Of a DNA stretch of 64,000 nucleotides, positions 1 through 64,000 are shown piece by piece. How positions within the stretch are numbered: the stretch's first letter is position 1; every line of letters begins with the position of its first letter. The stretch is from Parabacteroides hominis (lineage in GTDB: Bacteria > Bacteroidota > Bacteroidia > Bacteroidales > Tannerellaceae): assembly GCF_014287585.1 (NCBI RefSeq), contig NZ_JACOOJ010000003.1, positions 1 to 64,000 of the forward strand. Direction: 5' to 3'. The notes beneath the pieces are model-generated. The model made no database searches. It had not been told where the DNA came from and saw nothing but the letters and a program-made list of their open reading frames with translations. Position numbers and translations under genes: made by a program.

Positions 1-434
1 ATCTTAGTACCATCAATATACTCTACGTCAAGGCTGATGAAACCTTTGTCGGCAAGGACAAGGACCAACTGGGTAAAGACATTATTAATCTCTTCTTTTA
101 CACGGTTGCGGAAACGGTTTATAGTGATAAAATCCGGTTTTTCATACCCGGAAAGCCAGATGTAATGAATGTCACGCAGTAACAGCTGCTCGATTTTACG
201 GCAGGAGTAGATATTGTTCATGTAAGCGTAGAGGATAACCTTAAGCATCATTTTTGGATGATAAGGGCAGCGGCCTGTTTCCTTATAGAGTTTCTTGAAA
301 TTATCCAAATGAAGGTTATCAACTATCGCGTTGACGATGCGCACAGGAGCGTTCTCCGCTATGTTTTCATCAATTCGCTGCGGAAAAAGAACTGTTTGGT
401 TGGGAATGTAAGGACGAAAATGTAACTTTGCCAT
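1..434 (-). CDS. IS1182-family transposase, N-terminal part (cut by window edge)
   Basis: The reverse strand reads an open frame from an ATG at 434 to the window edge, giving about 144 residues that begin MAKLHFRPYIPNQTVLFPQR and continue through an InsH/DUF772-type N-terminal domain (CPYHPKMMLKVILYAY, then a segment ending LADKGFISLDVEYIDGTK). This is the usual start of IS1182-group (IS4/IS5-like DDE) transposases of Bacteroidales, which cut and paste their own element. The DDE catalytic core should lie outside the window. The reading frame is intact as far as seen. A 10-bp stem hairpin and a candidate element end lie just upstream (480-551), so the element is inserted next to tRNA-Pro. Confidence 0.85.
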   Translation of the reverse strand, partial: MAKLHFRPYIPNQTVLFPQRIDENIAENAPVRIVNAIVDNLHLDNFKKLYKETGRCPYHPKMMLKVILYAYMNNIYSCRKIEQLLLRDIHYIWLSGYEKPDFITINRFRNRVKEEINNVFTQLVLVLADKGFISLDVEYIDGTK

Positions 435-479
435 AACAAAAAATCTTATGCCGAAAGTTACATAAACTTTGGGTAATAA

Positions 480-511
480 CAAAGTCCGAGCTTGGGAAAG
501 TTCGGACTTTG
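480..511. repeat. Hairpin in the IS leader
   Basis: CAAAGTCCGA (480-489) and TCGGACTTTG (502-511) form a perfect 10-bp stem with a 12-nt loop. It lies between the transposase start codon and the presumed element end. Such subterminal hairpins often stop outside transcription from entering a transposase gene; that role is inferred. Confidence 0.6.
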
Positions 512-534
512 CGCATAAAAAAAGAGGATGCGAC

Positions 535-551
535 GGTTTTGACACACCCTC
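535..551 (-). mobile_element. Candidate terminus of the IS1182-like element
   Basis: Read on the minus strand this stretch is GAGGGTGTGTCAAAACC, the kind of terminal sequence seen on Bacteroidales IS1182 relatives. It is the last block before the tRNA. The matching end is outside the window, so the exact boundary and target duplication cannot be fixed. Confidence 0.5.
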
Positions 552-575
552 CTTTTTATATTACTCAGCTATTAG

Positions 576-650
576 TCGGGGTGAGAAGATTCGAACTTCC
601 GACCACACGCCCCCCAGACGCGTACTCTAACCGGGCTGAGCTACACCCCG
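576..650 (-). tRNA. tRNA-Pro (anticodon GGG)
   Basis: The reverse strand folds as a cloverleaf: acceptor CGGGGTG (650-644) pairs with CACCCCG (583-577), the D arm is GCTC...GAGT, the anticodon stem CGCGT/GCGTG flanks the loop CTGGGGG with anticodon GGG, and the T loop is TTCGAAT. The discriminator base is A and CCA is not encoded, as is usual in Bacteroidota. G at position 37 fits the m1G37 of proline tRNAs. The end of an IS lies only about 25 bp downstream of its 3' end. Confidence 0.93.
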
Positions 651-667
651 CTTTTGTTTTACGGCTG

Positions 668-698
668 CAAAGGTAAATATTTTTCGTTATACTCCAAA
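668..698 (-). promoter_or_regulatory. Promoter of tRNA-Pro
   Basis: On the minus strand TTTG (698-695), 19 bp and TACCTTTG (675-668) match the Bacteroidota primary-sigma consensus TTTG-N19-21-TAnnTTTG exactly. The -33 box lies inside the last codons of aroB. Predicted transcription begins a few bases before the tRNA 5' end. Confidence 0.75.
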
Positions 699-1751
699 GC
701 TTTCACGATAAAAATCCAACGATTCGAGGATTTTATCTTTGCTTACCTGCTGATTAATCTGAACATCACCCACTTGAGAGAGTAGGGTAAAGTTGATGAT
801 TCCAGCCTCATTTTTCTTATCGTGCGTCATCAACTCGTATAAGGTCTCATAATCCTTGCAATCGAACACGAAAGCCGGATAATACTCCTTCAGGTAATAG
901 ACAACCTGGCTCAGTTTCTCCATTGGGAAGCCACATACTTTATGAGACAGATACAATTCGCTGACTATACCGGCAGCAACAGCATGTCCATGCAGCAAAG
1001 GGCGGTTCTTCTTAAACGACAGGCTTTCGTAGGCATGACCTATCGTATGGCCGAAGTTCAGCGCCTTACGGATGCCGTGCTCTTTCGGGTCTTCCTCCAC
1101 GATACGCTCTTTTACGGCTACGGATTGGGCGACCATCTTGTTCAGAAAAGCATAATCGATCTTCGCATCGAGGTCGAACAACAGGACGGAAGCGTAAATA
1201 TCCATCGAACTGATAAGCGCATGCTTGATCATTTCGGCATAACCGGAAAGCAAGTTGTCACGGTCGAGCGTACGCAGAAACTCACAATCGATAAAGACAC
1301 ATTCGGGAGGATAGAAAGAACCGACCTCGTTCTTCAAGCCGTTGAAGTTAACTCCGGTTTTCCCTCCTACAGCCGCATCGACAGAGGCCATCAGGGTAGT
1401 CGGGATATTGACGGTCCGCAGCCCGCGTTTGAAAGTCGCACCGGCAAAGCCTCCCATATCGGTAATCATGCCGCCGCCTAAATTGACTAAAAGAGAGTTG
1501 CGGGAAGCCCCCTCGTTCGAGAGGCGCGACCAGATGTAAGCAACCTGTTCGATGTCTTTATGTGTATCGCCCGCCTGCACGGTAATGACCGGGGCATCCT
1601 GCAAGGCAGGAATATCTTTTATCAGCGGATAACATTTCTCTTGCGTATTCGTATCGGTCAGGATAAAGAGTTTATCATAACTCATGGAAGCAAAGAATGC
1701 CTGCAAATCGGCTTTAAGATCCTTGCTGATTACTACTTTTTGAGCGGCCAT
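687..1751 (-). CDS. aroB: 3-dehydroquinate synthase
   Basis: Cytoplasmic, NAD- and metal-dependent enzyme that cyclises DAHP to 3-dehydroquinate, step two of the shikimate pathway. At 354 aa it has the normal family length. The NAD-binding GGG is at 92-94 with D98, followed by GGKTGVN (129-135, K131), the metal-ligand region GYAEMIKH (E173), FGHTIGH (H235) and LLHGHAVAAG (H254). The ATG at 1751 follows a textbook promoter. It is transcribed away from alaS across a tandem-palindrome array. aroA, a later step of the same pathway, lies at 43623. Confidence 0.95.
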   Translation of the reverse strand: MAAQKVVISKDLKADLQAFFASMSYDKLFILTDTNTQEKCYPLIKDIPALQDAPVITVQAGDTHKDIEQVAYIWSRLSNEGASRNSLLVNLGGGMITDMGGFAGATFKRGLRTVNIPTTLMASVDAAVGGKTGVNFNGLKNEVGSFYPPECVFIDCEFLRTLDRDNLLSGYAEMIKHALISSMDIYASVLLFDLDAKIDYAFLNKMVAQSVAVKERIVEEDPKEHGIRKALNFGHTIGHAYESLSFKKNRPLLHGHAVAAGIVSELYLSHKVCGFPMEKLSQVVYYLKEYYPAFVFDCKDYETLYELMTHDKKNEAGIINFTLLSQVGDVQINQQVSKDKILESLDFYRESFGV

Positions 1752-1781
1752 AATGTCCTTTTTTTATTATAATCGTTGCGG

Positions 1782-1812
1782 CAAAGGTATTATATGTTAT
1801 TCGATTATCAAA
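1782..1812 (-). promoter_or_regulatory. Promoter of aroB
   Basis: TTTG (minus strand 1812-1809), a 19-bp spacer and TACCTTTG (1789-1782), 31 bp before the aroB ATG. It is a full match to the Bacteroidota -33/-7 consensus. Confidence 0.78.
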
Positions 1813-1830
1813 ACGGGGAAAAGAAAATTC

Positions 1831-1932
1831 CATGCTTATGGAACTAAAGTTTCATAGGCATGGAACAAAAGTTTCCCCTGCATGGAACAAAAGTTTCCCC
1901 TGCATGAAACTATCATTCCTTGCAGGGGAAAC
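1831..1932. repeat. Tandem 22-bp palindromic-unit array (GGRAAC family, copy 1)
   Basis: About four 22-bp units begin at 1837, 1859, 1881 and 1903. The units at 1859-1880 and 1881-1902 are identical: CATGGAAC, AAAA, GTTTCC, then CCTG. Each unit is a hairpin GGAAC-N4-GTTTC with a short linker. Outer units are degenerate, and an inverted piece (CAGGGGAAAC) ends the array just before the alaS stop. The same unit type recurs at 27444 and 45352. Confidence 0.85.
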
Positions 1933-1944
1933 GTCTCTTTCTTC

Positions 1945-4572
1945 TTATTTCAGGCCGGCTGCGTCCAAGATGTGTTCGACAGCTTCGCCCAGTCCGGCCA
2001 CGTTCTTGCCTCCGGCTGTTGCAAAATGAGGTTGGCCGCCTCCGCCACCTTGTATCAGTTTCGCTGCATCTTTCACCAGTTTGCCGGCATTCAAGCCTTC
2101 GGCTACCAGCGGTTCGCTCAGCATAACCATCAATGCGCACTTCTCGCCGTCTTTGATTCCTGCCACAAAGAAGACTTTTCCGTCCGTACTGCTTTCACCC
2201 TTGATCTGGAAAGCCAGGTCTTTGATGGCATCCACGTTGGCTTCGCCACGGAAGGCTATGACTTTGACGCCATTGCGCTCGACGGCTTTTGCGATCAACT
2301 CTTTCTTGAGCAGCTGTACTTTCTCTTTCACGTAGTCGCTTACCTGCTTTTTCAATTCGGCATTCTCTTCGATCGCCTTCTTGATGGTTTGGGACAGGTT
2401 CGGCACATTGTTGAACATCGCGCGCAGTTCGCGGAGGGAATCTTGCAACATGAAAGTGTAGTTTTCAGCACCTTCGGCCGTTACCGCTTCGATACGGCGT
2501 ACACCTGCCGCAATGGAACTTTCGCCGACCACACGCAGGGAACCGATCATACCGGTTGCGGGGATATGCGTACCACCGCACAACTCGATAGAGTTACCAT
2601 ATTTAACCACACGGACTTCATCGCCATACTTTTCACCGAACAGAGCCATAGCGCCCAATGCTTTCGCTTCGGCGATCGGCATATTGCGATGCTCTTCCAG
2701 CGGATAGTTGGCACGAATCTTTTCGCTCACCAGCTTTTCCACCTGACGGATTTCTTCGTCCGTCACTTTCTGGAAGTGGGAGAAGTCGAAGCGCAGGGAG
2801 TCGGGAGATACATAAGAACCCTTCTGTTCGACATGTGCCCCCAGAACTTCACGCAACGCCTCGTGCAACAGGTGAGTGGCAGAGTGGTTGCATTCGCACT
2901 GGATACGTTTCTTCTCATTGATCTTGGCGGTGAAAGTAGCCGTCACATCTTTCGGCAATTTAGTTACCAGATGTACAGGCAGGTTGTTTTCGCGCTTCGT
3001 ATCGATCACGTCGACCGTCTCGTCGTCGGCAATCAACCAACCGGTGTCGCCGACTTGTCCACCCATCTCTGCGTAGAACGGAGTCTGGTCCAGAACGATC
3101 TGATATAATACCTTGTTCTTCTGCTTGATCTGGCGGTAACGCAGGATTTCGGCATCACATTCGAACAAGTCGTAGCCCACGAAGTTACATCCGCCTTCTT
3201 TCAGTACCACCCAGTCGCCGGTTTCGATAGCGGCAGCGTTGCGGGCGCGGTCTTTCTGCTTCTGCATCTCGACGTTAAACTCGTCGATGTTGGCTTCCAT
3301 GCCGTTTTCACGCAGGATCAACTCGGTCAAATCCAACGGGAATCCGTATGTATCATATAGCGTAAAGGCATCTACGCCGCTGATCACGTTCTTCCCGGCA
3401 GCCTTTGTTTCTTCCATCTTCTTATCGAGCAAGCGGATACCGGTTTCCAGCGTGCGCAGGAAAGATTCTTCTTCTTCCTTGATCACCTTTTCGATCAACG
3501 TCTTCTGCGCGATCAGTTCGGGATAAGCGTCTCCCATCGTTTCGATCAGTACGGGCAACAGCTTATACATGAAGGATTCTTTGCGATCCAGGAACGTATA
3601 GCCGTAACGGACGGCACGACGCAGGATTCGACGGATGACATAACCGGCCTTTGCATTGGAAGGCAACTGCCCGTCCGTAATCGCGAAAGCGATCGTACGG
3701 ATATGGTCGGCAATCACACGCATAGCCACGTCCTGCTGTTTGTCCTTGCCGTAAGAAGTACCTGCCATATCGGCAATCACTTTGATGATCGGCTGGAAAA
3801 CGTCCGTATCGTAGTTGGATGTCTTGCCCTGCAAAGCCATGCAGAGACGTTCGAATCCCATACCGGTATCGATCACGCGGGCAGGCAGAGGTTCGAGCGA
3901 GCCGTCGGCCTTGCGGTTGTACTGCATGAACACTAAGTTCCAGATTTCGATCACCTGCGGATGATCCTTGTTCACCATGTCCTGGCCGGGGATAGCGGCA
4001 CGTTCTTCTTCCGGGCGGAGGTCGATATGGATTTCGGAGCAAGGGCCGCAAGGACCCGTATCACCCATTTCCCAGAAGTTATCGTGTTTGTTGCCATTGA
4101 TGATATGGTCTTTCGGCAGGAACTTTTCCCAGTAGCCGGCAGCCTCGTCGTCGCGTGAAAGGCCTTCGGCAGGACTTCCTTCGAACACGGTTGCGTACAA
4201 ACGGTCGGGGTTCAGTTTCAACACTTCAACCAGGTATTCCCATGCCCAGTTGATCGCTTCCTGTTTGAAATAGTCACCGAACGACCAGTTTCCCAACATT
4301 TCGAACATGGTGTGGTGGTACGTATCGTGTCCTACCTCTTCCAGGTCGTTATGCTTTCCACTCACACGAAGACACTTTTGTGAATCCGCGACACGTGGAT
4401 ATTTACGGGGTACGTTCCCCAGGATTATATCTTTGAACTGGTTCATACCTGCATTGGTAAACATCAATGTAGGGTCGCCCTTCACAACCATCGGAGCAGA
4501 AGGCACAATCTGGTGCTGCTTGGAAGCGAAGAAGTCTTTAAATGATTCACGGATTTCTTTTGCTGTCAACAT
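1945..4572 (-). CDS. alaS: Alanyl-tRNA synthetase
   Basis: Charges tRNA-Ala in the cytoplasm and removes mischarged Ser/Gly. It is full length at 875 aa. Class II motif 1 region [11 protein letters not shown] lies near residues 38-48, and [11 protein letters not shown] marks the aminoacylation core. The editing domain carries the zinc ligands HSATHLLHE and CGGTH. The C-Ala region ends with the glycine-rich [15 protein letters not shown]. The ATG at 4572 gives the conserved N-terminus ([14 protein letters not shown]). It is divergent from the M23 gene, with promoters packed into the 97-bp gap. Confidence 0.97.
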
Positions 4573-4612
4573 AATCTATTCTATATAGTCTCGTTAATAT
4601 TCTGAAAAACAA

Positions 4613-4643
4613 TTTGCAAAAGTACAGCAAATTATTATTTTTG
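4613..4643 (+). promoter_or_regulatory. Promoter of the M23 endopeptidase gene
   Basis: TTTG (4613-4616), a 19-bp spacer and TATTTTTG (4636-4643) match the Bacteroidota consensus, 26 bp before the ATG at 4670. On the other strand TACTTTTG (4624-4617) is a plausible -7 box for alaS, so the two promoters overlap face to face. Confidence 0.7.
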
Positions 4644-4669
4644 CACGTATCCAAGCAAGAAAATATTTG

Positions 4670-5653
4670 ATGAAACTATTTAAAAGCAGAAAAACATATT
4701 ACTTATATAACCCCAACACGCTCAGTTACGAGCGCGTTTACCCCTCCGCCAAAGACCGTTTTTTCGGTGTGCTCCGCCACCTGAGTATCGGTATCGTGAT
4801 TGGCGTAGGCATTTTCTTTATCTTTTCCCGCACGTTCGATTCGCCGGTCGAATCGCTTTTAAAGAAGGAGAACAAGTTGTTGCAGACGCAATACGAAGTG
4901 CTTTCGTTGCGCCTGACCAATGCGCTGGAAGTCTTGGATGACATACAACAACGCGACGAAAACCTCTACCGGGCGATCTTCCAGGCGGAATCGATCCCCG
5001 AATCCGTTCGCAAGTCCGGCTTCGGCGGGACCAACCGGTATGAACATCTGATGAGCCTGTCCAACCCCGAACTGGTCGTTTCGACCACCCGGAAGATGGA
5101 TATGTTGAGCAAACAGCTCTATATCCAATCCAACTCGCTGGAAGAACTTATCGCATTGGGCAAGAACCAGGAAGAACGAAGCAAGTGCATTCCCGCCATA
5201 CAGCCGATTGCCAATAAGGACCTGAAACGTACGGCATCCGGCTACGGTGTGCGTATCGACCCGATCTACCGCACTCCACGCTTCCACTCCGGCATGGACT
5301 TTTCCGCCAAAGTGGGTACGGAAATTTATGCAACCGGCGACGGAGTCGTTACCTTTGCCGCCTGGAAACAGGGGTATGGAAACTGTCTGATGATCAATCA
5401 CGGACACGGATTCCAGACGCTTTACGGCCACATGAGCAAGTTCCGGGCACGTGTCGGGCAGAAAGTAAAGCGCGGAGAAGTGATCGGGGAAGTGGGAAAT
5501 ACAGGTAAATCTACCGGCCCGCACCTTCACTACGAGGTGATTGTCCGTGGCAAACACGACAACCCGTCCAAATACTACTATATGGACCTGACTCCGGAAG
5601 AATACGACCGTATGATACAGATTGCCGAAAATCACGGCCAGGTTATGGATTAA
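4670..5653 (+). CDS. Membrane-anchored M23 family metallopeptidase (LytM-like)
   Basis: Predicted peptidoglycan endopeptidase. From the ATG at 4670 (a TTG one codon earlier is less likely) it is 327 aa: a cytoplasmic start, one membrane helix near 38-54 (SIGIVIGVGIFFIFS), a periplasmic coiled coil (about 60-100), then a LytM domain. The zinc ligands H206, D210 (FHSGMDF) and the HLH of GPHLHYE (285-287) are present, with YGHMS between them, so it should be active and not an EnvC-type activator. It lies 15 bp from the MerR gene and is probably co-transcribed. Involvement in cell-wall remodelling or division is family inference. Confidence 0.9.
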   Translation: MKLFKSRKTYYLYNPNTLSYERVYPSAKDRFFGVLRHLSIGIVIGVGIFFIFSRTFDSPVESLLKKENKLLQTQYEVLSLRLTNALEVLDDIQQRDENLYRAIFQAESIPESVRKSGFGGTNRYEHLMSLSNPELVVSTTRKMDMLSKQLYIQSNSLEELIALGKNQEERSKCIPAIQPIANKDLKRTASGYGVRIDPIYRTPRFHSGMDFSAKVGTEIYATGDGVVTFAAWKQGYGNCLMINHGHGFQTLYGHMSKFRARVGQKVKRGEVIGEVGNTGKSTGPHLHYEVIVRGKHDNPSKYYYMDLTPEEYDRMIQIAENHGQVMD

Positions 5654-5668
5654 ACATTGTTTAATACG

Positions 5669-6025
5669 ATGGCATTAAATAAAGATAAAAATCTAAAGCT
5701 CTATTTCTCCATCAGCGAGGTGGCGCAGATGTTCGATGTCAACGAGTCGACCCTGCGCTTCTGGGAGAAGGAATTCGACCAAATACGTCCACGCAAGACA
5801 GGCAAGGGGACCCGCTCGTACCGGCAGGAAGATATCGACGCCATACGCCTCGTCTACCACCTGGTGAAGGAAAGGGGAATGACACTGGCAGGAGCCCGGC
5901 AAAAGCTGAAAGAGAACCCGGAGACGACGATACGCCACGAAGAGATCGTTAACAGGTTGAAGCAGATCAAGGAAGAACTGCTCGGCATGAAGGAGGCATT
6001 CGAAGCGTTGGAAGCTCCCAAATAG
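5669..6025 (+). CDS. MerR-family transcriptional regulator
   Basis: 118 aa from the ATG at 5669; a TTG at 5657 would add four residues and overlap nothing useful. The N-terminal winged HTH is clear (KLYFSISEVAQMFDVNESTLRFWEKEF split over two segments), followed by the wing RKTGKGTRSYRQEDID and a short dimerisation helix. There is no cysteine-rich effector end, so it is probably not a metal sensor. This MerR type sits after M23 peptidase genes in Bacteroidales, and its targets are unknown. Confidence 0.85.
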   Translation: MALNKDKNLKLYFSISEVAQMFDVNESTLRFWEKEFDQIRPRKTGKGTRSYRQEDIDAIRLVYHLVKERGMTLAGARQKLKENPETTIRHEEIVNRLKQIKEELLGMKEAFEALEAPK

Positions 6026-6111
6026 TCGCTGCACGTAAAAACGATCTCGAAGAATTAGCTTGTTACGCCGGAAAATCGTACCTTCGCAGCAATTTAATAA
6101 AAGCAATAAAC

Positions 6112-6507
6112 ATGGAAATTACGGGAAGAATCATCGCCGTACTGCCAGTTCAAGGCGGTATCAGCAAAAACGGAAACGAGTGGAAAAAGCAGGAATATGT
6201 CCTGGAAACACATGACCAATACCCTAAGAAAGTATGCTTCCAGATTTTCGGTGCAGACCGCATCGACCAGGCAGCCATACAGCCCGGAGAAGAACTTACA
6301 GTATCTTTCGACATAGACAGCCGCGAATATCAGGGACGTTGGTTCACGAATATCAGTGCATGGAAAGTGGAACGCCCGATGGCCGCCGCTCCCCAGTCAG
6401 CACCGGGAGCCATGACTCCTGAGAACGTAGTACCCGCATCCGCACCTGCCGTATCCGCTGCTCCTGATTTTGGTCCGGCCAACCCGATCGACGACCTGCC
6501 TTTCTAA
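6112..6507 (+). CDS. DUF3127 family OB-fold-like protein with SSB-like tail
   Basis: 131 aa. Residues 1-85 match the DUF3127 pattern (MEITGRIIAVLP, WKKQEYVLET, FDIDSREYQGRWFTNISAW), thought to adopt an OB-like fold. A flexible Ala/Pro-rich linker leads to the end NPIDDLPF. That tail resembles the acidic C-terminus of bacterial SSB (DDDIPF), which recruits replication and repair proteins. Single-stranded DNA binding is inference. A weak -7 box (TACCTTCG) lies at 6079-6086. It converges on relA/spoT across a palindrome array. Confidence 0.8.
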   Translation: MEITGRIIAVLPVQGGISKNGNEWKKQEYVLETHDQYPKKVCFQIFGADRIDQAAIQPGEELTVSFDIDSREYQGRWFTNISAWKVERPMAAAPQSAPGAMTPENVVPASAPAVSAAPDFGPANPIDDLPF

Positions 6508-6512
6508 TGGAC

Positions 6513-6597
6513 AAAAAGGTCATAGCCTTTTCCGCAAAAGCCTATGACCTTTTCGGACGAAAGCTATACCTTTTTTGCAAAAGGCTATAGCTTTTTC
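6513..6597. repeat. Tandem palindromic-unit array (AAAGGCTATAGCCTTT type)
   Basis: Four units starting at about 6513, 6536, 6560 and 6579 (23, 24, 19 and 19 bp). Each is a near palindrome of the form AAAAGG-CTATAG-CCTTTT, and the second is close to the inverse of the first. It fills the whole gap between the convergent DUF3127 and relA/spoT genes, so it may also serve as a two-way terminator. Confidence 0.8.
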
Positions 6598-6600
6598 TAT

Positions 6601-8901
6601 TTAGTCCGCCACACGGGCTACAGACTGGATATTCTTTATCTTAGAAAGGACTACACACATCCGCTGGATATCCTCCACATCGTGGACTTTCATCTTCACC
6701 CTTCCTTCGAACACGCCGTCTTTCGCCTCGATCAGCAGACGGATGATATTGACATTGAAGTCATCGGAAATCGTGCGGGTGATCGTGTTCAAGACGCCAA
6801 TCGAGTCAATGCCCTTAATCTCAAGCGTCGCCTCGAATGATGAATGATGGCTGCTCCATTCCGTATTCAGGATGCGTTCGCCAAAGCTGCTTTTCAAGCG
6901 CATGGCGATCGGGCAGGAACGTTTGTGGACTACGACGTTGCCGTCGTCATTGATAAAGCCCAACGATTCGTCACCCGGAATCGGTTTACAGCAATCGGCA
7001 ATGACGTAATTGCGTTCGAAAGCCTCCTCCTTCAGGATATAAGGTTTCTTCTTGTCATATTTCGGCTTTTCCTTCGGTTGTTCCTTTTCCTCTTCCTCTT
7101 TCTTTCCGGTAGTCGCTTTTGTCGCTACCCGGAGTGCCTGTTTGACGTATTTGAACAAGACATTGTCCGTTTTCTCCTTCAACAGTTTGTGGATGTTTTC
7201 CGGCAGGATCACATCCCCTTTTTCTACTGCATAGTAAAATTCTTCACGCTTGGAGAAACCGAAATACATACACAGCTTGTCGATATTAGATGTGTTTACT
7301 TCTAAATTGTTGCGTTTGAAAGCATCGATTACCTTAATCTCGCCTTCTTTGGCGGCCTCTTTGCGGATCTTTTTCAGGTAAGCGTCGATTCTCGCACGCG
7401 CCCTTGCTGTCGTGACGAAATTCAGCCACTCCGGTTGCGGGTTCTGCGAACGGGAGGTCAGGATCTCCACCTGGTCTCCACTTGCCAACTGATGGCTGAG
7501 CGGAACCAAACGATGGTTGACTTTGGCGCCGATACATTTGTTTCCGATATCCGAGTGCAGGGCATATCCGAAGTCCAGAGCCGTAGCTCCCTGCGGCAAA
7601 GTTTTGATGTCGCCTTTCGGGGTAAAGACAAATATCTCGGAGGTAAAAAGATTCAGCTTGATGGTATCGAGGAAGTCCAAAGCGTTCGGGTCCGGGCTTT
7701 CCAGTATCTCGGTAATGGTCTGCAACCATTTGTCGAGTTCAGTATCTTCTTCTATGTTATGTTCCTTATACTTCCAGTGAGCGGCAAAGCCTTTCTCGGC
7801 AATCTCGTCCATCCGGCGGCTACGGATCTGTATCTCCACCCATTGTCCGTCAGGCCCCATCACGGTCAGGTGCAACGCCTGGTAACCGTTGGCTTTCGGG
7901 CGGCTCACCCAGTCGCGGATACGGTCCGGGCGAATACGGTAGACATCCGTGATGGCGGAATAGATATCCCAGCACTGGTTCTTCTCATCCACACCCGGCA
8001 GCGGGTCGAAGATGATACGGACAGCATATATATCGTAGATGTCTTCAAAGCTGACACCTTTGCTCTCCATCTTGTTCCAGATCGAGAAGGCGGATTTCAC
8101 ACGGGCGCGCATTTCATAGTTCAGCCCCATATCTTTCAGCTTCTTGTCCACCGGCACGGCAAAATGTTCGAACAAGGTGTTACGGGCTGCTTCCGTAGAC
8201 TTCAGCTTCAGATTGATAAAGGCATATTCCTGCGGATGCTCATACTTGAAGCTCAGGTCTTCCAGTTCCGTTTTGATGGAGAAAAGCCCCAGGCGGTGTG
8301 CTAAAGGAGCATAGAGGTAAAGCGTCTCACCGGCTATCTTGAACTGCTTCGCGGGCAACATAGACCCCAAAGTACGCATGTTGTGGAGACGGTCGGCTAT
8401 CTTGATCAGGATCACCCGGATATCGTCGCTCATCGTCAGCAACAGCTTACGGAAATTCTCCGCCTGCGCCGACGCCTGTTCACCGAAGATGCCGCCGGAA
8501 ATCTTCGTCAAGCCGTCCACGATCTGGGCGATCTTCTCGCCGAACATGTCCTTAATATCCTCGACCGTGTATTCGGTATCCTCCACCACGTCGTGCAACA
8601 AGGCCGAACAGATGGAAGTGGAACCCAGTCCCATCTCGCGGCAAACAATACGCGCCACGGCTATCGGGTGCATGATGTAAGGCTCGCCCGAACGACGCTT
8701 CACGCCGGCATGTGCCTGATTGGCAAAGTTGAACGCCTTGGTTATGCGTTCTACCTTGCGGCGATGGTTTGACTTAAGGTAATCCTGCAACAGGGCGTTA
8801 AAGCCGTCCTGAATCATCTGCTCGTCGGCCGAGAGGACAGGTTTCGCCTCCTGGCCAGGCTGGATGCCTGCTGTGTCTTTTGTTTCATTTATGTCGCTCA
8901 T
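6601..8901 (-). CDS. Bifunctional (p)ppGpp synthetase/hydrolase (RelA/SpoT, Rsh)
   Basis: 766-aa long RSH enzyme controlling the stringent response. The N-terminal HD hydrolase has HDVVEDT and intact surroundings (ADRLHNMRT). The synthetase domain follows (about 255-370, with PKANGYQALHLTV and WVEIQIRS). A TGS domain (FVFTPKGDIKTLPQGATALDF) comes next, and a C-terminal ACT domain covers about 690-766. Both activities should be present. It is the last gene of a minus-strand block starting at parA, but the 87-bp gap upstream holds its own -7 box. Confidence 0.95.
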   Translation of the reverse strand: MSDINETKDTAGIQPGQEAKPVLSADEQMIQDGFNALLQDYLKSNHRRKVERITKAFNFANQAHAGVKRRSGEPYIMHPIAVARIVCREMGLGSTSICSALLHDVVEDTEYTVEDIKDMFGEKIAQIVDGLTKISGGIFGEQASAQAENFRKLLLTMSDDIRVILIKIADRLHNMRTLGSMLPAKQFKIAGETLYLYAPLAHRLGLFSIKTELEDLSFKYEHPQEYAFINLKLKSTEAARNTLFEHFAVPVDKKLKDMGLNYEMRARVKSAFSIWNKMESKGVSFEDIYDIYAVRIIFDPLPGVDEKNQCWDIYSAITDVYRIRPDRIRDWVSRPKANGYQALHLTVMGPDGQWVEIQIRSRRMDEIAEKGFAAHWKYKEHNIEEDTELDKWLQTITEILESPDPNALDFLDTIKLNLFTSEIFVFTPKGDIKTLPQGATALDFGYALHSDIGNKCIGAKVNHRLVPLSHQLASGDQVEILTSRSQNPQPEWLNFVTTARARARIDAYLKKIRKEAAKEGEIKVIDAFKRNNLEVNTSNIDKLCMYFGFSKREEFYYAVEKGDVILPENIHKLLKEKTDNVLFKYVKQALRVATKATTGKKEEEEKEQPKEKPKYDKKKPYILKEEAFERNYVIADCCKPIPGDESLGFINDDGNVVVHKRSCPIAMRLKSSFGERILNTEWSSHHSSFEATLEIKGIDSIGVLNTITRTISDDFNVNIIRLLIEAKDGVFEGRVKMKVHDVEDIQRMCVVLSKIKNIQSVARVAD

Positions 8902-8938
8902 ATCGAATGCCCTTCCGTATTTTAAACGTGTATGTAGG

Positions 8939-8946
8939 CAAATATA
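8939..8946 (-). promoter_or_regulatory. Candidate -7 box for relA/spoT
   Basis: TATATTTG on the minus strand, 38 bp before the relA/spoT ATG, matches TAnnTTTG. No good TTTG lies at the right distance, so the promoter would be weak or activator-dependent. Confidence 0.45.
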
Positions 8947-8988
8947 TATAAATATTTGATTATATATTCCCGAAAGCGACAGAAAAAG

Positions 8989-10539
8989 TTAAACGACCGG
9001 AATTTTCAAGACCTGTCCCGGCCGGATATCGGCATTTGTCAGCCCGTTGGCTTTCTGCAAGTCGTCTGTGGAAACTCCCGGATACTTCTTGGCAATGGAG
9101 TAAAGGGAATCGCCGGACTGCACTTTATAAGTCAAACTTTTGCCTGATACGCGAGCCGTCTGATTGCTTTTGGCAGCGACAGGAGTTGCCTTCTGTTCCG
9201 CTTTTGCAGTCACAGCCTTTTCGGTTTTCTTTGTCTTGGCGGAAGCAAATGCGACACCTCCGTTATCGACATGCAGACGCAGGCGGCGGCCTTTGGCAAC
9301 ACGGTTGGAACCGAGCCCGTTCCATTTACGGATATCCTTCGGAGTGACGCCGTAGCGGTTCGCGATGGTATAGATATTCTCACCGGAGGCAACCACATGG
9401 GTTATTTTCTCAAGCGTGAGATTCTTCGATCCGTCGGCGGCATTGACCGGTACACAGTTGGCCAGCAGCTCTTCTATACGATGCGTATAGACCGAATCCT
9501 CCTTGTCGACAAACGCATAGGTCTGCGATGCCGGAAGTTTCAATACGGAAGGTTCCGTATTCCCCGGTATAATATCGCGTTTATATTGCGGATTGAGCGC
9601 ACGAAGCTGTTCGATGTCGATCCCCAGCACATCGGAAACCTGTTGCAGGTGAAGCATGCTGTTCACCATAACCGTATCGGTCGCCAGCGGCAGGCTGGTC
9701 TGCATCGGGCAGATATTGTGATCGCAATAGTAATTCATGATATAATTGGCAGCGATAAACAGCGGTACATACGAACGGGTTTCACGGGGCAGGTAGCGGA
9801 AAATCTCCCAGAAATCGGTCTTGCCCCCGGAACGGCGGATCGCCTTGTTTACATTGCCCGGACCGCAGTTATAGGAAGCTAACACCAGGTTCCAGTCTCC
9901 ATAGATGGCATACATGTCTTCGAAATACTTGCAAGCCGCCTCGGTCGCCTTTTCCGGATCACGCCGTTCGTCCAGCAGGCTGTTGATCTCCAAGCCATAT
10001 ATCTTGCCGGTCGGAAGCATGAATTGCCATAACCCGCAAGCCCCCACACGGGAAAGGGCAACCGGATTCAGGGCGCTTTCGACGACAGCCAGATACTTCA
10101 ACTCCAAAGGCAGGTTATGCTTGTCGAGCACCTGTTCGATAATAGGAAAATAGAAATCCGCCATGCCTAACATGTAGCGTACCAGATCACGCTTGCGCCC
10201 TGCATACAGGTCGATGCAATCCCTCACCACCTCGTTGTAAGGCAAACGGATCACACTCGGCAGACGCTCCAGGCGCTCTTCATAAACAGAATCGGGGAAA
10301 TAGACATTCTCCGCATCGTCGTGGCAATACTCATCCACTTTCGAAAAGTATTGCACGTGCCAGGAATGAAGCAAACTATCCACGTTTGCATCGAGGCTTT
10401 CAGGTATCAGGCCCACTACGTCAGACAGCGAGTCTGCCGATAATGTCGAATGCTGCGGTTCGCCGAATATAGGGTCTTGTGCGCGGGAGACCTGCATAAG
10501 GCTGAACAGGCAGAATAGGATAAGTAGGTTTTTATTCAT
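8989..10539 (-). CDS. mltD: LysM lytic transglycosylase (MltD-like)
   Basis: 516 aa. A Sec signal peptide (1-20, cut after SRA) precedes a GH23 lytic transglycosylase domain with catalytic E154 in AVVESALNP, then GLWQFM and ASYNCGPGN, typical of MltD. Two LysM modules close the protein, THVVASGENIYTIANRYG (about 375-420) and TYKVQSGDSLYSIAKKYP (about 465-516). It should cleave glycan strands of peptidoglycan in the periplasm or at the outer membrane. The start lies 4 bp after the DUF5683 gene, so translation is probably coupled. Confidence 0.93.
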   Translation of the reverse strand: MNKNLLILFCLFSLMQVSRAQDPIFGEPQHSTLSADSLSDVVGLIPESLDANVDSLLHSWHVQYFSKVDEYCHDDAENVYFPDSVYEERLERLPSVIRLPYNEVVRDCIDLYAGRKRDLVRYMLGMADFYFPIIEQVLDKHNLPLELKYLAVVESALNPVALSRVGACGLWQFMLPTGKIYGLEINSLLDERRDPEKATEAACKYFEDMYAIYGDWNLVLASYNCGPGNVNKAIRRSGGKTDFWEIFRYLPRETRSYVPLFIAANYIMNYYCDHNICPMQTSLPLATDTVMVNSMLHLQQVSDVLGIDIEQLRALNPQYKRDIIPGNTEPSVLKLPASQTYAFVDKEDSVYTHRIEELLANCVPVNAADGSKNLTLEKITHVVASGENIYTIANRYGVTPKDIRKWNGLGSNRVAKGRRLRLHVDNGGVAFASAKTKKTEKAVTAKAEQKATPVAAKSNQTARVSGKSLTYKVQSGDSLYSIAKKYPGVSTDDLQKANGLTNADIRPGQVLKIPVV

Positions 10540-10543
10540 GATG

Positions 10544-11260
10544 TTAGAACTTAAAACTGCAATTCAATCCATACGAACCCGGCGTATAGCGGGTCTTCGG
10601 GGTTACCTCCGGCGACCAGTGCATACTCAGGTCCGGAGAGATGTCAAAGTCGAACAGCTGGGCATCCACATACGCGTCGATAATAGTGATCGCATATACC
10701 CCGACCGTAATGATAATGCTCAAATCCCTGTACCGGCGGAAGTAATCTTTCCGGCGTTTCAGGTTTTCCTGGAACTGGGTATTCGAGACATACGTGCTCT
10801 CCTGCCCACTCGGCACAAAGATCGTCCAACTCTCGCTCCACGGCCCGGTGTACGGTGTATGACCTTCTTGCTGCCCTTCCAACACCTTTTGATAGTCCTC
10901 CATAATGTTGAAATAGGCATTCGAATAATCACTATAATTCTTATTATTCCAGGTGATCGCATACATACAGCCCATAAAGGCTCCATACACCAATGGGAGC
11001 TTCCAGTATTTCTTATTATATATCTGTCCCAAGCCCGGAACCAACGCGTAAAGCAGCGCTTTGTTCGGATCGGGTTTGAATTCCTTCAGCTTTACCTTCG
11101 GCTGTGGAAGCGAGTCGGCAGCCGAAAGCACAGCCGTAACGACAGAATCGGCAGGTATTACCGTATCCTGCTTTGCCGTTATCGTCCTCTGCGCATGACC
11201 GGACCATGCACAACCGCACAACAAGACAACTATCAATAAAATCGTTTTCCCGTTTCTCAT
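10544..11260 (-). CDS. DUF5683 family exported protein
   Basis: 238 aa with an N-terminal signal (MRNGKTILLIVVLLCGCAWSGHAQ). The conserved segment LLYALVPGLGQIYNKKYWKLP is followed by short hydrophobic stretches, and the C-terminus (PGSYGLNCSFKF) ends in phenylalanine as outer-membrane-associated proteins do. The ATG overlaps the parB stop in an ATGA arrangement. This gene is regularly found between parB and an mltD-type gene in Bacteroidales. Function is unknown; an envelope role is suggested by context. Confidence 0.85.
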   Translation of the reverse strand: MRNGKTILLIVVLLCGCAWSGHAQRTITAKQDTVIPADSVVTAVLSAADSLPQPKVKLKEFKPDPNKALLYALVPGLGQIYNKKYWKLPLVYGAFMGCMYAITWNNKNYSDYSNAYFNIMEDYQKVLEGQQEGHTPYTGPWSESWTIFVPSGQESTYVSNTQFQENLKRRKDYFRRYRDLSIIITVGVYAITIIDAYVDAQLFDFDISPDLSMHWSPEVTPKTRYTPGSYGLNCSFKF

Positions 11261-12147
11261 TTCAACTTATCCAACAAGCCGATCAGTTTTTCCAATTCAT
11301 CTTCAGATGCAAAGGGGATCGTTATTTTACCTTTTCCTTTTTCGTTGCATACCAGTTGTACCTTTGTATTAAAGAAACTGGACAGATGATCCTTCAGCAA
11401 GTTGAATTCCTCAGGAAGTTTCGGTTTCCGCTGGGCGGGCTTTTCCTTTTTGGCCTGTTCGAGGACTGCCGCATCCACTCCGCCGCGTACTATTTCTTCG
11501 ACGTTACGGACAGACAATCCTTCCGCCAGGATCTGTTCGTAAAGCGCCAACTGCACTTCCGGGTCCTCGACCGGAAGCAGTGCACGCGCATGCCCCATGT
11601 CGATCTTCTTGTCTTTCAGCCCCACCTGTATCTCGGCAGGGAGCTTCAGGAGGCGGAGATAATTGGCAATCGTCGCCCGCTTCTTGCCGACACGTTCGCT
11701 CAGTTTTTCCTGCGTCAGGCCGTAGCTGTCGATCAGCTTCTGGTAAGCCAGGGCTATTTCTATCGAGTTCAGGTCTTCACGCTGGATATTCTCGATCAGT
11801 GCCATTTCGACGACATTCTCGTCTGCTGCGGTTTTGATATAGGCAGGGATGCGTTCCAATCCCGCCATCAGGGAGGCACGATACCGGCGTTCACCGGAGA
11901 TAATCATGTATTTGTCCGTCCCCGTCTCTTTCAGCGTGATCGGCTGGATGACGCCTAATGAACGGATGGAAGTAGCCAGCTCTTCGAGCGTCTCTTCCTC
12001 AAAAACAGAACGGGGTTGATCCGGATTGGGCTGGATTTTACTCAGCTCTATTTCACTAATAGACGATGAACCGCCCGTTTTCAGGTCGTCCATCGTTATC
12101 AAAGCATCCAATCCGCGGCCAAGAGCCGATCTTTTCATTACTGCCAT
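11257..12147 (-). CDS. parB: Chromosome-partitioning protein ParB
   Basis: 296 aa. The N-terminal CTP-binding domain has the GERRYRA box (85-91) and ENIQREDLN. The central HTH (LTQEKLSERVGKKRATIANYL) recognises parS, and a C-terminal dimerisation domain ends the protein. It loads on parS as a CTP clamp and works with ParA in origin segregation. A start at M4 is also possible. It lies 3 bp after parA. I did not find a convincing parS palindrome in the window. Confidence 0.96.
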   Translation of the reverse strand: MAVMKRSALGRGLDALITMDDLKTGGSSSISEIELSKIQPNPDQPRSVFEEETLEELATSIRSLGVIQPITLKETGTDKYMIISGERRYRASLMAGLERIPAYIKTAADENVVEMALIENIQREDLNSIEIALAYQKLIDSYGLTQEKLSERVGKKRATIANYLRLLKLPAEIQVGLKDKKIDMGHARALLPVEDPEVQLALYEQILAEGLSVRNVEEIVRGGVDAAVLEQAKKEKPAQRKPKLPEEFNLLKDHLSSFFNTKVQLVCNEKGKGKITIPFASEDELEKLIGLLDKLK

Positions 12148-12150
12148 ACT

Positions 12151-12915
12151 TTATTTGTTTTTATCTATCAGCTCCTGTGCAAGCTGCATGTGATTAAGAG
12201 CTCCCTTCGACTCGGCATCGTAAAGCAATACGGGTTTGCCGTAGCTGGAAGCTTCGCTTAATTTGACATTACGCTGAATAACGGTCGTGAAAACCAGGTC
12301 CCGGAACGGACGCTTCACTTCTTCGTATATCTGGTTGGCCAGACGGAGACGCGAGTCGTACATGGTCAGCAGGAAGCCTTCGATTTCCAAAGCGGGATTC
12401 AGCTTCGATTTGATAATCTTTATCGTATTCAACAGTTTGCTGATACCTTCCAGTGCGAAGTACTCGCATTGCACGGGTATCATCACCGAATCGGCTGCCG
12501 TCAGGGCATTAACCGTGATCAGTCCCAAAGAGGGAGAACAGTCGATCAAGATGAAATCGTACCGATCTTTCAACGGGACCAGCATCTGTTTCAGTATCTG
12601 CTCCCGGTTCTCCATGTTCAGCATTTCAATCTCCGCACCTACCAGGTCGATATGCGAAGGGATAATATCCAGCCCCTCCACCTCGGTGTTGGTAATAGCG
12701 CCTTTCGGGTCGTCGCCATTCACCAGGCATTCGTAGATGGACAATCCCACATTCCGGATATCCACGCCCAGTCCCGACGAAGCGTTAGCCTGCGGATCCG
12801 CATCGACCACCAGCACCTTTTTCTCGAGTGCGGCCAGCGATGCAGCCAGATTAATCGTTGTGGTAGTCTTGCCTACCCCACCTTTCTGATTTGCTAAAGC
12901 GATAATCTTTCCCAT
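12151..12915 (-). CDS. parA: Chromosome-partitioning ATPase ParA/Soj
   Basis: 254 aa with no extra N-terminal DNA-binding domain, as in chromosomal Soj. The deviant Walker A KGGVGKTTTTINLA (10-23) carries the signature lysine of this ATPase class, and VDADPQANASSGLG and LIDCSPSLG are the A' and Walker B motifs. It moves ParB-parS complexes by ATP-driven DNA binding. It is first gene of the block parA-parB-DUF5683-mltD. Confidence 0.96.
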   Translation of the reverse strand: MGKIIALANQKGGVGKTTTTINLAASLAALEKKVLVVDADPQANASSGLGVDIRNVGLSIYECLVNGDDPKGAITNTEVEGLDIIPSHIDLVGAEIEMLNMENREQILKQMLVPLKDRYDFILIDCSPSLGLITVNALTAADSVMIPVQCEYFALEGISKLLNTIKIIKSKLNPALEIEGFLLTMYDSRLRLANQIYEEVKRPFRDLVFTTVIQRNVKLSEASSYGKPVLLYDAESKGALNHMQLAQELIDKNK

Positions 12916-12937
12916 ACTTTGTCTATTTATTCGGGGG

Positions 12938-12967
12938 CAAAACTAAACATTAAAAACCTAACACAAA
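12938..12967 (-). promoter_or_regulatory. Promoter of the parAB block
   Basis: TTTG (12967-12964 on the minus strand), an 18-bp spacer and TAGTTTTG (12945-12938), 22 bp before the parA ATG. The spacer is one base short of the usual 19-21. Confidence 0.6.
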
Positions 12968-13210
12968 TCGGTTTAAGCAAAACAATGCCTGTTTTGTTGA
13001 AAAGTCGCCTTATCTGTTGATAACTTGCAAATATAAACAGAATATTTAATAACTTGTTTCAAATGAGCGCGATGGAGGGTATTTTTTAGGAATGATAACG
13101 AATCCTATAATAAAGAAAGGAAAGAGTTGCCAGTACGACCGTCGGTATTTACTTTAACCGATAAAAATGTGTAATATGATTCACTTCTATCAGGCTCAAA
13201 CCTCGTATGT

Positions 13211-13350
13211 GAAGTTGTCCCTATAGATGCCTGTCGCTTCCCGAAAAGGTCGGCGTCGGTTGCCGGATAGATGCCTGCCTTTTTCCTGCTACCCTATAGG
13301 CTTTTCCCGGACAGGCTAAAGGCTGTATTTTTTAGCCTATAACCTATATT
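13211..13350. repeat. Degenerate array of about 23-bp units
   Basis: About six units of 21-24 bp begin near 13211, 13234, 13257, 13280, 13301 and 13324. ATAGATGCCTG appears in the first and third, CTATAGGCTTTTCCCGG in the fourth, and AGGCTAAAGGCTG then TTTAGCCTATAACC at the end. The words overlap those of the array at 6513 (AGGCTATAG). It lies inside the 790-bp gene-free stretch between parA and the next gene. Confidence 0.55.
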
Positions 13351-13513
13351 TTATGGGACAGGAACCAATTCCGAACCCTTATATAAGAAAACTGAAAACA
13401 GGGTTCACGGCTGGTAAAAGGCTAATGGCCAGTAATTTGCTGTGAAGGCTGTGAAACCGGATTACGATCAGCCAATCCTATCGATCGATCCCGCCCTTTT
13501 TATCTTGCATTCA

Positions 13514-13568
13514 CAGGGTTCACAGCAACATGCTGATCTACAGAGTTTCCAAAGCAGTGTGAACCCTG
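13514..13568. repeat. Inverted repeat CAGGGTTCACA...TGTGAACCCTG
   Basis: A perfect 11-bp inverted repeat (13514-13524 and 13558-13568) with a 33-nt centre that contains AGCAACATGCTG. Another ACAGGGTTCAC occurs near 13398. The long loop makes a protein-binding site pair or cruciform more likely than a terminator. Confidence 0.6.
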
Positions 13569-13702
13569 ATTAAATAAAACAACCAGGGGGGATTTAGAGG
13601 ATATTCTTATGATGGAACACCTAATCAATAAAAAAACAAAGGGATCAGGCATGGAATTAATATTGTCATATTGTTATATTGTCACGTCACACGCTTCTGA
13701 CG

Positions 13703-14278
13703 CTAAAAATAGATACCGACCGACATTCCATTTGCATACGCCATCCCCGAACCATTTTGCGAGGGGATGGCCAGTGCGCTATTCCCCAAGTAGAGCAGAG
13801 ACGCACGACCGTTCGTCTTTGCTTTCTTTTTATTCTTGACCGAGAAAATGAAAAGAGGGATGCTTGCAGCGGTTACGGCGACGCCCGTAAATCCCAATAT
13901 CATAAAGCGATACCGAGTGGTTGGACCTTCCATATTATCTATGGCATACCCCATAAAACCACTGATCACCATAGCACTTCCAACGCCAAATGTCGTCCAT
14001 CCCCGCGCCTGATATTTTTTATGCTTTTTCCATTCAGGCGTTAGCTTGTAAGAAAGACGTTTTTCGGCATTTAGTCCTGTATATACGGGCTTTTGCCCAT
14101 ATATACAGATTGAGAATAACAAAAATCCGAGGATAGTAAGGGTGGTCAGCGAACCGACCTTACGCGGAAAGACTATATGCAGGAAGTTACTCCCAGTGAA
14201 GTCCCGATGGCGGTCAGAATTGTGATGATGCTCTGGATGACCAGCTTTCGGATGTCTTTTTTGCTTTTCTTCGCTCAT
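13703..14278 (-). CDS. Hypothetical membrane protein with His-rich N-terminus
   Basis: 191 aa, not recognised. Residues 1-35 are polar and His-rich (HPKAGHPEHHHNSDRHRD). A hydrophobic, signal-like helix at about 42-61 ends in GQ. A KHKKYQARGW segment and two further hydrophobic stretches follow (SAMVISGFMGYAI and GFTGVAVTAASIPLFIFS), then a C-terminus ending in GIYF. The second half resembles small Bacteroidales envelope proteins that normally start at the signal peptide, so the first 40 residues may be an extension acquired by an upstream frame. It lies 10 bp after the phosphodiesterase gene and may share its transcript. Confidence 0.6.
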   Translation of the reverse strand: MSEEKQKRHPKAGHPEHHHNSDRHRDFTGSNFLHIVFPRKVGSLTTLTILGFLLFSICIYGQKPVYTGLNAEKRLSYKLTPEWKKHKKYQARGWTTFGVGSAMVISGFMGYAIDNMEGPTTRYRFMILGFTGVAVTAASIPLFIFSVKNKKKAKTNGRASLLYLGNSALAIPSQNGSGMAYANGMSVGIYF

Positions 14279-14288
14279 AGGTGTTATA

Positions 14289-15071
14289 TTAAGGATTAGA
14301 AATTAAAAAATAGGTTTTCAGGTCGTCGGTTCCGATCAAATCCACTCCCTCTTGGATAAAGAATTTCTTGAACAGCGGTGTGTCCGGGGCGCCCCACCAG
14401 CGGAACTGCTTGCCTTCCGCATGGGTCTGCCGGATATATCCGCGCATCTTTTCGAGCTTTTCGGCGGGTATCTCTCCCTGGCCTTTCCAACCGATGTATT
14501 TGGAATAATTATCGCTGACGACAGGCATCAGGACGGCTGGAATGCCTTTTCCCAAGTCTTCTATCGTGCCGTCAAGGAAGATAAAACGGTTGGTTTCGGT
14601 GGTAATGGCCTTGCGGGGGCTTCTGCCCGACAGGTAGAACAGGATGGCGCTTTCTTGAAGCTCCCCGTCTTTCTCATGGCAGAAAAGAGATTCATACGGC
14701 TCCAGTTTCTTTTTCAGGACGGGGTACATCGCTTCGCCGTCTGTCTTGCAATCGACCATCAGGTAAAACGGGCGGTCGCTGCCCGGATATACTTTGCCGT
14801 TATTGTTTTTGATCCGTTCGACTAATGGCAGGAGGTATAGTTTCTCGAATGTGATATCCGGGTCAGGGGCGACCGAATCGTGGGAGACATACAATTCTCC
14901 ATCGATCAGCCATAGATCCGCTTCGACGCAATTGAAGCGGAACGAGAGGGCGTCGAATAACGGGCGGGGCCGTTCGTAATCGTTGTGCGAGAAAGCATTG
15001 TAATGAATTTCCTGGGCTTCGAGAGAGCCGGATAACAGACTGATCAGCAAGATAATTACTTTTAGTTTCAT
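14289..15071 (-). CDS. PI-PLC/GDPD-superfamily phosphodiesterase, exported
   Basis: 260 aa. The signal peptide is MKLKVIILLISLLSGSLEAQ. The TIM-barrel start has the catalytic pattern of the PI-PLC/glycerophosphodiester phosphodiesterase superfamily: AFSHNDYERPRPLFDAL, then VEADLWLIDGELYVSHD (metal-binding E and D, second H). Later parts (FYLMVDCKTDGE, QFRWWGAPDT) agree. It should hydrolyse a phosphodiester such as a glycerophosphodiester or a phosphoinositide-like head group in the periplasm; the true substrate is unknown. A -7 box TACCTTTG lies at 15103-15096. It is divergent from the calcineurin-like phosphoesterase. Confidence 0.85.
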   Translation of the reverse strand: MKLKVIILLISLLSGSLEAQEIHYNAFSHNDYERPRPLFDALSFRFNCVEADLWLIDGELYVSHDSVAPDPDITFEKLYLLPLVERIKNNNGKVYPGSDRPFYLMVDCKTDGEAMYPVLKKKLEPYESLFCHEKDGELQESAILFYLSGRSPRKAITTETNRFIFLDGTIEDLGKGIPAVLMPVVSDNYSKYIGWKGQGEIPAEKLEKMRGYIRQTHAEGKQFRWWGAPDTPLFKKFFIQEGVDLIGTDDLKTYFLISNP

Positions 15072-15095
15072 ATAGCAGATTCATATTTGATGAGG

Positions 15096-15144
15096 CAAAG
15101 GTAAACAGTTTTATCTAATTCTCCGGGAATATTGTTTACATTTG
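15096..15144. promoter_or_regulatory. Divergent -7 boxes for the two phosphoesterase genes
   Basis: TACCTTTG on the minus strand (15103-15096) and TACATTTG on the plus strand (15137-15144) both match TAnnTTTG, 25 bp before the PI-PLC-like gene and 33 bp before the metallophosphoesterase. Neither has a clear TTTG at the -33 distance. Confidence 0.5.
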
Positions 15145-15176
15145 CCCTGATCAATCTGATAAACCATGAATAGACG

Positions 15177-16076
15177 ATGAATAGACGATTATTTTTTAAG
15201 AAATCATGCGCAGGAGCATTGCTTTTATCCTGTCCGGGCTTGTTGGCACGGGAAAATGAAAAGAGGCTGCGTTTCGGTTTGGTAACGGATATACATTTTG
15301 CACATCGAAATGTGCACGGCACACGCTATTATGAACAATCCATCACGAAGTTATCGGAAGCGATTGACGTTTTTAATAAGCGGAAATTGGATTTTATGAT
15401 TGAGCTTGGAGACTTGAAAGATATGGGAGATATTCCTGAAAGAAAGCAGACTTTATCGTTTTTAGATGAAATAGAAGCAAAGTTCCGGACCTTCGAAGGC
15501 CCTGTCTATCATGTGTTGGGCAATCACGATATGGATAGCATCTCGAAGCCCGAATTCCTCGCGCATACGGCCAATTACGGGAGTGCCAAAGGAAAGCCTT
15601 ATTATTCTTTCGTGCGGAACCAGATTAAGTTTATCGTGCTGGACGGCAATTGCAACGAGGATGGCTCCGATTATGATTCCGGCGATTTCGATTGGACCAA
15701 AGCGTTTATACCGTCCAGCCAGAAGGAGTGGCTACAGCAGGAACTGAAGAAAGACGATTTGCCGGTCGTGATCTTTATCCACGAATTGTTGGATACTTTC
15801 TCCGGAATCGACAAAGAACTTTGTATCGGCAATGCAGAAGAGATCGTTTCGATACTTGAGCAAAGCGGCAAGGTCGTAGCCGTTATCCAAGGACACCATC
15901 ACGCCGGGAACTACAGCTTCCGGCATGGCATCCATTACTTTACAATGAAAGGGATGATAGAAGGAAGCCTTCCCGAAAACAACAGCTTTGCCGTCATCGA
16001 GATAGACAAGGACCTGAATATCTATATAGAGGGGTTCTATAATTGCAAGGATAAGGAGATGAAACATCATTCATAG
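15177..16076 (+). CDS. Calcineurin-like metallophosphoesterase, exported
   Basis: 299 aa. The Tat/Sec-like leader MNRRLFFKKSCAGALLLSCPG may also serve as a lipobox (LLSC). The two-metal phosphoesterase motifs are in order: DIHFAH, GDLKD, GNHD, an HE in FIHELLD and GHHHAG. It probably removes phosphate from an organic phosphomonoester or diester outside the cytoplasm. An 11-bp duplication puts a second ATG just upstream, out of frame and closed after four codons. The sigma-factor gene starts 14 bp after the stop, so it may be co-transcribed with PUL 1. Confidence 0.85.
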   Translation: MNRRLFFKKSCAGALLLSCPGLLARENEKRLRFGLVTDIHFAHRNVHGTRYYEQSITKLSEAIDVFNKRKLDFMIELGDLKDMGDIPERKQTLSFLDEIEAKFRTFEGPVYHVLGNHDMDSISKPEFLAHTANYGSAKGKPYYSFVRNQIKFIVLDGNCNEDGSDYDSGDFDWTKAFIPSSQKEWLQQELKKDDLPVVIFIHELLDTFSGIDKELCIGNAEEIVSILEQSGKVVAVIQGHHHAGNYSFRHGIHYFTMKGMIEGSLPENNSFAVIEIDKDLNIYIEGFYNCKDKEMKHHS

Positions 16077-16090
16077 AATAGATAATCATT

Positions 16091-16705
16091 ATGAAGAACT
16101 TCACAGACGAGAAGACTCTCCTTCAGGAGATAAAGAACGGAAACGGCGAAGCATTCGAATTTCTGTTCAATAACTATTATCCCCGGTTGAGGGGATATGC
16201 AGCTCGTTTCGTGACAGATGAAGAGGCGGTCCGGGATATCATACAGGAAAGCTTTTTGAGATTCTGGGAAAAACGTGATTTGATAGAAGCTGTTTCCATT
16301 TCATCCCTTCTTTTCGCAATGGTGAGGAATGCTTGTCTGAACTATTTGAAACATCTGCAATTGGTGGAACAGCATAGTTTGGAGCATTTGGACGAGGTTG
16401 CCGGGCGTGAAGAACTTTATTATTGGGATTTTAACCTGAGTCCGGAATATTCCCTCCTGTATAAGGAACTTCAACAACAGATCGACCTTGTTATGAATGA
16501 TTTGCCTTCTCGTTGCCGCGAAGTATTTGAAATGAGCCGTTTTAAGAAAATGAAAAACCGGGAGATCGCAGACGCTCTCCAAATATCGACTACTGCGGTG
16601 GAAAAACATATAGCCAAAGCCTTAGCGCGTTTTTCCGCACATTTTAAAGACAAATATCCGTTGGATGTCTATATCGCGGTATTGGCTTGGCTGCTTTCCG
16701 AATGA
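16091..16705 (+). CDS. ECF RNA polymerase sigma factor, PUL 1
   Basis: 204 aa, of the RpoE/FecI-like class linked to Bacteroidetes carbohydrate loci. Region 2 is AFEFLFNNYYPRLRGYAARFVTDEEAVRDIIQESF (in parts, about 17-60), and region 4 with its HTH is MKNREIADALQISTTAVEKHIAKAL (about 150-178). The C-terminal hydrophobic tail (YIAVLAWLLS) is common in this group. It should direct transcription of the adjacent susCD genes when released by the FecR protein encoded 97 bp downstream. Confidence 0.92.
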   Translation: MKNFTDEKTLLQEIKNGNGEAFEFLFNNYYPRLRGYAARFVTDEEAVRDIIQESFLRFWEKRDLIEAVSISSLLFAMVRNACLNYLKHLQLVEQHSLEHLDEVAGREELYYWDFNLSPEYSLLYKELQQQIDLVMNDLPSRCREVFEMSRFKKMKNREIADALQISTTAVEKHIAKALARFSAHFKDKYPLDVYIAVLAWLLSE

Positions 16706-16802
16706 ACGAGGTCCCGTTTCTTTTGTTGTGAATAATTTTTTTTCAGGAAGGGGGTTGGGTAAAATTCGTTTGAGTTGTTACATCATATAGAAAGCGAAAG
16801 TT

Positions 16803-17801
16803 ATGAAAGAGCAGGAGATCGATAATCACCAGTTGGCAATCCGTTATTTTGAAGGACGCATTACCCCCTCCGAAGAAGAGATTCTTTTCCGGTTTGTGCA
16901 TGATGCACCTTCTAATAAGAGAATGTTCCGCCAATGGGAGGAAGAATGGATGCTTTCCTATAAACTGATTCCTGAAGTTTCAAATGAATGGAAACAGTTG
17001 CAACGCCGGATGCAGGTGCGTCAATCGTTGAATGGTGTGTTTAGTATTAAACACAGGCAATTGCAGCGATTTATCGCCGTTGCTGCAATTGCCTGCCTGT
17101 TAGTGTTAGGCGGTACATATGGTTTCCATCTTTACCGGAGTACGGAGGCCGCCAATAACCTGTTTGCTTTAGAAACGGGCTATGGAGAAAAAAGTAAACT
17201 GATACTGGCGGATGGAACGGTCGTATGGTTGAATGCCGGTTCTTCCTTGCGGTATGCCGGTAATTTCAATTCTAAAAACAGGGAAGTCTTTTTAACCGGC
17301 GAAGCTTATTTCGAAGTTACCAAACAGTCGGATGGCACTCCTTTTATGGTTAAAACGGACCAGTACAGTGTATTGGTGAAAGGAACGAAATTCAATGTGT
17401 CTTCTTACCCCGAAGATATTTCTGCCAAAACGACATTATTGGAAGGCTCTATCGATATTTTGTATAAAGGAAGACATATTCCGGTTGCACCGGGAGAATT
17501 GCTTAGTCTTGACAAACAAAACGGAAGTTTTTCCCGGCAGAAGGTCCAGGCATCTCAATATAAATCCTGGACAGAAGGGAGAGTTGAATATGATAAAATC
17601 ACTCTCAAGGAGTTAGCAGTCCGTCTATCCCGTAAATATGACGTTCAGATTCATTTGGGAGACGACTTGGAAAAAGATATGGCTTTCCGCGTATCACTTC
17701 GGAATGAAGAGACGGTCGGAGATGTCTTTCAAGCTCTATCCGAGATTATTCCGATCCGTTATGAACGGCGGGGCCGGGATATTTATATTCGAAAACAATA
17801 G
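16803..17801 (+). CDS. FecR-family anti-sigma factor, PUL 1
   Basis: 332 aa. The cytoplasmic sigma-binding start has the RYFEGRITPSEEEILFRFV pattern. One membrane helix follows at about 88-105 (IAVAAIACLLVLGGTYGF), then the periplasmic FecR domain (ETGYGEKSKLILADGTVVWLN in parts) and a C-terminal STN-like domain that contacts SusC. It holds the sigma factor inactive until the STN domain of the loaded SusC protein signals. Confidence 0.93.
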   Translation: MKEQEIDNHQLAIRYFEGRITPSEEEILFRFVHDAPSNKRMFRQWEEEWMLSYKLIPEVSNEWKQLQRRMQVRQSLNGVFSIKHRQLQRFIAVAAIACLLVLGGTYGFHLYRSTEAANNLFALETGYGEKSKLILADGTVVWLNAGSSLRYAGNFNSKNREVFLTGEAYFEVTKQSDGTPFMVKTDQYSVLVKGTKFNVSSYPEDISAKTTLLEGSIDILYKGRHIPVAPGELLSLDKQNGSFSRQKVQASQYKSWTEGRVEYDKITLKELAVRLSRKYDVQIHLGDDLEKDMAFRVSLRNEETVGDVFQALSEIIPIRYERRGRDIYIRKQ

Positions 17802-17849
17802 CGCAATTGTTAATATATTATTAAATCTAATTCTTTAATTTATTGGTTT

Positions 17850-20800
17850 ATGTATAGAAAACATGTAGGAAGGGCGTTAATCCTTGCCTTGATGCTTTCT
17901 GGAGCTACCTCCATGAATGCACAGCGGATCACCCGACAATTTAAAAATGTTCCTTTAAAAACAGTCTTGGCGGAAGTAGAGAAAGAACTACAGTATTCCA
18001 TCATTTACAAAAAGGATGAAGTAAATGAGAAGAAACAGATTACGCGGGATTTTAATGATGCATCCTTGGAAGAAGTGCTATCTGCCATATTGGATAACGG
18101 ATTGTCTTATTCCGTCCAGGGCAAGATGATCGTGATTTCCAAGAAAGAAGCCGCAGAACCATCTGTCACCCAACAAAAGCAAATCATAGTAAAAGGCATC
18201 GTAAAAGATGAAAATGGAGAACCGGTGGCTGGTGCGAATGTTGTCGAAAAAGGAACATCTAATGGCACGATTACGGATATGGATGGAAATTTCTCATTGT
18301 CAATATCCGAAGGCTCCCAGCTAAGCATAACGTATATCGGATATCTGAACAAAGATGTTGCGGTTAGCAAAGGCAAAACTACTCTGAACATCCAATTGAA
18401 AGAAGATACGCAAGCTTTGGATGAAGTGGTTGTGGTTGGTTATGGTTCTGTTAAAAAACGTGACCTGACAGGATCTGTTTCACAGATTTCATCTTCATCG
18501 ATTCAGAATCAGGCTGTGATGAAAGATCCTATGCAAGCATTGCAAGGTAAAATTGCAGGTGCGGATATTACGATGGGAAACTCTCCCGGAGCATCTTCTA
18601 CTATTGTGATCCGTGGATATAATTCGATCAATGCGGGCAATGATCCATTGATAGTAGTGGATGATGCTCCGTTCGGAGGAAAGATCGATGAGATCAATCC
18701 GGCAGAAATCGAATCGATTGATGTTTTGAAAGATGCTTCATCCACTGCTATTTATGGTTCTCGAGGAGCAAATGGTGTTGTTATCATTACGACAAAACGT
18801 GCCCGTAGGGAGGCTAAACTGTCTGTTAGTTACGACGGATATGTCGGCGTGTCCAAGTCATTCAAGAATTATGATATGATGAGTGGTGAAAAATATGCAG
18901 ACTGGAAAAGAATGGCTAATTACGGGAAGACAGATAAGGAAATATTTGATGATATTCAATTGAAAGCCTTGAACTCCGGACAATTTGTAGATTGGCAAGA
19001 TTTGATGTTTAGTGGTACGGGCTATAAAACGGATCATAATGTCAGTATCAACCAGTCGAATGGCCGTAACCGTAACATGTTAGTGTTAGGTTATAATAAA
19101 GACCAAAGTATTATTGATAATATGGGATATGAACGTTTCTCTGCCCGTATTAACGGGGATATGGAATTAGCAAAGAACTTGAAGGTCGGCTATTCTTCTC
19201 TTTTAGCATTGACAACTCGTAATAATGGTGATAATAGTGTTTGGAAATATGGTACTGTACTGGATCCTTTAACGGAGGTGTATGACGAAAATGGTGATTT
19301 GCGCTTCTACAATAGTGGTTGGTATCAGACAGTATTGCATTCTAACCCGTTGTTTGATGTTGATAAAAACAATGTAGACAATAAGGAGAAGAGAACTCGT
19401 ATTTTATTGAATTTGTTTGCTGATTGGGAAATTGTTACGGGGTTGAAATTCCGTACCAGTTTGACGTATGGCTTATCAGCAATCGAGAATGGAATTTACA
19501 GGAGTTCGACTTCACAAGCTCGCCAGTTGGCCGATCCGTCTGCTGAATACAAAAAAACGAATGAACAGCAGATTACATTCACAAATATGTTGAATTATAA
19601 AAAAACATGGAATGAGCATAGTTTGGACGCTTCGCTTGTGCATGATATGCAAACTGATAAATCGGAATTGGTTGGATTGACAGGTCAAGGCATGCCTTAC
19701 TTTGGTTCTTCGTTTAATGTAAATGAAGCGCCGGATGTCTTTACTCGTTTATCTTCTGTACGGAAATGGGCGTTGTTGTCATTCATGGGGAGAATCAATT
19801 ATTCGTTTAAGGACCGGTATTTATTGACGTTGACGGGACGTTACGATGGCTCTTCCCGTTTGGCTAAAGGTAATAAATGGGACTTCTTCCCCTCCGTGGC
19901 ATTAGCTTGGCGTATGAATGATGAGGCATTTTTGAGAGATGTTGATTGGCTTTCAAATTTGAAACTCCGTTTAAGTTGGGGTAATTCAGGCAATACAGCC
20001 ATATCGGAATATGCAACGCAAGGAGCTTTAGGCAAATATGTCTATTATTTTGGTACAACCGAACAATCGGCTATGGGATATCTTCCTACTGAATTGGCTA
20101 ATAACCAATTGGGATGGGAACGAACGGAAGAATACAACGTTGGTGTTGATTTCGGTTTCTTGAATAATCGTATCAACGGTTCTATTGATGGATATGTCCG
20201 TAATACGGATGATTTGTTGATGAAACGTAATTTACCGATTACTACCGGATATGAATTTACTTGGCAGAATGTAGGTAAAACTCGTAACTCAGGTGTGGAA
20301 ATCGCGTTGAATACAGTTCCTGTAGTAACGAAGGATTTCAGATGGACAGTAGATTTGACCTTTGGTTATAACAAGAATGAAATTGTCGAATTGTTTAACG
20401 GCAAAGAGGATAGTCCGGGTAATAAATGGTTCATTGGAGAACCATTGTATATTGAGCGCTTGTATAAATATATCGGCGTTTGGCAAAAAGGAGAAGAGGA
20501 AGAGGCCGCACGGTATGGACGTGAACCGGGAAATCCTAAAATAGAAGATGTTAACAATAATGGTGTGTATGATGAAGGCGATTTGCACACATTCAATAAA
20601 ATACCGAAGTGGACGGCAGGTTTATCTACCGGATTGTATTATAAAAACTTCGATCTGAATGTTTATTTCTATACACGTCAGAAATATGGTCAGGTATTGG
20701 CTGTCTTGACAGATGAAGTGGGTTCTACTCGTTATAATCATTTGAATGTGGATTTTTGGACGCCTGATAATCCGTCGAATGCTTGTCCTAAACCTGTCAT

Positions 20801-21071
20801 AACTAATCCACAGGAGTTGTTGAAATCGAGTGATTATGCCTATAGAGATCTCTCTTTCATTCGTTTGAAGAACATTAACTTGGGCTATACATTGCCGAAA
20901 GAAATCTCCAAGAAGTTCTATAGCGAAAAGTTCAGGATGTATTTTATGGTTGAAAATCCATATACTTGGACAAAAAGTGATTATGTAGGACTGGATCCGG
21001 AAAACTGTAATGCTTATACGGACCATCGCCCGTTGACATCATTCGTGTTTGGAGTAAATGCAACTTTCTAA
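17850..21071 (+). CDS. SusC-type TonB-dependent transporter with STN domain, PUL 1
   Basis: 1073 aa outer-membrane importer. In order: signal peptide (about 1-24), STN signalling domain (about 30-90), CarboxypepD_reg-like barrel extension (VKGIVKDENGEPVAGANVVEK, about 112-190), plug (from VVVVGYGSVKKRDLTGSV) and a 22-strand barrel ending FVFGVNATF. The STN domain marks it as a transducer for the FecR encoded upstream. It imports an oligosaccharide captured with the SusD encoded next. The barrel is visibly more AT-rich than the flanking core genes. Confidence 0.95.
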   Translation: MYRKHVGRALILALMLSGATSMNAQRITRQFKNVPLKTVLAEVEKELQYSIIYKKDEVNEKKQITRDFNDASLEEVLSAILDNGLSYSVQGKMIVISKKEAAEPSVTQQKQIIVKGIVKDENGEPVAGANVVEKGTSNGTITDMDGNFSLSISEGSQLSITYIGYLNKDVAVSKGKTTLNIQLKEDTQALDEVVVVGYGSVKKRDLTGSVSQISSSSIQNQAVMKDPMQALQGKIAGADITMGNSPGASSTIVIRGYNSINAGNDPLIVVDDAPFGGKIDEINPAEIESIDVLKDASSTAIYGSRGANGVVIITTKRARREAKLSVSYDGYVGVSKSFKNYDMMSGEKYADWKRMANYGKTDKEIFDDIQLKALNSGQFVDWQDLMFSGTGYKTDHNVSINQSNGRNRNMLVLGYNKDQSIIDNMGYERFSARINGDMELAKNLKVGYSSLLALTTRNNGDNSVWKYGTVLDPLTEVYDENGDLRFYNSGWYQTVLHSNPLFDVDKNNVDNKEKRTRILLNLFADWEIVTGLKFRTSLTYGLSAIENGIYRSSTSQARQLADPSAEYKKTNEQQITFTNMLNYKKTWNEHSLDASLVHDMQTDKSELVGLTGQGMPYFGSSFNVNEAPDVFTRLSSVRKWALLSFMGRINYSFKDRYLLTLTGRYDGSSRLAKGNKWDFFPSVALAWRMNDEAFLRDVDWLSNLKLRLSWGNSGNTAISEYATQGALGKYVYYFGTTEQSAMGYLPTELANNQLGWERTEEYNVGVDFGFLNNRINGSIDGYVRNTDDLLMKRNLPITTGYEFTWQNVGKTRNSGVEIALNTVPVVTKDFRWTVDLTFGYNKNEIVELFNGKEDSPGNKWFIGEPLYIERLYKYIGVWQKGEEEEAARYGREPGNPKIEDVNNNGVYDEGDLHTFNKIPKWTAGLSTGLYYKNFDLNVYFYTRQKYGQVLAVLTDEVGSTRYNHLNVDFWTPDNPSNACPKPVITNPQELLKSSDYAYRDLSFIRLKNINLGYTLPKEISKKFYSEKFRMYFMVENPYTWTKSDYVGLDPENCNAYTDHRPLTSFVFGVNATF

Positions 21072-21093
21072 ATAGTCTAATTGATAACGAGAT

Positions 21094-22824
21094 ATGAAAA
21101 TACTAAATAAAACATTAATAGGTTTGCTGTCTTTATTCTGCTTAGTGTCTTGCGACTTCTTGGAAGAAACAGCTTATAACAAAGTGACTGTCGGTAATTT
21201 CTATACCACTAAAGAGGGAATTACTAATGGTGTGAATGGATTGTATTCTACCTTAAGAAACATGTATATACAGGAATATCTGATTTATATGTGTGAGGGT
21301 CCGTCTGATTTATGGATCGCTTATAATGGTAGTGAACAATGGAGAAATTGGACAATAGATGCAACCAATAATGATGTAAGAAGTTTTTGGTATAATTCTT
21401 ATAAGTCAATAAATCAATGCAACACTGTTATTTATAGTCTGGAAAATGATGAAATTGAAGGATTAGACGAAAGTTTGCGTGTTCAATATTTGGCGGAGGC
21501 ATTATTTATCAGAGCTCATTATTTTTATCATTTGGTTCAGCAATTTGGAGATATTCCAATGTCTTTAAAACCTACGAATTCTGTCGAAACAGCTGTATAC
21601 AAAACAAAGGCTGATGAAGTGTGGACGCAAATTATTTCTGATTTGGAGTATGCAATGCAGAATTTGCCGGAATCTTATTCTGTTTCAGAATATGGTCGAG
21701 TAACAAAATATGCAGCGATGCATCACCTGTCAAGAGTTTTATTGACAGTGAAACGGGATAATCGTGATATTGAAAATGCGTTACAGTATGCAGAAACAGT
21801 GATTAATTCTGGGCAATATTCATTGGTTCAGTCGCATGCAGAACTTTGGGATATTAATAATAAACATAATTCAGAAGTTATTTTCCCGGTGTTGTATACA
21901 CAAAATGCAGAATTGAATGGAAATGGGAATACGGCTCATATGTTTTTTTGTTCTGCTTATTCAGAAGAACATCCGGCAGTATTGCGTGTGATAGAATATG
22001 GTCGTCCTTGGAGTAGAGAGCGTTCGACAGATTTCGCTATTAATTTGTTTGATGAAACGATAGATAAACGTTGGGATGATTGCTTTATTTCCAGATGGAA
22101 TGTGACGGAAGAGTCTGTGACTGAAAAAATATTCAGCCCTTATAGCAAGCAGATAGAAGAAAAAGTTTGGAAAAAAGGTGAATTAGCGATGATCGATCCG
22201 AGAGAACCTTGGACACCGGAGCAAATCAAGGAAGTTTGGCCGGTTCTTGTTTTCTTACCTGAATATATGCGTGAACAAATTGATCCGGCGACAGATGTCC
22301 AGTCTGAAACGAATCCCAATGCTAAGTGGCCTTCAAACACCCGTTTCACAAGTTATAAAATGTATGCTTATCTGGTAAAACACTTAGATCCGTTACGGCC
22401 GGAAGTCAATTGGACAGCAGGTTCACGAGATGTGTTTGTTTTCCGCTTGGCAGATACTTACTTGTTGGCTGCTGAGGCTGCATTTTTATTGAACAATACA
22501 CAGAAAGCTGTCGAGTATATTAATGTAGTTCGTCATAGAGCTGCTGTTCCCGGCCATGAAACAGATATGGAGATAAAATCGTCGGATGTTTCGATTGATT
22601 TTATTTTGGATGAGCGTGGACGTGAACTGATGGGAGAAATGCATCGTTGGTATGATTTGAAACGTACAGGCAAATTAATGGAACGTATGAATGATCCGAA
22701 TATGAGTTCTTCAACTACTGGAAAATTTGAGGAGTTCCACGTCCTACGCCCAATTCCTCGTGATCAACTTACTAATGTTTCAAATCCGGAAGAGTTTACA
22801 CAGAATCCGGGTTATGGTAACTAA
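21094..22824 (+). CDS. SusD-like surface lipoprotein, PUL 1
   Basis: 576 aa. The lipobox LVSC gives lipidation at C20, followed by DFLEE, an acidic start seen on surface-exported lipoproteins. TPR-like helices run through the N-terminal half (YLAEALFIRAHYFYHLVQQFGDIP) and the conserved C-terminal segment IDFILDERGRELMGEMHRWYDLKR is intact. It forms the lid of the SusC channel and binds glycan. The gap to susC is 22 bp. A hairpin follows the stop. Confidence 0.95.
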   Translation: MKILNKTLIGLLSLFCLVSCDFLEETAYNKVTVGNFYTTKEGITNGVNGLYSTLRNMYIQEYLIYMCEGPSDLWIAYNGSEQWRNWTIDATNNDVRSFWYNSYKSINQCNTVIYSLENDEIEGLDESLRVQYLAEALFIRAHYFYHLVQQFGDIPMSLKPTNSVETAVYKTKADEVWTQIISDLEYAMQNLPESYSVSEYGRVTKYAAMHHLSRVLLTVKRDNRDIENALQYAETVINSGQYSLVQSHAELWDINNKHNSEVIFPVLYTQNAELNGNGNTAHMFFCSAYSEEHPAVLRVIEYGRPWSRERSTDFAINLFDETIDKRWDDCFISRWNVTEESVTEKIFSPYSKQIEEKVWKKGELAMIDPREPWTPEQIKEVWPVLVFLPEYMREQIDPATDVQSETNPNAKWPSNTRFTSYKMYAYLVKHLDPLRPEVNWTAGSRDVFVFRLADTYLLAAEAAFLLNNTQKAVEYINVVRHRAAVPGHETDMEIKSSDVSIDFILDERGRELMGEMHRWYDLKRTGKLMERMNDPNMSSSTTGKFEEFHVLRPIPRDQLTNVSNPEEFTQNPGYGN

Positions 22825-22857
22825 TAGTTGAGACTTTTGATTCTATATATGGTTTAG

Positions 22858-22881
22858 GGAGAGATGAGTTTTTGTCTCTCC
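22858..22881 (+). terminator. Hairpin after susD, PUL 1
   Basis: GGAGAGA (22858-22864) and TCTCTCC (22875-22881) with a 10-nt loop containing a T-run. It lies 34 bp after the susD stop and before the glycosidase gene, so it may act as a partial terminator or 3' end protector that lets susCD outrun the downstream gene. Confidence 0.55.
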
Positions 22882-22932
22882 TTGAATTTGTTTTTATCTT
22901 TGTATATTGGATTAATGAATAATAAAGTAATA

Positions 22933-23940
22933 ATGAAAACACTTCTGCTAACAATTCTCAGCCTGCTCCTCTCTTTGTGTGCAAGCGCTCAACAACGTCC
23001 CCCCATGCTATACGGCGATACCTCCCGTGTCGGGGTTCCTTATTCGAAAGATCCGCATGTGGTTAATTTTAAGGGGCGCTATTTGATGTATCATTCTATT
23101 CCGCCGATGAAGGGGGATCCTGATTCCGGGTGGAATATTGGGATTGCGGAGAGTAAGGATTTGGTGAACTGGACGAAGGTGGGGGAGATCACGCCTGCTT
23201 CCGGGGCTGATTATGAGAAGAAAGGGCTTTGTGCGCCCGGTGCGTTGGTGAAGGATGGAAAGGTGCATTTGTTTTATCAGACATATGGGAATGGGAAGAA
23301 AGATGCCATCTGCCATGCCGTATCGGACGACGGCATTCATTTCAGAAGGAATCCTACGAATCCGATTTTCCACCCGGCGGGGGATTGGACTTGCGGGCGT
23401 GCCATAGATGCGGAAGTGTGCGAGTTCAAAGGACGCTATTTCCTCTATTTTGCAACCCGCGATAAAAACTACGACATCCAGATGCAGGGAGTAGCCGTTG
23501 CTCCGGGCAACACCAGTTTCAACCGGGAAGACTGGGTACAGGCAACGGATTTTTCTATCCTGTATCCCGTATATCCGTGGGAAGGGAAATGTATCGAAGG
23601 GGCTTCGATCGCAAAGAAAGGTGACAAACTCTATATGTTTTATGCCGGAGCCTACAACAATGCCCCCCAACAGATCGGAGTGGCGGAAAGCGAAGACGGC
23701 ATTGTCTGGAAACGCCTTTCGGAAGAACCTTTCCTCAGGAACGGCAAACCCGGCGAATGGAATTCCAGCGAATCCGGCCATCCGCATATCTTTACCGATT
23801 CGGACGGACGAACCTACCTGTTCTACCAGGGAAACAACGATAACGGAAAAACTTGGTATATCACACAGGAAGAGGTGGTCTGGGAAAATGGAAAACCTTT
23901 TCTGAAAGGAAAGAAAACCTCTCTATTGCCAGGGGATTAA
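22933..23940 (+). CDS. Secreted five-bladed beta-propeller glycoside hydrolase (GH43/GH117/GH130-like)
   Basis: 335 aa from the ATG at 22933, which gives a clean signal peptide (MKTLLLTILSLLLSLCASAQ); an upstream in-frame ATG at 22864 would add 23 unlikely residues and overlap the hairpin. Repeating blade motifs (SKDPHVVNFKGRYLMYHS, GIAESKDLVNWTKVGE, CEFKGRYFLYFATRD, GVAESEDGIVWKRL, GRTYLFYQGN) fit a five-bladed propeller of the GH43/62/117/130 type. D in KDPH and E in DAEVCEF are candidate catalytic acids. The exact family and linkage cannot be called. Base use shifts near 23300, the second half being richer in GC. Confidence 0.75.
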   Translation: MKTLLLTILSLLLSLCASAQQRPPMLYGDTSRVGVPYSKDPHVVNFKGRYLMYHSIPPMKGDPDSGWNIGIAESKDLVNWTKVGEITPASGADYEKKGLCAPGALVKDGKVHLFYQTYGNGKKDAICHAVSDDGIHFRRNPTNPIFHPAGDWTCGRAIDAEVCEFKGRYFLYFATRDKNYDIQMQGVAVAPGNTSFNREDWVQATDFSILYPVYPWEGKCIEGASIAKKGDKLYMFYAGAYNNAPQQIGVAESEDGIVWKRLSEEPFLRNGKPGEWNSSESGHPHIFTDSDGRTYLFYQGNNDNGKTWYITQEEVVWENGKPFLKGKKTSLLPGD

Positions 23941-23951
23941 TCCCCCGGCAA
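23926..23951. terminator. Bidirectional terminator between glycosidase and ATPase genes
   Basis: TTGCC-A-GGGGATTAATCCCC-C-GGCAA is a nearly perfect palindrome containing the stop codon of the glycosidase and ending 3 bp before the convergent ATPase stop. Confidence 0.65.
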
Positions 23952-23953
23952 TT

Positions 23954-25891
23954 TCAAGTCTTCCTGTTCAATATGCGGACCGAGTTGAAGACCGCCAGCA
24001 GAGCGACACCGACATCTGCGAAGACCGCACCCCACAGCGTGACATATCCCAATGCGCCCGCCAACAGCACAATCCCCTTTACGCCAAGTGCCCCTATGAT
24101 ATTCTGACGGACAATCGTACGTGTCTTGCGACCGATGGCGATAGCGGTCGCCACTTTGGACGGCTGGTCGTTCTGGATAACGACGTCGGCACTCTCGATC
24201 GCCGCGTCCGAACCGAGTCCGCCCATCGCAATCCCTACATGGCTCAGGGCCAATACCGGAGCATCATTCATTCCGTCTCCGACAAAAGCCACGGATTTGC
24301 CCGGCTCTTCAACCATTTCCCGGATATGCGCCGCCTTATCCTCCGGCAACAGGTTCCCGTATGCCCGGTCGATTCCTAAACGTTTGGCAAAAGACTCGAC
24401 AATCTCTTTTTTGTCACCCGACAATAAACGGATATCCGTCACCCCTAACTTCCTCAGTTTGGCAATTGCCTCCACGGCATCGTCTTTCAACGTATCGGAC
24501 AATAGCAGATGGCCGGCATATTTTTTGCCGATGGCGCAGATAACTACGGTCGCCACCTTGTCGGACAACTCTTCAGGAATGGAAATCCCGCGCTCTTTCA
24601 TCAACCGGATATTCCCGACAAGCACTTCCTGTCCACCGATGACAGCCTCCACTCCGTGTCCGGCCAGTTCATGCATCTCCGAGATATTAGCCGCAGAGAT
24701 ATTCTGTTTCTTGGCGTAGCGGACGATCGCCTGCGCAATCGGGTGGGTGCTTTTCTGTTCGACGGATAAAAGCAAGGCCAATAGTTCCGGTCCGGGAATC
24801 CCGTGCGCCTGCAGATCCGTCACATCAAAACGTCCGGTGGTCAATGTACCTGTTTTGTCGAATGCAACGGTATTTATCCGGGTGATGGCATCCAGATAAT
24901 TGCCACCCTTGAACAAGATGCCGGCGCGTGAGGCCGCCCCGATACCTCCGAAATAGCCCAACGGCACGCTGATCACCAAAGCGCACGGGCAGGAGATAAC
25001 TAAAAAGACCAATCCCCGGTACAACCAGTCATGAAAGACGTATTGGAAAGACGGCATCATCAGTCCGGCAAGCGCCGGAACCGTTACGATCAGCAGAGCC
25101 AACACGATCACGGCAGGCGTGTAGAACCGTGCGAACCGGCGGATGAACAGCTCGGCGGGTGCTTTACGCTCGGCCGCATCTTTCACCAACGCTAAAATGC
25201 GGGCTAATGCGCTTTGCTCATACGGGCGGTTCACCTCTATGCAGACGGCTTGTCCCAGTACGATCATTCCCGCCAGGACTTCATCCCCTTTCCGGAGCGT
25301 GCGGGGCATGCTTTCGCCTGTCAGGGCGGATGTGTCGAACGACGCTTCGGATTCCTGCAAAATCCCGTCGAGCGGTATGCGTCCGCCCGGCTTTACCTCG
25401 ATCCCTTCGCCTGCCTGCACCTCTTTGGGAGAGACATTGATGTATTTCCCTTCACGGAATACATCTGTGCGTTCGGGACGGACATCGAGCAGGCGGCTGA
25501 TATTTTGTGAAGCACGTTCGACAGCCCTGTTTTGCAGCATTTCCCCAACCGTATAGAAAAGCATGACGGCCACGGCTTCCGGATATTCGCCGATGCTGAA
25601 AGCTCCGATCGAAGCGACCGACATCAATGTAAACTCGGTGAAAAAATCTTTTTGACGGGCTTCGCAATAAGCCTCCCGCATGACAGGTAGCCCTACAGGG
25701 AGGAAAGCCGCCAGATACCAGACGAGCTTTACCGCCGGCGAGAACCAGCCTTGTCCGGTATGGTCTAAGATAAGTCCCGCAACGAGCAGGATGAAAGACA
25801 AGACCGGCAATGCCACATTCGGACGTTCTTCTTCCTTATTGTGCCCGCAGCTGCATCCGCATCCTGAGTGGCAAGTTGTTTTTGCTTCCAT
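23954..25891 (-). CDS. Heavy-metal P1B-type ATPase (Zn/Cd/Co exporter-like)
   Basis: 645 aa inner-membrane pump. The start is Cys-rich (TTCHSGCGCSCGH), not a full HMA domain. Motifs are TGES (191-194), the membrane CPC (301-303) in ISCPCALVIS, the phosphorylated D345 in DKTGTLTTG, the HP of STHPIAQ, and GDGMNDAPVLA. CPC without a copper-type N-terminal HMA favours ZntA/CadA-like divalent export. A Fur-type operator palindrome lies 50 bp upstream and the Fur-family gene precedes it, so it is probably metal-regulated. Confidence 0.92.
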   Translation of the reverse strand: MEAKTTCHSGCGCSCGHNKEEERPNVALPVLSFILLVAGLILDHTGQGWFSPAVKLVWYLAAFLPVGLPVMREAYCEARQKDFFTEFTLMSVASIGAFSIGEYPEAVAVMLFYTVGEMLQNRAVERASQNISRLLDVRPERTDVFREGKYINVSPKEVQAGEGIEVKPGGRIPLDGILQESEASFDTSALTGESMPRTLRKGDEVLAGMIVLGQAVCIEVNRPYEQSALARILALVKDAAERKAPAELFIRRFARFYTPAVIVLALLIVTVPALAGLMMPSFQYVFHDWLYRGLVFLVISCPCALVISVPLGYFGGIGAASRAGILFKGGNYLDAITRINTVAFDKTGTLTTGRFDVTDLQAHGIPGPELLALLLSVEQKSTHPIAQAIVRYAKKQNISAANISEMHELAGHGVEAVIGGQEVLVGNIRLMKERGISIPEELSDKVATVVICAIGKKYAGHLLLSDTLKDDAVEAIAKLRKLGVTDIRLLSGDKKEIVESFAKRLGIDRAYGNLLPEDKAAHIREMVEEPGKSVAFVGDGMNDAPVLALSHVGIAMGGLGSDAAIESADVVIQNDQPSKVATAIAIGRKTRTIVRQNIIGALGVKGIVLLAGALGYVTLWGAVFADVGVALLAVFNSVRILNRKT

Positions 25892-25940
25892 GATTCAATC
25901 TGTTTTTATTATTCCGATGCAAAGATCCGAAGATACTTTT

Positions 25941-25953
25941 GCAACCCGGTTGC
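25941..25953. promoter_or_regulatory. Fur-family operator upstream of the metal ATPase
   Basis: GCAAC-CCG-GTTGC, a palindrome lying between the ATPase ATG (25891) and the end of the regulator gene (25957). It shares its half-sites with the palindrome at 26432. Confidence 0.6.
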
Positions 25954-25956
25954 GTT

Positions 25957-26409
25957 TTACAGATCAGGGGACTTGCATGCCGGGCAAATCCCTTTGACCG
26001 TATAGTTGATCGTATCCATGATAAAGCCTTCGGGCAATTGTACGACCGGGATTTTTATATGATCCATACAATAGGTCTTGTGGCAAACTTCACAATAAAA
26101 ATGGATATGCCTGTTTTCGACAAAGCAGGTCTCCGTGTCGCTCCGGCAGATTTCGTATTTCATCGACCCGCTTCCATCCTCGAAAGCGTGGACGGCGTGA
26201 TGCTCCAACAGGATCGCCAGGGAGCGTGAAATGGTCGACTTGTCCAATGTCTCCAGTTGCGCCTCCAATTCGAGCAAGGAAATGGGATATGTTTGCTCCG
26301 ACAATTTCTGCAATATAAGAATCCGGGCGGCTGTCGGGCGTACGCCTTTATCTTTGAGTTTCTCTTCGCATTGTTTTGTTGACATGACTTTACTCTTTTT
26401 TCTCGACAC
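25957..26409 (-). CDS. Fur-family metalloregulator
   Basis: 150 aa (142 if the second Met, at 26385, is used; MSTKQCEEKLKDKGVRPTAARILIL is the typical family start). A winged HTH is followed by a dimerisation domain with metal-binding HIHFYCEVCHKTYCMDH and a C-terminal CPAC, which together give the CxxC...CxxC structural zinc site. It could be Zur- or Fur-like, and the neighbouring Zn/Cd pump favours zinc or a related metal. It lies 65 bp upstream of the ATPase and probably controls both. Confidence 0.88.
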   Translation of the reverse strand: MSRKKSKVMSTKQCEEKLKDKGVRPTAARILILQKLSEQTYPISLLELEAQLETLDKSTISRSLAILLEHHAVHAFEDGSGSMKYEICRSDTETCFVENRHIHFYCEVCHKTYCMDHIKIPVVQLPEGFIMDTINYTVKGICPACKSPDL

Positions 26410-26431
26410 GGTAAAAGTACAACAAAATTAA

Positions 26432-26446
26432 TGCAACTGAGTTGCA
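26432..26446. promoter_or_regulatory. Fur-family operator upstream of the regulator gene
   Basis: TGCAACT-G-AGTTGCA, a perfect 7-bp inverted repeat around one base, 23 bp before the upstream ATG of the Fur-family gene. A TACTTTTA (minus strand 26420-26413) is a plausible -7 box, so the palindrome covers the upstream promoter region. It could also affect the divergent sigma gene at 26495. Confidence 0.68.
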
Positions 26447-26494
26447 AACTTTTATTTTGATTATTCTGATATTTTTCGCTACTTCGCATTTATT

Positions 26495-27049
26495 ATGGAA
26501 TTACCAGAGGAGCAAAATAAGTTAAAGGAGATCGCCGCTGGAAACATAGACGCTTTCGAGTGCCTGTTTTTCTATTACCAGCCCCGGTTGGTAAATTTCC
26601 TTATCGGGCTGACGCACGATAAGGAAGTCAGCCGTGATATGGCCCAGGATTTGTTTCTCTCGTTGTGGAAAGACCGCGAAAAACTGAAGAATGTCCGTTC
26701 TTTTTCCTCCTACCTTTTCCAGATGGCGCGTTTTACCGTGTACGACTACTTCGACCGTCTCATCGTATCGGAAAAATATACGAGCGAATACCTGCAGGAA
26801 GCCTCCCCTGCCGAATCAGAAGAAGAAGCCTTGTTTGTCCGCGAATTGCAATCGATCATCAACCGTACGGTCGATCGAATGTCTCCCCAGCGAAGCAAAA
26901 TTTACCGGATGAGCCGCGAGGAAGGTTTGTCTAATGACGAAATCGCCATGCGCCTCGATATCAGTAAGCGGACGGTGGAAAACCACCTGACCGCCGCCCT
27001 TGCCATTCTTCGCAAAGTCCTTTATCTTTTCTTTGTTATGAATTTGTAG
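26495..27049 (+). CDS. ECF sigma factor, probably for PUL 2
   Basis: 184 aa. Region 2 is AFECLFFYYQPRLVNFLIGLTHDKEVSRDMAQDLFLSLWKDR (in parts), and region 4 is RMSREEGLSNDEIAMRLDISKRTVENHLTAALAILRK (in parts). The C-terminus is hydrophobic (VLYLFFVMNL). It belongs to the Bacteroidetes FecI-like group. No anti-sigma gene is adjacent; the next FecR gene starts 1.9 kb downstream after a repeat-filled stretch and has no other sigma gene before it, so the two are probably partners. Confidence 0.88.
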   Translation: MELPEEQNKLKEIAAGNIDAFECLFFYYQPRLVNFLIGLTHDKEVSRDMAQDLFLSLWKDREKLKNVRSFSSYLFQMARFTVYDYFDRLIVSEKYTSEYLQEASPAESEEEALFVRELQSIINRTVDRMSPQRSKIYRMSREEGLSNDEIAMRLDISKRTVENHLTAALAILRKVLYLFFVMNL

Positions 27050-27094
27050 TCGGAGTGGTTGTTTGAAGGTTGTCAACGGCTCTTTAAAGGATTG

Positions 27095-27379
27095 CTGATA
27101 CCGCCTGCTTCTTTGCGATCCCGCATCAAGTGAGGCAAGCCTCGTGCCGCAGATTCTCTTTTGCCGTCTGCTTCAGCAGACGGATAGGTGATTGTTCCGG
27201 CTTTGCCGGTTCCTCTGTGGGTTTTTAACCCCTTTAAATATAATCCACAAAAGGGCCTAAAGCCCACAGAGGAAGAGGATTTGCCTCCAGACCTTTTAAT
27301 CCGTCTGCTGAAGCAGACGGCAAAAGAGAGGATGAGGGGGGAGGGATGGCCGATACCCTATAGGGCAGGCGGTATCGGC
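27095..27379. mobile_element. MITE-like long palindromic element, copy 1
   Basis: The outer arms GCTGATACCGCCTGC (27095-27109) and GCAGGCGGTATCGGC (27365-27379) match at 14 of 15 bases. The inner arms 27156-27185 and 27299-27328 are a perfect 30-bp inverted repeat, and each is itself a hairpin, CCGTCTGCTTCAGCAGACGG. Between them lie CCGGCTTTGCCGG and CCTCTGTGGG...CCCACAGAGG. No coding capacity. Closely related to the element at 46321. Confidence 0.75.
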
Positions 27380-27443
27380 TATCCTAAGAGAAAGCGGAGC
27401 TTTCTAATCATTGCCCTTTTACTTTCATGAAGTTCCCTTACTT

Positions 27444-27540
27444 GGAAACGCAAGTTTCCTCGTTAGGAAACTTGCGTTTCCAGCATAGGGAACTCTCGTT
27501 TCCTGCCGGGGGAATTTCCGTTTCCTCCAGGGGAAAACTG
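27444..27540. repeat. Tandem 22-bp palindromic-unit array (GGRAAC family, copy 2)
   Basis: Exactly periodic 22-bp units start at 27444, 27466, 27488 and 27510, with a partial fifth at 27532. Each has GGAAAC/GGGAAC, four to five bases and GTTTCC/TTTCC, then a 6-bp linker (TCGTTA, AGCATA, TGCCGG, TCCAGG). The first two are inverses of each other in the core (GCAA versus TTGC). Linkers vary while stems are kept. Confidence 0.88.
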
Positions 27541-27679
27541 TAATAGGCTGGTTATTAGTGTTTATCAATACACTGTTTTGGGATTCGTTTTTTACTTCAT
27601 TCAAAGCATATCAGGTACTTGTATTTTATCCCTGAACTAAGGGAATATGTTGCCCAAAGGGTATTGTTTTGTCCTGTAA

Positions 27680-27770
27680 CCCACAGAGGAACCGGCAAAG
27701 CCGGAACACAATCATCTATCCGTCTGCTGAAGCAGACGGCAAAAGAGAGGCTGCGACACAAGGATTGCCG
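27680..27770. mobile_element. Half copy of the MITE-like element
   Basis: CCCACAGAGGAACCGGCAAAG, in two parts, is followed by the hairpin CCGTCTGCTGAAGCAGACGG and CAAAAGAGAGGCTGCG. It matches the right half of the element at 46321 over about 85 bp. The left half is missing, so it is a decayed or solo arm. Confidence 0.7.
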
Positions 27771-28033
27771 ATGCTGACCGTTTGTCTGCGGCCCCGTGTC
27801 AGGCACGGGGACAAGCCTGTTCCCGCATTTGATGCGGGATCGCAAAGGAGCAGGCGGTATCGGCCATCCCCAAAGAGCCGTCAGGCTCTATCTCCGGCCT
27901 AAGCTGGTGAGCGTAAAGCGCAGAGACCGCAGTGAGCGTCCGGAGCGTCTGCTGTCCCAAGCGAAGCGAGTTTCAGACGCGACAGCAAACGAAGGGAACG
28001 GAGTAGCGAAGCAGGTTCGGCCTTGAACTTTTG

Positions 28034-28061
28034 GTTACTTTTCTTTCAAGAGAAAAGTAAC
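28034..28061. terminator. Stem-loop, 11-bp perfect stem
   Basis: GTTACTTTTCT (28034-28044), loop TTCAAG, AGAAAAGTAAC (28051-28061). It sits at the end of the GC-rich repeat tail. It could end transcripts from the sigma gene or mark the border of a repeat element. Confidence 0.5.
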
Positions 28062-28370
28062 TTATAAATCATCATTTCTGATTCAAACCTGCAAAAAAAT
28101 GAATATTTTTCTCCTTACATTCATGCAATTGGCAGATATAACCGAATCAATATTGCTTTTTGATTATTATTTGTTATTTTTGTCAATGGGAAAAAGAGAA
28201 TGCCAAGCGGGCAACTCTTGATTGTAGGAAAATGATTTATATATTCGAAGAGATAAACTGCAACACTTATTTTACGTCGGATGTATAAAGAAGGTTCTGC
28301 AAACCCTTTACATCTAATATGGTTATATCTGTATATTTTAAATATGCAGGTATTATATCTATATAGGTAA

Positions 28371-28449
28371 AGGGGGCGTAGGACTGACTTTATGACGTAA
28401 AGGGCTGTTGCAGGCCTATCTTTTCGTAAAGTTCAGTCCCTGCGCCCTT
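28371..28449 (+). ncRNA. Candidate structured RNA/leader element
   Basis: An imperfect 21-bp inverted repeat, GGGGGCGTAGGACTGACTTTA (read in parts, 28372-28392) against TAAAGTTCAGTCCCTGCGCCC (in parts, 28427-28447), encloses a second GTAAAGGGC segment. The word GTAAAG occurs three times. It lies about 100 bp upstream of the 113-aa gene. It could be a small RNA, an attenuator or another repeat; no known riboswitch class was recognised. Confidence 0.35.
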
Positions 28450-28549
28450 CCTGTATATATACATCAAGCGTGCAAGCGATACTTTTCTTATAAAACCACT
28501 CCTAAATGACTCCCCTTTTCAAAATCTCTCATCAATTTATTTTCATATT

Positions 28550-28891
28550 ATGAAAGTGACTAAAATGACATTACAGCAATATCGGGAAGCCCTGGATGCG
28601 TACGGGACCTATTTCCTGGACGATATGAAACAACTGAAAGCCGATTATGCAAAAGATCGGTTGCTTGTAAATGGAAGCATAATGCGCTATACTGATATTA
28701 CCGGAATGTCGGTCAGCAATAATAAATATCTGGCTGTCGAGGTTAATCACGGCGATTTGTTCCTTTTGCCGCTTCGCCGTGATGTCCGCTATCGTGTATT
28801 TCGTTCCCCGAAATCTGCGATTCTAAATAAAATATCTTATTTACTTGCATTATGTCAAAAAATATTTACCTGTAAATCAGGTGTGTGCTGA
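28550..28891 (+). CDS. Hypothetical protein, 113 aa
   Basis: Not recognised. It is mixed alpha/beta with a basic, Lys/Arg-rich composition: an N-terminal helix (LQQYREALDAYGTYFLDDMKQLKADY), then strands RLLVNGSIMRYTDITGMSV and LAVEVNHGDLFLLPLRRDVRY. The C-terminus is AT-rich and hydrophobic (ISYLLALCQKIFTCKSG). The ATG at 28550 is preceded by an A/T-rich leader. It stands between the repeat interval and fecR. It may be a small DNA-binding or regulatory protein, but nothing proves that. Confidence 0.5.
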   Translation: MKVTKMTLQQYREALDAYGTYFLDDMKQLKADYAKDRLLVNGSIMRYTDITGMSVSNNKYLAVEVNHGDLFLLPLRRDVRYRVFRSPKSAILNKISYLLALCQKIFTCKSGVC

Positions 28892-28979
28892 CTATTTTAC
28901 AAGAAATTGAAAAAAAGTGCATATATAGGTTGTGTGTATTTCCATAGTAAGCCGACTCCATTATAAAGCACGGGATTTT

Positions 28980-29975
28980 ATGGAAAACGACAACAATATA
29001 AAACGAATCATACAACTTTATTTCGGAAAGCATTTCTCCCGTTCGGGGCGTGTCCTGTTCGGACGCTGGCTGCGGGCGGAAGGCGGAGCTTCTGAAAAGA
29101 CCGATATGTTGCAGTCCTTTTGGGAGCATTCGCCGGCAGAAGCGACTGCCGAAACCCGCGAAGATTGGGATGCCCTGCAAAAACATTTACAGGTTGAACC
29201 GGTCCGCCGGAATTCCGTCCCGATGTATCGCGGGTGGATCAAATATGCGGCGGTAATCGCATTGATGCTATTGACGGGAGCGGCGACCTTTTTCGCTACG
29301 GACCACCTGAAACCCGCCCGGCATGTAGAGATGGCGGAATTGTTCGTCCCTTATGGCGAGAGCCGGCAGGTCATTTTGCCGGATGGTTCGCAGGTGTGGG
29401 TCGATGCCGGTTCGTTGCTCGTTTACCCGAAAGACTTTGCGGATACGGAAACCCGTACGGTTTACCTGACAGGCGAAGCGTCGTTCACGGTTCGGAAAAA
29501 CACGGAAAAACCTTTTATCGTGAAGACGACTTATCTGGATGTCCAGGCTTTGGGTACGGTATTTACGGTTGCTTCCTATCCGGCCGATTCCTGCACGAGC
29601 ACGATCCTGGAAGAGGGGAGCGTCAAAGTGGATGTAAAGGCAGGCGAACACCAGCCGGCTATCCTGAAGCCCAACGAACGTCTGGTTTATTCGCATGCGG
29701 CGCATACGGTAACGGTCCAACCGGTCGACGCTTTGCTCTATAAGATGGAGCGTAGCGGCTACCTGATCTACGAGAATGTCTCTTTCAGCCATCTGATGGC
29801 TTCGTTGGAACGGAAGTTTAACGTGACGATCCATTATAATTCACAGAAATATGCGGACGAATATTACAATGTCAAGTTTGCCCCGCATGAAACCCTGGAA
29901 GATGTGCTGGCTGTTTTGCAGCAGTTGATCGGCATTCGTTTCAAGATAAAGGAAAATGTTGTATTTATAAATTAA
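28980..29975 (+). CDS. FecR-family anti-sigma factor, PUL 2
   Basis: 331 aa from the ATG at 28980 (MENDNNIKRIIQLYFGKHFS); an in-frame ATG 48 bp earlier gives an atypical extension. The sigma-binding region is followed by one membrane helix at about 84-101 (YAAVIALMLLTGAATFFA), the periplasmic FecR domain (PYGESRQVILPDGSQVWVDAGS in parts) and a C-terminal SusC-contact domain (SFSHLMASLERKFNVTIHY). GC content is higher than in the susC barrel that follows. Its likely sigma gene lies at 26495, on the far side of the repeats. Confidence 0.92.
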   Translation: MENDNNIKRIIQLYFGKHFSRSGRVLFGRWLRAEGGASEKTDMLQSFWEHSPAEATAETREDWDALQKHLQVEPVRRNSVPMYRGWIKYAAVIALMLLTGAATFFATDHLKPARHVEMAELFVPYGESRQVILPDGSQVWVDAGSLLVYPKDFADTETRTVYLTGEASFTVRKNTEKPFIVKTTYLDVQALGTVFTVASYPADSCTSTILEEGSVKVDVKAGEHQPAILKPNERLVYSHAAHTVTVQPVDALLYKMERSGYLIYENVSFSHLMASLERKFNVTIHYNSQKYADEYYNVKFAPHETLEDVLAVLQQLIGIRFKIKENVVFIN

Positions 29976-30010
29976 AAAGAGAGGAGAGGAACAGGATGAA
30001 CAAAAGAAAA

Positions 30011-30047
30011 CCGGAAAGAACGAAAGTGCGAAAATCCCTCTTTCCGG
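30011..30047 (+). promoter_or_regulatory. Stem-loop between fecR and susC, PUL 2
   Basis: CCGGAAAGA (30011-30019) and TCTTTCCGG (30039-30047), a perfect 9-bp stem with a 19-nt loop, without a following T-run. It may be an attenuator or the end of the fecR transcript ahead of a separate sigma-dependent susC promoter. Confidence 0.45.
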
Positions 30048-30131
30048 CGTTTGAAACCGAATTGTGACTTTTTTGGACTCAACGTAAAACGTTGGAAATA
30101 ATTAATATTCAATTTTCAAACATACAAATAT

Positions 30132-33100
30132 ATGAAATTAACTAATCTAATACCTATAAAAGCGGGAAAAACGCTTTCGCGTCTTTGTATAATTGGAGCT
30201 CTGTCTCTTGGCAGCTCGTTCGTATTTGCTCAAAATCAACAAGTTCGTTTGTCTGGAAATAATTTAACCTTAAAGGCGGCTTTCAAGCAAATCGAACAAC
30301 AAACGAAACTCTTCGTAGATTACAACACTCAAGATGTCAACGATTCACGCGTGATCAAGAAAATGCCGGCCGGCAACAACGTCAAGAACGTCCTGGAACA
30401 ATTGCTGGAAGGTACAAACTGTTCCATCACATTCAGCAACGGCCATGTAATCATTTCCAGAAAAGCCCCGGCATCTTCCGAAACAAAAAAAGTCACCGGC
30501 ATTGTCAAAGATGAAAAAGGCGAACCGATCATCGGCGCGAATGTTGTGGAGAGGGGGACGACGAATGGGACTGTTACCGATTTGAATGGTCAATATAGTC
30601 TGGATATTTCTCCTTCGGCTGTTCTCATGGTTTCCTATATCGGTTATGATACTAAAGAGATAAAAGTTGATGGGAAGAATATATTGAATATTTCTTTGAC
30701 AGAGAATACGGAGAATTTGGATGAAATTGTTGTGATCGGTTATGGTACATCCAGAAAAAGGGATATTGTAAGTGCCATGTCTACTGTTAAAGGATCGACG
30801 ATTAGCGCCGCTTCAACAAGTAATGTTCAGGATGCTTTGCAAGGAAAAGTCGCCGGTCTGGATATTCAGTCTGCGCGGTATGCCGGGGATGATCAGCAGA
30901 TATATATCCGTGGTGCGAGGTCTTTGAATGCAGGAAATAATCCGCTGATTATTGTAGACGGTATTCCAGGAAGCTTGGGGAGTGTAAATACTTATGATAT
31001 TGAATCAATTGAAGTATTGAAAGATGCTGCAAGTTCAGCCATTTATGGTTCTATGGGTGCAAATGGTGTGATTTTGGTAACGACTAAAAGAGGAAAGAAA
31101 GGGGTGAATCGTGAAGTGAATTTTAATTCTTATGTCGGCTTGAATGTTCCTCATATGATGAAGTTACAGTCGGGAGAGGAATATGCCCAGTTCCGTCGTG
31201 ACGGATACCGATATGCGCATGGATGGGACAATCCTTTTACAGACGAGGATGTTTTCACCCAATCAGAATTGGATATCATCAAAAGTGGTAATTATACAGA
31301 CTGGCAGGATTTGCTATATCGTAATGCTTTGACGCAAAGTTATCATTTAAGTATTAGTAATAGTGGAGAAAAGACTCGCTTATTATTGTCATTTAAATAT
31401 GACAACGAACAAGGTTATTATAAAACTAATGATTCGGAAAATTATAACTTAACTTTGGCTGCTGACTACGATTTAGCAAATTTTTGGACATTGGGAACAA
31501 CGATCCGTTTGAAAAGAAATAATGTTTCTGGTTTCCAGAAACTTAATACGGAGATTCTTTATATGACTCCGTTGTCGAATCCTTATTTAGAAAATGGCGA
31601 TTTGAATTATTTCCCGAATCCATTGAATACATCTGGTTATAATCCGTTGGCAGATGATATACCAGGACAATTTGTGGATGATACTCAAAACAATCTATTG
31701 AATCTGAATTTAACTTCTCATGTTAAAATCAATAAATGGTTGAGTATGCATACGAATTTCGGTTATATATTTTCGGATTATAAGCGTGGATATTTTTATG
31801 GTAAGAATGCTTATCGAAATAAGGGTGTGAAAACAACTTCAGGGAAAGACTATAATAATTATGATCAATGGACATTGAACCATATTATTACGTATGAGAA
31901 TAGTTTTGGAGATCATAACTTGATTGTCGACTTGGTTGGTGAAATTCAAAGTCGTCGATATGATAGTGGAACATTGTCTGGAGATAATCAGTCGGTAGAA
32001 TATACTTCTTATCATAACTTAGGTTCCAATGCAGAAAATATTAAAATTGGAAGTAGTTTCCAAAATTGGGCTTTGGCTTCTGTATTAGGGCGTTTACGTT
32101 ATAATTACAAAAATAGATATTATTTCAATGTAGCTTTCCGTACAGACGGTTCTTCTCGTTTGGCAAAAGGTAATCAATGGGCGGTTTTCCCTTCCGGAGG
32201 TGTTAGCTGGAGCATGAAAGATGAACACTTTATGCAAGATGTAAATTGGATCAATAACTTGAAACTTCGTATATCTTATGGTACGGTAGGTAATACAGCT
32301 ATTTCCCCTTATCAGACTTTGGCAACTTTGTCTCAGTCGGCTTATCTGTTTGGAGAAGATTCATCTAATAAGTTCTATGTATATAGCCCAACTTCGATCG
32401 TGAATCTTGATCTTGGCTGGGAAATATCCAAAACTGTAAATGCAGGGGTTGATTTTGGACTGTTCAATAATAAATTGAATGGTTATGTCGAGTATTATAA
32501 TACAAAGACGAGTGATTTGTTGATGAAGAGAACGATTCCTTCGTTTACCGGTTTCAATGATATTTGGCAGAATATCGGGGAAACAGAGACTTCCGGAGTT
32601 GAATTTAATCTGAATTATAATCCGGTAAGAACAAAAGATCTGAATGTAGATATTTCACTGAATGCATCCAGAAACTGGGAAAAGATTACGGCTTTGATCA
32701 GTGGTGAGGATTTGCCTAATAATAAATGGTTTATCGGAGAACCGTTGGGTGTGTTCTATGATTATGAAAAAATAGGTGTTTGGCAGTTAGGAGAAGAAGA
32801 GGCTGCTGCCCAATATAATGCTAAAGTCGGTGACATCAAGATTAAGGATCAGAATGGTGATGGTTCAATCAGTGCTGCCGATGATCGAGTCATATTGGGA
32901 CAGGTTCGTCCGAAATGGATGGCCTCTCTTGGTGCAAATATCCAATATAAAAACTTTGATTTCTCATTCAACTTGAACTCAAGATGGGGATATTTGGTGA
33001 AACCATCTCCGTATGATGACGTTACTATGGATGGACAGCGTTGGTTGCCTTCCATAGATTATTGGACTCCAGATAATCCATCAAATAGTTTTCCACGTGC

Positions 33101-33368
33101 GGATCAGGTAAGTACTTATGATACCTATCGTTCTTGTAATGGCTATCAGAAAGGAGATCATATTAAAATTCAAGATGTAACATTGGGATATAGCTTTGAA
33201 AGTCTGTTTTCGGAAAAAGTCCCTTTCAAAAAATTACGTTTTTATGTACAAATGAGAAATATTGGTTATTTGTATAGAGCTGCAGAGTTTGATATTATAC
33301 CGGAGCAACCTAATATTAATTTTACAGTTCCCAGTAGTTATAATTTCGGAGTTAATGTAACATTTTAA
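30132..33368 (+). CDS. SusC-type TonB-dependent transporter with STN domain, PUL 2
   Basis: 1078 aa. Signal peptide (about 1-34), STN domain (about 38-115), carboxypeptidase-regulatory-like domain (VTGIVKDEKGEPIIGANVVERGT in parts, from about 122), plug (VVIGYGTSRKRDIVSAMS) and barrel ending NFGVNVTF. Glycan import with the SusD encoded next, plus signalling to the FecR upstream. The first 430 bp have the GC-rich codon use of core genes, while the rest is clearly AT-rich, suggesting a domain-level recombination. Confidence 0.95.
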   Translation: MKLTNLIPIKAGKTLSRLCIIGALSLGSSFVFAQNQQVRLSGNNLTLKAAFKQIEQQTKLFVDYNTQDVNDSRVIKKMPAGNNVKNVLEQLLEGTNCSITFSNGHVIISRKAPASSETKKVTGIVKDEKGEPIIGANVVERGTTNGTVTDLNGQYSLDISPSAVLMVSYIGYDTKEIKVDGKNILNISLTENTENLDEIVVIGYGTSRKRDIVSAMSTVKGSTISAASTSNVQDALQGKVAGLDIQSARYAGDDQQIYIRGARSLNAGNNPLIIVDGIPGSLGSVNTYDIESIEVLKDAASSAIYGSMGANGVILVTTKRGKKGVNREVNFNSYVGLNVPHMMKLQSGEEYAQFRRDGYRYAHGWDNPFTDEDVFTQSELDIIKSGNYTDWQDLLYRNALTQSYHLSISNSGEKTRLLLSFKYDNEQGYYKTNDSENYNLTLAADYDLANFWTLGTTIRLKRNNVSGFQKLNTEILYMTPLSNPYLENGDLNYFPNPLNTSGYNPLADDIPGQFVDDTQNNLLNLNLTSHVKINKWLSMHTNFGYIFSDYKRGYFYGKNAYRNKGVKTTSGKDYNNYDQWTLNHIITYENSFGDHNLIVDLVGEIQSRRYDSGTLSGDNQSVEYTSYHNLGSNAENIKIGSSFQNWALASVLGRLRYNYKNRYYFNVAFRTDGSSRLAKGNQWAVFPSGGVSWSMKDEHFMQDVNWINNLKLRISYGTVGNTAISPYQTLATLSQSAYLFGEDSSNKFYVYSPTSIVNLDLGWEISKTVNAGVDFGLFNNKLNGYVEYYNTKTSDLLMKRTIPSFTGFNDIWQNIGETETSGVEFNLNYNPVRTKDLNVDISLNASRNWEKITALISGEDLPNNKWFIGEPLGVFYDYEKIGVWQLGEEEAAAQYNAKVGDIKIKDQNGDGSISAADDRVILGQVRPKWMASLGANIQYKNFDFSFNLNSRWGYLVKPSPYDDVTMDGQRWLPSIDYWTPDNPSNSFPRADQVSTYDTYRSCNGYQKGDHIKIQDVTLGYSFESLFSEKVPFKKLRFYVQMRNIGYLYRAAEFDIIPEQPNINFTVPSSYNFGVNVTF

Positions 33369-33381
33369 TAAATCGTATATT

Positions 33382-35103
33382 ATGAAAAAGATAACAATTT
33401 TTTTATTATTAGCCTTATCCGTAAGCTCTTTTTCTTGTGATTTTTTAGAAGAAGAACCGAAAGGCTTAATTAGCGATACGTATGCGAAAACGGAGGAAGG
33501 GATTGAGTCACTTATTTTAAGTATCTATCAGCGGAATCGTTACTTGACGGAACGTTTATATAAGGTTGGAGATTGCGGTACAGATTTGACTACTTATGCA
33601 ACGAATGGTCTTGGTACAAATTATGGAGAGATTATGTTTTATAATGATCCTCTTATGATTTCAAACGTTTATAATTCGCAATATTGGAAATATTTGTATA
33701 AAGGGTTAAATGTTGCAAATCAGGGAATAGAATATATTGAACAGGCTTCTGTTTCATCGGAAGAAAAGAAAAATAAACTAACTTCGGAGGTTCATGCTTT
33801 ACGTGCGTTTTATTTGTTTCTGATAGTTGAAACGTATGGTCCAGCATCCCATTATGTAGATACTCCATCCTATTCTGTTGTGACAGATGGCTATCAGCCG
33901 GGCATTGCAGTTTTCTTCAAACGGATATTGGATGATTTGGATATAGCCTTCCGGCATTTGGACTTGCCGCAAAATACACAATGGGGGCGTATGAATATTG
34001 GCATAGTCAAAGCTCTTAAAATGAGAGTATTGATGGCATTGTCAGCTTATGATGATACGATACTTTCCAATACAGGCTATACGAAACAAAAGTGTTATGA
34101 AGAAACTATTTCGTTGTGTAATTCAATCATTAATGATTATAATTATAAATTATTAGACGATTATGCTTCCATTTTTGATGTAAATAATCAAATTAATGAT
34201 GAGATAATTTGGTCTATTCAATATACAAGCGATTTAATATATAACGGAATGAATGTAAGTCGTGCAGAAATGGATGCTAATGTTATGCATCGGAATTTTG
34301 TGGGTTGGTATAATAAATCTGCAAAGAATCCGAATGTTAATATTGATGGATTGTGGAGCCATTCTCGTGTATATGGGCGTGAATATCGTGCAACGATGCC
34401 TACCTTATATTATATCCGTCTTTTCAGTAAGTTTGACAAACGTCGGGATCAGACTTTCCAATCAGTTTGGTGTCGGATTCCTGATAATTGGAACAACGAT
34501 CCTGATTATTCAGACACTTTACTGATTCGTACATTAGATGTGGTTTCAGATGAGTATATAAAGAGTTATGAAGATCGAGGTATTATTGTTGACAATATTT
34601 CGGATATTTATGATATTAACACTGGAATTCCGACTATCAATGGTCGATCTTGTTTTCACACTATGACTAAATATTTGGATCCGAGTCGTGATGCAGCTAA
34701 GCGGGAAGAAGGTTTTAAAGACTTGATTCTGATGCGCCTTGGAGAAGTCTATATAACTTTGGCTGAAGCGTATGTAAGAACCAATCAACCGGAAAAAGCG
34801 GCAGAAGTGATTACTCAACTGAGAAAAAGAGCTTTGATCGATGGACATGAAAGCGAACTGAAGGTAACTGCCGCTGATATGGATATGGATTTTATCCTGG
34901 AAGAAGGTGCACGTGAACTGGGGTGTGAATTGAACCGCTGGTATATGTTGAAACGTTCCGGCAAGATGGTGGAATGGGTGAAAGAGCATAATCCGGATAT
35001 TACATTGATCAAGGATTATCATATCTATCGTCCTCTTCCTCAAGATGCGTTGTATGAAGTGACGAACTTGGATGTGTTCGTTCAAAATAAAGGTTATAAA
35101 TAA
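33382..35103 (+). CDS. SusD-like surface lipoprotein, PUL 2
   Basis: 573 aa. The lipobox SFSC gives lipidated C19, followed by DFLEEEPKG. It has the RagB/SusD helix region (SEVHALRAFYLFLIVETYGPASHY) and the conserved end MDFILEEGARELGCELNRWYMLKR. It starts 13 bp after susC. It binds the PUL 2 glycan at the cell surface. Confidence 0.95.
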   Translation: MKKITIFLLLALSVSSFSCDFLEEEPKGLISDTYAKTEEGIESLILSIYQRNRYLTERLYKVGDCGTDLTTYATNGLGTNYGEIMFYNDPLMISNVYNSQYWKYLYKGLNVANQGIEYIEQASVSSEEKKNKLTSEVHALRAFYLFLIVETYGPASHYVDTPSYSVVTDGYQPGIAVFFKRILDDLDIAFRHLDLPQNTQWGRMNIGIVKALKMRVLMALSAYDDTILSNTGYTKQKCYEETISLCNSIINDYNYKLLDDYASIFDVNNQINDEIIWSIQYTSDLIYNGMNVSRAEMDANVMHRNFVGWYNKSAKNPNVNIDGLWSHSRVYGREYRATMPTLYYIRLFSKFDKRRDQTFQSVWCRIPDNWNNDPDYSDTLLIRTLDVVSDEYIKSYEDRGIIVDNISDIYDINTGIPTINGRSCFHTMTKYLDPSRDAAKREEGFKDLILMRLGEVYITLAEAYVRTNQPEKAAEVITQLRKRALIDGHESELKVTAADMDMDFILEEGARELGCELNRWYMLKRSGKMVEWVKEHNPDITLIKDYHIYRPLPQDALYEVTNLDVFVQNKGYK

Positions 35104-35123
35104 TTCTATTAAATATGATGGTT

Positions 35124-36500
35124 ATGAATAAAATATCACGACGGCACTTTTTAGCTGCGACAGGTGCTATAACTGGGGCAGCCTTATTGAATCCATTATC
35201 GGAAGTAGCGGCAGAAACTGTTGAAGCTCCGAATGTTGTTGGGAAAAAACTTCGCCTTGCTATTGTTGGTACTGGCGGAAGAGGAACTTCTATGTGGGGG
35301 TATGACTTAATGAAAAGTTATCCTGACTACATCGAGTTTGTAGGCCTTTGCGATAAGAATGAAGGTCGTGTGGAAACCGGTAAGAAAATTATCGGGGCTT
35401 CCTGTCCTACTTATACGGATTTTGAAAAGATGATGAAGGAAACCAAGCCGGATGTACTGATCGTGACGACAATGGACAGTACTCATCATCAATTTATTAT
35501 CCGTGGGATGGAACTTGGCGCGGATATCATAACGGAAAAGCCGATGACAACGGATGAAAAGAAGGTTCAGGCAATTTTGGATGCAGAAAAACGGACAGGA
35601 AAGAATTGCCGTGTGACATTTAATTATCGTTATTCTCCACATCGTGCGAAAATATGGGAATTACTCCGTGCCGGTGAGATTGGCGATATCACTTCTGTAG
35701 ATTTTCATTGGTATCTGGATACCTCTCATGGCGCCGATTATTTTCGTCGTTGGCATCGTTTGGTGGAATGCAGTGGTTCTTTGTGGGTGCATAAAGCCAG
35801 CCACCACTTTGACCTTTTGAATTGGTGGATTGACAGTGATCCGGAAACAGTATATGCATTGGGGAGTTTGGATCATTATGGTAAAAACGGAATATTCCGG
35901 GCAGAGAATTGCCGAACCTGTTCTCATACTTCCAAATGTAAGTTTTTCTTTGACATTACGAAGAAGAAGAATTTGATGAATTTATATGTAGCCAACGAAA
36001 AATATGATGGTTATCTTCGTGACGGATGTGTATTTAAAAACGATGTCAATATTTTTGATAAGATGGCGGCAACGATTCGTTATAAAAATGGTGTGCAGGT
36101 TGCTTATTCTTTAACGACCTACAGTCCTTATGAGGGTTATCGTATAGCCTTTAACGGAACGAAAGGGCGCTTGGAAGCTTGGATACAGGAATCCCGTCCG
36201 ACATCGGATGCAAATTTTGATGAACTCGTTTTGTTTAAGAATTTTGGAAAACGTGAGTATATCCAGATCCCATTCGGAACGTCTGGTCATGGCGGAGGGG
36301 ATGCATTGCTGAAAGATCAGATTTTCTTACCTGGGATAAAAGATCCGTATAAGCAGTGTGCAAGTGTTCGCGATGGAGCTTTGGCTTGTCTGGTTGGCAT
36401 TGCGGCGCGTAACAGTATAGCGGCTGGTCAACCGGTGAAAATTGCGGATCTTACTTCCATACAACCTCAGGAAAAGAAACTGTATCAGCGGATATTGTAG
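35124..36500 (+). CDS. Gfo/Idh/MocA-family protein with Tat signal
   Basis: 458 aa from the ATG at 35124; ATGs at 35115 and 35118 are also possible. The Tat motif SRRHFLAATG leads a cleavable signal, so it acts in the periplasm with a tightly bound nucleotide. The Rossmann start is LRLAIVGTGGRGTSMWG and the family EKP motif is ITEKPMTTDEKK. Such proteins in PULs include oxidoreductases and GH109-type glycosidases that use NAD transiently. It is the only candidate enzyme of PUL 2, 20 bp after susD by this start. Confidence 0.85.
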   Translation: MNKISRRHFLAATGAITGAALLNPLSEVAAETVEAPNVVGKKLRLAIVGTGGRGTSMWGYDLMKSYPDYIEFVGLCDKNEGRVETGKKIIGASCPTYTDFEKMMKETKPDVLIVTTMDSTHHQFIIRGMELGADIITEKPMTTDEKKVQAILDAEKRTGKNCRVTFNYRYSPHRAKIWELLRAGEIGDITSVDFHWYLDTSHGADYFRRWHRLVECSGSLWVHKASHHFDLLNWWIDSDPETVYALGSLDHYGKNGIFRAENCRTCSHTSKCKFFFDITKKKNLMNLYVANEKYDGYLRDGCVFKNDVNIFDKMAATIRYKNGVQVAYSLTTYSPYEGYRIAFNGTKGRLEAWIQESRPTSDANFDELVLFKNFGKREYIQIPFGTSGHGGGDALLKDQIFLPGIKDPYKQCASVRDGALACLVGIAARNSIAAGQPVKIADLTSIQPQEKKLYQRIL

Positions 36501-36514
36501 ATTGATTATGGTTT

Positions 36515-36567
36515 AAAACAAATGCTGTATCAGGGCAAATTTTCAGTCTTGATACGGCATTTGTTTT
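36515..36567 (+). terminator. Terminator of PUL 2
   Basis: AAAACAAATGCTGTATCA (36515-36532) pairs over 18 bases with TGATACGGCATTTGTTTT (36550-36567), with one G-T pair. The T-rich end gives an intrinsic terminator after the Gfo/Idh gene. Confidence 0.8.
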
Positions 36568-36666
36568 AAACTATGGTTGGTATTCATTTTTGAAAAAGTT
36601 CAGGTTTCCGGTTTCAATCCAAAATTTATTGTATATTTGGGCGCTAAGGAGATAAACCGGAGAAGT

Positions 36667-37200
36667 ATGTCTAATACCACAGATGAAAAATTGATAGAGG
36701 CGATTAGTAAAGATGATTACATCAGTTATAATAAACTGTTTGAGCGTTACTATGGCCGCCTTTGTCAATATGTCTATAGCTTGCTCATGGATAAAAGTGA
36801 TACGGAAGATGTTGTGCAGGAGCTTTTTCTGAATATATGGAAAAACCGGGAAAGAATTGAAATTAAAGAAAATGTTGGAGGATATCTTTATAGGATGGCC
36901 AAACATTTGGCATTGAACCATCTTCGCTCAAAAGTCTATTTTAATAACCTGTCGGAAACTCAGGATCAGTTATCGTATGAAGACAACCGGGTCGAGTCTG
37001 AGGAATTTCGGATCGCTCTTTATGGCTGTATCGGTCACCTTCCCGATCGCTGTAAAGAAGTATTGTTGCTCCACCGAATAAAGGGATTGAAACAAAAAGA
37101 AATCTCGGAAAAACTCGATATCTCGGTAAAAACGATTAAAAATCAGATCTGGATCTCGCTTCAGAAATTGAAAAGATGTTTGGAATTAAAAGGAATATAA
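36667..37200 (+). CDS. ECF sigma factor, PUL 3
   Basis: 177 aa from the ATG at 36667 (MSNTTDEKLIEAISKDDYISYNKLF in parts); upstream in-frame codons run into the PUL 2 terminator. Region 2 contains YSLLMDKSDTEDVVQELFLNIWKNRERIE (in parts), and region 4 is GLKQKEISEKLDISVKTIKNQIWISLQKLK (in parts). It is of the FecI-like Bacteroidetes group. FecR follows after 64 bp, so this is the complete regulator pair of PUL 3. Confidence 0.92.
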   Translation: MSNTTDEKLIEAISKDDYISYNKLFERYYGRLCQYVYSLLMDKSDTEDVVQELFLNIWKNRERIEIKENVGGYLYRMAKHLALNHLRSKVYFNNLSETQDQLSYEDNRVESEEFRIALYGCIGHLPDRCKEVLLLHRIKGLKQKEISEKLDISVKTIKNQIWISLQKLKRCLELKGI

Positions 37201-37264
37201 TTTTTTTCAGGTCCGGAATAGGACCTTTTTTTATTTGTAGTGTCATATAATAAAAGCAAGATTC

Positions 37265-38248
37265 ATGGAAGAACAAAAACAGATAAAAGACTATATCGTC
37301 GACTATTTACTGGACGGTGAAGATGAGAAGCATCTTGATCCGATATTGGTTGAGTGGTTAGCCGAAAGTGAGTCCCATAGAAAAGAATTTGATTTGTATA
37401 AAAAGATTTGGAAAGAATCCCATCGTTATACAGAATCTGAGGCTTTTGATCCTGATCTTGCATGGGAAAAGGTTAACAAGATAAACCGACAGAAGATATA
37501 TGCTCATAAGTATTGGAAAAATATATTGTATATAGTTTCTGGGGCGGCTGCATCTTTGTTGATAATGCTTGCTTTGTCTTTCATGGGTGCTTTTGAGAAA
37601 AGCTCGGACATGCAGGTTAGAATGAGTGCCGATTATGGAAGCCGTTCGGAAATCGTTTTGCCGGATGGGTCTTTAGTAAAACTGAATTCAGGCTCTGAAG
37701 TAGTTTATGCTTATGATTCGAAAAAGAAAATACGGGAAGTTAATTTCCTGGGGGAAGGTTTCTTTGATGTCTCTAAAAGCAAAGAACCTTTTGTAATAAA
37801 AACTGCCGGTGGGTTAAATGTGAAAGTTTGGGGAACTTCCTTCAATCTGCAGGCGTATGCTGATGATCCGATTGTTCAAGCATCTTTGGTCGAGGGATGT
37901 ATCGAACTGGAAAGCGGAGAAGAGAAGCTGATTATGAAACCCGGAGAAATGGCTGTTTTTGATAAAGAGACGAATAAGATTAAACAGATGAAGGGCGTAT
38001 TGTCGCACTCTTATGGCTGGTTGGACAATAAATTATATATGGAAGATATGCCTTTGTCTCTTGTTTGCAAGTATTTGGAAAGATGGTATGATGTCAAGAT
38101 TATGATCCAACCCGGATTAGGTGAAAATATTCGTTATAATGGAGTCATACGGGAAGAAACCGTAACAGATGTAATGGATGCGTTATCCCGCTTGAGTAAT
38201 ATTAGCTATCATGTGAAAGGAAAACATATAAGTATAACCTCTAAATAG
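37265..38248 (+). CDS. FecR-family anti-sigma factor, PUL 3
   Basis: 327 aa. Cytoplasmic start (IVDYLLDGEDEKHLDPILVEWL), a membrane helix at about 82-100 (ILYIVSGAAASLLIMLALSF), periplasmic FecR domain (DYGSRSEIVLPDGSLVKLNSGS in parts) and a C-terminal SusC-contact domain (PLSLVCKYLERWYDVKI). It transmits occupancy of the PUL 3 SusC to the sigma factor. Confidence 0.93.
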   Translation: MEEQKQIKDYIVDYLLDGEDEKHLDPILVEWLAESESHRKEFDLYKKIWKESHRYTESEAFDPDLAWEKVNKINRQKIYAHKYWKNILYIVSGAAASLLIMLALSFMGAFEKSSDMQVRMSADYGSRSEIVLPDGSLVKLNSGSEVVYAYDSKKKIREVNFLGEGFFDVSKSKEPFVIKTAGGLNVKVWGTSFNLQAYADDPIVQASLVEGCIELESGEEKLIMKPGEMAVFDKETNKIKQMKGVLSHSYGWLDNKLYMEDMPLSLVCKYLERWYDVKIMIQPGLGENIRYNGVIREETVTDVMDALSRLSNISYHVKGKHISITSK

Positions 38249-38285
38249 AATTGCCTATGAAGTAGAATGCCATGAATACACAAAA

Positions 38286-38311
38286 ACGGGAAATGCTGTC
38301 ACATCTCCCGT
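38286..38311 (+). promoter_or_regulatory. Stem-loop between fecR and susC, PUL 3
   Basis: ACGGGA (38286-38291) and TCCCGT (38306-38311) around a 14-nt loop, in the 130-bp leader of susC. PUL 2 has a hairpin in the same position. Confidence 0.4.
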
Positions 38312-38378
38312 TATGAGTTTGATCATAAGATTAGTGTTGGAAGCACTAATAGTTAGCTAATAATCAATTTACAAATAT

Positions 38379-41300
38379 ATGAATTATTTTGATAAGCCAC
38401 GGCAGGAAAGCTTTTCTGTCTGTAAAAAAATATTGTCTATTATGAAAATAGTAACGTTGGCCATAATAGTTTGTTCAATCAACATTTCTGCTACTGTTTA
38501 TTCACAAACAACAAAGTTATCATTGAATGTGCAGAATCAGTCAATCAAAGAAGTCCTTTTTTTGATTGAAACCCAATCTGACTTTCGTTTTATCTATGAG
38601 AGTGGAAAGATTAATTTAGAAAAAAAAGTTTCTGTTCATGTCAAAGATCAAACTGTTGAGTCTGTTTTGGAACGTATTTTTAAAACAGAAGGGGTCGAAT
38701 ATGAGATTACAGAAAATAATTTCATCTTGATTAATCCTACGGAGAATATTGGAACTATTATTACTGCACAAAACAAAAAATATGTAGTAGGTACAGTAAA
38801 AGATGAAAGTGGAGAGCCTATTGTTGGCGTGAATGTGATGGAAAAGGGAACAATGAATGGTACAGTAACGGACATTAATGGTAGATTTTCTTTAGAGGTT
38901 ACTTCAAATTCGTCATTGCAATTTTCTTATATCGGCTATCTTACAAAAGAAATGGAAGTGGGAAATCAAACTAATATTTTCGTGAGTTTAGTTGAAGATT
39001 CTCAGAATTTGGATGAGATTGTAGTAGTAGGTTATGGAACTCAACGGAAAAAAGATTTGACTGGTGCTGTATCTCATGTGGATATGAAGGGAATGCAAGA
39101 ATTACCTAATACCAATATTTCTCAAGCTTTGCGAGGTACGATTGCCGGAGTAAATGTAAATACGGACGGAAAGCCTGGCTCGAATAGTAATATTGTAATT
39201 CGTGGTTTGACTTCATTGTCTGCAGGGAATAGTCCTCTTATTATTGTTGATGGTATTCCTCTTGCCGGTTCTTTAAGCGATATAAATAGTACGGATATTG
39301 AGACTATTGACATTTTGAAAGATGGAAGTGCTGCAGCTGTATATGGAGCCAAATCTTCGAATGGGGTTATTTTGATTACAACAAAACGTGGAAAGTCTGA
39401 AAAACCATTGATTCAATATAATGGTTATCTGGGGTTTCAAAAATTCAGCCGTAAATTGAAAATGCTGGATGGTCCTGCTTATGTGAAAAAGATTATTGAT
39501 TATGAGAGATCAAATGGAGTGGAGAACCCCGATCCTTCTAATTATATGCAAGACCATGAATATCAAAACTATTTGGAAGGAAAGACCGTTGATCCAATAG
39601 ACTTTGTTTCTCAGTCTGCTCCTATACATTCGCATGATATTTCGGTCTCAGGAAAAAATAATCGAACTACATATTATCTTTCTGGTTCGTTTACAAGTCA
39701 AAAGGGGTTAATTTACAATGATGATTTTCAGCGTGTGTCATTACGTGCTAATATTGAAAATAAAATTACAGATTGGTTTAGTGTCGGGGTGAATGCCGCA
39801 TTTAGTGGACGTGATGATTCCGGGTTGGCTGGAAATATTGAGAATGCAGTCACTTTATCACCCTATTCACAAATGTATGATAAAAAAGGTGAGTTAATAC
39901 TGAAAGTTCATGGGGGAGGCGAAAGTATGGCACAAAACCCAATTTTCTGGTCTGAAAAAACAGATGATTTGGAAAAAACACAAAATATTACAGGCAATTT
40001 GTACACACAAATAGATGTCCCTTTTGTCAAGGGTTTGAGTTATAGATTGAATTATTCTAATACATATAATTGGTATAAACATTTTGTGTATTCTCCCTCT
40101 TATATGAAAGAAGATGAAAAAGTTGTAGCTAAAGGCACAAAGGAGTATAGTGAAAATTACAATTGGCTTGTAGAAAATATCGTTAAATACCAGAAACATT
40201 TTCTGGATATTCATGATATTGACATAACATTCCTTTTTAGCCGTGATCATTATAATAATGATTATTCTAAAATGGATAATTCTGACTTTTTTTCAGATAT
40301 CTTGGGGTATAATAAATTAGAGTTGGGGAAAAATCCGACTGTAGCTTCTTCTGCAAAAGAGTCAAACGGATTATCTTATATGGGACGTATCAACTATAGA
40401 CTGATGGATCGGTATTTGTTGACTTTATTGGCACGCCGGGATGGTTACTCAGCATTTGGAAAAGAAAAGAAATGGGGGACGTTTCCTTCTATCGCTGTGG
40501 CATGGATTCTTTCGGAGGAAGTTTTTATGAAAAGAATAAGTTGGTTGAATAATTTAAAAATACGATTCTCTTATAGTGAAACAGGAAACCAAGCAATTGC
40601 TCCTTATTCTTCTTTGGCTCAAATGGCACAGAATCAATATGTATTTGGTGAAGGTTCTTCTTCTTTCAATGGTATTTATAATTCAGCGATGGGTAATAAT
40701 GATCTGACATGGGAAACCACAAAATCAGCCAATGTCGGTATCGATTTTAGTGTATTGGGTAGCCGTTTAAGTGGATCACTGGAATATTACGATTTGAAAA
40801 CAAAAGACTTGCTGATGAGACGTTCTATTCCTTCTATGACGGGTTATAACTCGGTATATACCAATTTAGGAGGAATTTCGAATAAGGGTTTGGAATTGAC
40901 ACTGAATTCAGTGAATATATCAAATCGGGATTTTGAATGGAGTTCAACCTTGACATTATCGACAAATAAAAACAAAATAACAAGTTTGTATGGATTGGAT
41001 CTGGATAATGATGGAAAAGAAGATAATGATATTAGTAATGGTTGGTTCATTGGACAACCGATAGGTGCTATTTACGACTATACTCTAAATGGAGTCTATC
41101 AGGAAGATGATGATATACCTACAGGTTTTAAACCCGGTTATTTTCGCATTGTCGATAAAAATGGAAGTGGAGGGGCTGACCCTGATGATCGTAGTATTAT
41201 TGGCAAGACATCGCCGGATATTAGGATTGGATTAGGTAATACCTTAACATATAAAGGATTTACTTTATATTTGTTTGTTAATTCCTCATTCGGGGGAAAG

Positions 41301-41690
41301 AAAAGTAATCCGATGTTGAATCCTGCGGGATGGTTTCCCGATAGATTGAATATTTTAGATGTAGGAGAAGAGTATTGGACTCCGGAAAACAGAAGTAATA
41401 CCCGTCCAACAATTGGTTACGCAATGCCATTTACACATGGTTTCTACGAAAGTCTTACTTATGTTAGAATACAAGATGTTTCATTATCTTATGATATACC
41501 TCGAAAATTATTGGATATGTTGAAAATAAATGGTTTGCGTTTGTATATAAGTGCTAAGAATCTTGCTACTTTCACTAATTGGTCCGGTTGGGATCCTGAA
41601 ATTGATGCGAATGGAACAGCTACAGAGATAAAGAAGGGAGGATATCCTTTAGCAAAAACTTTCACATTTGGAGTAAACTTTAGTTTCTAA
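38379..41690 (+). CDS. SusC-type TonB-dependent transporter with STN domain, PUL 3
   Basis: 1103 aa. A long N-terminus precedes the signal helix (MKIVTLAIIVCSINISATVYS at about residues 22-42), so an ATG at 38442 could be the true start. STN domain (about 45-105), CarboxypepD_reg-like domain (VGTVKDESGEPIVGVNVMEKGT in parts), plug (VVVGYGTQRKKDLTGAV) and barrel ending FTFGVNFSF. It imports an unknown glycan and signals through the adjacent FecR. The locus is uniformly AT-rich. Confidence 0.94.
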   Translation: MNYFDKPRQESFSVCKKILSIMKIVTLAIIVCSINISATVYSQTTKLSLNVQNQSIKEVLFLIETQSDFRFIYESGKINLEKKVSVHVKDQTVESVLERIFKTEGVEYEITENNFILINPTENIGTIITAQNKKYVVGTVKDESGEPIVGVNVMEKGTMNGTVTDINGRFSLEVTSNSSLQFSYIGYLTKEMEVGNQTNIFVSLVEDSQNLDEIVVVGYGTQRKKDLTGAVSHVDMKGMQELPNTNISQALRGTIAGVNVNTDGKPGSNSNIVIRGLTSLSAGNSPLIIVDGIPLAGSLSDINSTDIETIDILKDGSAAAVYGAKSSNGVILITTKRGKSEKPLIQYNGYLGFQKFSRKLKMLDGPAYVKKIIDYERSNGVENPDPSNYMQDHEYQNYLEGKTVDPIDFVSQSAPIHSHDISVSGKNNRTTYYLSGSFTSQKGLIYNDDFQRVSLRANIENKITDWFSVGVNAAFSGRDDSGLAGNIENAVTLSPYSQMYDKKGELILKVHGGGESMAQNPIFWSEKTDDLEKTQNITGNLYTQIDVPFVKGLSYRLNYSNTYNWYKHFVYSPSYMKEDEKVVAKGTKEYSENYNWLVENIVKYQKHFLDIHDIDITFLFSRDHYNNDYSKMDNSDFFSDILGYNKLELGKNPTVASSAKESNGLSYMGRINYRLMDRYLLTLLARRDGYSAFGKEKKWGTFPSIAVAWILSEEVFMKRISWLNNLKIRFSYSETGNQAIAPYSSLAQMAQNQYVFGEGSSSFNGIYNSAMGNNDLTWETTKSANVGIDFSVLGSRLSGSLEYYDLKTKDLLMRRSIPSMTGYNSVYTNLGGISNKGLELTLNSVNISNRDFEWSSTLTLSTNKNKITSLYGLDLDNDGKEDNDISNGWFIGQPIGAIYDYTLNGVYQEDDDIPTGFKPGYFRIVDKNGSGGADPDDRSIIGKTSPDIRIGLGNTLTYKGFTLYLFVNSSFGGKKSNPMLNPAGWFPDRLNILDVGEEYWTPENRSNTRPTIGYAMPFTHGFYESLTYVRIQDVSLSYDIPRKLLDMLKINGLRLYISAKNLATFTNWSGWDPEIDANGTATEIKKGGYPLAKTFTFGVNFSF

Positions 41691-41709
41691 CTTAATTAAA
41701 TCTGATGTT

Positions 41710-43329
41710 ATGAAAATAATATATAAATCATTCTTTTTTTATATTTCAGCACTTTTATTAGTATCATGTAGTGATGTTTTGGATGAAAAACCATTATCGT
41801 TTCTTAGTCCTGAGAATGCATACGAAAATAAAGATGCTTTTGAAAATGGTCTTATTGCATTACATAAATTTGCCCGTGATGAGGTTGATAACTCTTTGAA
41901 AAATGGTTTGAATATGAACTGGGAAATGGTATTAGGAACAGATCAGGCACATATTGGAGAAAAATATAATGCAGGGCCTGAACGTTTTTGGGACTATTCT
42001 GTCATAACCAGTTTTTATTCGGGATCTCAGTCATATTGGGATTGGGGCTATAAAAAAATGATTTCTAATGCGAATACGATTATTAATCGTGTTGACAACC
42101 CTAACATACAATGGACAGAGGTTGAAAGAAATGCCGTGAAAGCGGAAGCCTTGTTTTTCCGTGCTTATGCTTATAATGTTTTGGTTAATTTGTTTGGTGG
42201 TGTTCCGATTGTGATAGAAGAAGTGGCTGCGCCGAAATTGGATTTTGTCAGAGCTTCCAGATTGGAGGTTCTGCAACAGGAGCAAAGTGATTTGGAATTT
42301 GCAATAGAGTGGCTTCCTACAGACGAAAAAGTGGATGGTAGAATTACCAAAGGTGCTGCTAATCACTTATTGTCAGAAGTATATATTAGTATTGGTTTGG
42401 AGTCAAATGATGAATCCTTTTATCAAAAAGCGATTGAAGCAGCCTCCAGAGTAATAGACTCCCCTAAATATCGATTGATGACGGAACGTTTTGGTCAGAA
42501 GAAGGATCAACCGGGTAATGTTTTATCTGACTTGTTCTGGGATTATAATATAAATAGAAGTGCCGGTAATGAAGAAACCATTTGGGCTTTACAGTTTGAA
42601 TATAATACTCCCGGTGGAAAAGAATCTAATCCAACAAACTGGATGCGTGCCTGGGGATGTCGTTATTGGGATTTAAAAGACCCGGATGGAAAATCTGGAA
42701 TGCAGATTTGTGATTCAATTGGAAGGCCGGTTGGCTGGATACGTCCTACAAATTATGTATTTTATGATGTTTGGGGAGAAGATTGGAATGATATGCGTAA
42801 TTCCAGTTATAACATTCGTCGTGATTGGTATTGGAATAATCCTGAATCTACTTATTTTGGGCAAAAGGTCGAGATTACAGCAGATATGGATACGGTGTGG
42901 ATTATAGCACCTATGTTACGGAAGTTAGAGGGAGACTTTGCTTCAACAGGGAATAATCCATTCAAAGATGATCCTGTAATGCGTTTAGCAGAAACTTATC
43001 TTTTGAGAGCAGAAGCTTATATGTGGAAAGGCGATTTGGTAAATGCAGCTAAAGATATCAATGTCGTTAGAGGTAGGGCTCATGCTAAGCCAATAGAACC
43101 TTCTCTGGTGAATATTGATTATATTCTGGATGAACGGACTCGTGAGTTAGTGGTGGAAGAACCTCGCAGAAGGACATTAGTGAGAGTAGGGAAGATGTAT
43201 GAAAGGACTATTAAGTACAATCCATTAAGTGGACAGACTATCAAGCCTTTTAACGAGTTGTGGCCGATTCCACAAAGTGCTATAGATGCTAATTTGGAAG
43301 CTGAATTAGTACAGAATCCTGGTTATTAG
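41710..43329 (+). CDS. SusD-like surface lipoprotein, PUL 3
   Basis: 539 aa. The lipobox LVSC gives lipidated C20 followed by SDVLDEKP. The helical RagB core is visible (KAEALFFRAYAYNVLVNLFGGVPIV) with the C-terminal VNIDYILDERTRELVVEEPRRRTLVR and ending VQNPGY. No enzyme gene follows; the next gene is aroA after a terminator. The PUL 4 SusD shares the FRG/FRA-LVNLFGGVP pattern and NPGY end. Confidence 0.94.
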   Translation: MKIIYKSFFFYISALLLVSCSDVLDEKPLSFLSPENAYENKDAFENGLIALHKFARDEVDNSLKNGLNMNWEMVLGTDQAHIGEKYNAGPERFWDYSVITSFYSGSQSYWDWGYKKMISNANTIINRVDNPNIQWTEVERNAVKAEALFFRAYAYNVLVNLFGGVPIVIEEVAAPKLDFVRASRLEVLQQEQSDLEFAIEWLPTDEKVDGRITKGAANHLLSEVYISIGLESNDESFYQKAIEAASRVIDSPKYRLMTERFGQKKDQPGNVLSDLFWDYNINRSAGNEETIWALQFEYNTPGGKESNPTNWMRAWGCRYWDLKDPDGKSGMQICDSIGRPVGWIRPTNYVFYDVWGEDWNDMRNSSYNIRRDWYWNNPESTYFGQKVEITADMDTVWIIAPMLRKLEGDFASTGNNPFKDDPVMRLAETYLLRAEAYMWKGDLVNAAKDINVVRGRAHAKPIEPSLVNIDYILDERTRELVVEEPRRRTLVRVGKMYERTIKYNPLSGQTIKPFNELWPIPQSAIDANLEAELVQNPGY

Positions 43330-43354
43330 AATATATAAACTAAATGATTATTTA

Positions 43355-43414
43355 TTGAGAATGAATATAGGAAAACTGATTATTGTTAGTTTTATGAAAT
43401 TTCCTGATTCTCAA
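43355..43414 (+). terminator. Extended stem-loop after PUL 3
   Basis: TTGAGAAT (43355-43362) pairs with ATTCTCAA (43407-43414), and inner AGGAAA...TTTCCT and AAACT...AGTTT extend the stem. It lies 25 bp after the susD stop and probably ends the PUL 3 transcript. Confidence 0.6.
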
Positions 43415-43592
43415 AATGATATTTTAATGGTAAGTGATATATTTAAATATGCTGATTTGATCACAGAAAACTCAAGTTGTGAACATTTTGTCATTCATTA
43501 TGTATAGTGAAAATATGCATTGTTTTGATTTATAAGAAATGGATAGATAATTTCTTTGGCTTTTCTTAGTCATATCTTCCCAATAAAATCCG

Positions 43593-43600
43593 TACTTTTG
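43593..43600 (+). promoter_or_regulatory. -7 box for aroA
   Basis: TACTTTTG, 22 bp before the aroA ATG, matches TAnnTTTG. No TTTG occurs at the expected spacing. Confidence 0.5.
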
Positions 43601-43622
43601 TACTCCATTTTAAAGCAGAGAT

Positions 43623-44846
43623 ATGAACTACGTTGTAAAGAGCCCTGTTTCACTAAAAGCTTCCATCAAGCTTCCCGCATCCAAGAGTATCTGTAATCGT
43701 GCGTTGATACTTAATGCGTTGAGCTATAGTCCGTATGAGATTCGGAATTTGTCGGATTGTGATGATACGGAGGTGATGGTGAAGGCGTTGAATTCGAATG
43801 ATCGTGACTTTGATATAAAAGCCGCGGGGACTGCGATGCGGTTCCTGACGGCTTTTTTGTCTAAAGTGGTGGGTGAGTGGACGATTACCGGGACCCAGCG
43901 GATGAAGAACCGGCCGATCAAGATACTGGTGGATGCGCTGAATGCGCTGGGGGCACGGGTGGAATATATGGAGAAGGAAGGCTATCCTCCTCTCCGCATT
44001 TTCGGAAGTGCGCTACAGGGAGGCGAGATTTCGCTTGCCGGCGGGGTCAGTTCGCAGTATATTTCGGCGTTGCTGATGATCGCGCCCCTGATGGAGAAAG
44101 GGCTGACCTTGCATCTTGAAGGTGCTGTCATTTCAAAACCCTATATTAACCTGACATTGCAGTTGATGGAGCAATATGGGGTAAAGGCGGAATGGAACGG
44201 GCAGACCATTAAGGTAAGACCGCAGGATTATCATCCGATACCTTTTACCGTCGAATCTGACTGGAGCGCCGCTTCCTACTGGTATTCCATGATGGCATTG
44301 TCTAAAAATGCCGAGATCGAGTTGCTGGGACTGTTTAAGAACAGTTTGCAGGGAGATGCCGCCGGAGCCAAATTGTTTGCACAGCTTGGCGTGGGCACGA
44401 CTTACACAGACCGGGGCGTTATCTTGAAGCACAACGGGAACAGGACAAAAAAACTGAATTATAACTTCGTAAACGAGCCGGACCTGGCTCAAACCTTTGT
44501 CGTTACCTGCGTGTTATTAAATATCCCTTTCCGCTTTACCGGTTTGCAAAGTCTGAAGATAAAGGAAACAGACCGTATCGAAGCGCTTAAGACGGAGCTT
44601 CGCAAATTAGGGTATCTCCTGACAGACAGCAACGACAGTATCTTGGAATGGAACGGCGAGCGGTGTGAGCCGGAAACGCATCCGGTTATTGCGACCTATG
44701 AAGATCACCGTATGGCAATGGCATTTGCACCTGCCGCTCTGATCCTGCCGGAAGGGATTGAGATTGCCGATCCGGAAGTGGTAAGCAAGAGCTATCCGCA
44801 TTATTGGGAAGATCTGCGTTCTACGGGTTTTCAAATCGAGGAATAG
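43623..44846 (+). CDS. aroA: 5-enolpyruvylshikimate-3-phosphate synthase
   Basis: 407 aa, slightly shorter than the usual 430, as in other Bacteroidales. It joins PEP to shikimate-3-phosphate in the shikimate pathway. Substrate-binding motifs are LPASKSICNRALIL (start), AAGTAMRFLTAF, TGTQRMKNRPI, SSQYISALLM, ESDWSAASYWY, KIKETDRIEALK and YEDHRMAMAFAP. The catalytic Lys, Arg, Asp and Glu are in place. The gene follows its own -7 box and probably leads a short operon with the 140-aa gene. Confidence 0.96.
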   Translation: MNYVVKSPVSLKASIKLPASKSICNRALILNALSYSPYEIRNLSDCDDTEVMVKALNSNDRDFDIKAAGTAMRFLTAFLSKVVGEWTITGTQRMKNRPIKILVDALNALGARVEYMEKEGYPPLRIFGSALQGGEISLAGGVSSQYISALLMIAPLMEKGLTLHLEGAVISKPYINLTLQLMEQYGVKAEWNGQTIKVRPQDYHPIPFTVESDWSAASYWYSMMALSKNAEIELLGLFKNSLQGDAAGAKLFAQLGVGTTYTDRGVILKHNGNRTKKLNYNFVNEPDLAQTFVVTCVLLNIPFRFTGLQSLKIKETDRIEALKTELRKLGYLLTDSNDSILEWNGERCEPETHPVIATYEDHRMAMAFAPAALILPEGIEIADPEVVSKSYPHYWEDLRSTGFQIEE

Positions 44847-44921
44847 ACGCACGGGGGATATCAGCGTTGACGCAGGTGTTGCGCGTCAAATCGGAGTAAG
44901 AATTTAAAAGAGTATTAAGAT

Positions 44922-45344
44922 ATGTGGTATATTATAATCGGAATCATTGTACTGGGTATCCTTGCTGCCATTGCCGGTTATTTCCGGAACCGGAAACTAC
45001 AGAAGATGCTGGAGCGCGGGGAGATCGCCGAAATCCCCGAAGCGCAGGAACTTGTTACGGACGAATGTTGCGGGCAGCATGAAACCTGCGAACGCGACAG
45101 TTTGTTGGCTGCGGTCAGCAAGCAGATCGAGTATTACGATGATGAAGAACTGGACCGCTTCCAGGGAGTCGAAGCCGATGCATATGATGAAGATGCCGTG
45201 AACGAGTTTCGTGATGTGCTTTATACGTTGCAAGAGATTGAGGTGGCCGGTTGGTTGCGCAGCCTGCAACTGCGTGCGATTAATCTGCCGGATGCGCTGA
45301 AGGATGAAGCTTTTTTAATCGTCGGCGAACGTCGTATACATTAG
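44922..45344 (+). CDS. Conserved small membrane-anchored protein
   Basis: 140 aa. One N-terminal helix (MWYIIIGIIVLGILAAIAGYF) is followed by a soluble acidic domain with DECCGQHETCERDS (three Cys) and a helical end (EFRDVLYTLQEIEVAGWLRSLQLR). It is regularly located after aroA in Bacteroidales and is sometimes annotated as a phospholipase without visible catalytic motifs. Function unknown. It lies 75 bp after aroA. Confidence 0.8.
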   Translation: MWYIIIGIIVLGILAAIAGYFRNRKLQKMLERGEIAEIPEAQELVTDECCGQHETCERDSLLAAVSKQIEYYDDEELDRFQGVEADAYDEDAVNEFRDVLYTLQEIEVAGWLRSLQLRAINLPDALKDEAFLIVGERRIH

Positions 45345-45351
45345 GCACTTA

Positions 45352-45460
45352 GAGTTTCCTTGCCGTGGGAACGGAAGTTTCCCGCTATGGGAACGGAAGT
45401 TCCCTGCTGTGGAAACGAGAGTTCCCTGCCTATGAAACGAGAGTTTCCCGCCGGGAAACC
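45352..45460. repeat. Tandem 22-bp palindromic-unit array (GGRAAC family, copy 3)
   Basis: Units start at 45367, 45389, 45411 and 45433 with partial units on both sides. Each is GGGAAC/GGAAAC, GGA or GAG, AGTTTCC/AGTTCCC, then a linker (CGCTAT, TGCTGT, TGCCTA). The first two differ at only three or four positions. It lies between two co-oriented genes, so it is probably transcribed and would fold into a row of hairpins. Confidence 0.88.
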
Positions 45461-45487
45461 AGAAAAAAGGATATAAGAAGATAGAAA

Positions 45488-46291
45488 ATGGATTTACTTC
45501 AATATGATTTTTTCCAGCATGCCCTTTTGGGCAGCCTGCTAACCGCGATCGCTTGTGGAATCGTCGGGACGTATATCGTGTCGCGGCGGCTTGTTTTCAT
45601 CAGTGGAGGTATCACGCATGCTTCTTTCGGGGGGCTGGGATTGGGTTTCTATCTTGGGATGAATCCGATCCTGATGGCTATGCTGTTTTCCGTGCTCTCC
45701 GCATTCGGGGTGGAGTGGGTGAGCAAGACGCAGAATGTGCGTGAAGACTCAGCCATTGCCGGGGTATGGTCGTTAGGGATGGCATTGGGCGTGATCTTCA
45801 TTTTCCTGACGCCCGGATATGCACCGAACCTTTCCGCCTATCTTTTTGGAAATATCCTGACTGTTTCGACGGGAGATATTATCTGGATTGCTGCTTTGGC
45901 GTTGTTGTTGGTCGTCCTTTTCGCCCTTTTCCTGCGGGAGATCGTTTATGTGGCGTTCGACAGGGATTTTGCCGTGACGCAAGGGTTGCCAGTCAAGTGG
46001 ATAGAATATGTGATGATGTTCTTTATCGCCGTGACGATCGTACTTTCGATCCGTCTGGTCGGGATCATGCTTCTGATGAGTTTGCTGACGTTGCCCCAGA
46101 TCACTGTAAACCTTTTTACGTCAGACTTCAAGAAGATCATTTTCGGAAGTATTGCCATCGGTTTCTTGGGATGTGTGGCCGGGCTCGTCCTTTCTTATTT
46201 TCTGAATGTGCCTTCCGGGGCGTTTATTATTCTTGTCCTTGTCCTTTTCTTTTTGATAGTGAAAGCAATAAAAGCGGTTTTAAAGCGTTAA
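45488..46291 (+). CDS. Metal ABC transporter permease (ZnuB/MntB type)
   Basis: 267 aa, with about eight membrane helices of the ABC-3 family (FQHALLGSLLTAIACGIVGTYIVSRRLVFISGGITHASFGGLGLG in parts; the GIxHA-FGGLG segment is characteristic). It moves zinc or manganese across the inner membrane with an ATPase and a binding protein that are not encoded in the window. It ends with a helix IILVLVLFFLIVKAIKAVLKR (in parts). The upstream array separates it from the 140-aa gene. Confidence 0.93.
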   Translation: MDLLQYDFFQHALLGSLLTAIACGIVGTYIVSRRLVFISGGITHASFGGLGLGFYLGMNPILMAMLFSVLSAFGVEWVSKTQNVREDSAIAGVWSLGMALGVIFIFLTPGYAPNLSAYLFGNILTVSTGDIIWIAALALLLVVLFALFLREIVYVAFDRDFAVTQGLPVKWIEYVMMFFIAVTIVLSIRLVGIMLLMSLLTLPQITVNLFTSDFKKIIFGSIAIGFLGCVAGLVLSYFLNVPSGAFIILVLVLFFLIVKAIKAVLKR

Positions 46292-46320
46292 AAGGAATAG
46301 TATAAATGAAGATTTATGGG

Positions 46321-46569
46321 TGAGCTGACAGACGAGGCAAGCCTCGTGCCGCAGGCTCTCTTTTGCCGTCTGCTTCAGCAGACGGTTTAAAGGATCTGGA
46401 GGCAAAGCCTCTTCCTCTGTGGACTTTAGTCCCTTTTCATATATTATATTTAAAGGGGGGTAAAACCCACAGAGGAACCGGCAAAGCCGGAACAATCATC
46501 TATCCGTCTGCTGAAGCAGACGGCAAAAGAGAGCCTGCGGCATAAGGCACAGCTTTATCTGTTAGCTCA
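46321..46569. mobile_element. MITE-like long palindromic element, copy 2
   Basis: The ends TGAGCTGACAGA (46321-46332) and TCTGTTAGCTCA (46558-46569) are inverted with one mismatch. The inner arms 46348-46385 and 46504-46541 form a perfect 38-bp inverted repeat containing the hairpin CCGTCTGCTTCAGCAGACGG. The core has CCTCTGTGG...CCCACAGAGG and CCGGCAAAGCCGG, shared with the copies at 27095 and 27680. The whole can fold as one 249-nt cruciform. Spurious 60-70-aa frames over it are not genes. Confidence 0.78.
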
Positions 46570-46604
46570 TCTGTAAGCCATCATTTATCTCACAAACGAA
46601 TACA

Positions 46605-49600
46605 ATGAAGAAAGGTTTCTACTATATAATTGCATTATTGATTGTCTCTTTGTTTTGGTCTTGCAGTACGAAAAAGAACACCAAGGCAAGCCGCTTCTAT
46701 CATGCTTTTAATTCCCGCTATAATATCTATTTCAACGGAAAGACATCGTTTGACGAAGCGTTGCTTTCCATGCAGAACGGCTATAAGGAAAGCTATTCCG
46801 ACATGATCCTGATGTATCCGGTCAGTGCGCAGCCCAAAGACAAGCCCGAAACCGGAGGCCCTTTCGACCGGGCGATCGAGAAAAGCAATAAAGCGATCAA
46901 GCTCCACTCCATCAAGGCAAAGCCACCTAAGAAACCGGGTTGGCGCAACGATCCCAAGCAACGTGCCTGGCAGGAACAGGAAGAATACAACCCGTTCCTC
47001 AAAAAGTGCTGGTTGATGATGGGGCAGGCGCAGTTCTATAACGCCGATTTCTTGCAGGCATCTGCCACCTTCTCCTACATAGCCCGTCATTATGCCCATG
47101 ATGAAGAAGTGGCCTGCGAAGCCCGTCTCTGGCAAGCCCGCTGCTATTCCGAGATGGAATGGTTCTATGAAGCGGAAGATATCTTAGGGAAACTGAATAC
47201 GAACGGTATTCCCCGCAAGAACCTGAACCGGTACGCGACGGTATATGCCGACTACTTGGTGAAGAATAAGCAATATGAAGAAGCAGTCCCCTACTTCAAG
47301 ACGGCGATCAAGGCGGAGAAGAACCGGCGCCAGCGTACCCGGATGAAGTATCTGTTGGGGCAGATTTACGCCGAACAGGATCAGAACGGGCTTGCCTACC
47401 AGATGTTCGGGCAGGTGATCAAAGCCAATCCGCCGTATGAACTGGAGTTTGCCGCCCGCATCCGCCAGACAGAAGTGTTTACCGGAGGAAATTTCCAGAA
47501 GGTAGTCAAGATGCTGCAACGGATGGCGAAAAGCGATAAGAACAAGGACCTGCTCGACCAGGTCTATTATGCGTTGGGCAACGTTTACATGAGCCGGGAA
47601 GATACGGTCAATGCCATCAAGAACTATGAGTTGGGCGTGGAGAAAAGTACACAGAACGGCTTGGACAAGGCGATCTGCCAGATCAAGTTAGGTGATCTTT
47701 ATTTCCAGAAACGCGACTATGTCAAGGCGCAACCGAATTTCAGCGGTGCATTGTCCGGCATCCGGAAAGAATATAAAGACTATGAACGTGTCTCCAAGCT
47801 GTCCGCCATCCTCGACGAATTGGTCGTGCATGTGGAGGCGGTTCATTTGCAGGATAGTTTGCAAACCCTTGCCAAAATGCCGGAGGCGGAACGGCTTGCC
47901 GTGATCGACAAGATCATCGAGCAGGTGAAGAAAGAGGAAGAAGAAGCCAAAGCACTTGCCGAGAAAGAAGCCTATCTGGCGGAACAGGAAGCAAAAGGAA
48001 CCGGTATCGACCGCCCGGGAACGGAGACGGGCGGCATCACATTGCCGACGACATCCGGCGGGTCCGGTTTCTATTTCTATAACCCGCAAGCCGTATCGCA
48101 GGGAAAGACCGCTTTCCAGCGTAAGTGGGGACGGCGCGCGCTGGAAGATAACTGGCGTCGCCGCAAGAAAGAGATGTCCACTTTCAATGAAAATATGGCG
48201 GACGAGAATGAAGGCGCAACCGAAGGAGAAGCCGGCGAACCGGGCGAAATGGCTGCCGATTCGCTCGAAGCCGGACTGGAACCTGTTGCCTCCGACGACC
48301 CGAAAACACGCGAGTATTACATTCAGCAGCTCCCGTTGACACCCGAAGATATCGAAGCCTCCAATATTATCATAGAGGATGGTCTCTATAACATGGCTAT
48401 GATCTATAAGGACAAGCTCGAAGACATCCCGTTGGCTACCGAAGCCTTTGAGGAATTGGAACGCCGTTTCCCGAAGCACAACCACCTTTTGGAAAGCTAT
48501 TACCAGGTCTACCTGATGGCGCTTCGTTCCGGAAACCAGGTGCTTGCTGCTACTTATAAGAATAAGTTGGCCACGACTTTCCCGGAATCGGATTATGCGA
48601 TTGCGATTGCCGATCCGAATTACGAATATAATATCCGGATGATGGACAAGGTGCAGGATTCGATCTACCAGGCGACCTACGCAAGTTACCTGGCGGAAGA
48701 TACGGTCACCGTCCGTCGCAACTACCGCGATGTCAGCGCCAAGTATCCGTTGGCGGATCTGTTGCCTAAGTTCATGTTCCTCGAAGCGTTGACCTATGTA
48801 CAGGCCGGGGATGCCGAAGGTTTCAAGAACGCCTTGAAAGCATTGGTTGAGAAATATCCGACTGCCGACGTGACGGAACTGGCGGGTGAGATGCTGAAAG
48901 GCGTTCTCCGCGGTCGCATGATGGTCCAGGGCGGCATCAAGGGGATGAGCTGGAACCTGCGTTTCGGTGTCGGTGACGATGGTACGCTTTCTGCAGCCGA
49001 CTCGGCGCGCGTCTTTACTGCCGAGCCGAATACTTCGTACCGGATGTTGTTGATGTACCCCGCCGGAACGATCGACCGTAACCAGTTGCTTTTCGCCGTT
49101 GCCGCTTATAACTTCGCCAACTTTATGGTGAAAGAGTTCGACCTGAGCTTTGAGGAAGCCGGGCCGATGAGCATGTTGACGATCCATGGCTTCTTCAACC
49201 TGGATGAAATCCTACATTATTATAAGATGATCTACGGAGCAGACGGGTATGCGGCAGCTTTGGATAAGAATGTGGCCATCCTTCCGATCTCCGACGACAA
49301 CTATGAAACGTTGATGCGAGGAAAGACGCTTGAGGAATATGTCGAATTCTTCCAGGAAAACTTCGGCGAGGCTGCTCCTGAACTGGCAGTCCGCTGGAAA
49401 GCCCGCATGGCTGCCGAACAGATCAAGGAGGAAGAGGCAAAGGCCGAGGCCGAGGCGGAAGAGGCCGAAGCACAGGATTCTGAAGATATTCCGGAGGAAA
49501 CACCGGCTGCGGAAATCCGGGAAGAAAAGCCGGAACCCGTTAAGAAAACTGTCCGCCCGAAAGAACAACAGAAGCAGCAGGCAGCAGAAGAGGCAGTTGT

Positions 49601-50249
49601 ATCGCCTGCCGTAAAAGACACGATCCCGGTTGAACTTCCGCCGGTCGACACGACGACTGTCCGTAAACCTGAAACGATCCTTCCTGCTGATGCAGATACC
49701 CTTTCCGTTTCCGTACAGCCTGCGGCTAAAGATACGGTTGCTCCGACATCGTCAGACACCGTTCCCGCTGTTGTCGCTCCTGTCGAGCAACCGAAGGAAC
49801 TCACGTTGAAAGAGATCGAAGAACTCCGCAAGCGCGAAGCCGCCGAAGCCGAAGCCCGCAAGGAAGAAGCCCGCAAAGCCTTTGAAGCCCAGCAAAAAGC
49901 CGAGAAAGAATTGCAGGAACAGAAAGCAAAAGAAAACGAAGAACTTCTGAAGAAGCAAAAAGCGGAAGAAGAAGCCTTGTTGAAAGCAAAAGCCGACCGC
50001 GAAAAACAGCTCGAACGCGACCGTAAAGCCAAACTGCAACAGGTCGAAGCCGAACGTAAAGCCAAGCTGAAAGCACGCGAAGAACTCCGCAAGCAGAAAG
50101 AACGTGAGTACAAGGATCGCCTGAAGCAAAAGGAAAAAGAACGCAAGCAGAAGGAACGCGAATACAAAGAAAAGCTGAAAGCCAAAGAGAAAGCCCGCCG
50201 CGAAGCCCTGAAAGCCAAAGAGGCGGCGGCTAAGGCGAAAAGAAGATAA
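46605..50249 (+). CDS. porW: PorW/SprE-like type IX secretion lipoprotein
   Basis: 1214 aa. The lipobox FWSC gives lipidated C20. TPR-type helices occupy most of residues 110-430 and 590-700 (YAVALGNVYMSREDTVNAIKNYELG-like units). The N-terminal part (KASRFYHAFNSRYNIYFNG) is the conserved start of PorW/SprE proteins. The last 180 residues are a highly charged K/E/R/A coiled coil. In Porphyromonas and Flavobacterium the homologue is needed for type IX secretion and links the ring and the motor. A type IX cargo gene lies next door. Confidence 0.88.
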   Translation: MKKGFYYIIALLIVSLFWSCSTKKNTKASRFYHAFNSRYNIYFNGKTSFDEALLSMQNGYKESYSDMILMYPVSAQPKDKPETGGPFDRAIEKSNKAIKLHSIKAKPPKKPGWRNDPKQRAWQEQEEYNPFLKKCWLMMGQAQFYNADFLQASATFSYIARHYAHDEEVACEARLWQARCYSEMEWFYEAEDILGKLNTNGIPRKNLNRYATVYADYLVKNKQYEEAVPYFKTAIKAEKNRRQRTRMKYLLGQIYAEQDQNGLAYQMFGQVIKANPPYELEFAARIRQTEVFTGGNFQKVVKMLQRMAKSDKNKDLLDQVYYALGNVYMSREDTVNAIKNYELGVEKSTQNGLDKAICQIKLGDLYFQKRDYVKAQPNFSGALSGIRKEYKDYERVSKLSAILDELVVHVEAVHLQDSLQTLAKMPEAERLAVIDKIIEQVKKEEEEAKALAEKEAYLAEQEAKGTGIDRPGTETGGITLPTTSGGSGFYFYNPQAVSQGKTAFQRKWGRRALEDNWRRRKKEMSTFNENMADENEGATEGEAGEPGEMAADSLEAGLEPVASDDPKTREYYIQQLPLTPEDIEASNIIIEDGLYNMAMIYKDKLEDIPLATEAFEELERRFPKHNHLLESYYQVYLMALRSGNQVLAATYKNKLATTFPESDYAIAIADPNYEYNIRMMDKVQDSIYQATYASYLAEDTVTVRRNYRDVSAKYPLADLLPKFMFLEALTYVQAGDAEGFKNALKALVEKYPTADVTELAGEMLKGVLRGRMMVQGGIKGMSWNLRFGVGDDGTLSAADSARVFTAEPNTSYRMLLMYPAGTIDRNQLLFAVAAYNFANFMVKEFDLSFEEAGPMSMLTIHGFFNLDEILHYYKMIYGADGYAAALDKNVAILPISDDNYETLMRGKTLEEYVEFFQENFGEAAPELAVRWKARMAAEQIKEEEAKAEAEAEEAEAQDSEDIPEETPAAEIREEKPEPVKKTVRPKEQQKQQAAEEAVVSPAVKDTIPVELPPVDTTTVRKPETILPADADTLSVSVQPAAKDTVAPTSSDTVPAVVAPVEQPKELTLKEIEELRKREAAEAEARKEEARKAFEAQQKAEKELQEQKAKENEELLKKQKAEEEALLKAKADREKQLERDRKAKLQQVEAERKAKLKAREELRKQKEREYKDRLKQKEKERKQKEREYKEKLKAKEKARREALKAKEAAAKAKRR

Positions 50250-50271
50250 CGATCTTCTGTGCCGGACAAAC

Positions 50272-50307
50272 AAAAAAAGGCAGGAAGTTGCTGCCTCCTG
50301 CCTTTTT
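50272..50307. terminator. Bidirectional terminator between porW and the LRR gene
   Basis: GGCAGGA (50279-50285) and TCCTGCC (50296-50302) with flanking A-run on the left and T-run on the right, between convergent genes. Confidence 0.85.
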
Positions 50308-50327
50308 ATTAATGTTTTCCTGTCGGT

Positions 50328-52058
50328 TTATTGTACAATGATTTTACTACGTTCGGAGCCAGCTACTACAATATAGAAGCCTTTCGCCATGTCATATGCC
50401 CCGTATCCGTTTACCTTTCCGGTGACAACACAGTGTCCTGACAAGTCGTAAATCCGTATGTCCGTTTCGGAGGCAGTACGGATGATGATCTGTCCGTTGT
50501 ATGCCAAGATGGAAGGTTTGCCCGCAGTTATAATCTCATTGGCAGTCGGAATGCCACTTGTTTTCGCTTCGATGGTATTGCGGGCCAGTACGGTTGTTTC
50601 GTTTCCGGATTGTTTGATGGCGATCGTCTCGATATAATAGGCAGTTCCGGCTTTCAAACCTTCCACCGTATAAGAGAAGGCGGTTGCTTTCAGCGGTTTT
50701 CCGGCTGCATCGAACGTATAAGACGCCACTTTGTCCGTTTTATCTTCATCTGCGTAAATATCGAGCATATAGCCGGTAGCACCTGTGAACGGTTCCCATG
50801 CGATGACCAGTGTGCTGTCGGTTGTTTCCTGTATTTCCGGTTCAAAGGGTGCTGCTTCTTCAACAAAGAGGTCGGCATATTGGGACCATCCCGCAGCGGC
50901 CCGATATGCGTCCGAAGAACCTGCAGGAACGTTGATCGTGCCGGCAAATTTTTCCGTGGCCATCGATCCGTCAAGCGTGCCGTTTCCTAAGCCTGACGCC
51001 AGCGCCGGGGGTGTCGTGCTCTTCAGGGTGATCGTTCCCAGTTTGGACCAGCCGGCGAACGGAGTTGTGCCGAGGTCGGTGATGCTGGCCGGGAAAGTGA
51101 CGGATACGAGGTCTTTATTCCAGTTGAAAGCTCCGTAGCGGATCGTTGTGGTTCCGTCGGGGACAGTGTATGCGTCCTTGCCGTTGCCTGCCGGATAGCT
51201 CTCGAGGCGGGTCATATCTTTGTTGAAAAGCACGCCGTCGACTGTCGCAAAGGCCGGGTTTCCGCTTGCCACTTTTATCTCTTTCAGGCTCTTGCAGATG
51301 GTGAAGATGGAATAGGGCTCTGCGGAGTCATTGACGTAGTCATAAGAGTCTTCTACGACAGTGACGTTGTTGAGGTCGACTGTTTCCAGGTTTTTGCATC
51401 GATAGAAGGGGAAATCGCCATTGAGTGTTGTCGTTCCGTCGGGCAACTTATAGCTCGTTGCTGCTTTGGCAGCCGGGTAATAGTATAGCTTTTTCATGTC
51501 TTTGGAGAAGAGCACGCCGTCTGCGGAGCAATATTTGGGATTGTCTTCGGCCACTTCATAGGATTCCAGTTGATCGCAATAGGCGAAGGAATACTGCAGG
51601 TTTTCTACGCTTTTCCCGAGTTTCACACGGGTGGCTGCCGGAGCGTATCCGAAGGCTGAGGGGCCGATCGATTTTACTTTGTCGGGGATCACCAGTTCCT
51701 GTTGCCCGCCTAATGCATAGACGAATGCGTTTTCCCCGATGGTTTCCAGGTTTTCCGGCAACGTGATGGTGGAAAGTTTGCTACAATAGAAAAAGGCATA
51801 ATCGTCTATGCTGATTAAACTGCTCGGCAGTTTAATAGAGCTCATATTCGTACAATTGTAAAATGCATACTTTCCGATCCGGGTTACCCCTTCCGGTATG
51901 ACCACTTCGGTAAGGTCCGTGCGGTCTTTGAATGCCAGGTCCTTGATTTCGGTTGTCCCTTCCGGGATCAGGTCTTCCTGGGCTGCCAGTTGCGGGGTTA
52001 TACCCCAGAATGCGATACATGCCCATAGCATGATGGTGTAAAATTTAATCATATTCAT
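50328..52058 (-). CDS. BspA-type leucine-rich-repeat protein with type IX sorting domain
   Basis: 576 aa. A signal peptide (about 1-27, cut after LAAQ) precedes LRR_5 (TpLRR) repeats at about 40-370 with units such as IGKYAFYNCTNMSSIKLPSSLISIDDYAF (in parts). A fibronectin type III-like domain (about 410-490, EIQETTDSTLVIAWEPFTGATGYML in parts) leads to a C-terminal type A sorting domain (DIRIYDLSGHCVVTG...GAYDMAKGFYIVVAGSERSKIIVQ in parts). That domain should route it through the type IX system to the surface, where BspA-like proteins bind host proteins or other cells. Confidence 0.88.
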   Translation of the reverse strand: MNMIKFYTIMLWACIAFWGITPQLAAQEDLIPEGTTEIKDLAFKDRTDLTEVVIPEGVTRIGKYAFYNCTNMSSIKLPSSLISIDDYAFFYCSKLSTITLPENLETIGENAFVYALGGQQELVIPDKVKSIGPSAFGYAPAATRVKLGKSVENLQYSFAYCDQLESYEVAEDNPKYCSADGVLFSKDMKKLYYYPAAKAATSYKLPDGTTTLNGDFPFYRCKNLETVDLNNVTVVEDSYDYVNDSAEPYSIFTICKSLKEIKVASGNPAFATVDGVLFNKDMTRLESYPAGNGKDAYTVPDGTTTIRYGAFNWNKDLVSVTFPASITDLGTTPFAGWSKLGTITLKSTTPPALASGLGNGTLDGSMATEKFAGTINVPAGSSDAYRAAAGWSQYADLFVEEAAPFEPEIQETTDSTLVIAWEPFTGATGYMLDIYADEDKTDKVASYTFDAAGKPLKATAFSYTVEGLKAGTAYYIETIAIKQSGNETTVLARNTIEAKTSGIPTANEIITAGKPSILAYNGQIIIRTASETDIRIYDLSGHCVVTGKVNGYGAYDMAKGFYIVVAGSERSKIIVQ

Positions 52059-52126
52059 ACGTAATGAGTTAATAGAATTAATAAAAGTTTGTTCTTAAGA
52101 TTCCGCTTCTAAGGGAGGAGGAGAGC

Positions 52127-52615
52127 TTACAGCTCTCCCGGTCTTTCTTCCTCGCCTCCGCCTCCGCCGCCTTTGACAACTTTCAGGTAAGACGTCCGGC
52201 TGGCATAGTCGATGCCGTCGGCAAGGACGCCGCCGTCTTCGAATGCCAGGTTATCGAGGACGGCTTTGCGCAGTTCCTCGTCCGGTTTGAAAATCATACG
52301 GGCATCATGGATCATCGCTACCGGGTCGAAGTCTTCGATGTTTTCGACCCCGTCGCTCTTGAATGAAAGGCGCAGGTAGCCTACGCCGGGGATGTGCACG
52401 GTATGCCCCTGAACCAACTGCTTGGGTACATATTTTGCTAACAGGTCGAGCGATGCTTCCATTTCGATTGGGGCGACGGTCGTGTTTTCTGTTGCTGCCT
52501 TGGTCATCTGCTTGCCGGTTTGCGCCGTTGCGCTTTTAGGGACTGCATACCACTTTTTCGGATCTTCCGGTTTGACCGGGTTCCGTTTCTGGACTAATTT
52601 GTAATTTACTGCCAT
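52127..52615 (-). CDS. HU-like DNA-binding protein (Bacteroidales HU-HIG type)
   Basis: 162 aa. An HU/IHF-like fold is suggested by YKLVQKRNPVKPEDPKKWYAVP at the start, a helical centre and VPKQLVQGHTVHIPGVGYLRLSF. The C-terminal tail is unusual (VVKGGGGGGEEERPGEL). These proteins are common in Bacteroidales, and a nucleoid or DNA-bending role is inferred. A strong AAGGAGG Shine-Dalgarno precedes the ATG, which is uncommon in this phylum. A related short fragment lies upstream at 52848-53055. Confidence 0.85.
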   Translation of the reverse strand: MAVNYKLVQKRNPVKPEDPKKWYAVPKSATAQTGKQMTKAATENTTVAPIEMEASLDLLAKYVPKQLVQGHTVHIPGVGYLRLSFKSDGVENIEDFDPVAMIHDARMIFKPDEELRKAVLDNLAFEDGGVLADGIDYASRTSYLKVVKGGGGGGEEERPGEL

Positions 52616-52697
52616 AAGGGCCTCCTTTCTTAATATGTTAGGAAAAAATGAAGCATGTCAATGGTCGTATTTTACTACGGCTTTTTCAGGGTGAAAA

Positions 52698-52777
52698 CGA
52701 CATATATATGTCGATGGTTCCTTCTCATATGTGTAGGCGCTTGCTACATATATATGTAGGCAGTGCCTACATAGGTA
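52698..52777. repeat. Array of palindromes CGACATATATATGTCG / CTACATATATATGTAG
   Basis: CGACATATATATGTCG (52698-52713) and CTACATATATATGTAG (52744-52759) are perfect 16-bp palindromes 46 bp apart (about twice 23). Between and after them are GTGTAGGC, GTAGGC-AGT-GCCTAC (nested) and CTACATAGGTATGTCG, a hybrid of the two words. It is about 90 bp upstream of the HU-like gene and could be a multi-site operator. Confidence 0.8.
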
Positions 52778-52847
52778 TGTCGTTTCGGGGGATAAAATAT
52801 ACCCTTTCTGTTCCTGCTCATCATATGTGCTCCAAATATAAACAATT

Positions 52848-53055
52848 TATTCAAGCGGCATTCCTTTTGCTTTGATTAATTTGCCGTGTGGATAGGTTTC
52901 GTCGAAACTATGGATCGTTGCCGCCTTGGTCATAGACTTGCCCGTCTCGGCGTTAGCTTCCGCCCTGCTCTCTTTGCTTCCTTCCGGCGGCAACAACCGG
53001 CGATTGCCATACGGCTCGACTTCTGAACCGTATTTCCCTGTACAAAGTGGAAGTC
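52848..53055 (-). pseudogene. Possible HU-like gene relic
   Basis: An open frame without a good start ends at a TAA (52850-52848). It contains AEANAETGKSMTKAATIHS, close to AQTGKQMTKAATENT of the HU-like protein encoded downstream, with matching DNA (about 52921-52960 against 52488-52525). The rest (LLPPEGSKESR, FDETYPHGKLIKAKGMPLE) does not match. It may be a truncated duplicate or a repeat carrying part of the gene. Confidence 0.4.
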
Positions 53056-53062
53056 AGAACAA

Positions 53063-53109
53063 AAAGAAATGCCGGGCGATTTGCTTATCATCTCGCCCGG
53101 CATTTCTTT
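53063..53109. terminator. Strong terminator after uxaC
   Basis: AAAGAAATGCCGGGCGA (53063-53079) and TCGCCCGGCATTTCTTT (53093-53109) form a perfect 17-bp stem with a 13-nt loop, 22 bp after the uxaC stop. Confidence 0.85.
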
Positions 53110-53130
53110 GAATGATTGTGTCCCGGTTGT

Positions 53131-54534
53131 TCAGAACCCGAAATACTCTTTCGCGTTATTGTAACTGATATCTTCGACCATCTTGCCGAGGAACGGCAGT
53201 TCGGATGCCGGCAGCAGGCCGTCTTCCACTTCGCGCCCCAGGATGTTACACAGGATGCGACGGAAGTATTCGTGACGCGGGTAAGACAGGAAGCTGCGCG
53301 AGTCGGTCAGCATGCCGACGAAGCGGCTCAGCAATCCTAAGTCAGACAATGCGTTCATCTGCTTTTCCATGCCGTGGATCTGATCCAGGAACCACCAGCC
53401 GGAGCCATACTGCATCTTGCCCGGAACCGTGCCGTCGTTGAAACTGTAGATCGTTGTCATCAGCAGCTCGTTGTCGCGCGGGTTCAGGTTGTAGAAGATG
53501 GACTTTGCCAGTACGCCTTCTTCGTCCAGGCGGCTCAGGAAACGGGCCAGCGGGGTGGCGACTTCTGCATCGCCGATCGCATCGTAGCCTGTGTCCGGTC
53601 CCAACTTCTTGAACATGCGGGCGTTGTTGTTGCGGGTTGCGCCATAGTGGAACTGTTGTACCCAGTCGCTTTTGGCATCCATGACCGCGAACTCGTACAA
53701 CATGGCAGAACGGAATTTGTCGATTTCTTCGGCTGTCAGCTCTTTCTTCATGCGGGCTTTCAAGAAGATAGCCTCGATTTCGGCATCCGTGTAGGGTTCG
53801 GCATAGAAGGTCAGTATCCCGTGGTCGGACAGGCAGCAGCCCTGTGACGCGAAGAAGTCGTGACGTTTCTGCAAAGCACCTATCAGGTCCTTGAAGTTGA
53901 GGATCGGCATGTCGGCTGCTGCTTCCAACTTCGTCAGATATTCGTTATAAGTATCGACATTCTCGATTGCCATAGCCTTGTCCGGTCGCCAGGCAGGAAG
54001 GACCTTTGTTTTTAGGCTGCCTTGGCGGATTGCGGCGTGGTATTTCAGATCATCGATCGGGTCGTCGGTCGTACAAACCACTTCCACGTTCATCCGTTCC
54101 ATGATTGCCTGGGCGCGGAATTCGGGGGTTTGCAGCTTGGCGGTGCATTCGTCGTATATTTCGCGGGCGGTAGACGGGTTCAGTACCTTGTCAACGCCGA
54201 AGATACGGCTGAGTTCGAGGTGGGTCCAGTGATACAACGGGTTACGCATGGCATGCTGCATCGTGTCCGCCCATTTTTCAAACTTCTCATAAGCCGGTTT
54301 GTCTCCCGTGATGTATTCTTCGGGTACGCCGTTGGCACGCATCGCACGCCATTTATAATGGTCGCCACCCAGCCATATTTCCGTCAGGTCGGCAAACTGA
54401 TAGTTGTCGGCTATCTGTTGCGGGATCAAGTGGCAATGATAATCGATGATTGGCATTTTTGCTGCATGTTCGTGATACAGCTTCTGCGCTGTTTCCGACT
54501 GAAGCAGGAAATTGGAATCAAGAAATGTCTTCAT
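53131..54534 (-). CDS. uxaC: Glucuronate isomerase
   Basis: 467 aa, normal for the family. It converts D-glucuronate to fructuronate (or galacturonate to tagaturonate) in the cytoplasm. The start KTFLDSNFLLQSETAQKLYHEHAAKMPIIDYHCHL (in parts) holds the metal-binding HxH, and VVCTTDDPIDDLKYH and the end LCNILGREVEDGLLP are family hallmarks. It is last of three minus-strand uronate genes, 21 bp after eda. Confidence 0.96.
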   Translation of the reverse strand: MKTFLDSNFLLQSETAQKLYHEHAAKMPIIDYHCHLIPQQIADNYQFADLTEIWLGGDHYKWRAMRANGVPEEYITGDKPAYEKFEKWADTMQHAMRNPLYHWTHLELSRIFGVDKVLNPSTAREIYDECTAKLQTPEFRAQAIMERMNVEVVCTTDDPIDDLKYHAAIRQGSLKTKVLPAWRPDKAMAIENVDTYNEYLTKLEAAADMPILNFKDLIGALQKRHDFFASQGCCLSDHGILTFYAEPYTDAEIEAIFLKARMKKELTAEEIDKFRSAMLYEFAVMDAKSDWVQQFHYGATRNNNARMFKKLGPDTGYDAIGDAEVATPLARFLSRLDEEGVLAKSIFYNLNPRDNELLMTTIYSFNDGTVPGKMQYGSGWWFLDQIHGMEKQMNALSDLGLLSRFVGMLTDSRSFLSYPRHEYFRRILCNILGREVEDGLLPASELPFLGKMVEDISYNNAKEYFGF

Positions 54535-54555
54535 ACTATTAGCGGTTTATTGTTG

Positions 54556-55224
54556 TTAACGATATTTTTTGATAGTAGCCAGCGCGTCGCGGCAAAGTGT
54601 CGAGATTGCCTCCCAATTGCCGGCTGCAATCATTTCTTTCGGGAACAGTTTGGAACCCATGCCTACACATGTCACGCCAGCCTTGAACCAGGCCGATAAG
54701 TTCTCTTCCGTCGGCTCTACGGCGCCTGTAGCCATGATCATAGACCAGGGCATCGGAGCTTTGATGTTCTTCACGAACGATGGTCCGCCTACGTTTCCGG
54801 CAGGGAATATCTTGCATAGGTCGCAACCTACTTCCTGGGCGAAACCGATTTCCGAAACGGAACCGCAGCCCGGTGTATACGGAACTAAGCGACGGTTGCA
54901 AACCTTCGCGATTTCCGGATTGAACAACGGGCCGACAATGAAGTTCGCACCCAATTGCAAGTATAAGGAAGCTGTTCCGGGATCAACGATAGAGCCTACG
55001 CCCAAGATTAATTCCGGACATTCTTTTGCGGCAAACTTGATCAGTTCGGCAAAAACTTCGTGTGCAAAATCACCACGGTTTGTAAATTCGAAAGCGCGAA
55101 CGCCACCTTCGTAACAAGCCTTTACCACCTGTTTTGCAGTTTCTACATCTTTATTGTAGTAAACAGGAACCATTCCTGTACTGACGATTGCGTCAAGTAC
55201 CTGCATTTTATTGAATCTTGCCAT
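54556..55224 (-). CDS. eda: KDPG/KHG aldolase
   Basis: 222-aa class I aldolase splitting 2-keto-3-deoxy-6-phosphogluconate into pyruvate and glyceraldehyde-3-phosphate. The Schiff-base lysine sits in [12 protein letters not shown] (about 138), with the general base region FEFTNRGD and the C-terminal phosphate site [11 protein letters not shown]. It uses the product of the kdgK-encoded kinase, 41 bp upstream. Confidence 0.95.
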
Positions 55225-55265
55225 AATAAATAATTTATTAATGTATTAATTTGCCAATGTGCCAA

Positions 55266-56309
55266 TTACCTTGACACTCGTCCTGAAGCATCGCCACCCA
55301 TCAGTTTCTCAACTTCATCGACAGTCACTTGGTTGAAGTCGCCGTAGATCGTGTGTTTCAGGCAAGAAGCTGCAACAGCGAAATCGAGTGCTTTCTGGTC
55401 GTCTGTCGTATAAGTCAGCAGGCCGTAGATCAAACCACCCATGAACGAGTCGCCGCCGCCTACACGGTCAACGATATGCGTAATGTCGTAACGGCGGGAC
55501 TGGTACAGTTTGCCGTCGGCATAGAGAACACCGCCCCACGTATTGTGGTTTGCATTGATGGCGCCGCGCAATGTGATGATCACTTTCTTTGCACGCGGGA
55601 ATTTAGCCATCAGCTGTGTGCATACGGATTCGAATTCGGCAGCGTTCACTTCACCGTTCGTGGCTGTCACGTCGAAACCTTCCGGTTTGATGCCGAATAC
55701 CTTTTCTGCGTCCTCTTCATTGCCTAAGATTACATCGCAACCGGCAACCAGTTCCGGCATCACTTCAGAGGCGGTTTTGCCATATTTCCACAGGTTCTTG
55801 CGGTAATTAATGTCGCATGATACGGGGATACCCATACGGTTTGCCACCTGGATAGCTTCGAGGCAAGCATCTGCCGCACCCTGTGAAATGGCTGGTGTAA
55901 TGCCTGTCCAGTGGAACCAGGATGCATCTTTGAATACTTCTTCCCAGTTGACCATTCCCGGCTGGATTTCGGAGATAGCCGAATGAGCGCGGTCATAGAC
56001 GACTTTACTGGCACGGGCTACAGCACCTGTTTCCAGGAAATAGATGCCCAAGCGGTCGCCGCCGTAAACGATGTGGGAAGTCCCTACACCATATTTACGC
56101 AGGTCCATTACGCAAGCACGCGCAATGTCGTTTTTAGGCAAACGGGTTACAAACTCGGTTGCAATGCCATAGTTAGCCAGTGATACAGCTACGTTTGCTT
56201 CACCGCCACCAAAGGTAGCATTCAATTTATCACTCTGACAAAAACGGAGATAGTCTGGTGTGGCCAGTCTAAGCATGATTTCTCCAAAGGTTATTACTTT
56301 TTTATCCAT
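55266..56309 (-). CDS. kdgK: 2-dehydro-3-deoxygluconokinase (PfkB family)
   Basis: 347 aa sugar kinase. The PfkB start (VITFGEIMLRLATPDYLRF, GGGEANVAVSLANYG) and the ATP/catalytic motif VDRVGGGDSFMGGLIYGL with its base Asp are intact. Context with eda and uxaC supports KDG as substrate; other PfkB sugars are possible. A palindromic terminator upstream separates it from the sulfatase gene, so the trio kdgK-eda-uxaC is probably its own unit. Confidence 0.92.
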   Translation of the reverse strand: MDKKVITFGEIMLRLATPDYLRFCQSDKLNATFGGGEANVAVSLANYGIATEFVTRLPKNDIARACVMDLRKYGVGTSHIVYGGDRLGIYFLETGAVARASKVVYDRAHSAISEIQPGMVNWEEVFKDASWFHWTGITPAISQGAADACLEAIQVANRMGIPVSCDINYRKNLWKYGKTASEVMPELVAGCDVILGNEEDAEKVFGIKPEGFDVTATNGEVNAAEFESVCTQLMAKFPRAKKVIITLRGAINANHNTWGGVLYADGKLYQSRRYDITHIVDRVGGGDSFMGGLIYGLLTYTTDDQKALDFAVAASCLKHTIYGDFNQVTVDEVEKLMGGDASGRVSR

Positions 56310-56347
56310 ATCAATGGTTTATAATGTGTTCAGACCACAAAAATAGA

Positions 56348-56367
56348 GGTTTATTTTTAAATAAACC
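56348..56367 (-). terminator. Terminator between the sulfatase gene and kdgK
   Basis: GGTTTATT (56348-56355) pairs with AATAAACC (56360-56367) around a 4-nt loop. On the minus strand the stem is followed by TCTATTTTT, a good intrinsic terminator. Confidence 0.7.
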
Positions 56368-56389
56368 CTTTGTGTGCGCGAAAACATAG

Positions 56390-57832
56390 TTAAAAACTGA
56401 AATTATTCCAGAAAGTAGATGTGTCATTTGTTTCCTTGCATTGTTCGGTCATCTTTTCGCGAAGACGCTGGATTGTTTTCCCGTATTTCTTTTGTCCGCT
56501 GAGGTCGTTCATTTCCCAAGGATCGTCTTTCAGATTGAATAACTGGGTCGTGCGTTCTCCGTTTACGTGATATTCAATCAGCTTCCAGGTCCCGTCGGAA
56601 ATGCCGCGTTGATTATCCATATAGCTGTAGTAGAGGCGGTCACGGGCAGGTTCTTTCCCTTCCAGGGAGGAAAGCAGGCTGACACCGTCTACCGATCGGG
56701 GCACAGGCAGTTGGAGCATGTCGCAAAGGGTCGGGAATACGTCTATCAGGTAGCAGAGGTCTGCTGTTTCTTTACCGATGTGCTGTGCGGCTGCCTTGAT
56801 CATCAAAGGAACGCCGACGCTATGTTCGTATACGTTCTGTTTACCCATCAGACCGTGTTGCCCGACCGCCAACCCGTTGTCTCCTGCAAATACGATGATT
56901 GTGTTTTCGTATATACCGTTATCTTTCAGTGTTTGGATAATGTCGCCTACACGTTTGTCCACATGGGAGATCATGGCATAGTATTCCTGGATATGCTTTT
57001 TGATTTCGTCCGGACGGCGGGGAATGGCAGCCAGTACCTCGTCACGTATTTCCAATTCTCCGTTATCGAACGGATGCTTTTCCATAAAGTTGGGTGGAAG
57101 TTGTATTTGGCTCTGATCGTAAAGCTGCATATATTCATCCGGCATGCTCCGGGGATCATGGGGAGACATATAGGCTACCGACAGGAAGAACGGTTGTTTT
57201 TTATCTTTTTGCTGTTGAATATATTCGACGGCTTCATGGGTAAAAATATCTACGGAATGCTTTCCCGAATACATATATTCTCCCTTCTCATATTCGACCT
57301 TGTTCGATTTTGCCTGGTTACGGATGACCGGGCGGCGTTTCCCGTAATTCATATCTGCGTGATAATCATACAAGGGGACATTCCAGTGATCCCACATGCC
57401 TCCGAAAAAGATTGCTTTTCCGTCTTTGAAGCAACGGTTCAGAGCTTCATAGCTACTGTGCCATTTACCGGTATGGAAAGTGTTGTAGCCGGCTTCCTGC
57501 AGGGCTTCACCTATCATCGTGTGTGAATCCGGGATTGTTGCTCCCTGTTTTTCGAGGTTGTAAAGATACTTTCCGGTCATCAGCATGGCCCGGCTCGGCA
57601 TACTGACGGCTCCGGATGTTCCGCCCATGATATGGGCGTTGGTAAATACGGTACTTTCTCCTGCCAACTTGGACAAGTTGGGCGTTTGAACTTGTTCTTT
57701 TCCTAAAAAGTCCATTCCTGAAGCCCGCATGTCGTCGGCAAGGATCAAAATGATATTGGGCGTTTTATCCGCTGCCAGCGAACTGGCAACAGATAAAAAA
57801 GAAGCTCCGATCAATGATAATGCTTGTTTCAT
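56390..57832 (-). CDS. S-type sulfatase, exported
   Basis: 480 aa. A signal peptide (about 1-20) precedes the S1-family alkaline-phosphatase fold. Metal ligands are in ILADDMR. The modified residue is S77 in SMPSRAMLMTG, the serine-type motif (SxPSR) that needs an anaerobic sulfatase-maturing enzyme, not encoded here. FHTGKWH and FAGDNGLAVGQHGLMGK complete the site. It removes sulfate from a glycan in the periplasm; with the GH95 gene 10 bp upstream it belongs to PUL 4. Sugar and position specificity cannot be read. Confidence 0.93.
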   Translation of the reverse strand: MKQALSLIGASFLSVASSLAADKTPNIILILADDMRASGMDFLGKEQVQTPNLSKLAGESTVFTNAHIMGGTSGAVSMPSRAMLMTGKYLYNLEKQGATIPDSHTMIGEALQEAGYNTFHTGKWHSSYEALNRCFKDGKAIFFGGMWDHWNVPLYDYHADMNYGKRRPVIRNQAKSNKVEYEKGEYMYSGKHSVDIFTHEAVEYIQQQKDKKQPFFLSVAYMSPHDPRSMPDEYMQLYDQSQIQLPPNFMEKHPFDNGELEIRDEVLAAIPRRPDEIKKHIQEYYAMISHVDKRVGDIIQTLKDNGIYENTIIVFAGDNGLAVGQHGLMGKQNVYEHSVGVPLMIKAAAQHIGKETADLCYLIDVFPTLCDMLQLPVPRSVDGVSLLSSLEGKEPARDRLYYSYMDNQRGISDGTWKLIEYHVNGERTTQLFNLKDDPWEMNDLSGQKKYGKTIQRLREKMTEQCKETNDTSTFWNNFSF

Positions 57833-57842
57833 TTCTCTGTGT

Positions 57843-60383
57843 TTATTGTGTGATTAGGTAAGTTCCGTCTTTTTGCGTGTCGAATGTCGCCTGGAAATAT
57901 TCTTTACCGTTTGACCGGACCGGTGCGGATGTGGCTATGGTCTTACCGTCCGACTTAACCGTGAAAGCTTGTCCGGCACGCAGCGTGCAGCTTTTCCCCG
58001 ACAGCGAACGGATATTGGCTTCTGTCAATTTTCCATCCTTCCAGTTCATCGCGATCTCGAAGTTGCCCCGTGCCTTCAGACCGGAAACAGAGCCTTCCGC
58101 CCATACGTCGGGCAAAGCAGGCAACAGATGAATGTATCCGGCATGGCTTTGCAACAATATTTCAACGACACCTGCCGTATAACCGAAGTTCCCGTCGATC
58201 TGGAAAGGGGGGTGTGCACACAATAAATTGCGGAAGAGTCCTCCTCCTTTATGTGCACTGTTTCCGAATCCGACGGGATTGAACAGGTTGGCAATGATCT
58301 TGTAAGCATGATTGCCATCCATCAGGCGCGCCCAGCAGTTTATTTTCCAGCCCATCGACCAGCCGGAAGCCAGATCGCCCCGCAGTTCGAGCGTTTTACG
58401 GACTGCATTAAACAATTCCGGTGTTTTGTCCGGTGTGATCTGGTCGCTCGGATGGAAACCGTACAGATGGGAGAAGTGGCGATGTTGAGGTTCCCGTTCC
58501 TTGAAGTCATACATCCATTCCTGCAACTGTCCGCGTTCCCCGATTTGATAGGGTAGCAAGCGTGCCAGTTTGTCTTTCAATTCGTTGCGTAACGGTTCGT
58601 CCAGGTTGAACATTTCCGAAGCTTCGATTGTACGGGTAAAAGTTTCACGGATGATCGCCATGTCCATTGTCGGGCCCATGCTCATAGCTGCCGTTTGCCC
58701 GTCTTCTGTGACGAAACTGTTTTCCGGGGAGACACCGACCGGAGTCACCAAATGCCCGTTTCCGTCCTCGATCAGCCAGTCGGCAAAGAACTCGGCGGCT
58801 CCTTTCATCAGAGGATAAGCTTCATTTTTGAGGAATGCTTCGTCTTGTGTGAATTGATAGTGTTCCCATAGGTGGCTGCATAGCCAGCCTTGCACCATCG
58901 GCCAGAAAGAGGCTGTCGGCACGTTGTCGTTCGGCAGTGATTCCCGCCAGATAGAAGTGTTATGATGGGCAACCCAACCCCGACGGTTGTACATGTTCCG
59001 GGCTGTCTCGGCTCCGGATACCGCCAGTTCCCGGATCATCCGGAACAGAGGTTGCTGGCATTCCGACAGGTTTGTCAGCTCGGCAGGCCAGTAGTTCATC
59101 TCCGTGTTGATGTTGATCGTGTAACCGCAATTCCAGGCCGGGATCGTGTCTTTGTTCCACATCCCTTGCAGGTTCAAAGGTTGCCCGCCTGGGCGCGATC
59201 CGCTGATCATCAGGTAACGGCCGAACTGGAACAGGAGGGCTGCCAGGGCGGGATCGGCTGTTTGGGCGAATTGTTCGAGCCTTTTGTCGGTCGGCATCGC
59301 CTTTTGTTCGGGCGAAGAAACCAGTTCGAAATCGACTCGGTCGAACAGGGAACGGTAATCTTCCGTATGGCGTTGTTTCAGTGTTTGATAGTCATAGGAA
59401 AGGGCTTTTTCCAGAATACCGGCTGCTTTGGCCGAAGGATCGATACCTTCCTTGCTCGGACTCTTGTCGAAACCGTTGAAGCTGGTTGCCATGCTGAGTA
59501 CGAAATAGACTTCATCCGTGTCGTACACATGGATACCGGAGTCGGTAATCTCACATTTCCCGTCTTTCGGGAAGACAGGTTTCAACTGGGCTTCGAAGAA
59601 CATCCCTTTCCCGTCGATCTCGTCACCGTAAAGCATCCGTTTGTCGAACTTGCGTTTGCCGTTTGCATCGTAGAGTTCAGGGTGTTTGTATTGGTCGCCC
59701 CATTGTTCGATTTGCTCGAATGTGCGCCGTTCCACATAGCCGGGAGCCTGTCCGTGAAGGATCAGACGGTCGTCAGTCCCTTTTTGCAGGGCTGTCGGAT
59801 GGGGTGAAGTGAAATCGAGCGAGATGTCGATACCGTCCGGAGTGTTGCTTTTCAGTCGCATGACGATCACGTCGTCCGGATGGGAGGCAAACACTTCCCG
59901 TTCGTAATGCGTTCCGTTCTGTTCGTAGGCGGTTGTAGCGACGGCATCCGAGATATTCAGTGTCCGTTTATATTGGTTGGCCTCTCCCTGTTTGTTGTTT
60001 TGGATATGCAAGTCTCCGAACGGCTGGTAATACTGGTGCAGGCGTCCGAGCCAGTTCTTGCAGACCAGGTCGGAAACTTCCGTATATTTTCCGGCTTTCA
60101 TCAGCCTGACCACTTTGTCGAACATTTCCGGCGTTATTTTTACGTCTTTGAAAACGACCGACGGTTCCCCGCTGTATAATGTGTTTTCGTTCAGTTGAAG
60201 TTGTTCTTTGCAGGCTCCTCCGAAAACCATTGCTCCCGCCCGGCCGTTCCCGATGGGGAGTGCCTCGTCCCAGTTTTGGGCAGGCTTGTCGTACCACAAG
60301 GTGAGCGGTGCTTTTGAGGGTGTTCCCGTGCACGCGGCCAGCAACAAGAATGAGATCAGATAAGAAATAATGCGCATATACAT
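57843..60383 (-). CDS. GH95 family alpha-L-fucosidase/galactosidase, lipoprotein
   Basis: 846 aa. From M1 the lipobox LAAC gives lipidated C18; the third residue is also Met. The N-terminal GH95 domain begins PLTLWYDKPAQNWDEALPIGNGRAGAMV (in parts). The (alpha/alpha)6 barrel has YTININTEMNYWPAELTN (the two catalytic-site Asn), GVSPENSF (candidate acid Glu) and FQIDGNFG (Asp), matching the residues known from bifidobacterial GH95. It cleaves terminal alpha-1,2-linked fucose or related L-galactose by inversion. It precedes the sulfatase gene by 10 bp. Confidence 0.93.
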   Translation of the reverse strand: MYMRIISYLISFLLLAACTGTPSKAPLTLWYDKPAQNWDEALPIGNGRAGAMVFGGACKEQLQLNENTLYSGEPSVVFKDVKITPEMFDKVVRLMKAGKYTEVSDLVCKNWLGRLHQYYQPFGDLHIQNNKQGEANQYKRTLNISDAVATTAYEQNGTHYEREVFASHPDDVIVMRLKSNTPDGIDISLDFTSPHPTALQKGTDDRLILHGQAPGYVERRTFEQIEQWGDQYKHPELYDANGKRKFDKRMLYGDEIDGKGMFFEAQLKPVFPKDGKCEITDSGIHVYDTDEVYFVLSMATSFNGFDKSPSKEGIDPSAKAAGILEKALSYDYQTLKQRHTEDYRSLFDRVDFELVSSPEQKAMPTDKRLEQFAQTADPALAALLFQFGRYLMISGSRPGGQPLNLQGMWNKDTIPAWNCGYTININTEMNYWPAELTNLSECQQPLFRMIRELAVSGAETARNMYNRRGWVAHHNTSIWRESLPNDNVPTASFWPMVQGWLCSHLWEHYQFTQDEAFLKNEAYPLMKGAAEFFADWLIEDGNGHLVTPVGVSPENSFVTEDGQTAAMSMGPTMDMAIIRETFTRTIEASEMFNLDEPLRNELKDKLARLLPYQIGERGQLQEWMYDFKEREPQHRHFSHLYGFHPSDQITPDKTPELFNAVRKTLELRGDLASGWSMGWKINCWARLMDGNHAYKIIANLFNPVGFGNSAHKGGGLFRNLLCAHPPFQIDGNFGYTAGVVEILLQSHAGYIHLLPALPDVWAEGSVSGLKARGNFEIAMNWKDGKLTEANIRSLSGKSCTLRAGQAFTVKSDGKTIATSAPVRSNGKEYFQATFDTQKDGTYLITQ

Positions 60384-60404
60384 GGTATTTTAAGATTATA
60401 CAAA

Positions 60405-60447
60405 AAAGTGTCCGGATGCAAAGATATGCAATTCATCCGGACACTTT
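60405..60447 (-). terminator. Strong hairpin between susD and GH95 gene, PUL 4
   Basis: AAAGTGTCCGGATG (60405-60418) and CATCCGGACACTTT (60434-60447) form a perfect 14-bp stem with a 15-nt loop, followed on the minus strand by TTTTTTG. It lies inside the presumed operon, 16 bp after the susD stop. Confidence 0.75.
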
Positions 60448-60463
60448 AAAGATTTAAAATGAA

Positions 60464-62173
60464 TTAATATCCCGGATTTTGTTCGATCGTGGCATATACG
60501 TTCCGTTCGATTTCAGAGTAGGGGATTGGCCAGAGATTGTGATAATCCTCGATTGTCAAACCAGTTTTAGGATTATACTTACGGTTTCTCTCTGCCAGTT
60601 TACCCATTCTGCACAGTGTAAGCATTCGCAATTCTTCACCGTATAGTTCACGCATACGTTCATCAAGCAGGAAGTCTATATTTACTTCGGAAGGCTCGAT
60701 CGGATTGGCATTTGCTCTTGCCCGGATCGTATTGATATCTGCGGCTGCATTAGCCAAATCCCCTTTCTTTATATAGGCTTCAGCTCGGAGAAGGTAAGTT
60801 TCTGCCAAACGAAACATATATTCGTCTTTGTAATTACTGTTTGCGCTGTTGATCAGAAGGTGTTCTCCGAATGGAGTTATCAATGGATTACCGGTTGCAT
60901 CTACTTGATATAATTCTTCAGGGAAATTTCCGATCCTGGAGAATTTGGTTATTAATGGAAACCATTGCCGTATAGAATCGACTTGTTTATAGTAACCGTC
61001 TTTCACCATCCATTGCCCGAAAGCGGGGGATGCCGGATTATCGATTTGCAGATCTCTCGTTATATTGTATGTCGAGTTTCGAATGTCCTGATCAGATCCT
61101 TTGGACCATAAAGTATTGAAAAAATAGTCCGTTGGTTGTATCCAACCAATTCCGCGTCCGCCTTTTGCATCTGTTACTCCCATAAAAGCCGTAGTTTTCA
61201 CATCGACTCCTGCCTCATCTTTAGCTGTAATCTGGATATTTTGGTAGTAAGGAATGATAGCCCAAGGCATATTATAGGCTGTTTTTGAACCTGCGTTCAG
61301 ATAATCATATTGTAAAACCCATAAACTCTCCTTATTCCCGCTGCTACGATTCTGATTGTTTAATCGGAATAGATCCCAGTATACATCTCCTTCTTCATTC
61401 GCTCTTGAACCGAAGCGATTTGTCATCAGAGCCATTGCCGGGTAGTTGATGACGGCTGTCGCTGTTTGAATCGCTTCGTCATATTTATTCTGGCAAATGT
61501 AAATTTCTGAAAGTAAATGTCGGGCTACTTGTTTGCTGATTTTTCCGTCTTTTACAGCATCAATATCCGGTAATAAAGTGATGGCTTCTTCCAGATCTTT
61601 TCTGATCTGCTCATACACTTCTTCTCTGGAAGCTCTGACATAATCCCGGCGAGGAGTCGAGACCTCTTCAAGAATCAGAGGAACTCCTCCGAACAGATTC
61701 GCAAGCATTCGATATGAGAATCCTCTGAAGAATAAAGCTTCTCCACGAATAACTTTAGCCTCCTCTTCAGGAACTGCAGTGGCGTTTGGAAGACGGCTTA
61801 ATATTACATTTGCATTTGAAATGACGATATATACTTGTTTCCAAACGTTCGCCGGGACGCTGAATGTAGGAACCATTACGTTTTTATAATCATTCAATTT
61901 AGCTGCTTTGTAATAGTCCGTGGCATTAAATGCGAAATCTGTTGCATAATGAAATGCAAAACGTGTATCGGGGTCTAATTCCCATTGTTGGTATCTTACC
62001 CGGTTGTACAAATAATTCAAGGAAGATTGGAAATGGGCACTTGTTTCCATTGAGTTTTCCGGAGAGTAAAAATCTTTCGGCTCCTCTTTCAGAAAATCGT
62101 TTTCGTTACAAGATGATAAGGTGGCAAATGCTGCTAAAATCGCAATGCCGTATTTAATTGATTTCATGTTCAT
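60464..62173 (-). CDS. SusD-like surface lipoprotein, PUL 4
   Basis: 569 aa (567 from M3). The lipobox LSSC gives lipidated C22 followed by NENDFLKEEP. The helical core is seen in IRGEALFFRGFSYRMLANLFGGVPLI and the conserved end in NIDFLLDERMRELYGEELRMLTLCRMG (in parts), ending IEQNPGY. It starts 6 bp after susC. It captures the PUL 4 glycan at the surface. Confidence 0.95.
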   Translation of the reverse strand: MNMKSIKYGIAILAAFATLSSCNENDFLKEEPKDFYSPENSMETSAHFQSSLNYLYNRVRYQQWELDPDTRFAFHYATDFAFNATDYYKAAKLNDYKNVMVPTFSVPANVWKQVYIVISNANVILSRLPNATAVPEEEAKVIRGEALFFRGFSYRMLANLFGGVPLILEEVSTPRRDYVRASREEVYEQIRKDLEEAITLLPDIDAVKDGKISKQVARHLLSEIYICQNKYDEAIQTATAVINYPAMALMTNRFGSRANEEGDVYWDLFRLNNQNRSSGNKESLWVLQYDYLNAGSKTAYNMPWAIIPYYQNIQITAKDEAGVDVKTTAFMGVTDAKGGRGIGWIQPTDYFFNTLWSKGSDQDIRNSTYNITRDLQIDNPASPAFGQWMVKDGYYKQVDSIRQWFPLITKFSRIGNFPEELYQVDATGNPLITPFGEHLLINSANSNYKDEYMFRLAETYLLRAEAYIKKGDLANAAADINTIRARANANPIEPSEVNIDFLLDERMRELYGEELRMLTLCRMGKLAERNRKYNPKTGLTIEDYHNLWPIPYSEIERNVYATIEQNPGY

Positions 62174-62179
62174 TCGTTA

Positions 62180-64000
62180 TTAAAATTCAAGATTAAGACC
62201 TACGGAATAGCTTCTCATAACCGGATATTTGTTGGAAACCAAGCCTGTTCCGGTTTCCGGATCCCAGCCGTCCCAATCAGTAAAGGTAAGCAGGTTCTTT
62301 CCTGTTACATACAGTTTGAGCCGGCTTACTTTGAACTTGTTCAGGAATGCAGACGGTACATTGTAAGAGATCGTAACATCCTGCAGACGGACGAAGCTGC
62401 GTTGTACATACGGGGAGAATCCGTAGCTACCCAATGCCTGAGTATAATAACCCAACTGGCGGTAACGCGCATTCGGATTTTCCGGAGTCCAGTAATCGAA
62501 ATTGAACAGGTTGTTCTGATAGATATTATCCGGATTGGGTAAATCTTTTCCCGGCTGGCCGTAATAATAATTTTTTCCTCCCTGAATCGAGTTGATCAAG
62601 AACTTTAATTCCCAGTTTTTGTAGCGGAAAGAGTTTTGTATGCTGAACCGGTATGCAGGATCTTCATATCCGATGATTATACGGTCTTTATCTGCTGAAT
62701 ATTTTCCGTCACCATCTACATCTTGCACTTTATAGGTCCCGTATTCAAAGCCTTCAGGTATCAAACCGGCTTGCTTGTCGGCAAGTTGCCACATACCGAT
62801 GATATTATAATCGTAACATACTCCGTAAGGATGATTGATGAAAATTTTATTGGCCGTCAGGTCGTCTTCTTTTCCGTCTCCGTCGGCATCGATACCTAAA
62901 ATACTGACAACTTTATTGCGGTTACGGGAGAAATTGAACGTTACATCCCAACTGAAATCCTTTGTTTCGATAGCCACACCTGTTACGGACATTTCAAAGC
63001 CACGGTTTCTCATTTTACCTATGTTCGACGAGATCTTATCCAAACCGTTGATTTGCGGAATATTGATGTCGTACAGCAGGTTGTTCGTCTGTGACAGGTA
63101 ATATTCCATATTGCCGAAGATGCGTCCGTTCAAGGCACTGAAATCCAAACCGACGTTGAATGTGTTCGTCGTTTCCCATTTCAGATCGGCATTGGCAAGC
63201 GACTTGATCCATTGCATCTGTTCTGCATTGGCGCCATCACCGAACAGATATCCGCCGTTGATCGTAGTATTGTCTATGCTGATGCTACCGACACCGGCTC
63301 CCATCTGGGCAAGTGTTTGATAACGACCGACCGTACGATTACCGTTTTGTCCGTAAGATAAACGTAACTTCAAATTCTCCATCCAGTTGATATTGTTTTT
63401 GAAGAAATCCTCTTCACTGATACGCCAAGCCAATGCGGCAGAAGGGAAAACTCCGAACTTATGATTCTTCCCGAACCCGGAAAATCCGTCACGGCGAACA
63501 GTTCCTGTCAGGATATACTTGTCATTATAAGTATAAATGGCACGCAGCATGGTATACAAACTCGATTCTTCCCATGCACCGGATGTTGCTGTCTGTAAGT
63601 CGGCTTGTCCCGTATCCAGCTTGTTGAAGCCTAAAATATCATTGGAGAAGTTGGTTGCTCCAGCCTTTGTCATTTCATACTGTCTCTTTTCGATACCGTA
63701 AACGAAAGTCGCATTAATAGCATGTTTCCCGAATGTATTTTTGTAGGACAGTATATTGTCGACCGTATAATTGTACTGGCTGTTGTTTTCCTTCGAGCCG
63801 GAACCCGTGAAGTTCGCTCCCCATTTGTTGAAATTGTAGATTTTGTTTTCAATCAGGTTCTGCGAGAAATTCATGCGATAGTTCAAACCTTTCAGAAATG
63901 GAAAATCGATATCGGCATAGAAGTTCCCGAACAGATTATAGCGTTTGTTCACATCATCCTGCTGGATTGTCAGTAATGGATTCAATGTGTTTTTGTAGGG
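62180..64000 (-). CDS. SusC-type TonB-dependent transporter, PUL 4 (C-terminal part)
   Basis: About 605 residues of the beta-barrel are present and the frame stays open to the window edge (PYKNTLNPLLTIQQDD). Typical SusC barrel motifs are present (ILTGTVRRDGFSGFGKNHKFGVFPSAALAWRISEE in parts; LKLRLSYGQNGN; a C-terminus ending VGLNLEF). The plug, any STN domain and the start lie outside, so whether PUL 4 uses a FecR switch cannot be seen. It pairs with the adjacent SusD. Confidence 0.93.
   Translation of the reverse strand, partial: PYKNTLNPLLTIQQDDVNKRYNLFGNFYADIDFPFLKGLNYRMNFSQNLIENKIYNFNKWGANFTGSGSKENNSQYNYTVDNILSYKNTFGKHAINATFVYGIEKRQYEMTKAGATNFSNDILGFNKLDTGQADLQTATSGAWEESSLYTMLRAIYTYNDKYILTGTVRRDGFSGFGKNHKFGVFPSAALAWRISEEDFFKNNINWMENLKLRLSYGQNGNRTVGRYQTLAQMGAGVGSISIDNTTINGGYLFGDGANAEQMQWIKSLANADLKWETTNTFNVGLDFSALNGRIFGNMEYYLSQTNNLLYDINIPQINGLDKISSNIGKMRNRGFEMSVTGVAIETKDFSWDVTFNFSRNRNKVVSILGIDADGDGKEDDLTANKIFINHPYGVCYDYNIIGMWQLADKQAGLIPEGFEYGTYKVQDVDGDGKYSADKDRIIIGYEDPAYRFSIQNSFRYKNWELKFLINSIQGGKNYYYGQPGKDLPNPDNIYQNNLFNFDYWTPENPNARYRQLGYYTQALGSYGFSPYVQRSFVRLQDVTISYNVPSAFLNKFKVSRLKLYVTGKNLLTFTDWDGWDPETGTGLVSNKYPVMRSYSVGLNLEF

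Follow-up and report, generated by a model that had tools for sequence, protein, structure and literature searches.

Rows of a 22-bp unit in the window

Three intergenic regions of the window (the whole stretch of 64,000 nucleotides analysed here) carry rows of inverted GRAAC half-sites, arranged as a unit GRAAC-N4-GTTYC-N8 with a period of 22 bp (Table 1). Each unit contains two dyads, A (spanning N4) and B (spanning N8), which alternate every 11 bp. The information of the half-site sits in GRAAC (about 1.1-2.0 bits per base), and weaker purines precede it. A sequence-only reading of the window had described these three arrays and ascribed to them a common design. Both claims stand: with at most 2 mismatches allowed, the core pattern has 45 matches in the window where 10.3 are expected, and 0 of 100 shuffles reach that total; no array arises when the window is simulated 20 times by a first-order Markov model; and the 22-bp register is kept throughout all three arrays. 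None of them has a family match in an Rfam scan of the window, whose only match is a tRNA.

Table 1. Arrays, neighbouring genes and other repeats of the window
Feature	Position	Strand	Description
3-dehydroquinate-synthase-like gene	687-1751	-	array 1 lies on its 5' side
Array 1	1827-1941 (with partial end unit, to 1945)	none	five units
alaS	1945-4572	-	its stop flanks array 1
Look-alike array	6513-6598		AAAAGG...CCTTTT palindromic units of about 22 bp, between convergent DUF3127 and RelA/SpoT-like genes
Sigma-70-like gene	26495-27049	+	followed by the long repeat-rich intergenic region that holds array 2
Other repeat family	27089-27869 and 46334-46548		inverted copies of about 50-117 bp, flanking array 2
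Array 2	27432-27537	none	about five units (and a partial end unit)
Array 2 tail	27533-27557	+	conserved, one-sided: GAAAACTGTAATAGGCTGGTTATTA
Gene without Pfam match	44922-45344		flanks array 3
Array 3	45355-45447 (with partial end unit, to 45458)	none	about five units, in a codirectional gap
ABC-3 permease-like gene	45488-46291		flanks array 3

The other repeat family carries the palindrome CCGTCTGCTGAAGCAGACGG and AACCCACAGAGGAACCGGCAAAGCCGGAACA; its exact palindrome occurs in no other fetched locus. A de novo scan also brought out a period-23 array with an AATAAC/GTTATT-like core at 6488-6573 of L001, a locus of a Parabacteroides sp. whose AlaRS is 87% identical to that of the window.

Distribution and genomic setting

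A search of related genomes for the 22-bp unit, advised by the sequence-only reading, reveals a family. A two-unit pattern (at most 3 mismatches) matches in 27 of 38 congeneric genomes, and its backwards control in 0 of 38. In G018 and G021, close relatives of the window (88-91% at two places), a looser pattern finds 100 and 52 forward matches, respectively, and none in the control. The distribution beyond Parabacteroides is sporadic. At most 1 mismatch being allowed, 9 of 393 genomes of a Bacteroidales sample match (G230, 93 matches; G007, 68; G102, 48; G383, 14; G246, 12; G318, 6; G009, 4; G001 and G357, 1 each); single matches are at chance level, since the backwards control also gives one match in each of four genomes. 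With zero mismatches, 4 of 395 genomes of a phylum sample match and none in the control. Judged by AlaRS identity, G102 lies near loci named Bacteroides or Mediterranea (85-88%), G246 is about 76-77% identical to Parabacteroides loci, and G230, G383 and G318 reach at most 65% with any named locus compared. The GAAAC/GTTTC design recurs at most of 20 places outside the genus, some of which are degenerate or have an additional centre. By eye, the GAAAC units of L303, L304, L308 and L309 (G383 and G318) enclose a special centre of the form GTGCC-N10-GGCAC or similar. The open-licence literature searched contains no description of the 22-bp array family among the matches listed.

Arrays sit in the 3' flanks of genes and avoid divergent gaps. 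This was assessed in stretches of G018 (35 with arrays, 7 random), G021 (18), G015 (7) and G010 (13), which, apart from the random ones and L241, were selected for their matches to arrays; genes were called by a simple longest-ORF script. The array finder returned no array on the G010 stretches L233 and L241. Among the 74 arrays with a called gene on both sides, three of which are those of the window, 43 have codirectional neighbours, 18 convergent and 13 divergent ones, whereas 32 of 64 array-free gaps (120-1000 bp, same stretches) are divergent (Fisher p 6e-5). For the 43 codirectional arrays, the median distance is 20 bp to the upstream stop and 95 bp to the next start. Removal of known orthologues leaves 57 arrays, 10 of them divergent (p 2e-4), and codirectional medians of 30 bp (stop) and 110 bp (next start); 25 of the 32 codirectional arrays are then nearer the upstream stop (p 3e-4). 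A check of the 13 divergent places for hidden RNA genes found one adjoining tRNA (L229) and otherwise none. A link to a chromosome macrodomain was rejected, as the 35 array positions of G018, among the matches listed, do not depart from a uniform distribution (KS p 0.40).

Constraint and turnover of the arrays

The constraint on the arrays looks like that of a protein on double-stranded DNA, to judge from spacing, half-site conservation and a rigid dyad. Between exact neighbouring half-sites in arrays, 179 of 190 A gaps measure 4 and 196 of 229 B gaps measure 8; the other B gaps include 7 and 9 (15 cases), 15-19 (13) and 29-30 (5). A whole-genome pair scan over gaps of 2-30, independent of the array finder, gives 142 forward pairs in 6 of 7 genomes and none in the control. 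Among the 75 of these pairs that were listed (50 from G230, 16 from G007 and 9 from G018; rows counted by eye), 60 have a gap of 8, 7 a gap of 30, 6 a gap of 17 and 2 a gap of 7; the main values, 8, 30 and 17, represent 2, 4 and about 3 helical turns. The gaps, both in arrays and in the pair scan, bear out the earlier view that this is neither a CRISPR nor a plain satellite: unique spacers of about 30 bp are absent, gaps are regular (4 and 8, more rarely 7, 9, 17-19 and 30), and this gap structure also speaks against a simple satellite. Among the listed pairs, GAAAC-N4-GTTTC dyads exactly 17 bp apart (a 31-bp period, about three turns) occur at five places in G007 and at one in G018.

In 17 orthologous array pairs, half-sites have changed at 64 of 625 positions, a rate somewhat underestimated because both orthologues were picked for having arrays, against 164 of 649 in loops and linkers, a count to which unit turnover may add (Fisher p 2e-12); the flanks of these pairs have changed at 284 of 1957. 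The proposal that the conserved parts are under constraint is thereby upheld. The A centre is poor in pyrimidine-purine steps, which occur there in 18 of 371 dyads against 56 expected (p 5e-10, step p values being indicative only because units in one array are not independent) and in 8 of 192 without known orthologues. Such steps number 118 and 125 at the flanking loop positions (144 and 154 expected), 113 at the B centre (136 expected), and 89 and 100 beside it (68 and 82 expected). Identical copies were dropped from this dyad-step test as from the stem, loop-pair, polarity, loop-swap and tag/end tests. Such a shortage is expected of an operator with a stiff, uncontacted centre, as in the case of phage repressors, and conserved half-sites in a fixed helical register, as found here, are the mark of an operator array. 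Phased protein binding, one of the possibilities raised by the sequence-only reading, is the best fit to the fixed spacing and the rigid dyad, and we infer that a protein binds the arrays.

It therefore seems somewhat more probable than any other explanation, at slightly better than even chances, that the unit is an operator for a dimeric, sequence-specific DNA-binding protein and that the arrays work on double-stranded DNA. Several points weigh against it. The 3' flanks are unusual for ordinary operators, the conserved cores could be sites for a mobilising enzyme, and the orthologous pairs, having been chosen for arrays in both species, favour conserved cores. Moreover, no single array looks essential: among the arrays fetched, different species groups have them at different places, and several species lack array 3. 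The mildly low pyrimidine-purine counts at other loop positions also count against it, as do the coupling across the B dyad, the G.T excess of tail-bearing arrays and the folding of arrays 1 and 2 that are described below.

The arrays vary in size between relatives. By eye, the alaS place holds 5 units in the window, 4 in G021 and in G018, 3 in G007 and 2 in G020. Inspection by eye of the array-3 place finds an array in G021, G018, G026, G007 and G001, a short one in G020, GTTTC/GAAAC units in G019 too, and none in G015, G043, G027 and G010, where 2-17 bp separate stop from start. In G033 (L132) this place is taken by a long array whose palindromic core is another one, of the CTCTGCGGAG type, so other cores can occupy this spot. 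Units duplicate in tandem, since identical neighbouring loops are in excess: 36 of 212 adjacent loop pairs are identical (8.5 expected). Only 8 pairs are exact reverse complements, close to the 8.7 expected, and hairpin-copying of neighbours was rejected for want of an excess. The inverse cores noticed earlier in neighbouring units do occur in array 2, where the loops are GCAA and TTGC, but they are not a rule of the family.

The tail of array 2, GAAAACTGTAATAGGCTGGTTATTA, is common to arrays in G010, G015, G019, G027 and G043. In G015, G019, G027 and G043, 17 distinct copies of ~125 bp end in TACGA[AG]GAAACTGTAAT; about 12 of them carry five units in register, and by eye their loops seem to bear unit-specific signatures. 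These copies imply that complete elements dispersed at some time. The tail pattern has 19 exact matches in 6 of 19 genomes (backwards control, 2), and all 19 adjoin an array. The active copying suggested at the outset is thus supported in part, as tandem duplication and as dispersal of ~125-bp elements in one species group.

These data bear on a second explanation, namely that the arrays are a non-autonomous mobile or minisatellite-type element (MITE/ERIC/BOX-like) whose half-sites bind the enzyme that moves or amplifies them, with no gain to the host. We consider this unlikely, though still the closest competitor: the operator array ranks first, a mobile element read by its own enzyme next. 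The 17 tail copies look as if descended from one element, and the invariable adjacency of tail and array and the excess of identical tandem neighbours point the same way. Few places are common to different species groups among the 119 arrays compared (part of each genome). Of 47 genomes, 13 have the Y1 transposase (PF01797), and 11 genomes with it bear arrays (G007, G015, G020, G022, G023, G039, G043, G230, G246, G318 and G383), among them 4 of the 5 outside the genus. However, neither a second conserved end nor target duplications are seen by eye. The Y1 search, which covered that family only, found no transposase tied to arrays and none in eight array-rich genomes (G010, G018, G019, G021, G027, G029, G031 and G038), drafts that may be incomplete; mobilisation by a RAYT was rejected, as Y1 is not needed in many array-rich genomes. 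Arrays are also mostly retained between G021 and G018, where 15 of the 18 fetched G021 arrays have a partner and the remaining 3 may simply fall outside the G018 stretches compared. The related idea of the sequence-only reading, that the arrays are remnants of one transposon end, is touched in part by the one-sided tail of some arrays, array 2 included; no second end was seen, nor, in the Y1 search, a tied transposase.

The RNA-hairpin question

A third explanation, that the arrays are REP/BIME-like hairpins working in RNA as terminators or 3'-end stabilisers, appears improbable. Selected hairpins in RNA or single-stranded DNA are expected to show stem covariation and an excess of G.U over A.C on whichever strand acts. 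In codirectional arrays, the transcript strand has G.U and A.C in balance, both in A dyads (53 vs 50) and in B dyads (92 vs 94). At the variable R/Y position pairing is no better than shuffled (z -2.5 for A, 2.0 for B), and inside three species groups R/Y coupling is absent (z -1.9 to 0.1). The covariance check proposed by the sequence-only reading is thus negative for the half-site stems, pooled or within species groups. The base beside the core does couple across the B dyad (pooled z 7.4; 3.3 in the largest group; at most 1.4 within arrays), and a few other isolated position pairs reach z 2.4-2.8. When the 28 tail-bearing arrays are set with the tail to the right, G.T is in weak excess at A stems (42 vs 24, p 0.036), with 81 vs 67 at B stems. 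Linkers and loops have no clear strand polarity.

The window arrays fold well compared with dinucleotide shuffles (z -9.2, -7.8 and -3.8 for arrays 1 to 3), but on average there is no folding gain beyond the half-sites: swapping loops and linkers in 75 strict-register arrays, those out of strict register being dropped, does not alter the folding energy (mean z 0.03, p 0.84). Eight of the 75 nonetheless fold clearly better than their swapped copies, window arrays 1 and 2 included (z -1.8 and -3.2; array 3, +1.2). The 3'-end location favours a role in RNA, as does the alaS array, which in the window, G018 and G021 has a hairpin at its end with TTTTCTTTT after it; in G018, array 1 has changed on two arms (by eye), the single exception to the absence of compensatory changes. 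On the other hand, an A-run follows the 43 codirectional arrays more often than a T-run (30 against 18), 9 of 32 codirectional arrays (orthologues removed) are less than 50 bp from the next start, and some arrays stand, by eye, behind a separate terminator-like hairpin. The look-alike array behaves otherwise. In its G021 orthologue both arms of the long hairpin have changed together (by eye), and therefore comparing relatives can reveal compensatory changes where present. AAAAGG-type arrays are probably two-way terminators, of which such joint changes are expected; more copies lie at C1:2239554 and C1:2433990 of G018 and at C1:238719 of G021. It appears that the RNA-hairpin reading, and with it the row of hairpins or terminators envisaged earlier, fails in general, even though arrays 1 and 2 beat their swapped copies.

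Finally, a site for gyrase or another topoisomerase, at which arrays would absorb supercoils at gene ends, is highly improbable: the convergent and 3' location would suit it, but the strict half-site sequence and the 22-bp register suit a sequence-specific dimer better, and the analogy comes from general background and from some E. coli REPs reported as gyrase/topoisomerase sites in the available text of PMC3733652.

Known systems and a possible role

The available text of PMC3733652 describes REP/BIME elements as GTAG- or CGTC-tagged palindromic repeats, short, clustered and extragenic, mostly between codirectional and convergent genes. The arrays are likewise extragenic palindromes near gene 3' ends. 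They differ in having a rigid 22-bp register and no tag (over 880 stem sides GTAG occurs 18 times, about 17 expected, and CGTC once). They also lack a G.U or G.T signature on the transcript strand, the weak A-stem excess being that of the tail-bearing arrays, and in many array-rich genomes the search found no accompanying RAYT (Y1) transposase. The BrickBuilt MITE of Porphyromonas gingivalis, as presented in the available text of PMC4596501, consists of a 23-nt unit in up to 22.8 repeats with a leader, a tail and 12-nt inverted ends related to IS5; that text also mentions 22-nt tandem repeats of P. gingivalis without giving their sequence. Both families are intergenic tandem units of similar length in Bacteroidales, with dispersed copies and, in idea, a leader or tail. 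The arrays differ from BrickBuilt by their 22-bp unit and by a tail that is one-sided and not in every array, and GAGACC-type terminal inverted repeats are not enriched (14 of 128 arrays against 5 of 35 control windows).

ERIC and BOX are dispersed or modular intergenic repeats of about 100-130 bp, of unknown job, and are not known to be built from a fixed 22-bp operator-like unit such as that of the arrays. The plasmid parC site bound by ParR is an iterated operator or centromere array whose phased half-sites are bound cooperatively; it offers a comparison of working only, the arrays being many chromosomal copies behind genes. The parS sites of the ParB/Noc type have GTTTC...GAAAC half-sites. 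The half-sites of the arrays resemble these, but the spacing differs, and a ParB/Noc-like identity is not claimed.

In the operator reading, each 22-bp unit would be a GRAAC-N4-GTTYC operator bound by one protein dimer, and the repeat of two helical turns would line up adjacent dimers along the same face of the helix. Bound rows in the 3' flank of a gene would most likely form a boundary- or roadblock-like nucleoprotein patch, which might serve nucleoid organisation or insulate neighbours from each other's supercoils or transcription. We infer this boundary, roadblock or nucleoid-order job; which protein binds, and with what effect, is speculative. A wider proposal, which we hold to be rather doubtful, is a hitherto undescribed chromosome-wide boundary system of Bacteroidales, in which one dimeric protein coats the arrays and insulates transcription or supercoil domains, the arrays being renewed by tandem duplication and 125-bp dispersal.

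On balance, the comparisons of sequence lean toward a previously undescribed class of 3'-flank operator arrays, read by one dimeric DNA-binding protein. A palindromic repeat is not necessarily an RNA hairpin: two arrays of similar look in the window behave differently in comparisons across relatives. With the half-site, the register and mutant controls now defined, the arrays are ready bait. If the operator reading is true, dozens of phased operator-like arrays located off promoters in common gut commensals would indicate a global DNA-binding protein that has so far escaped study.
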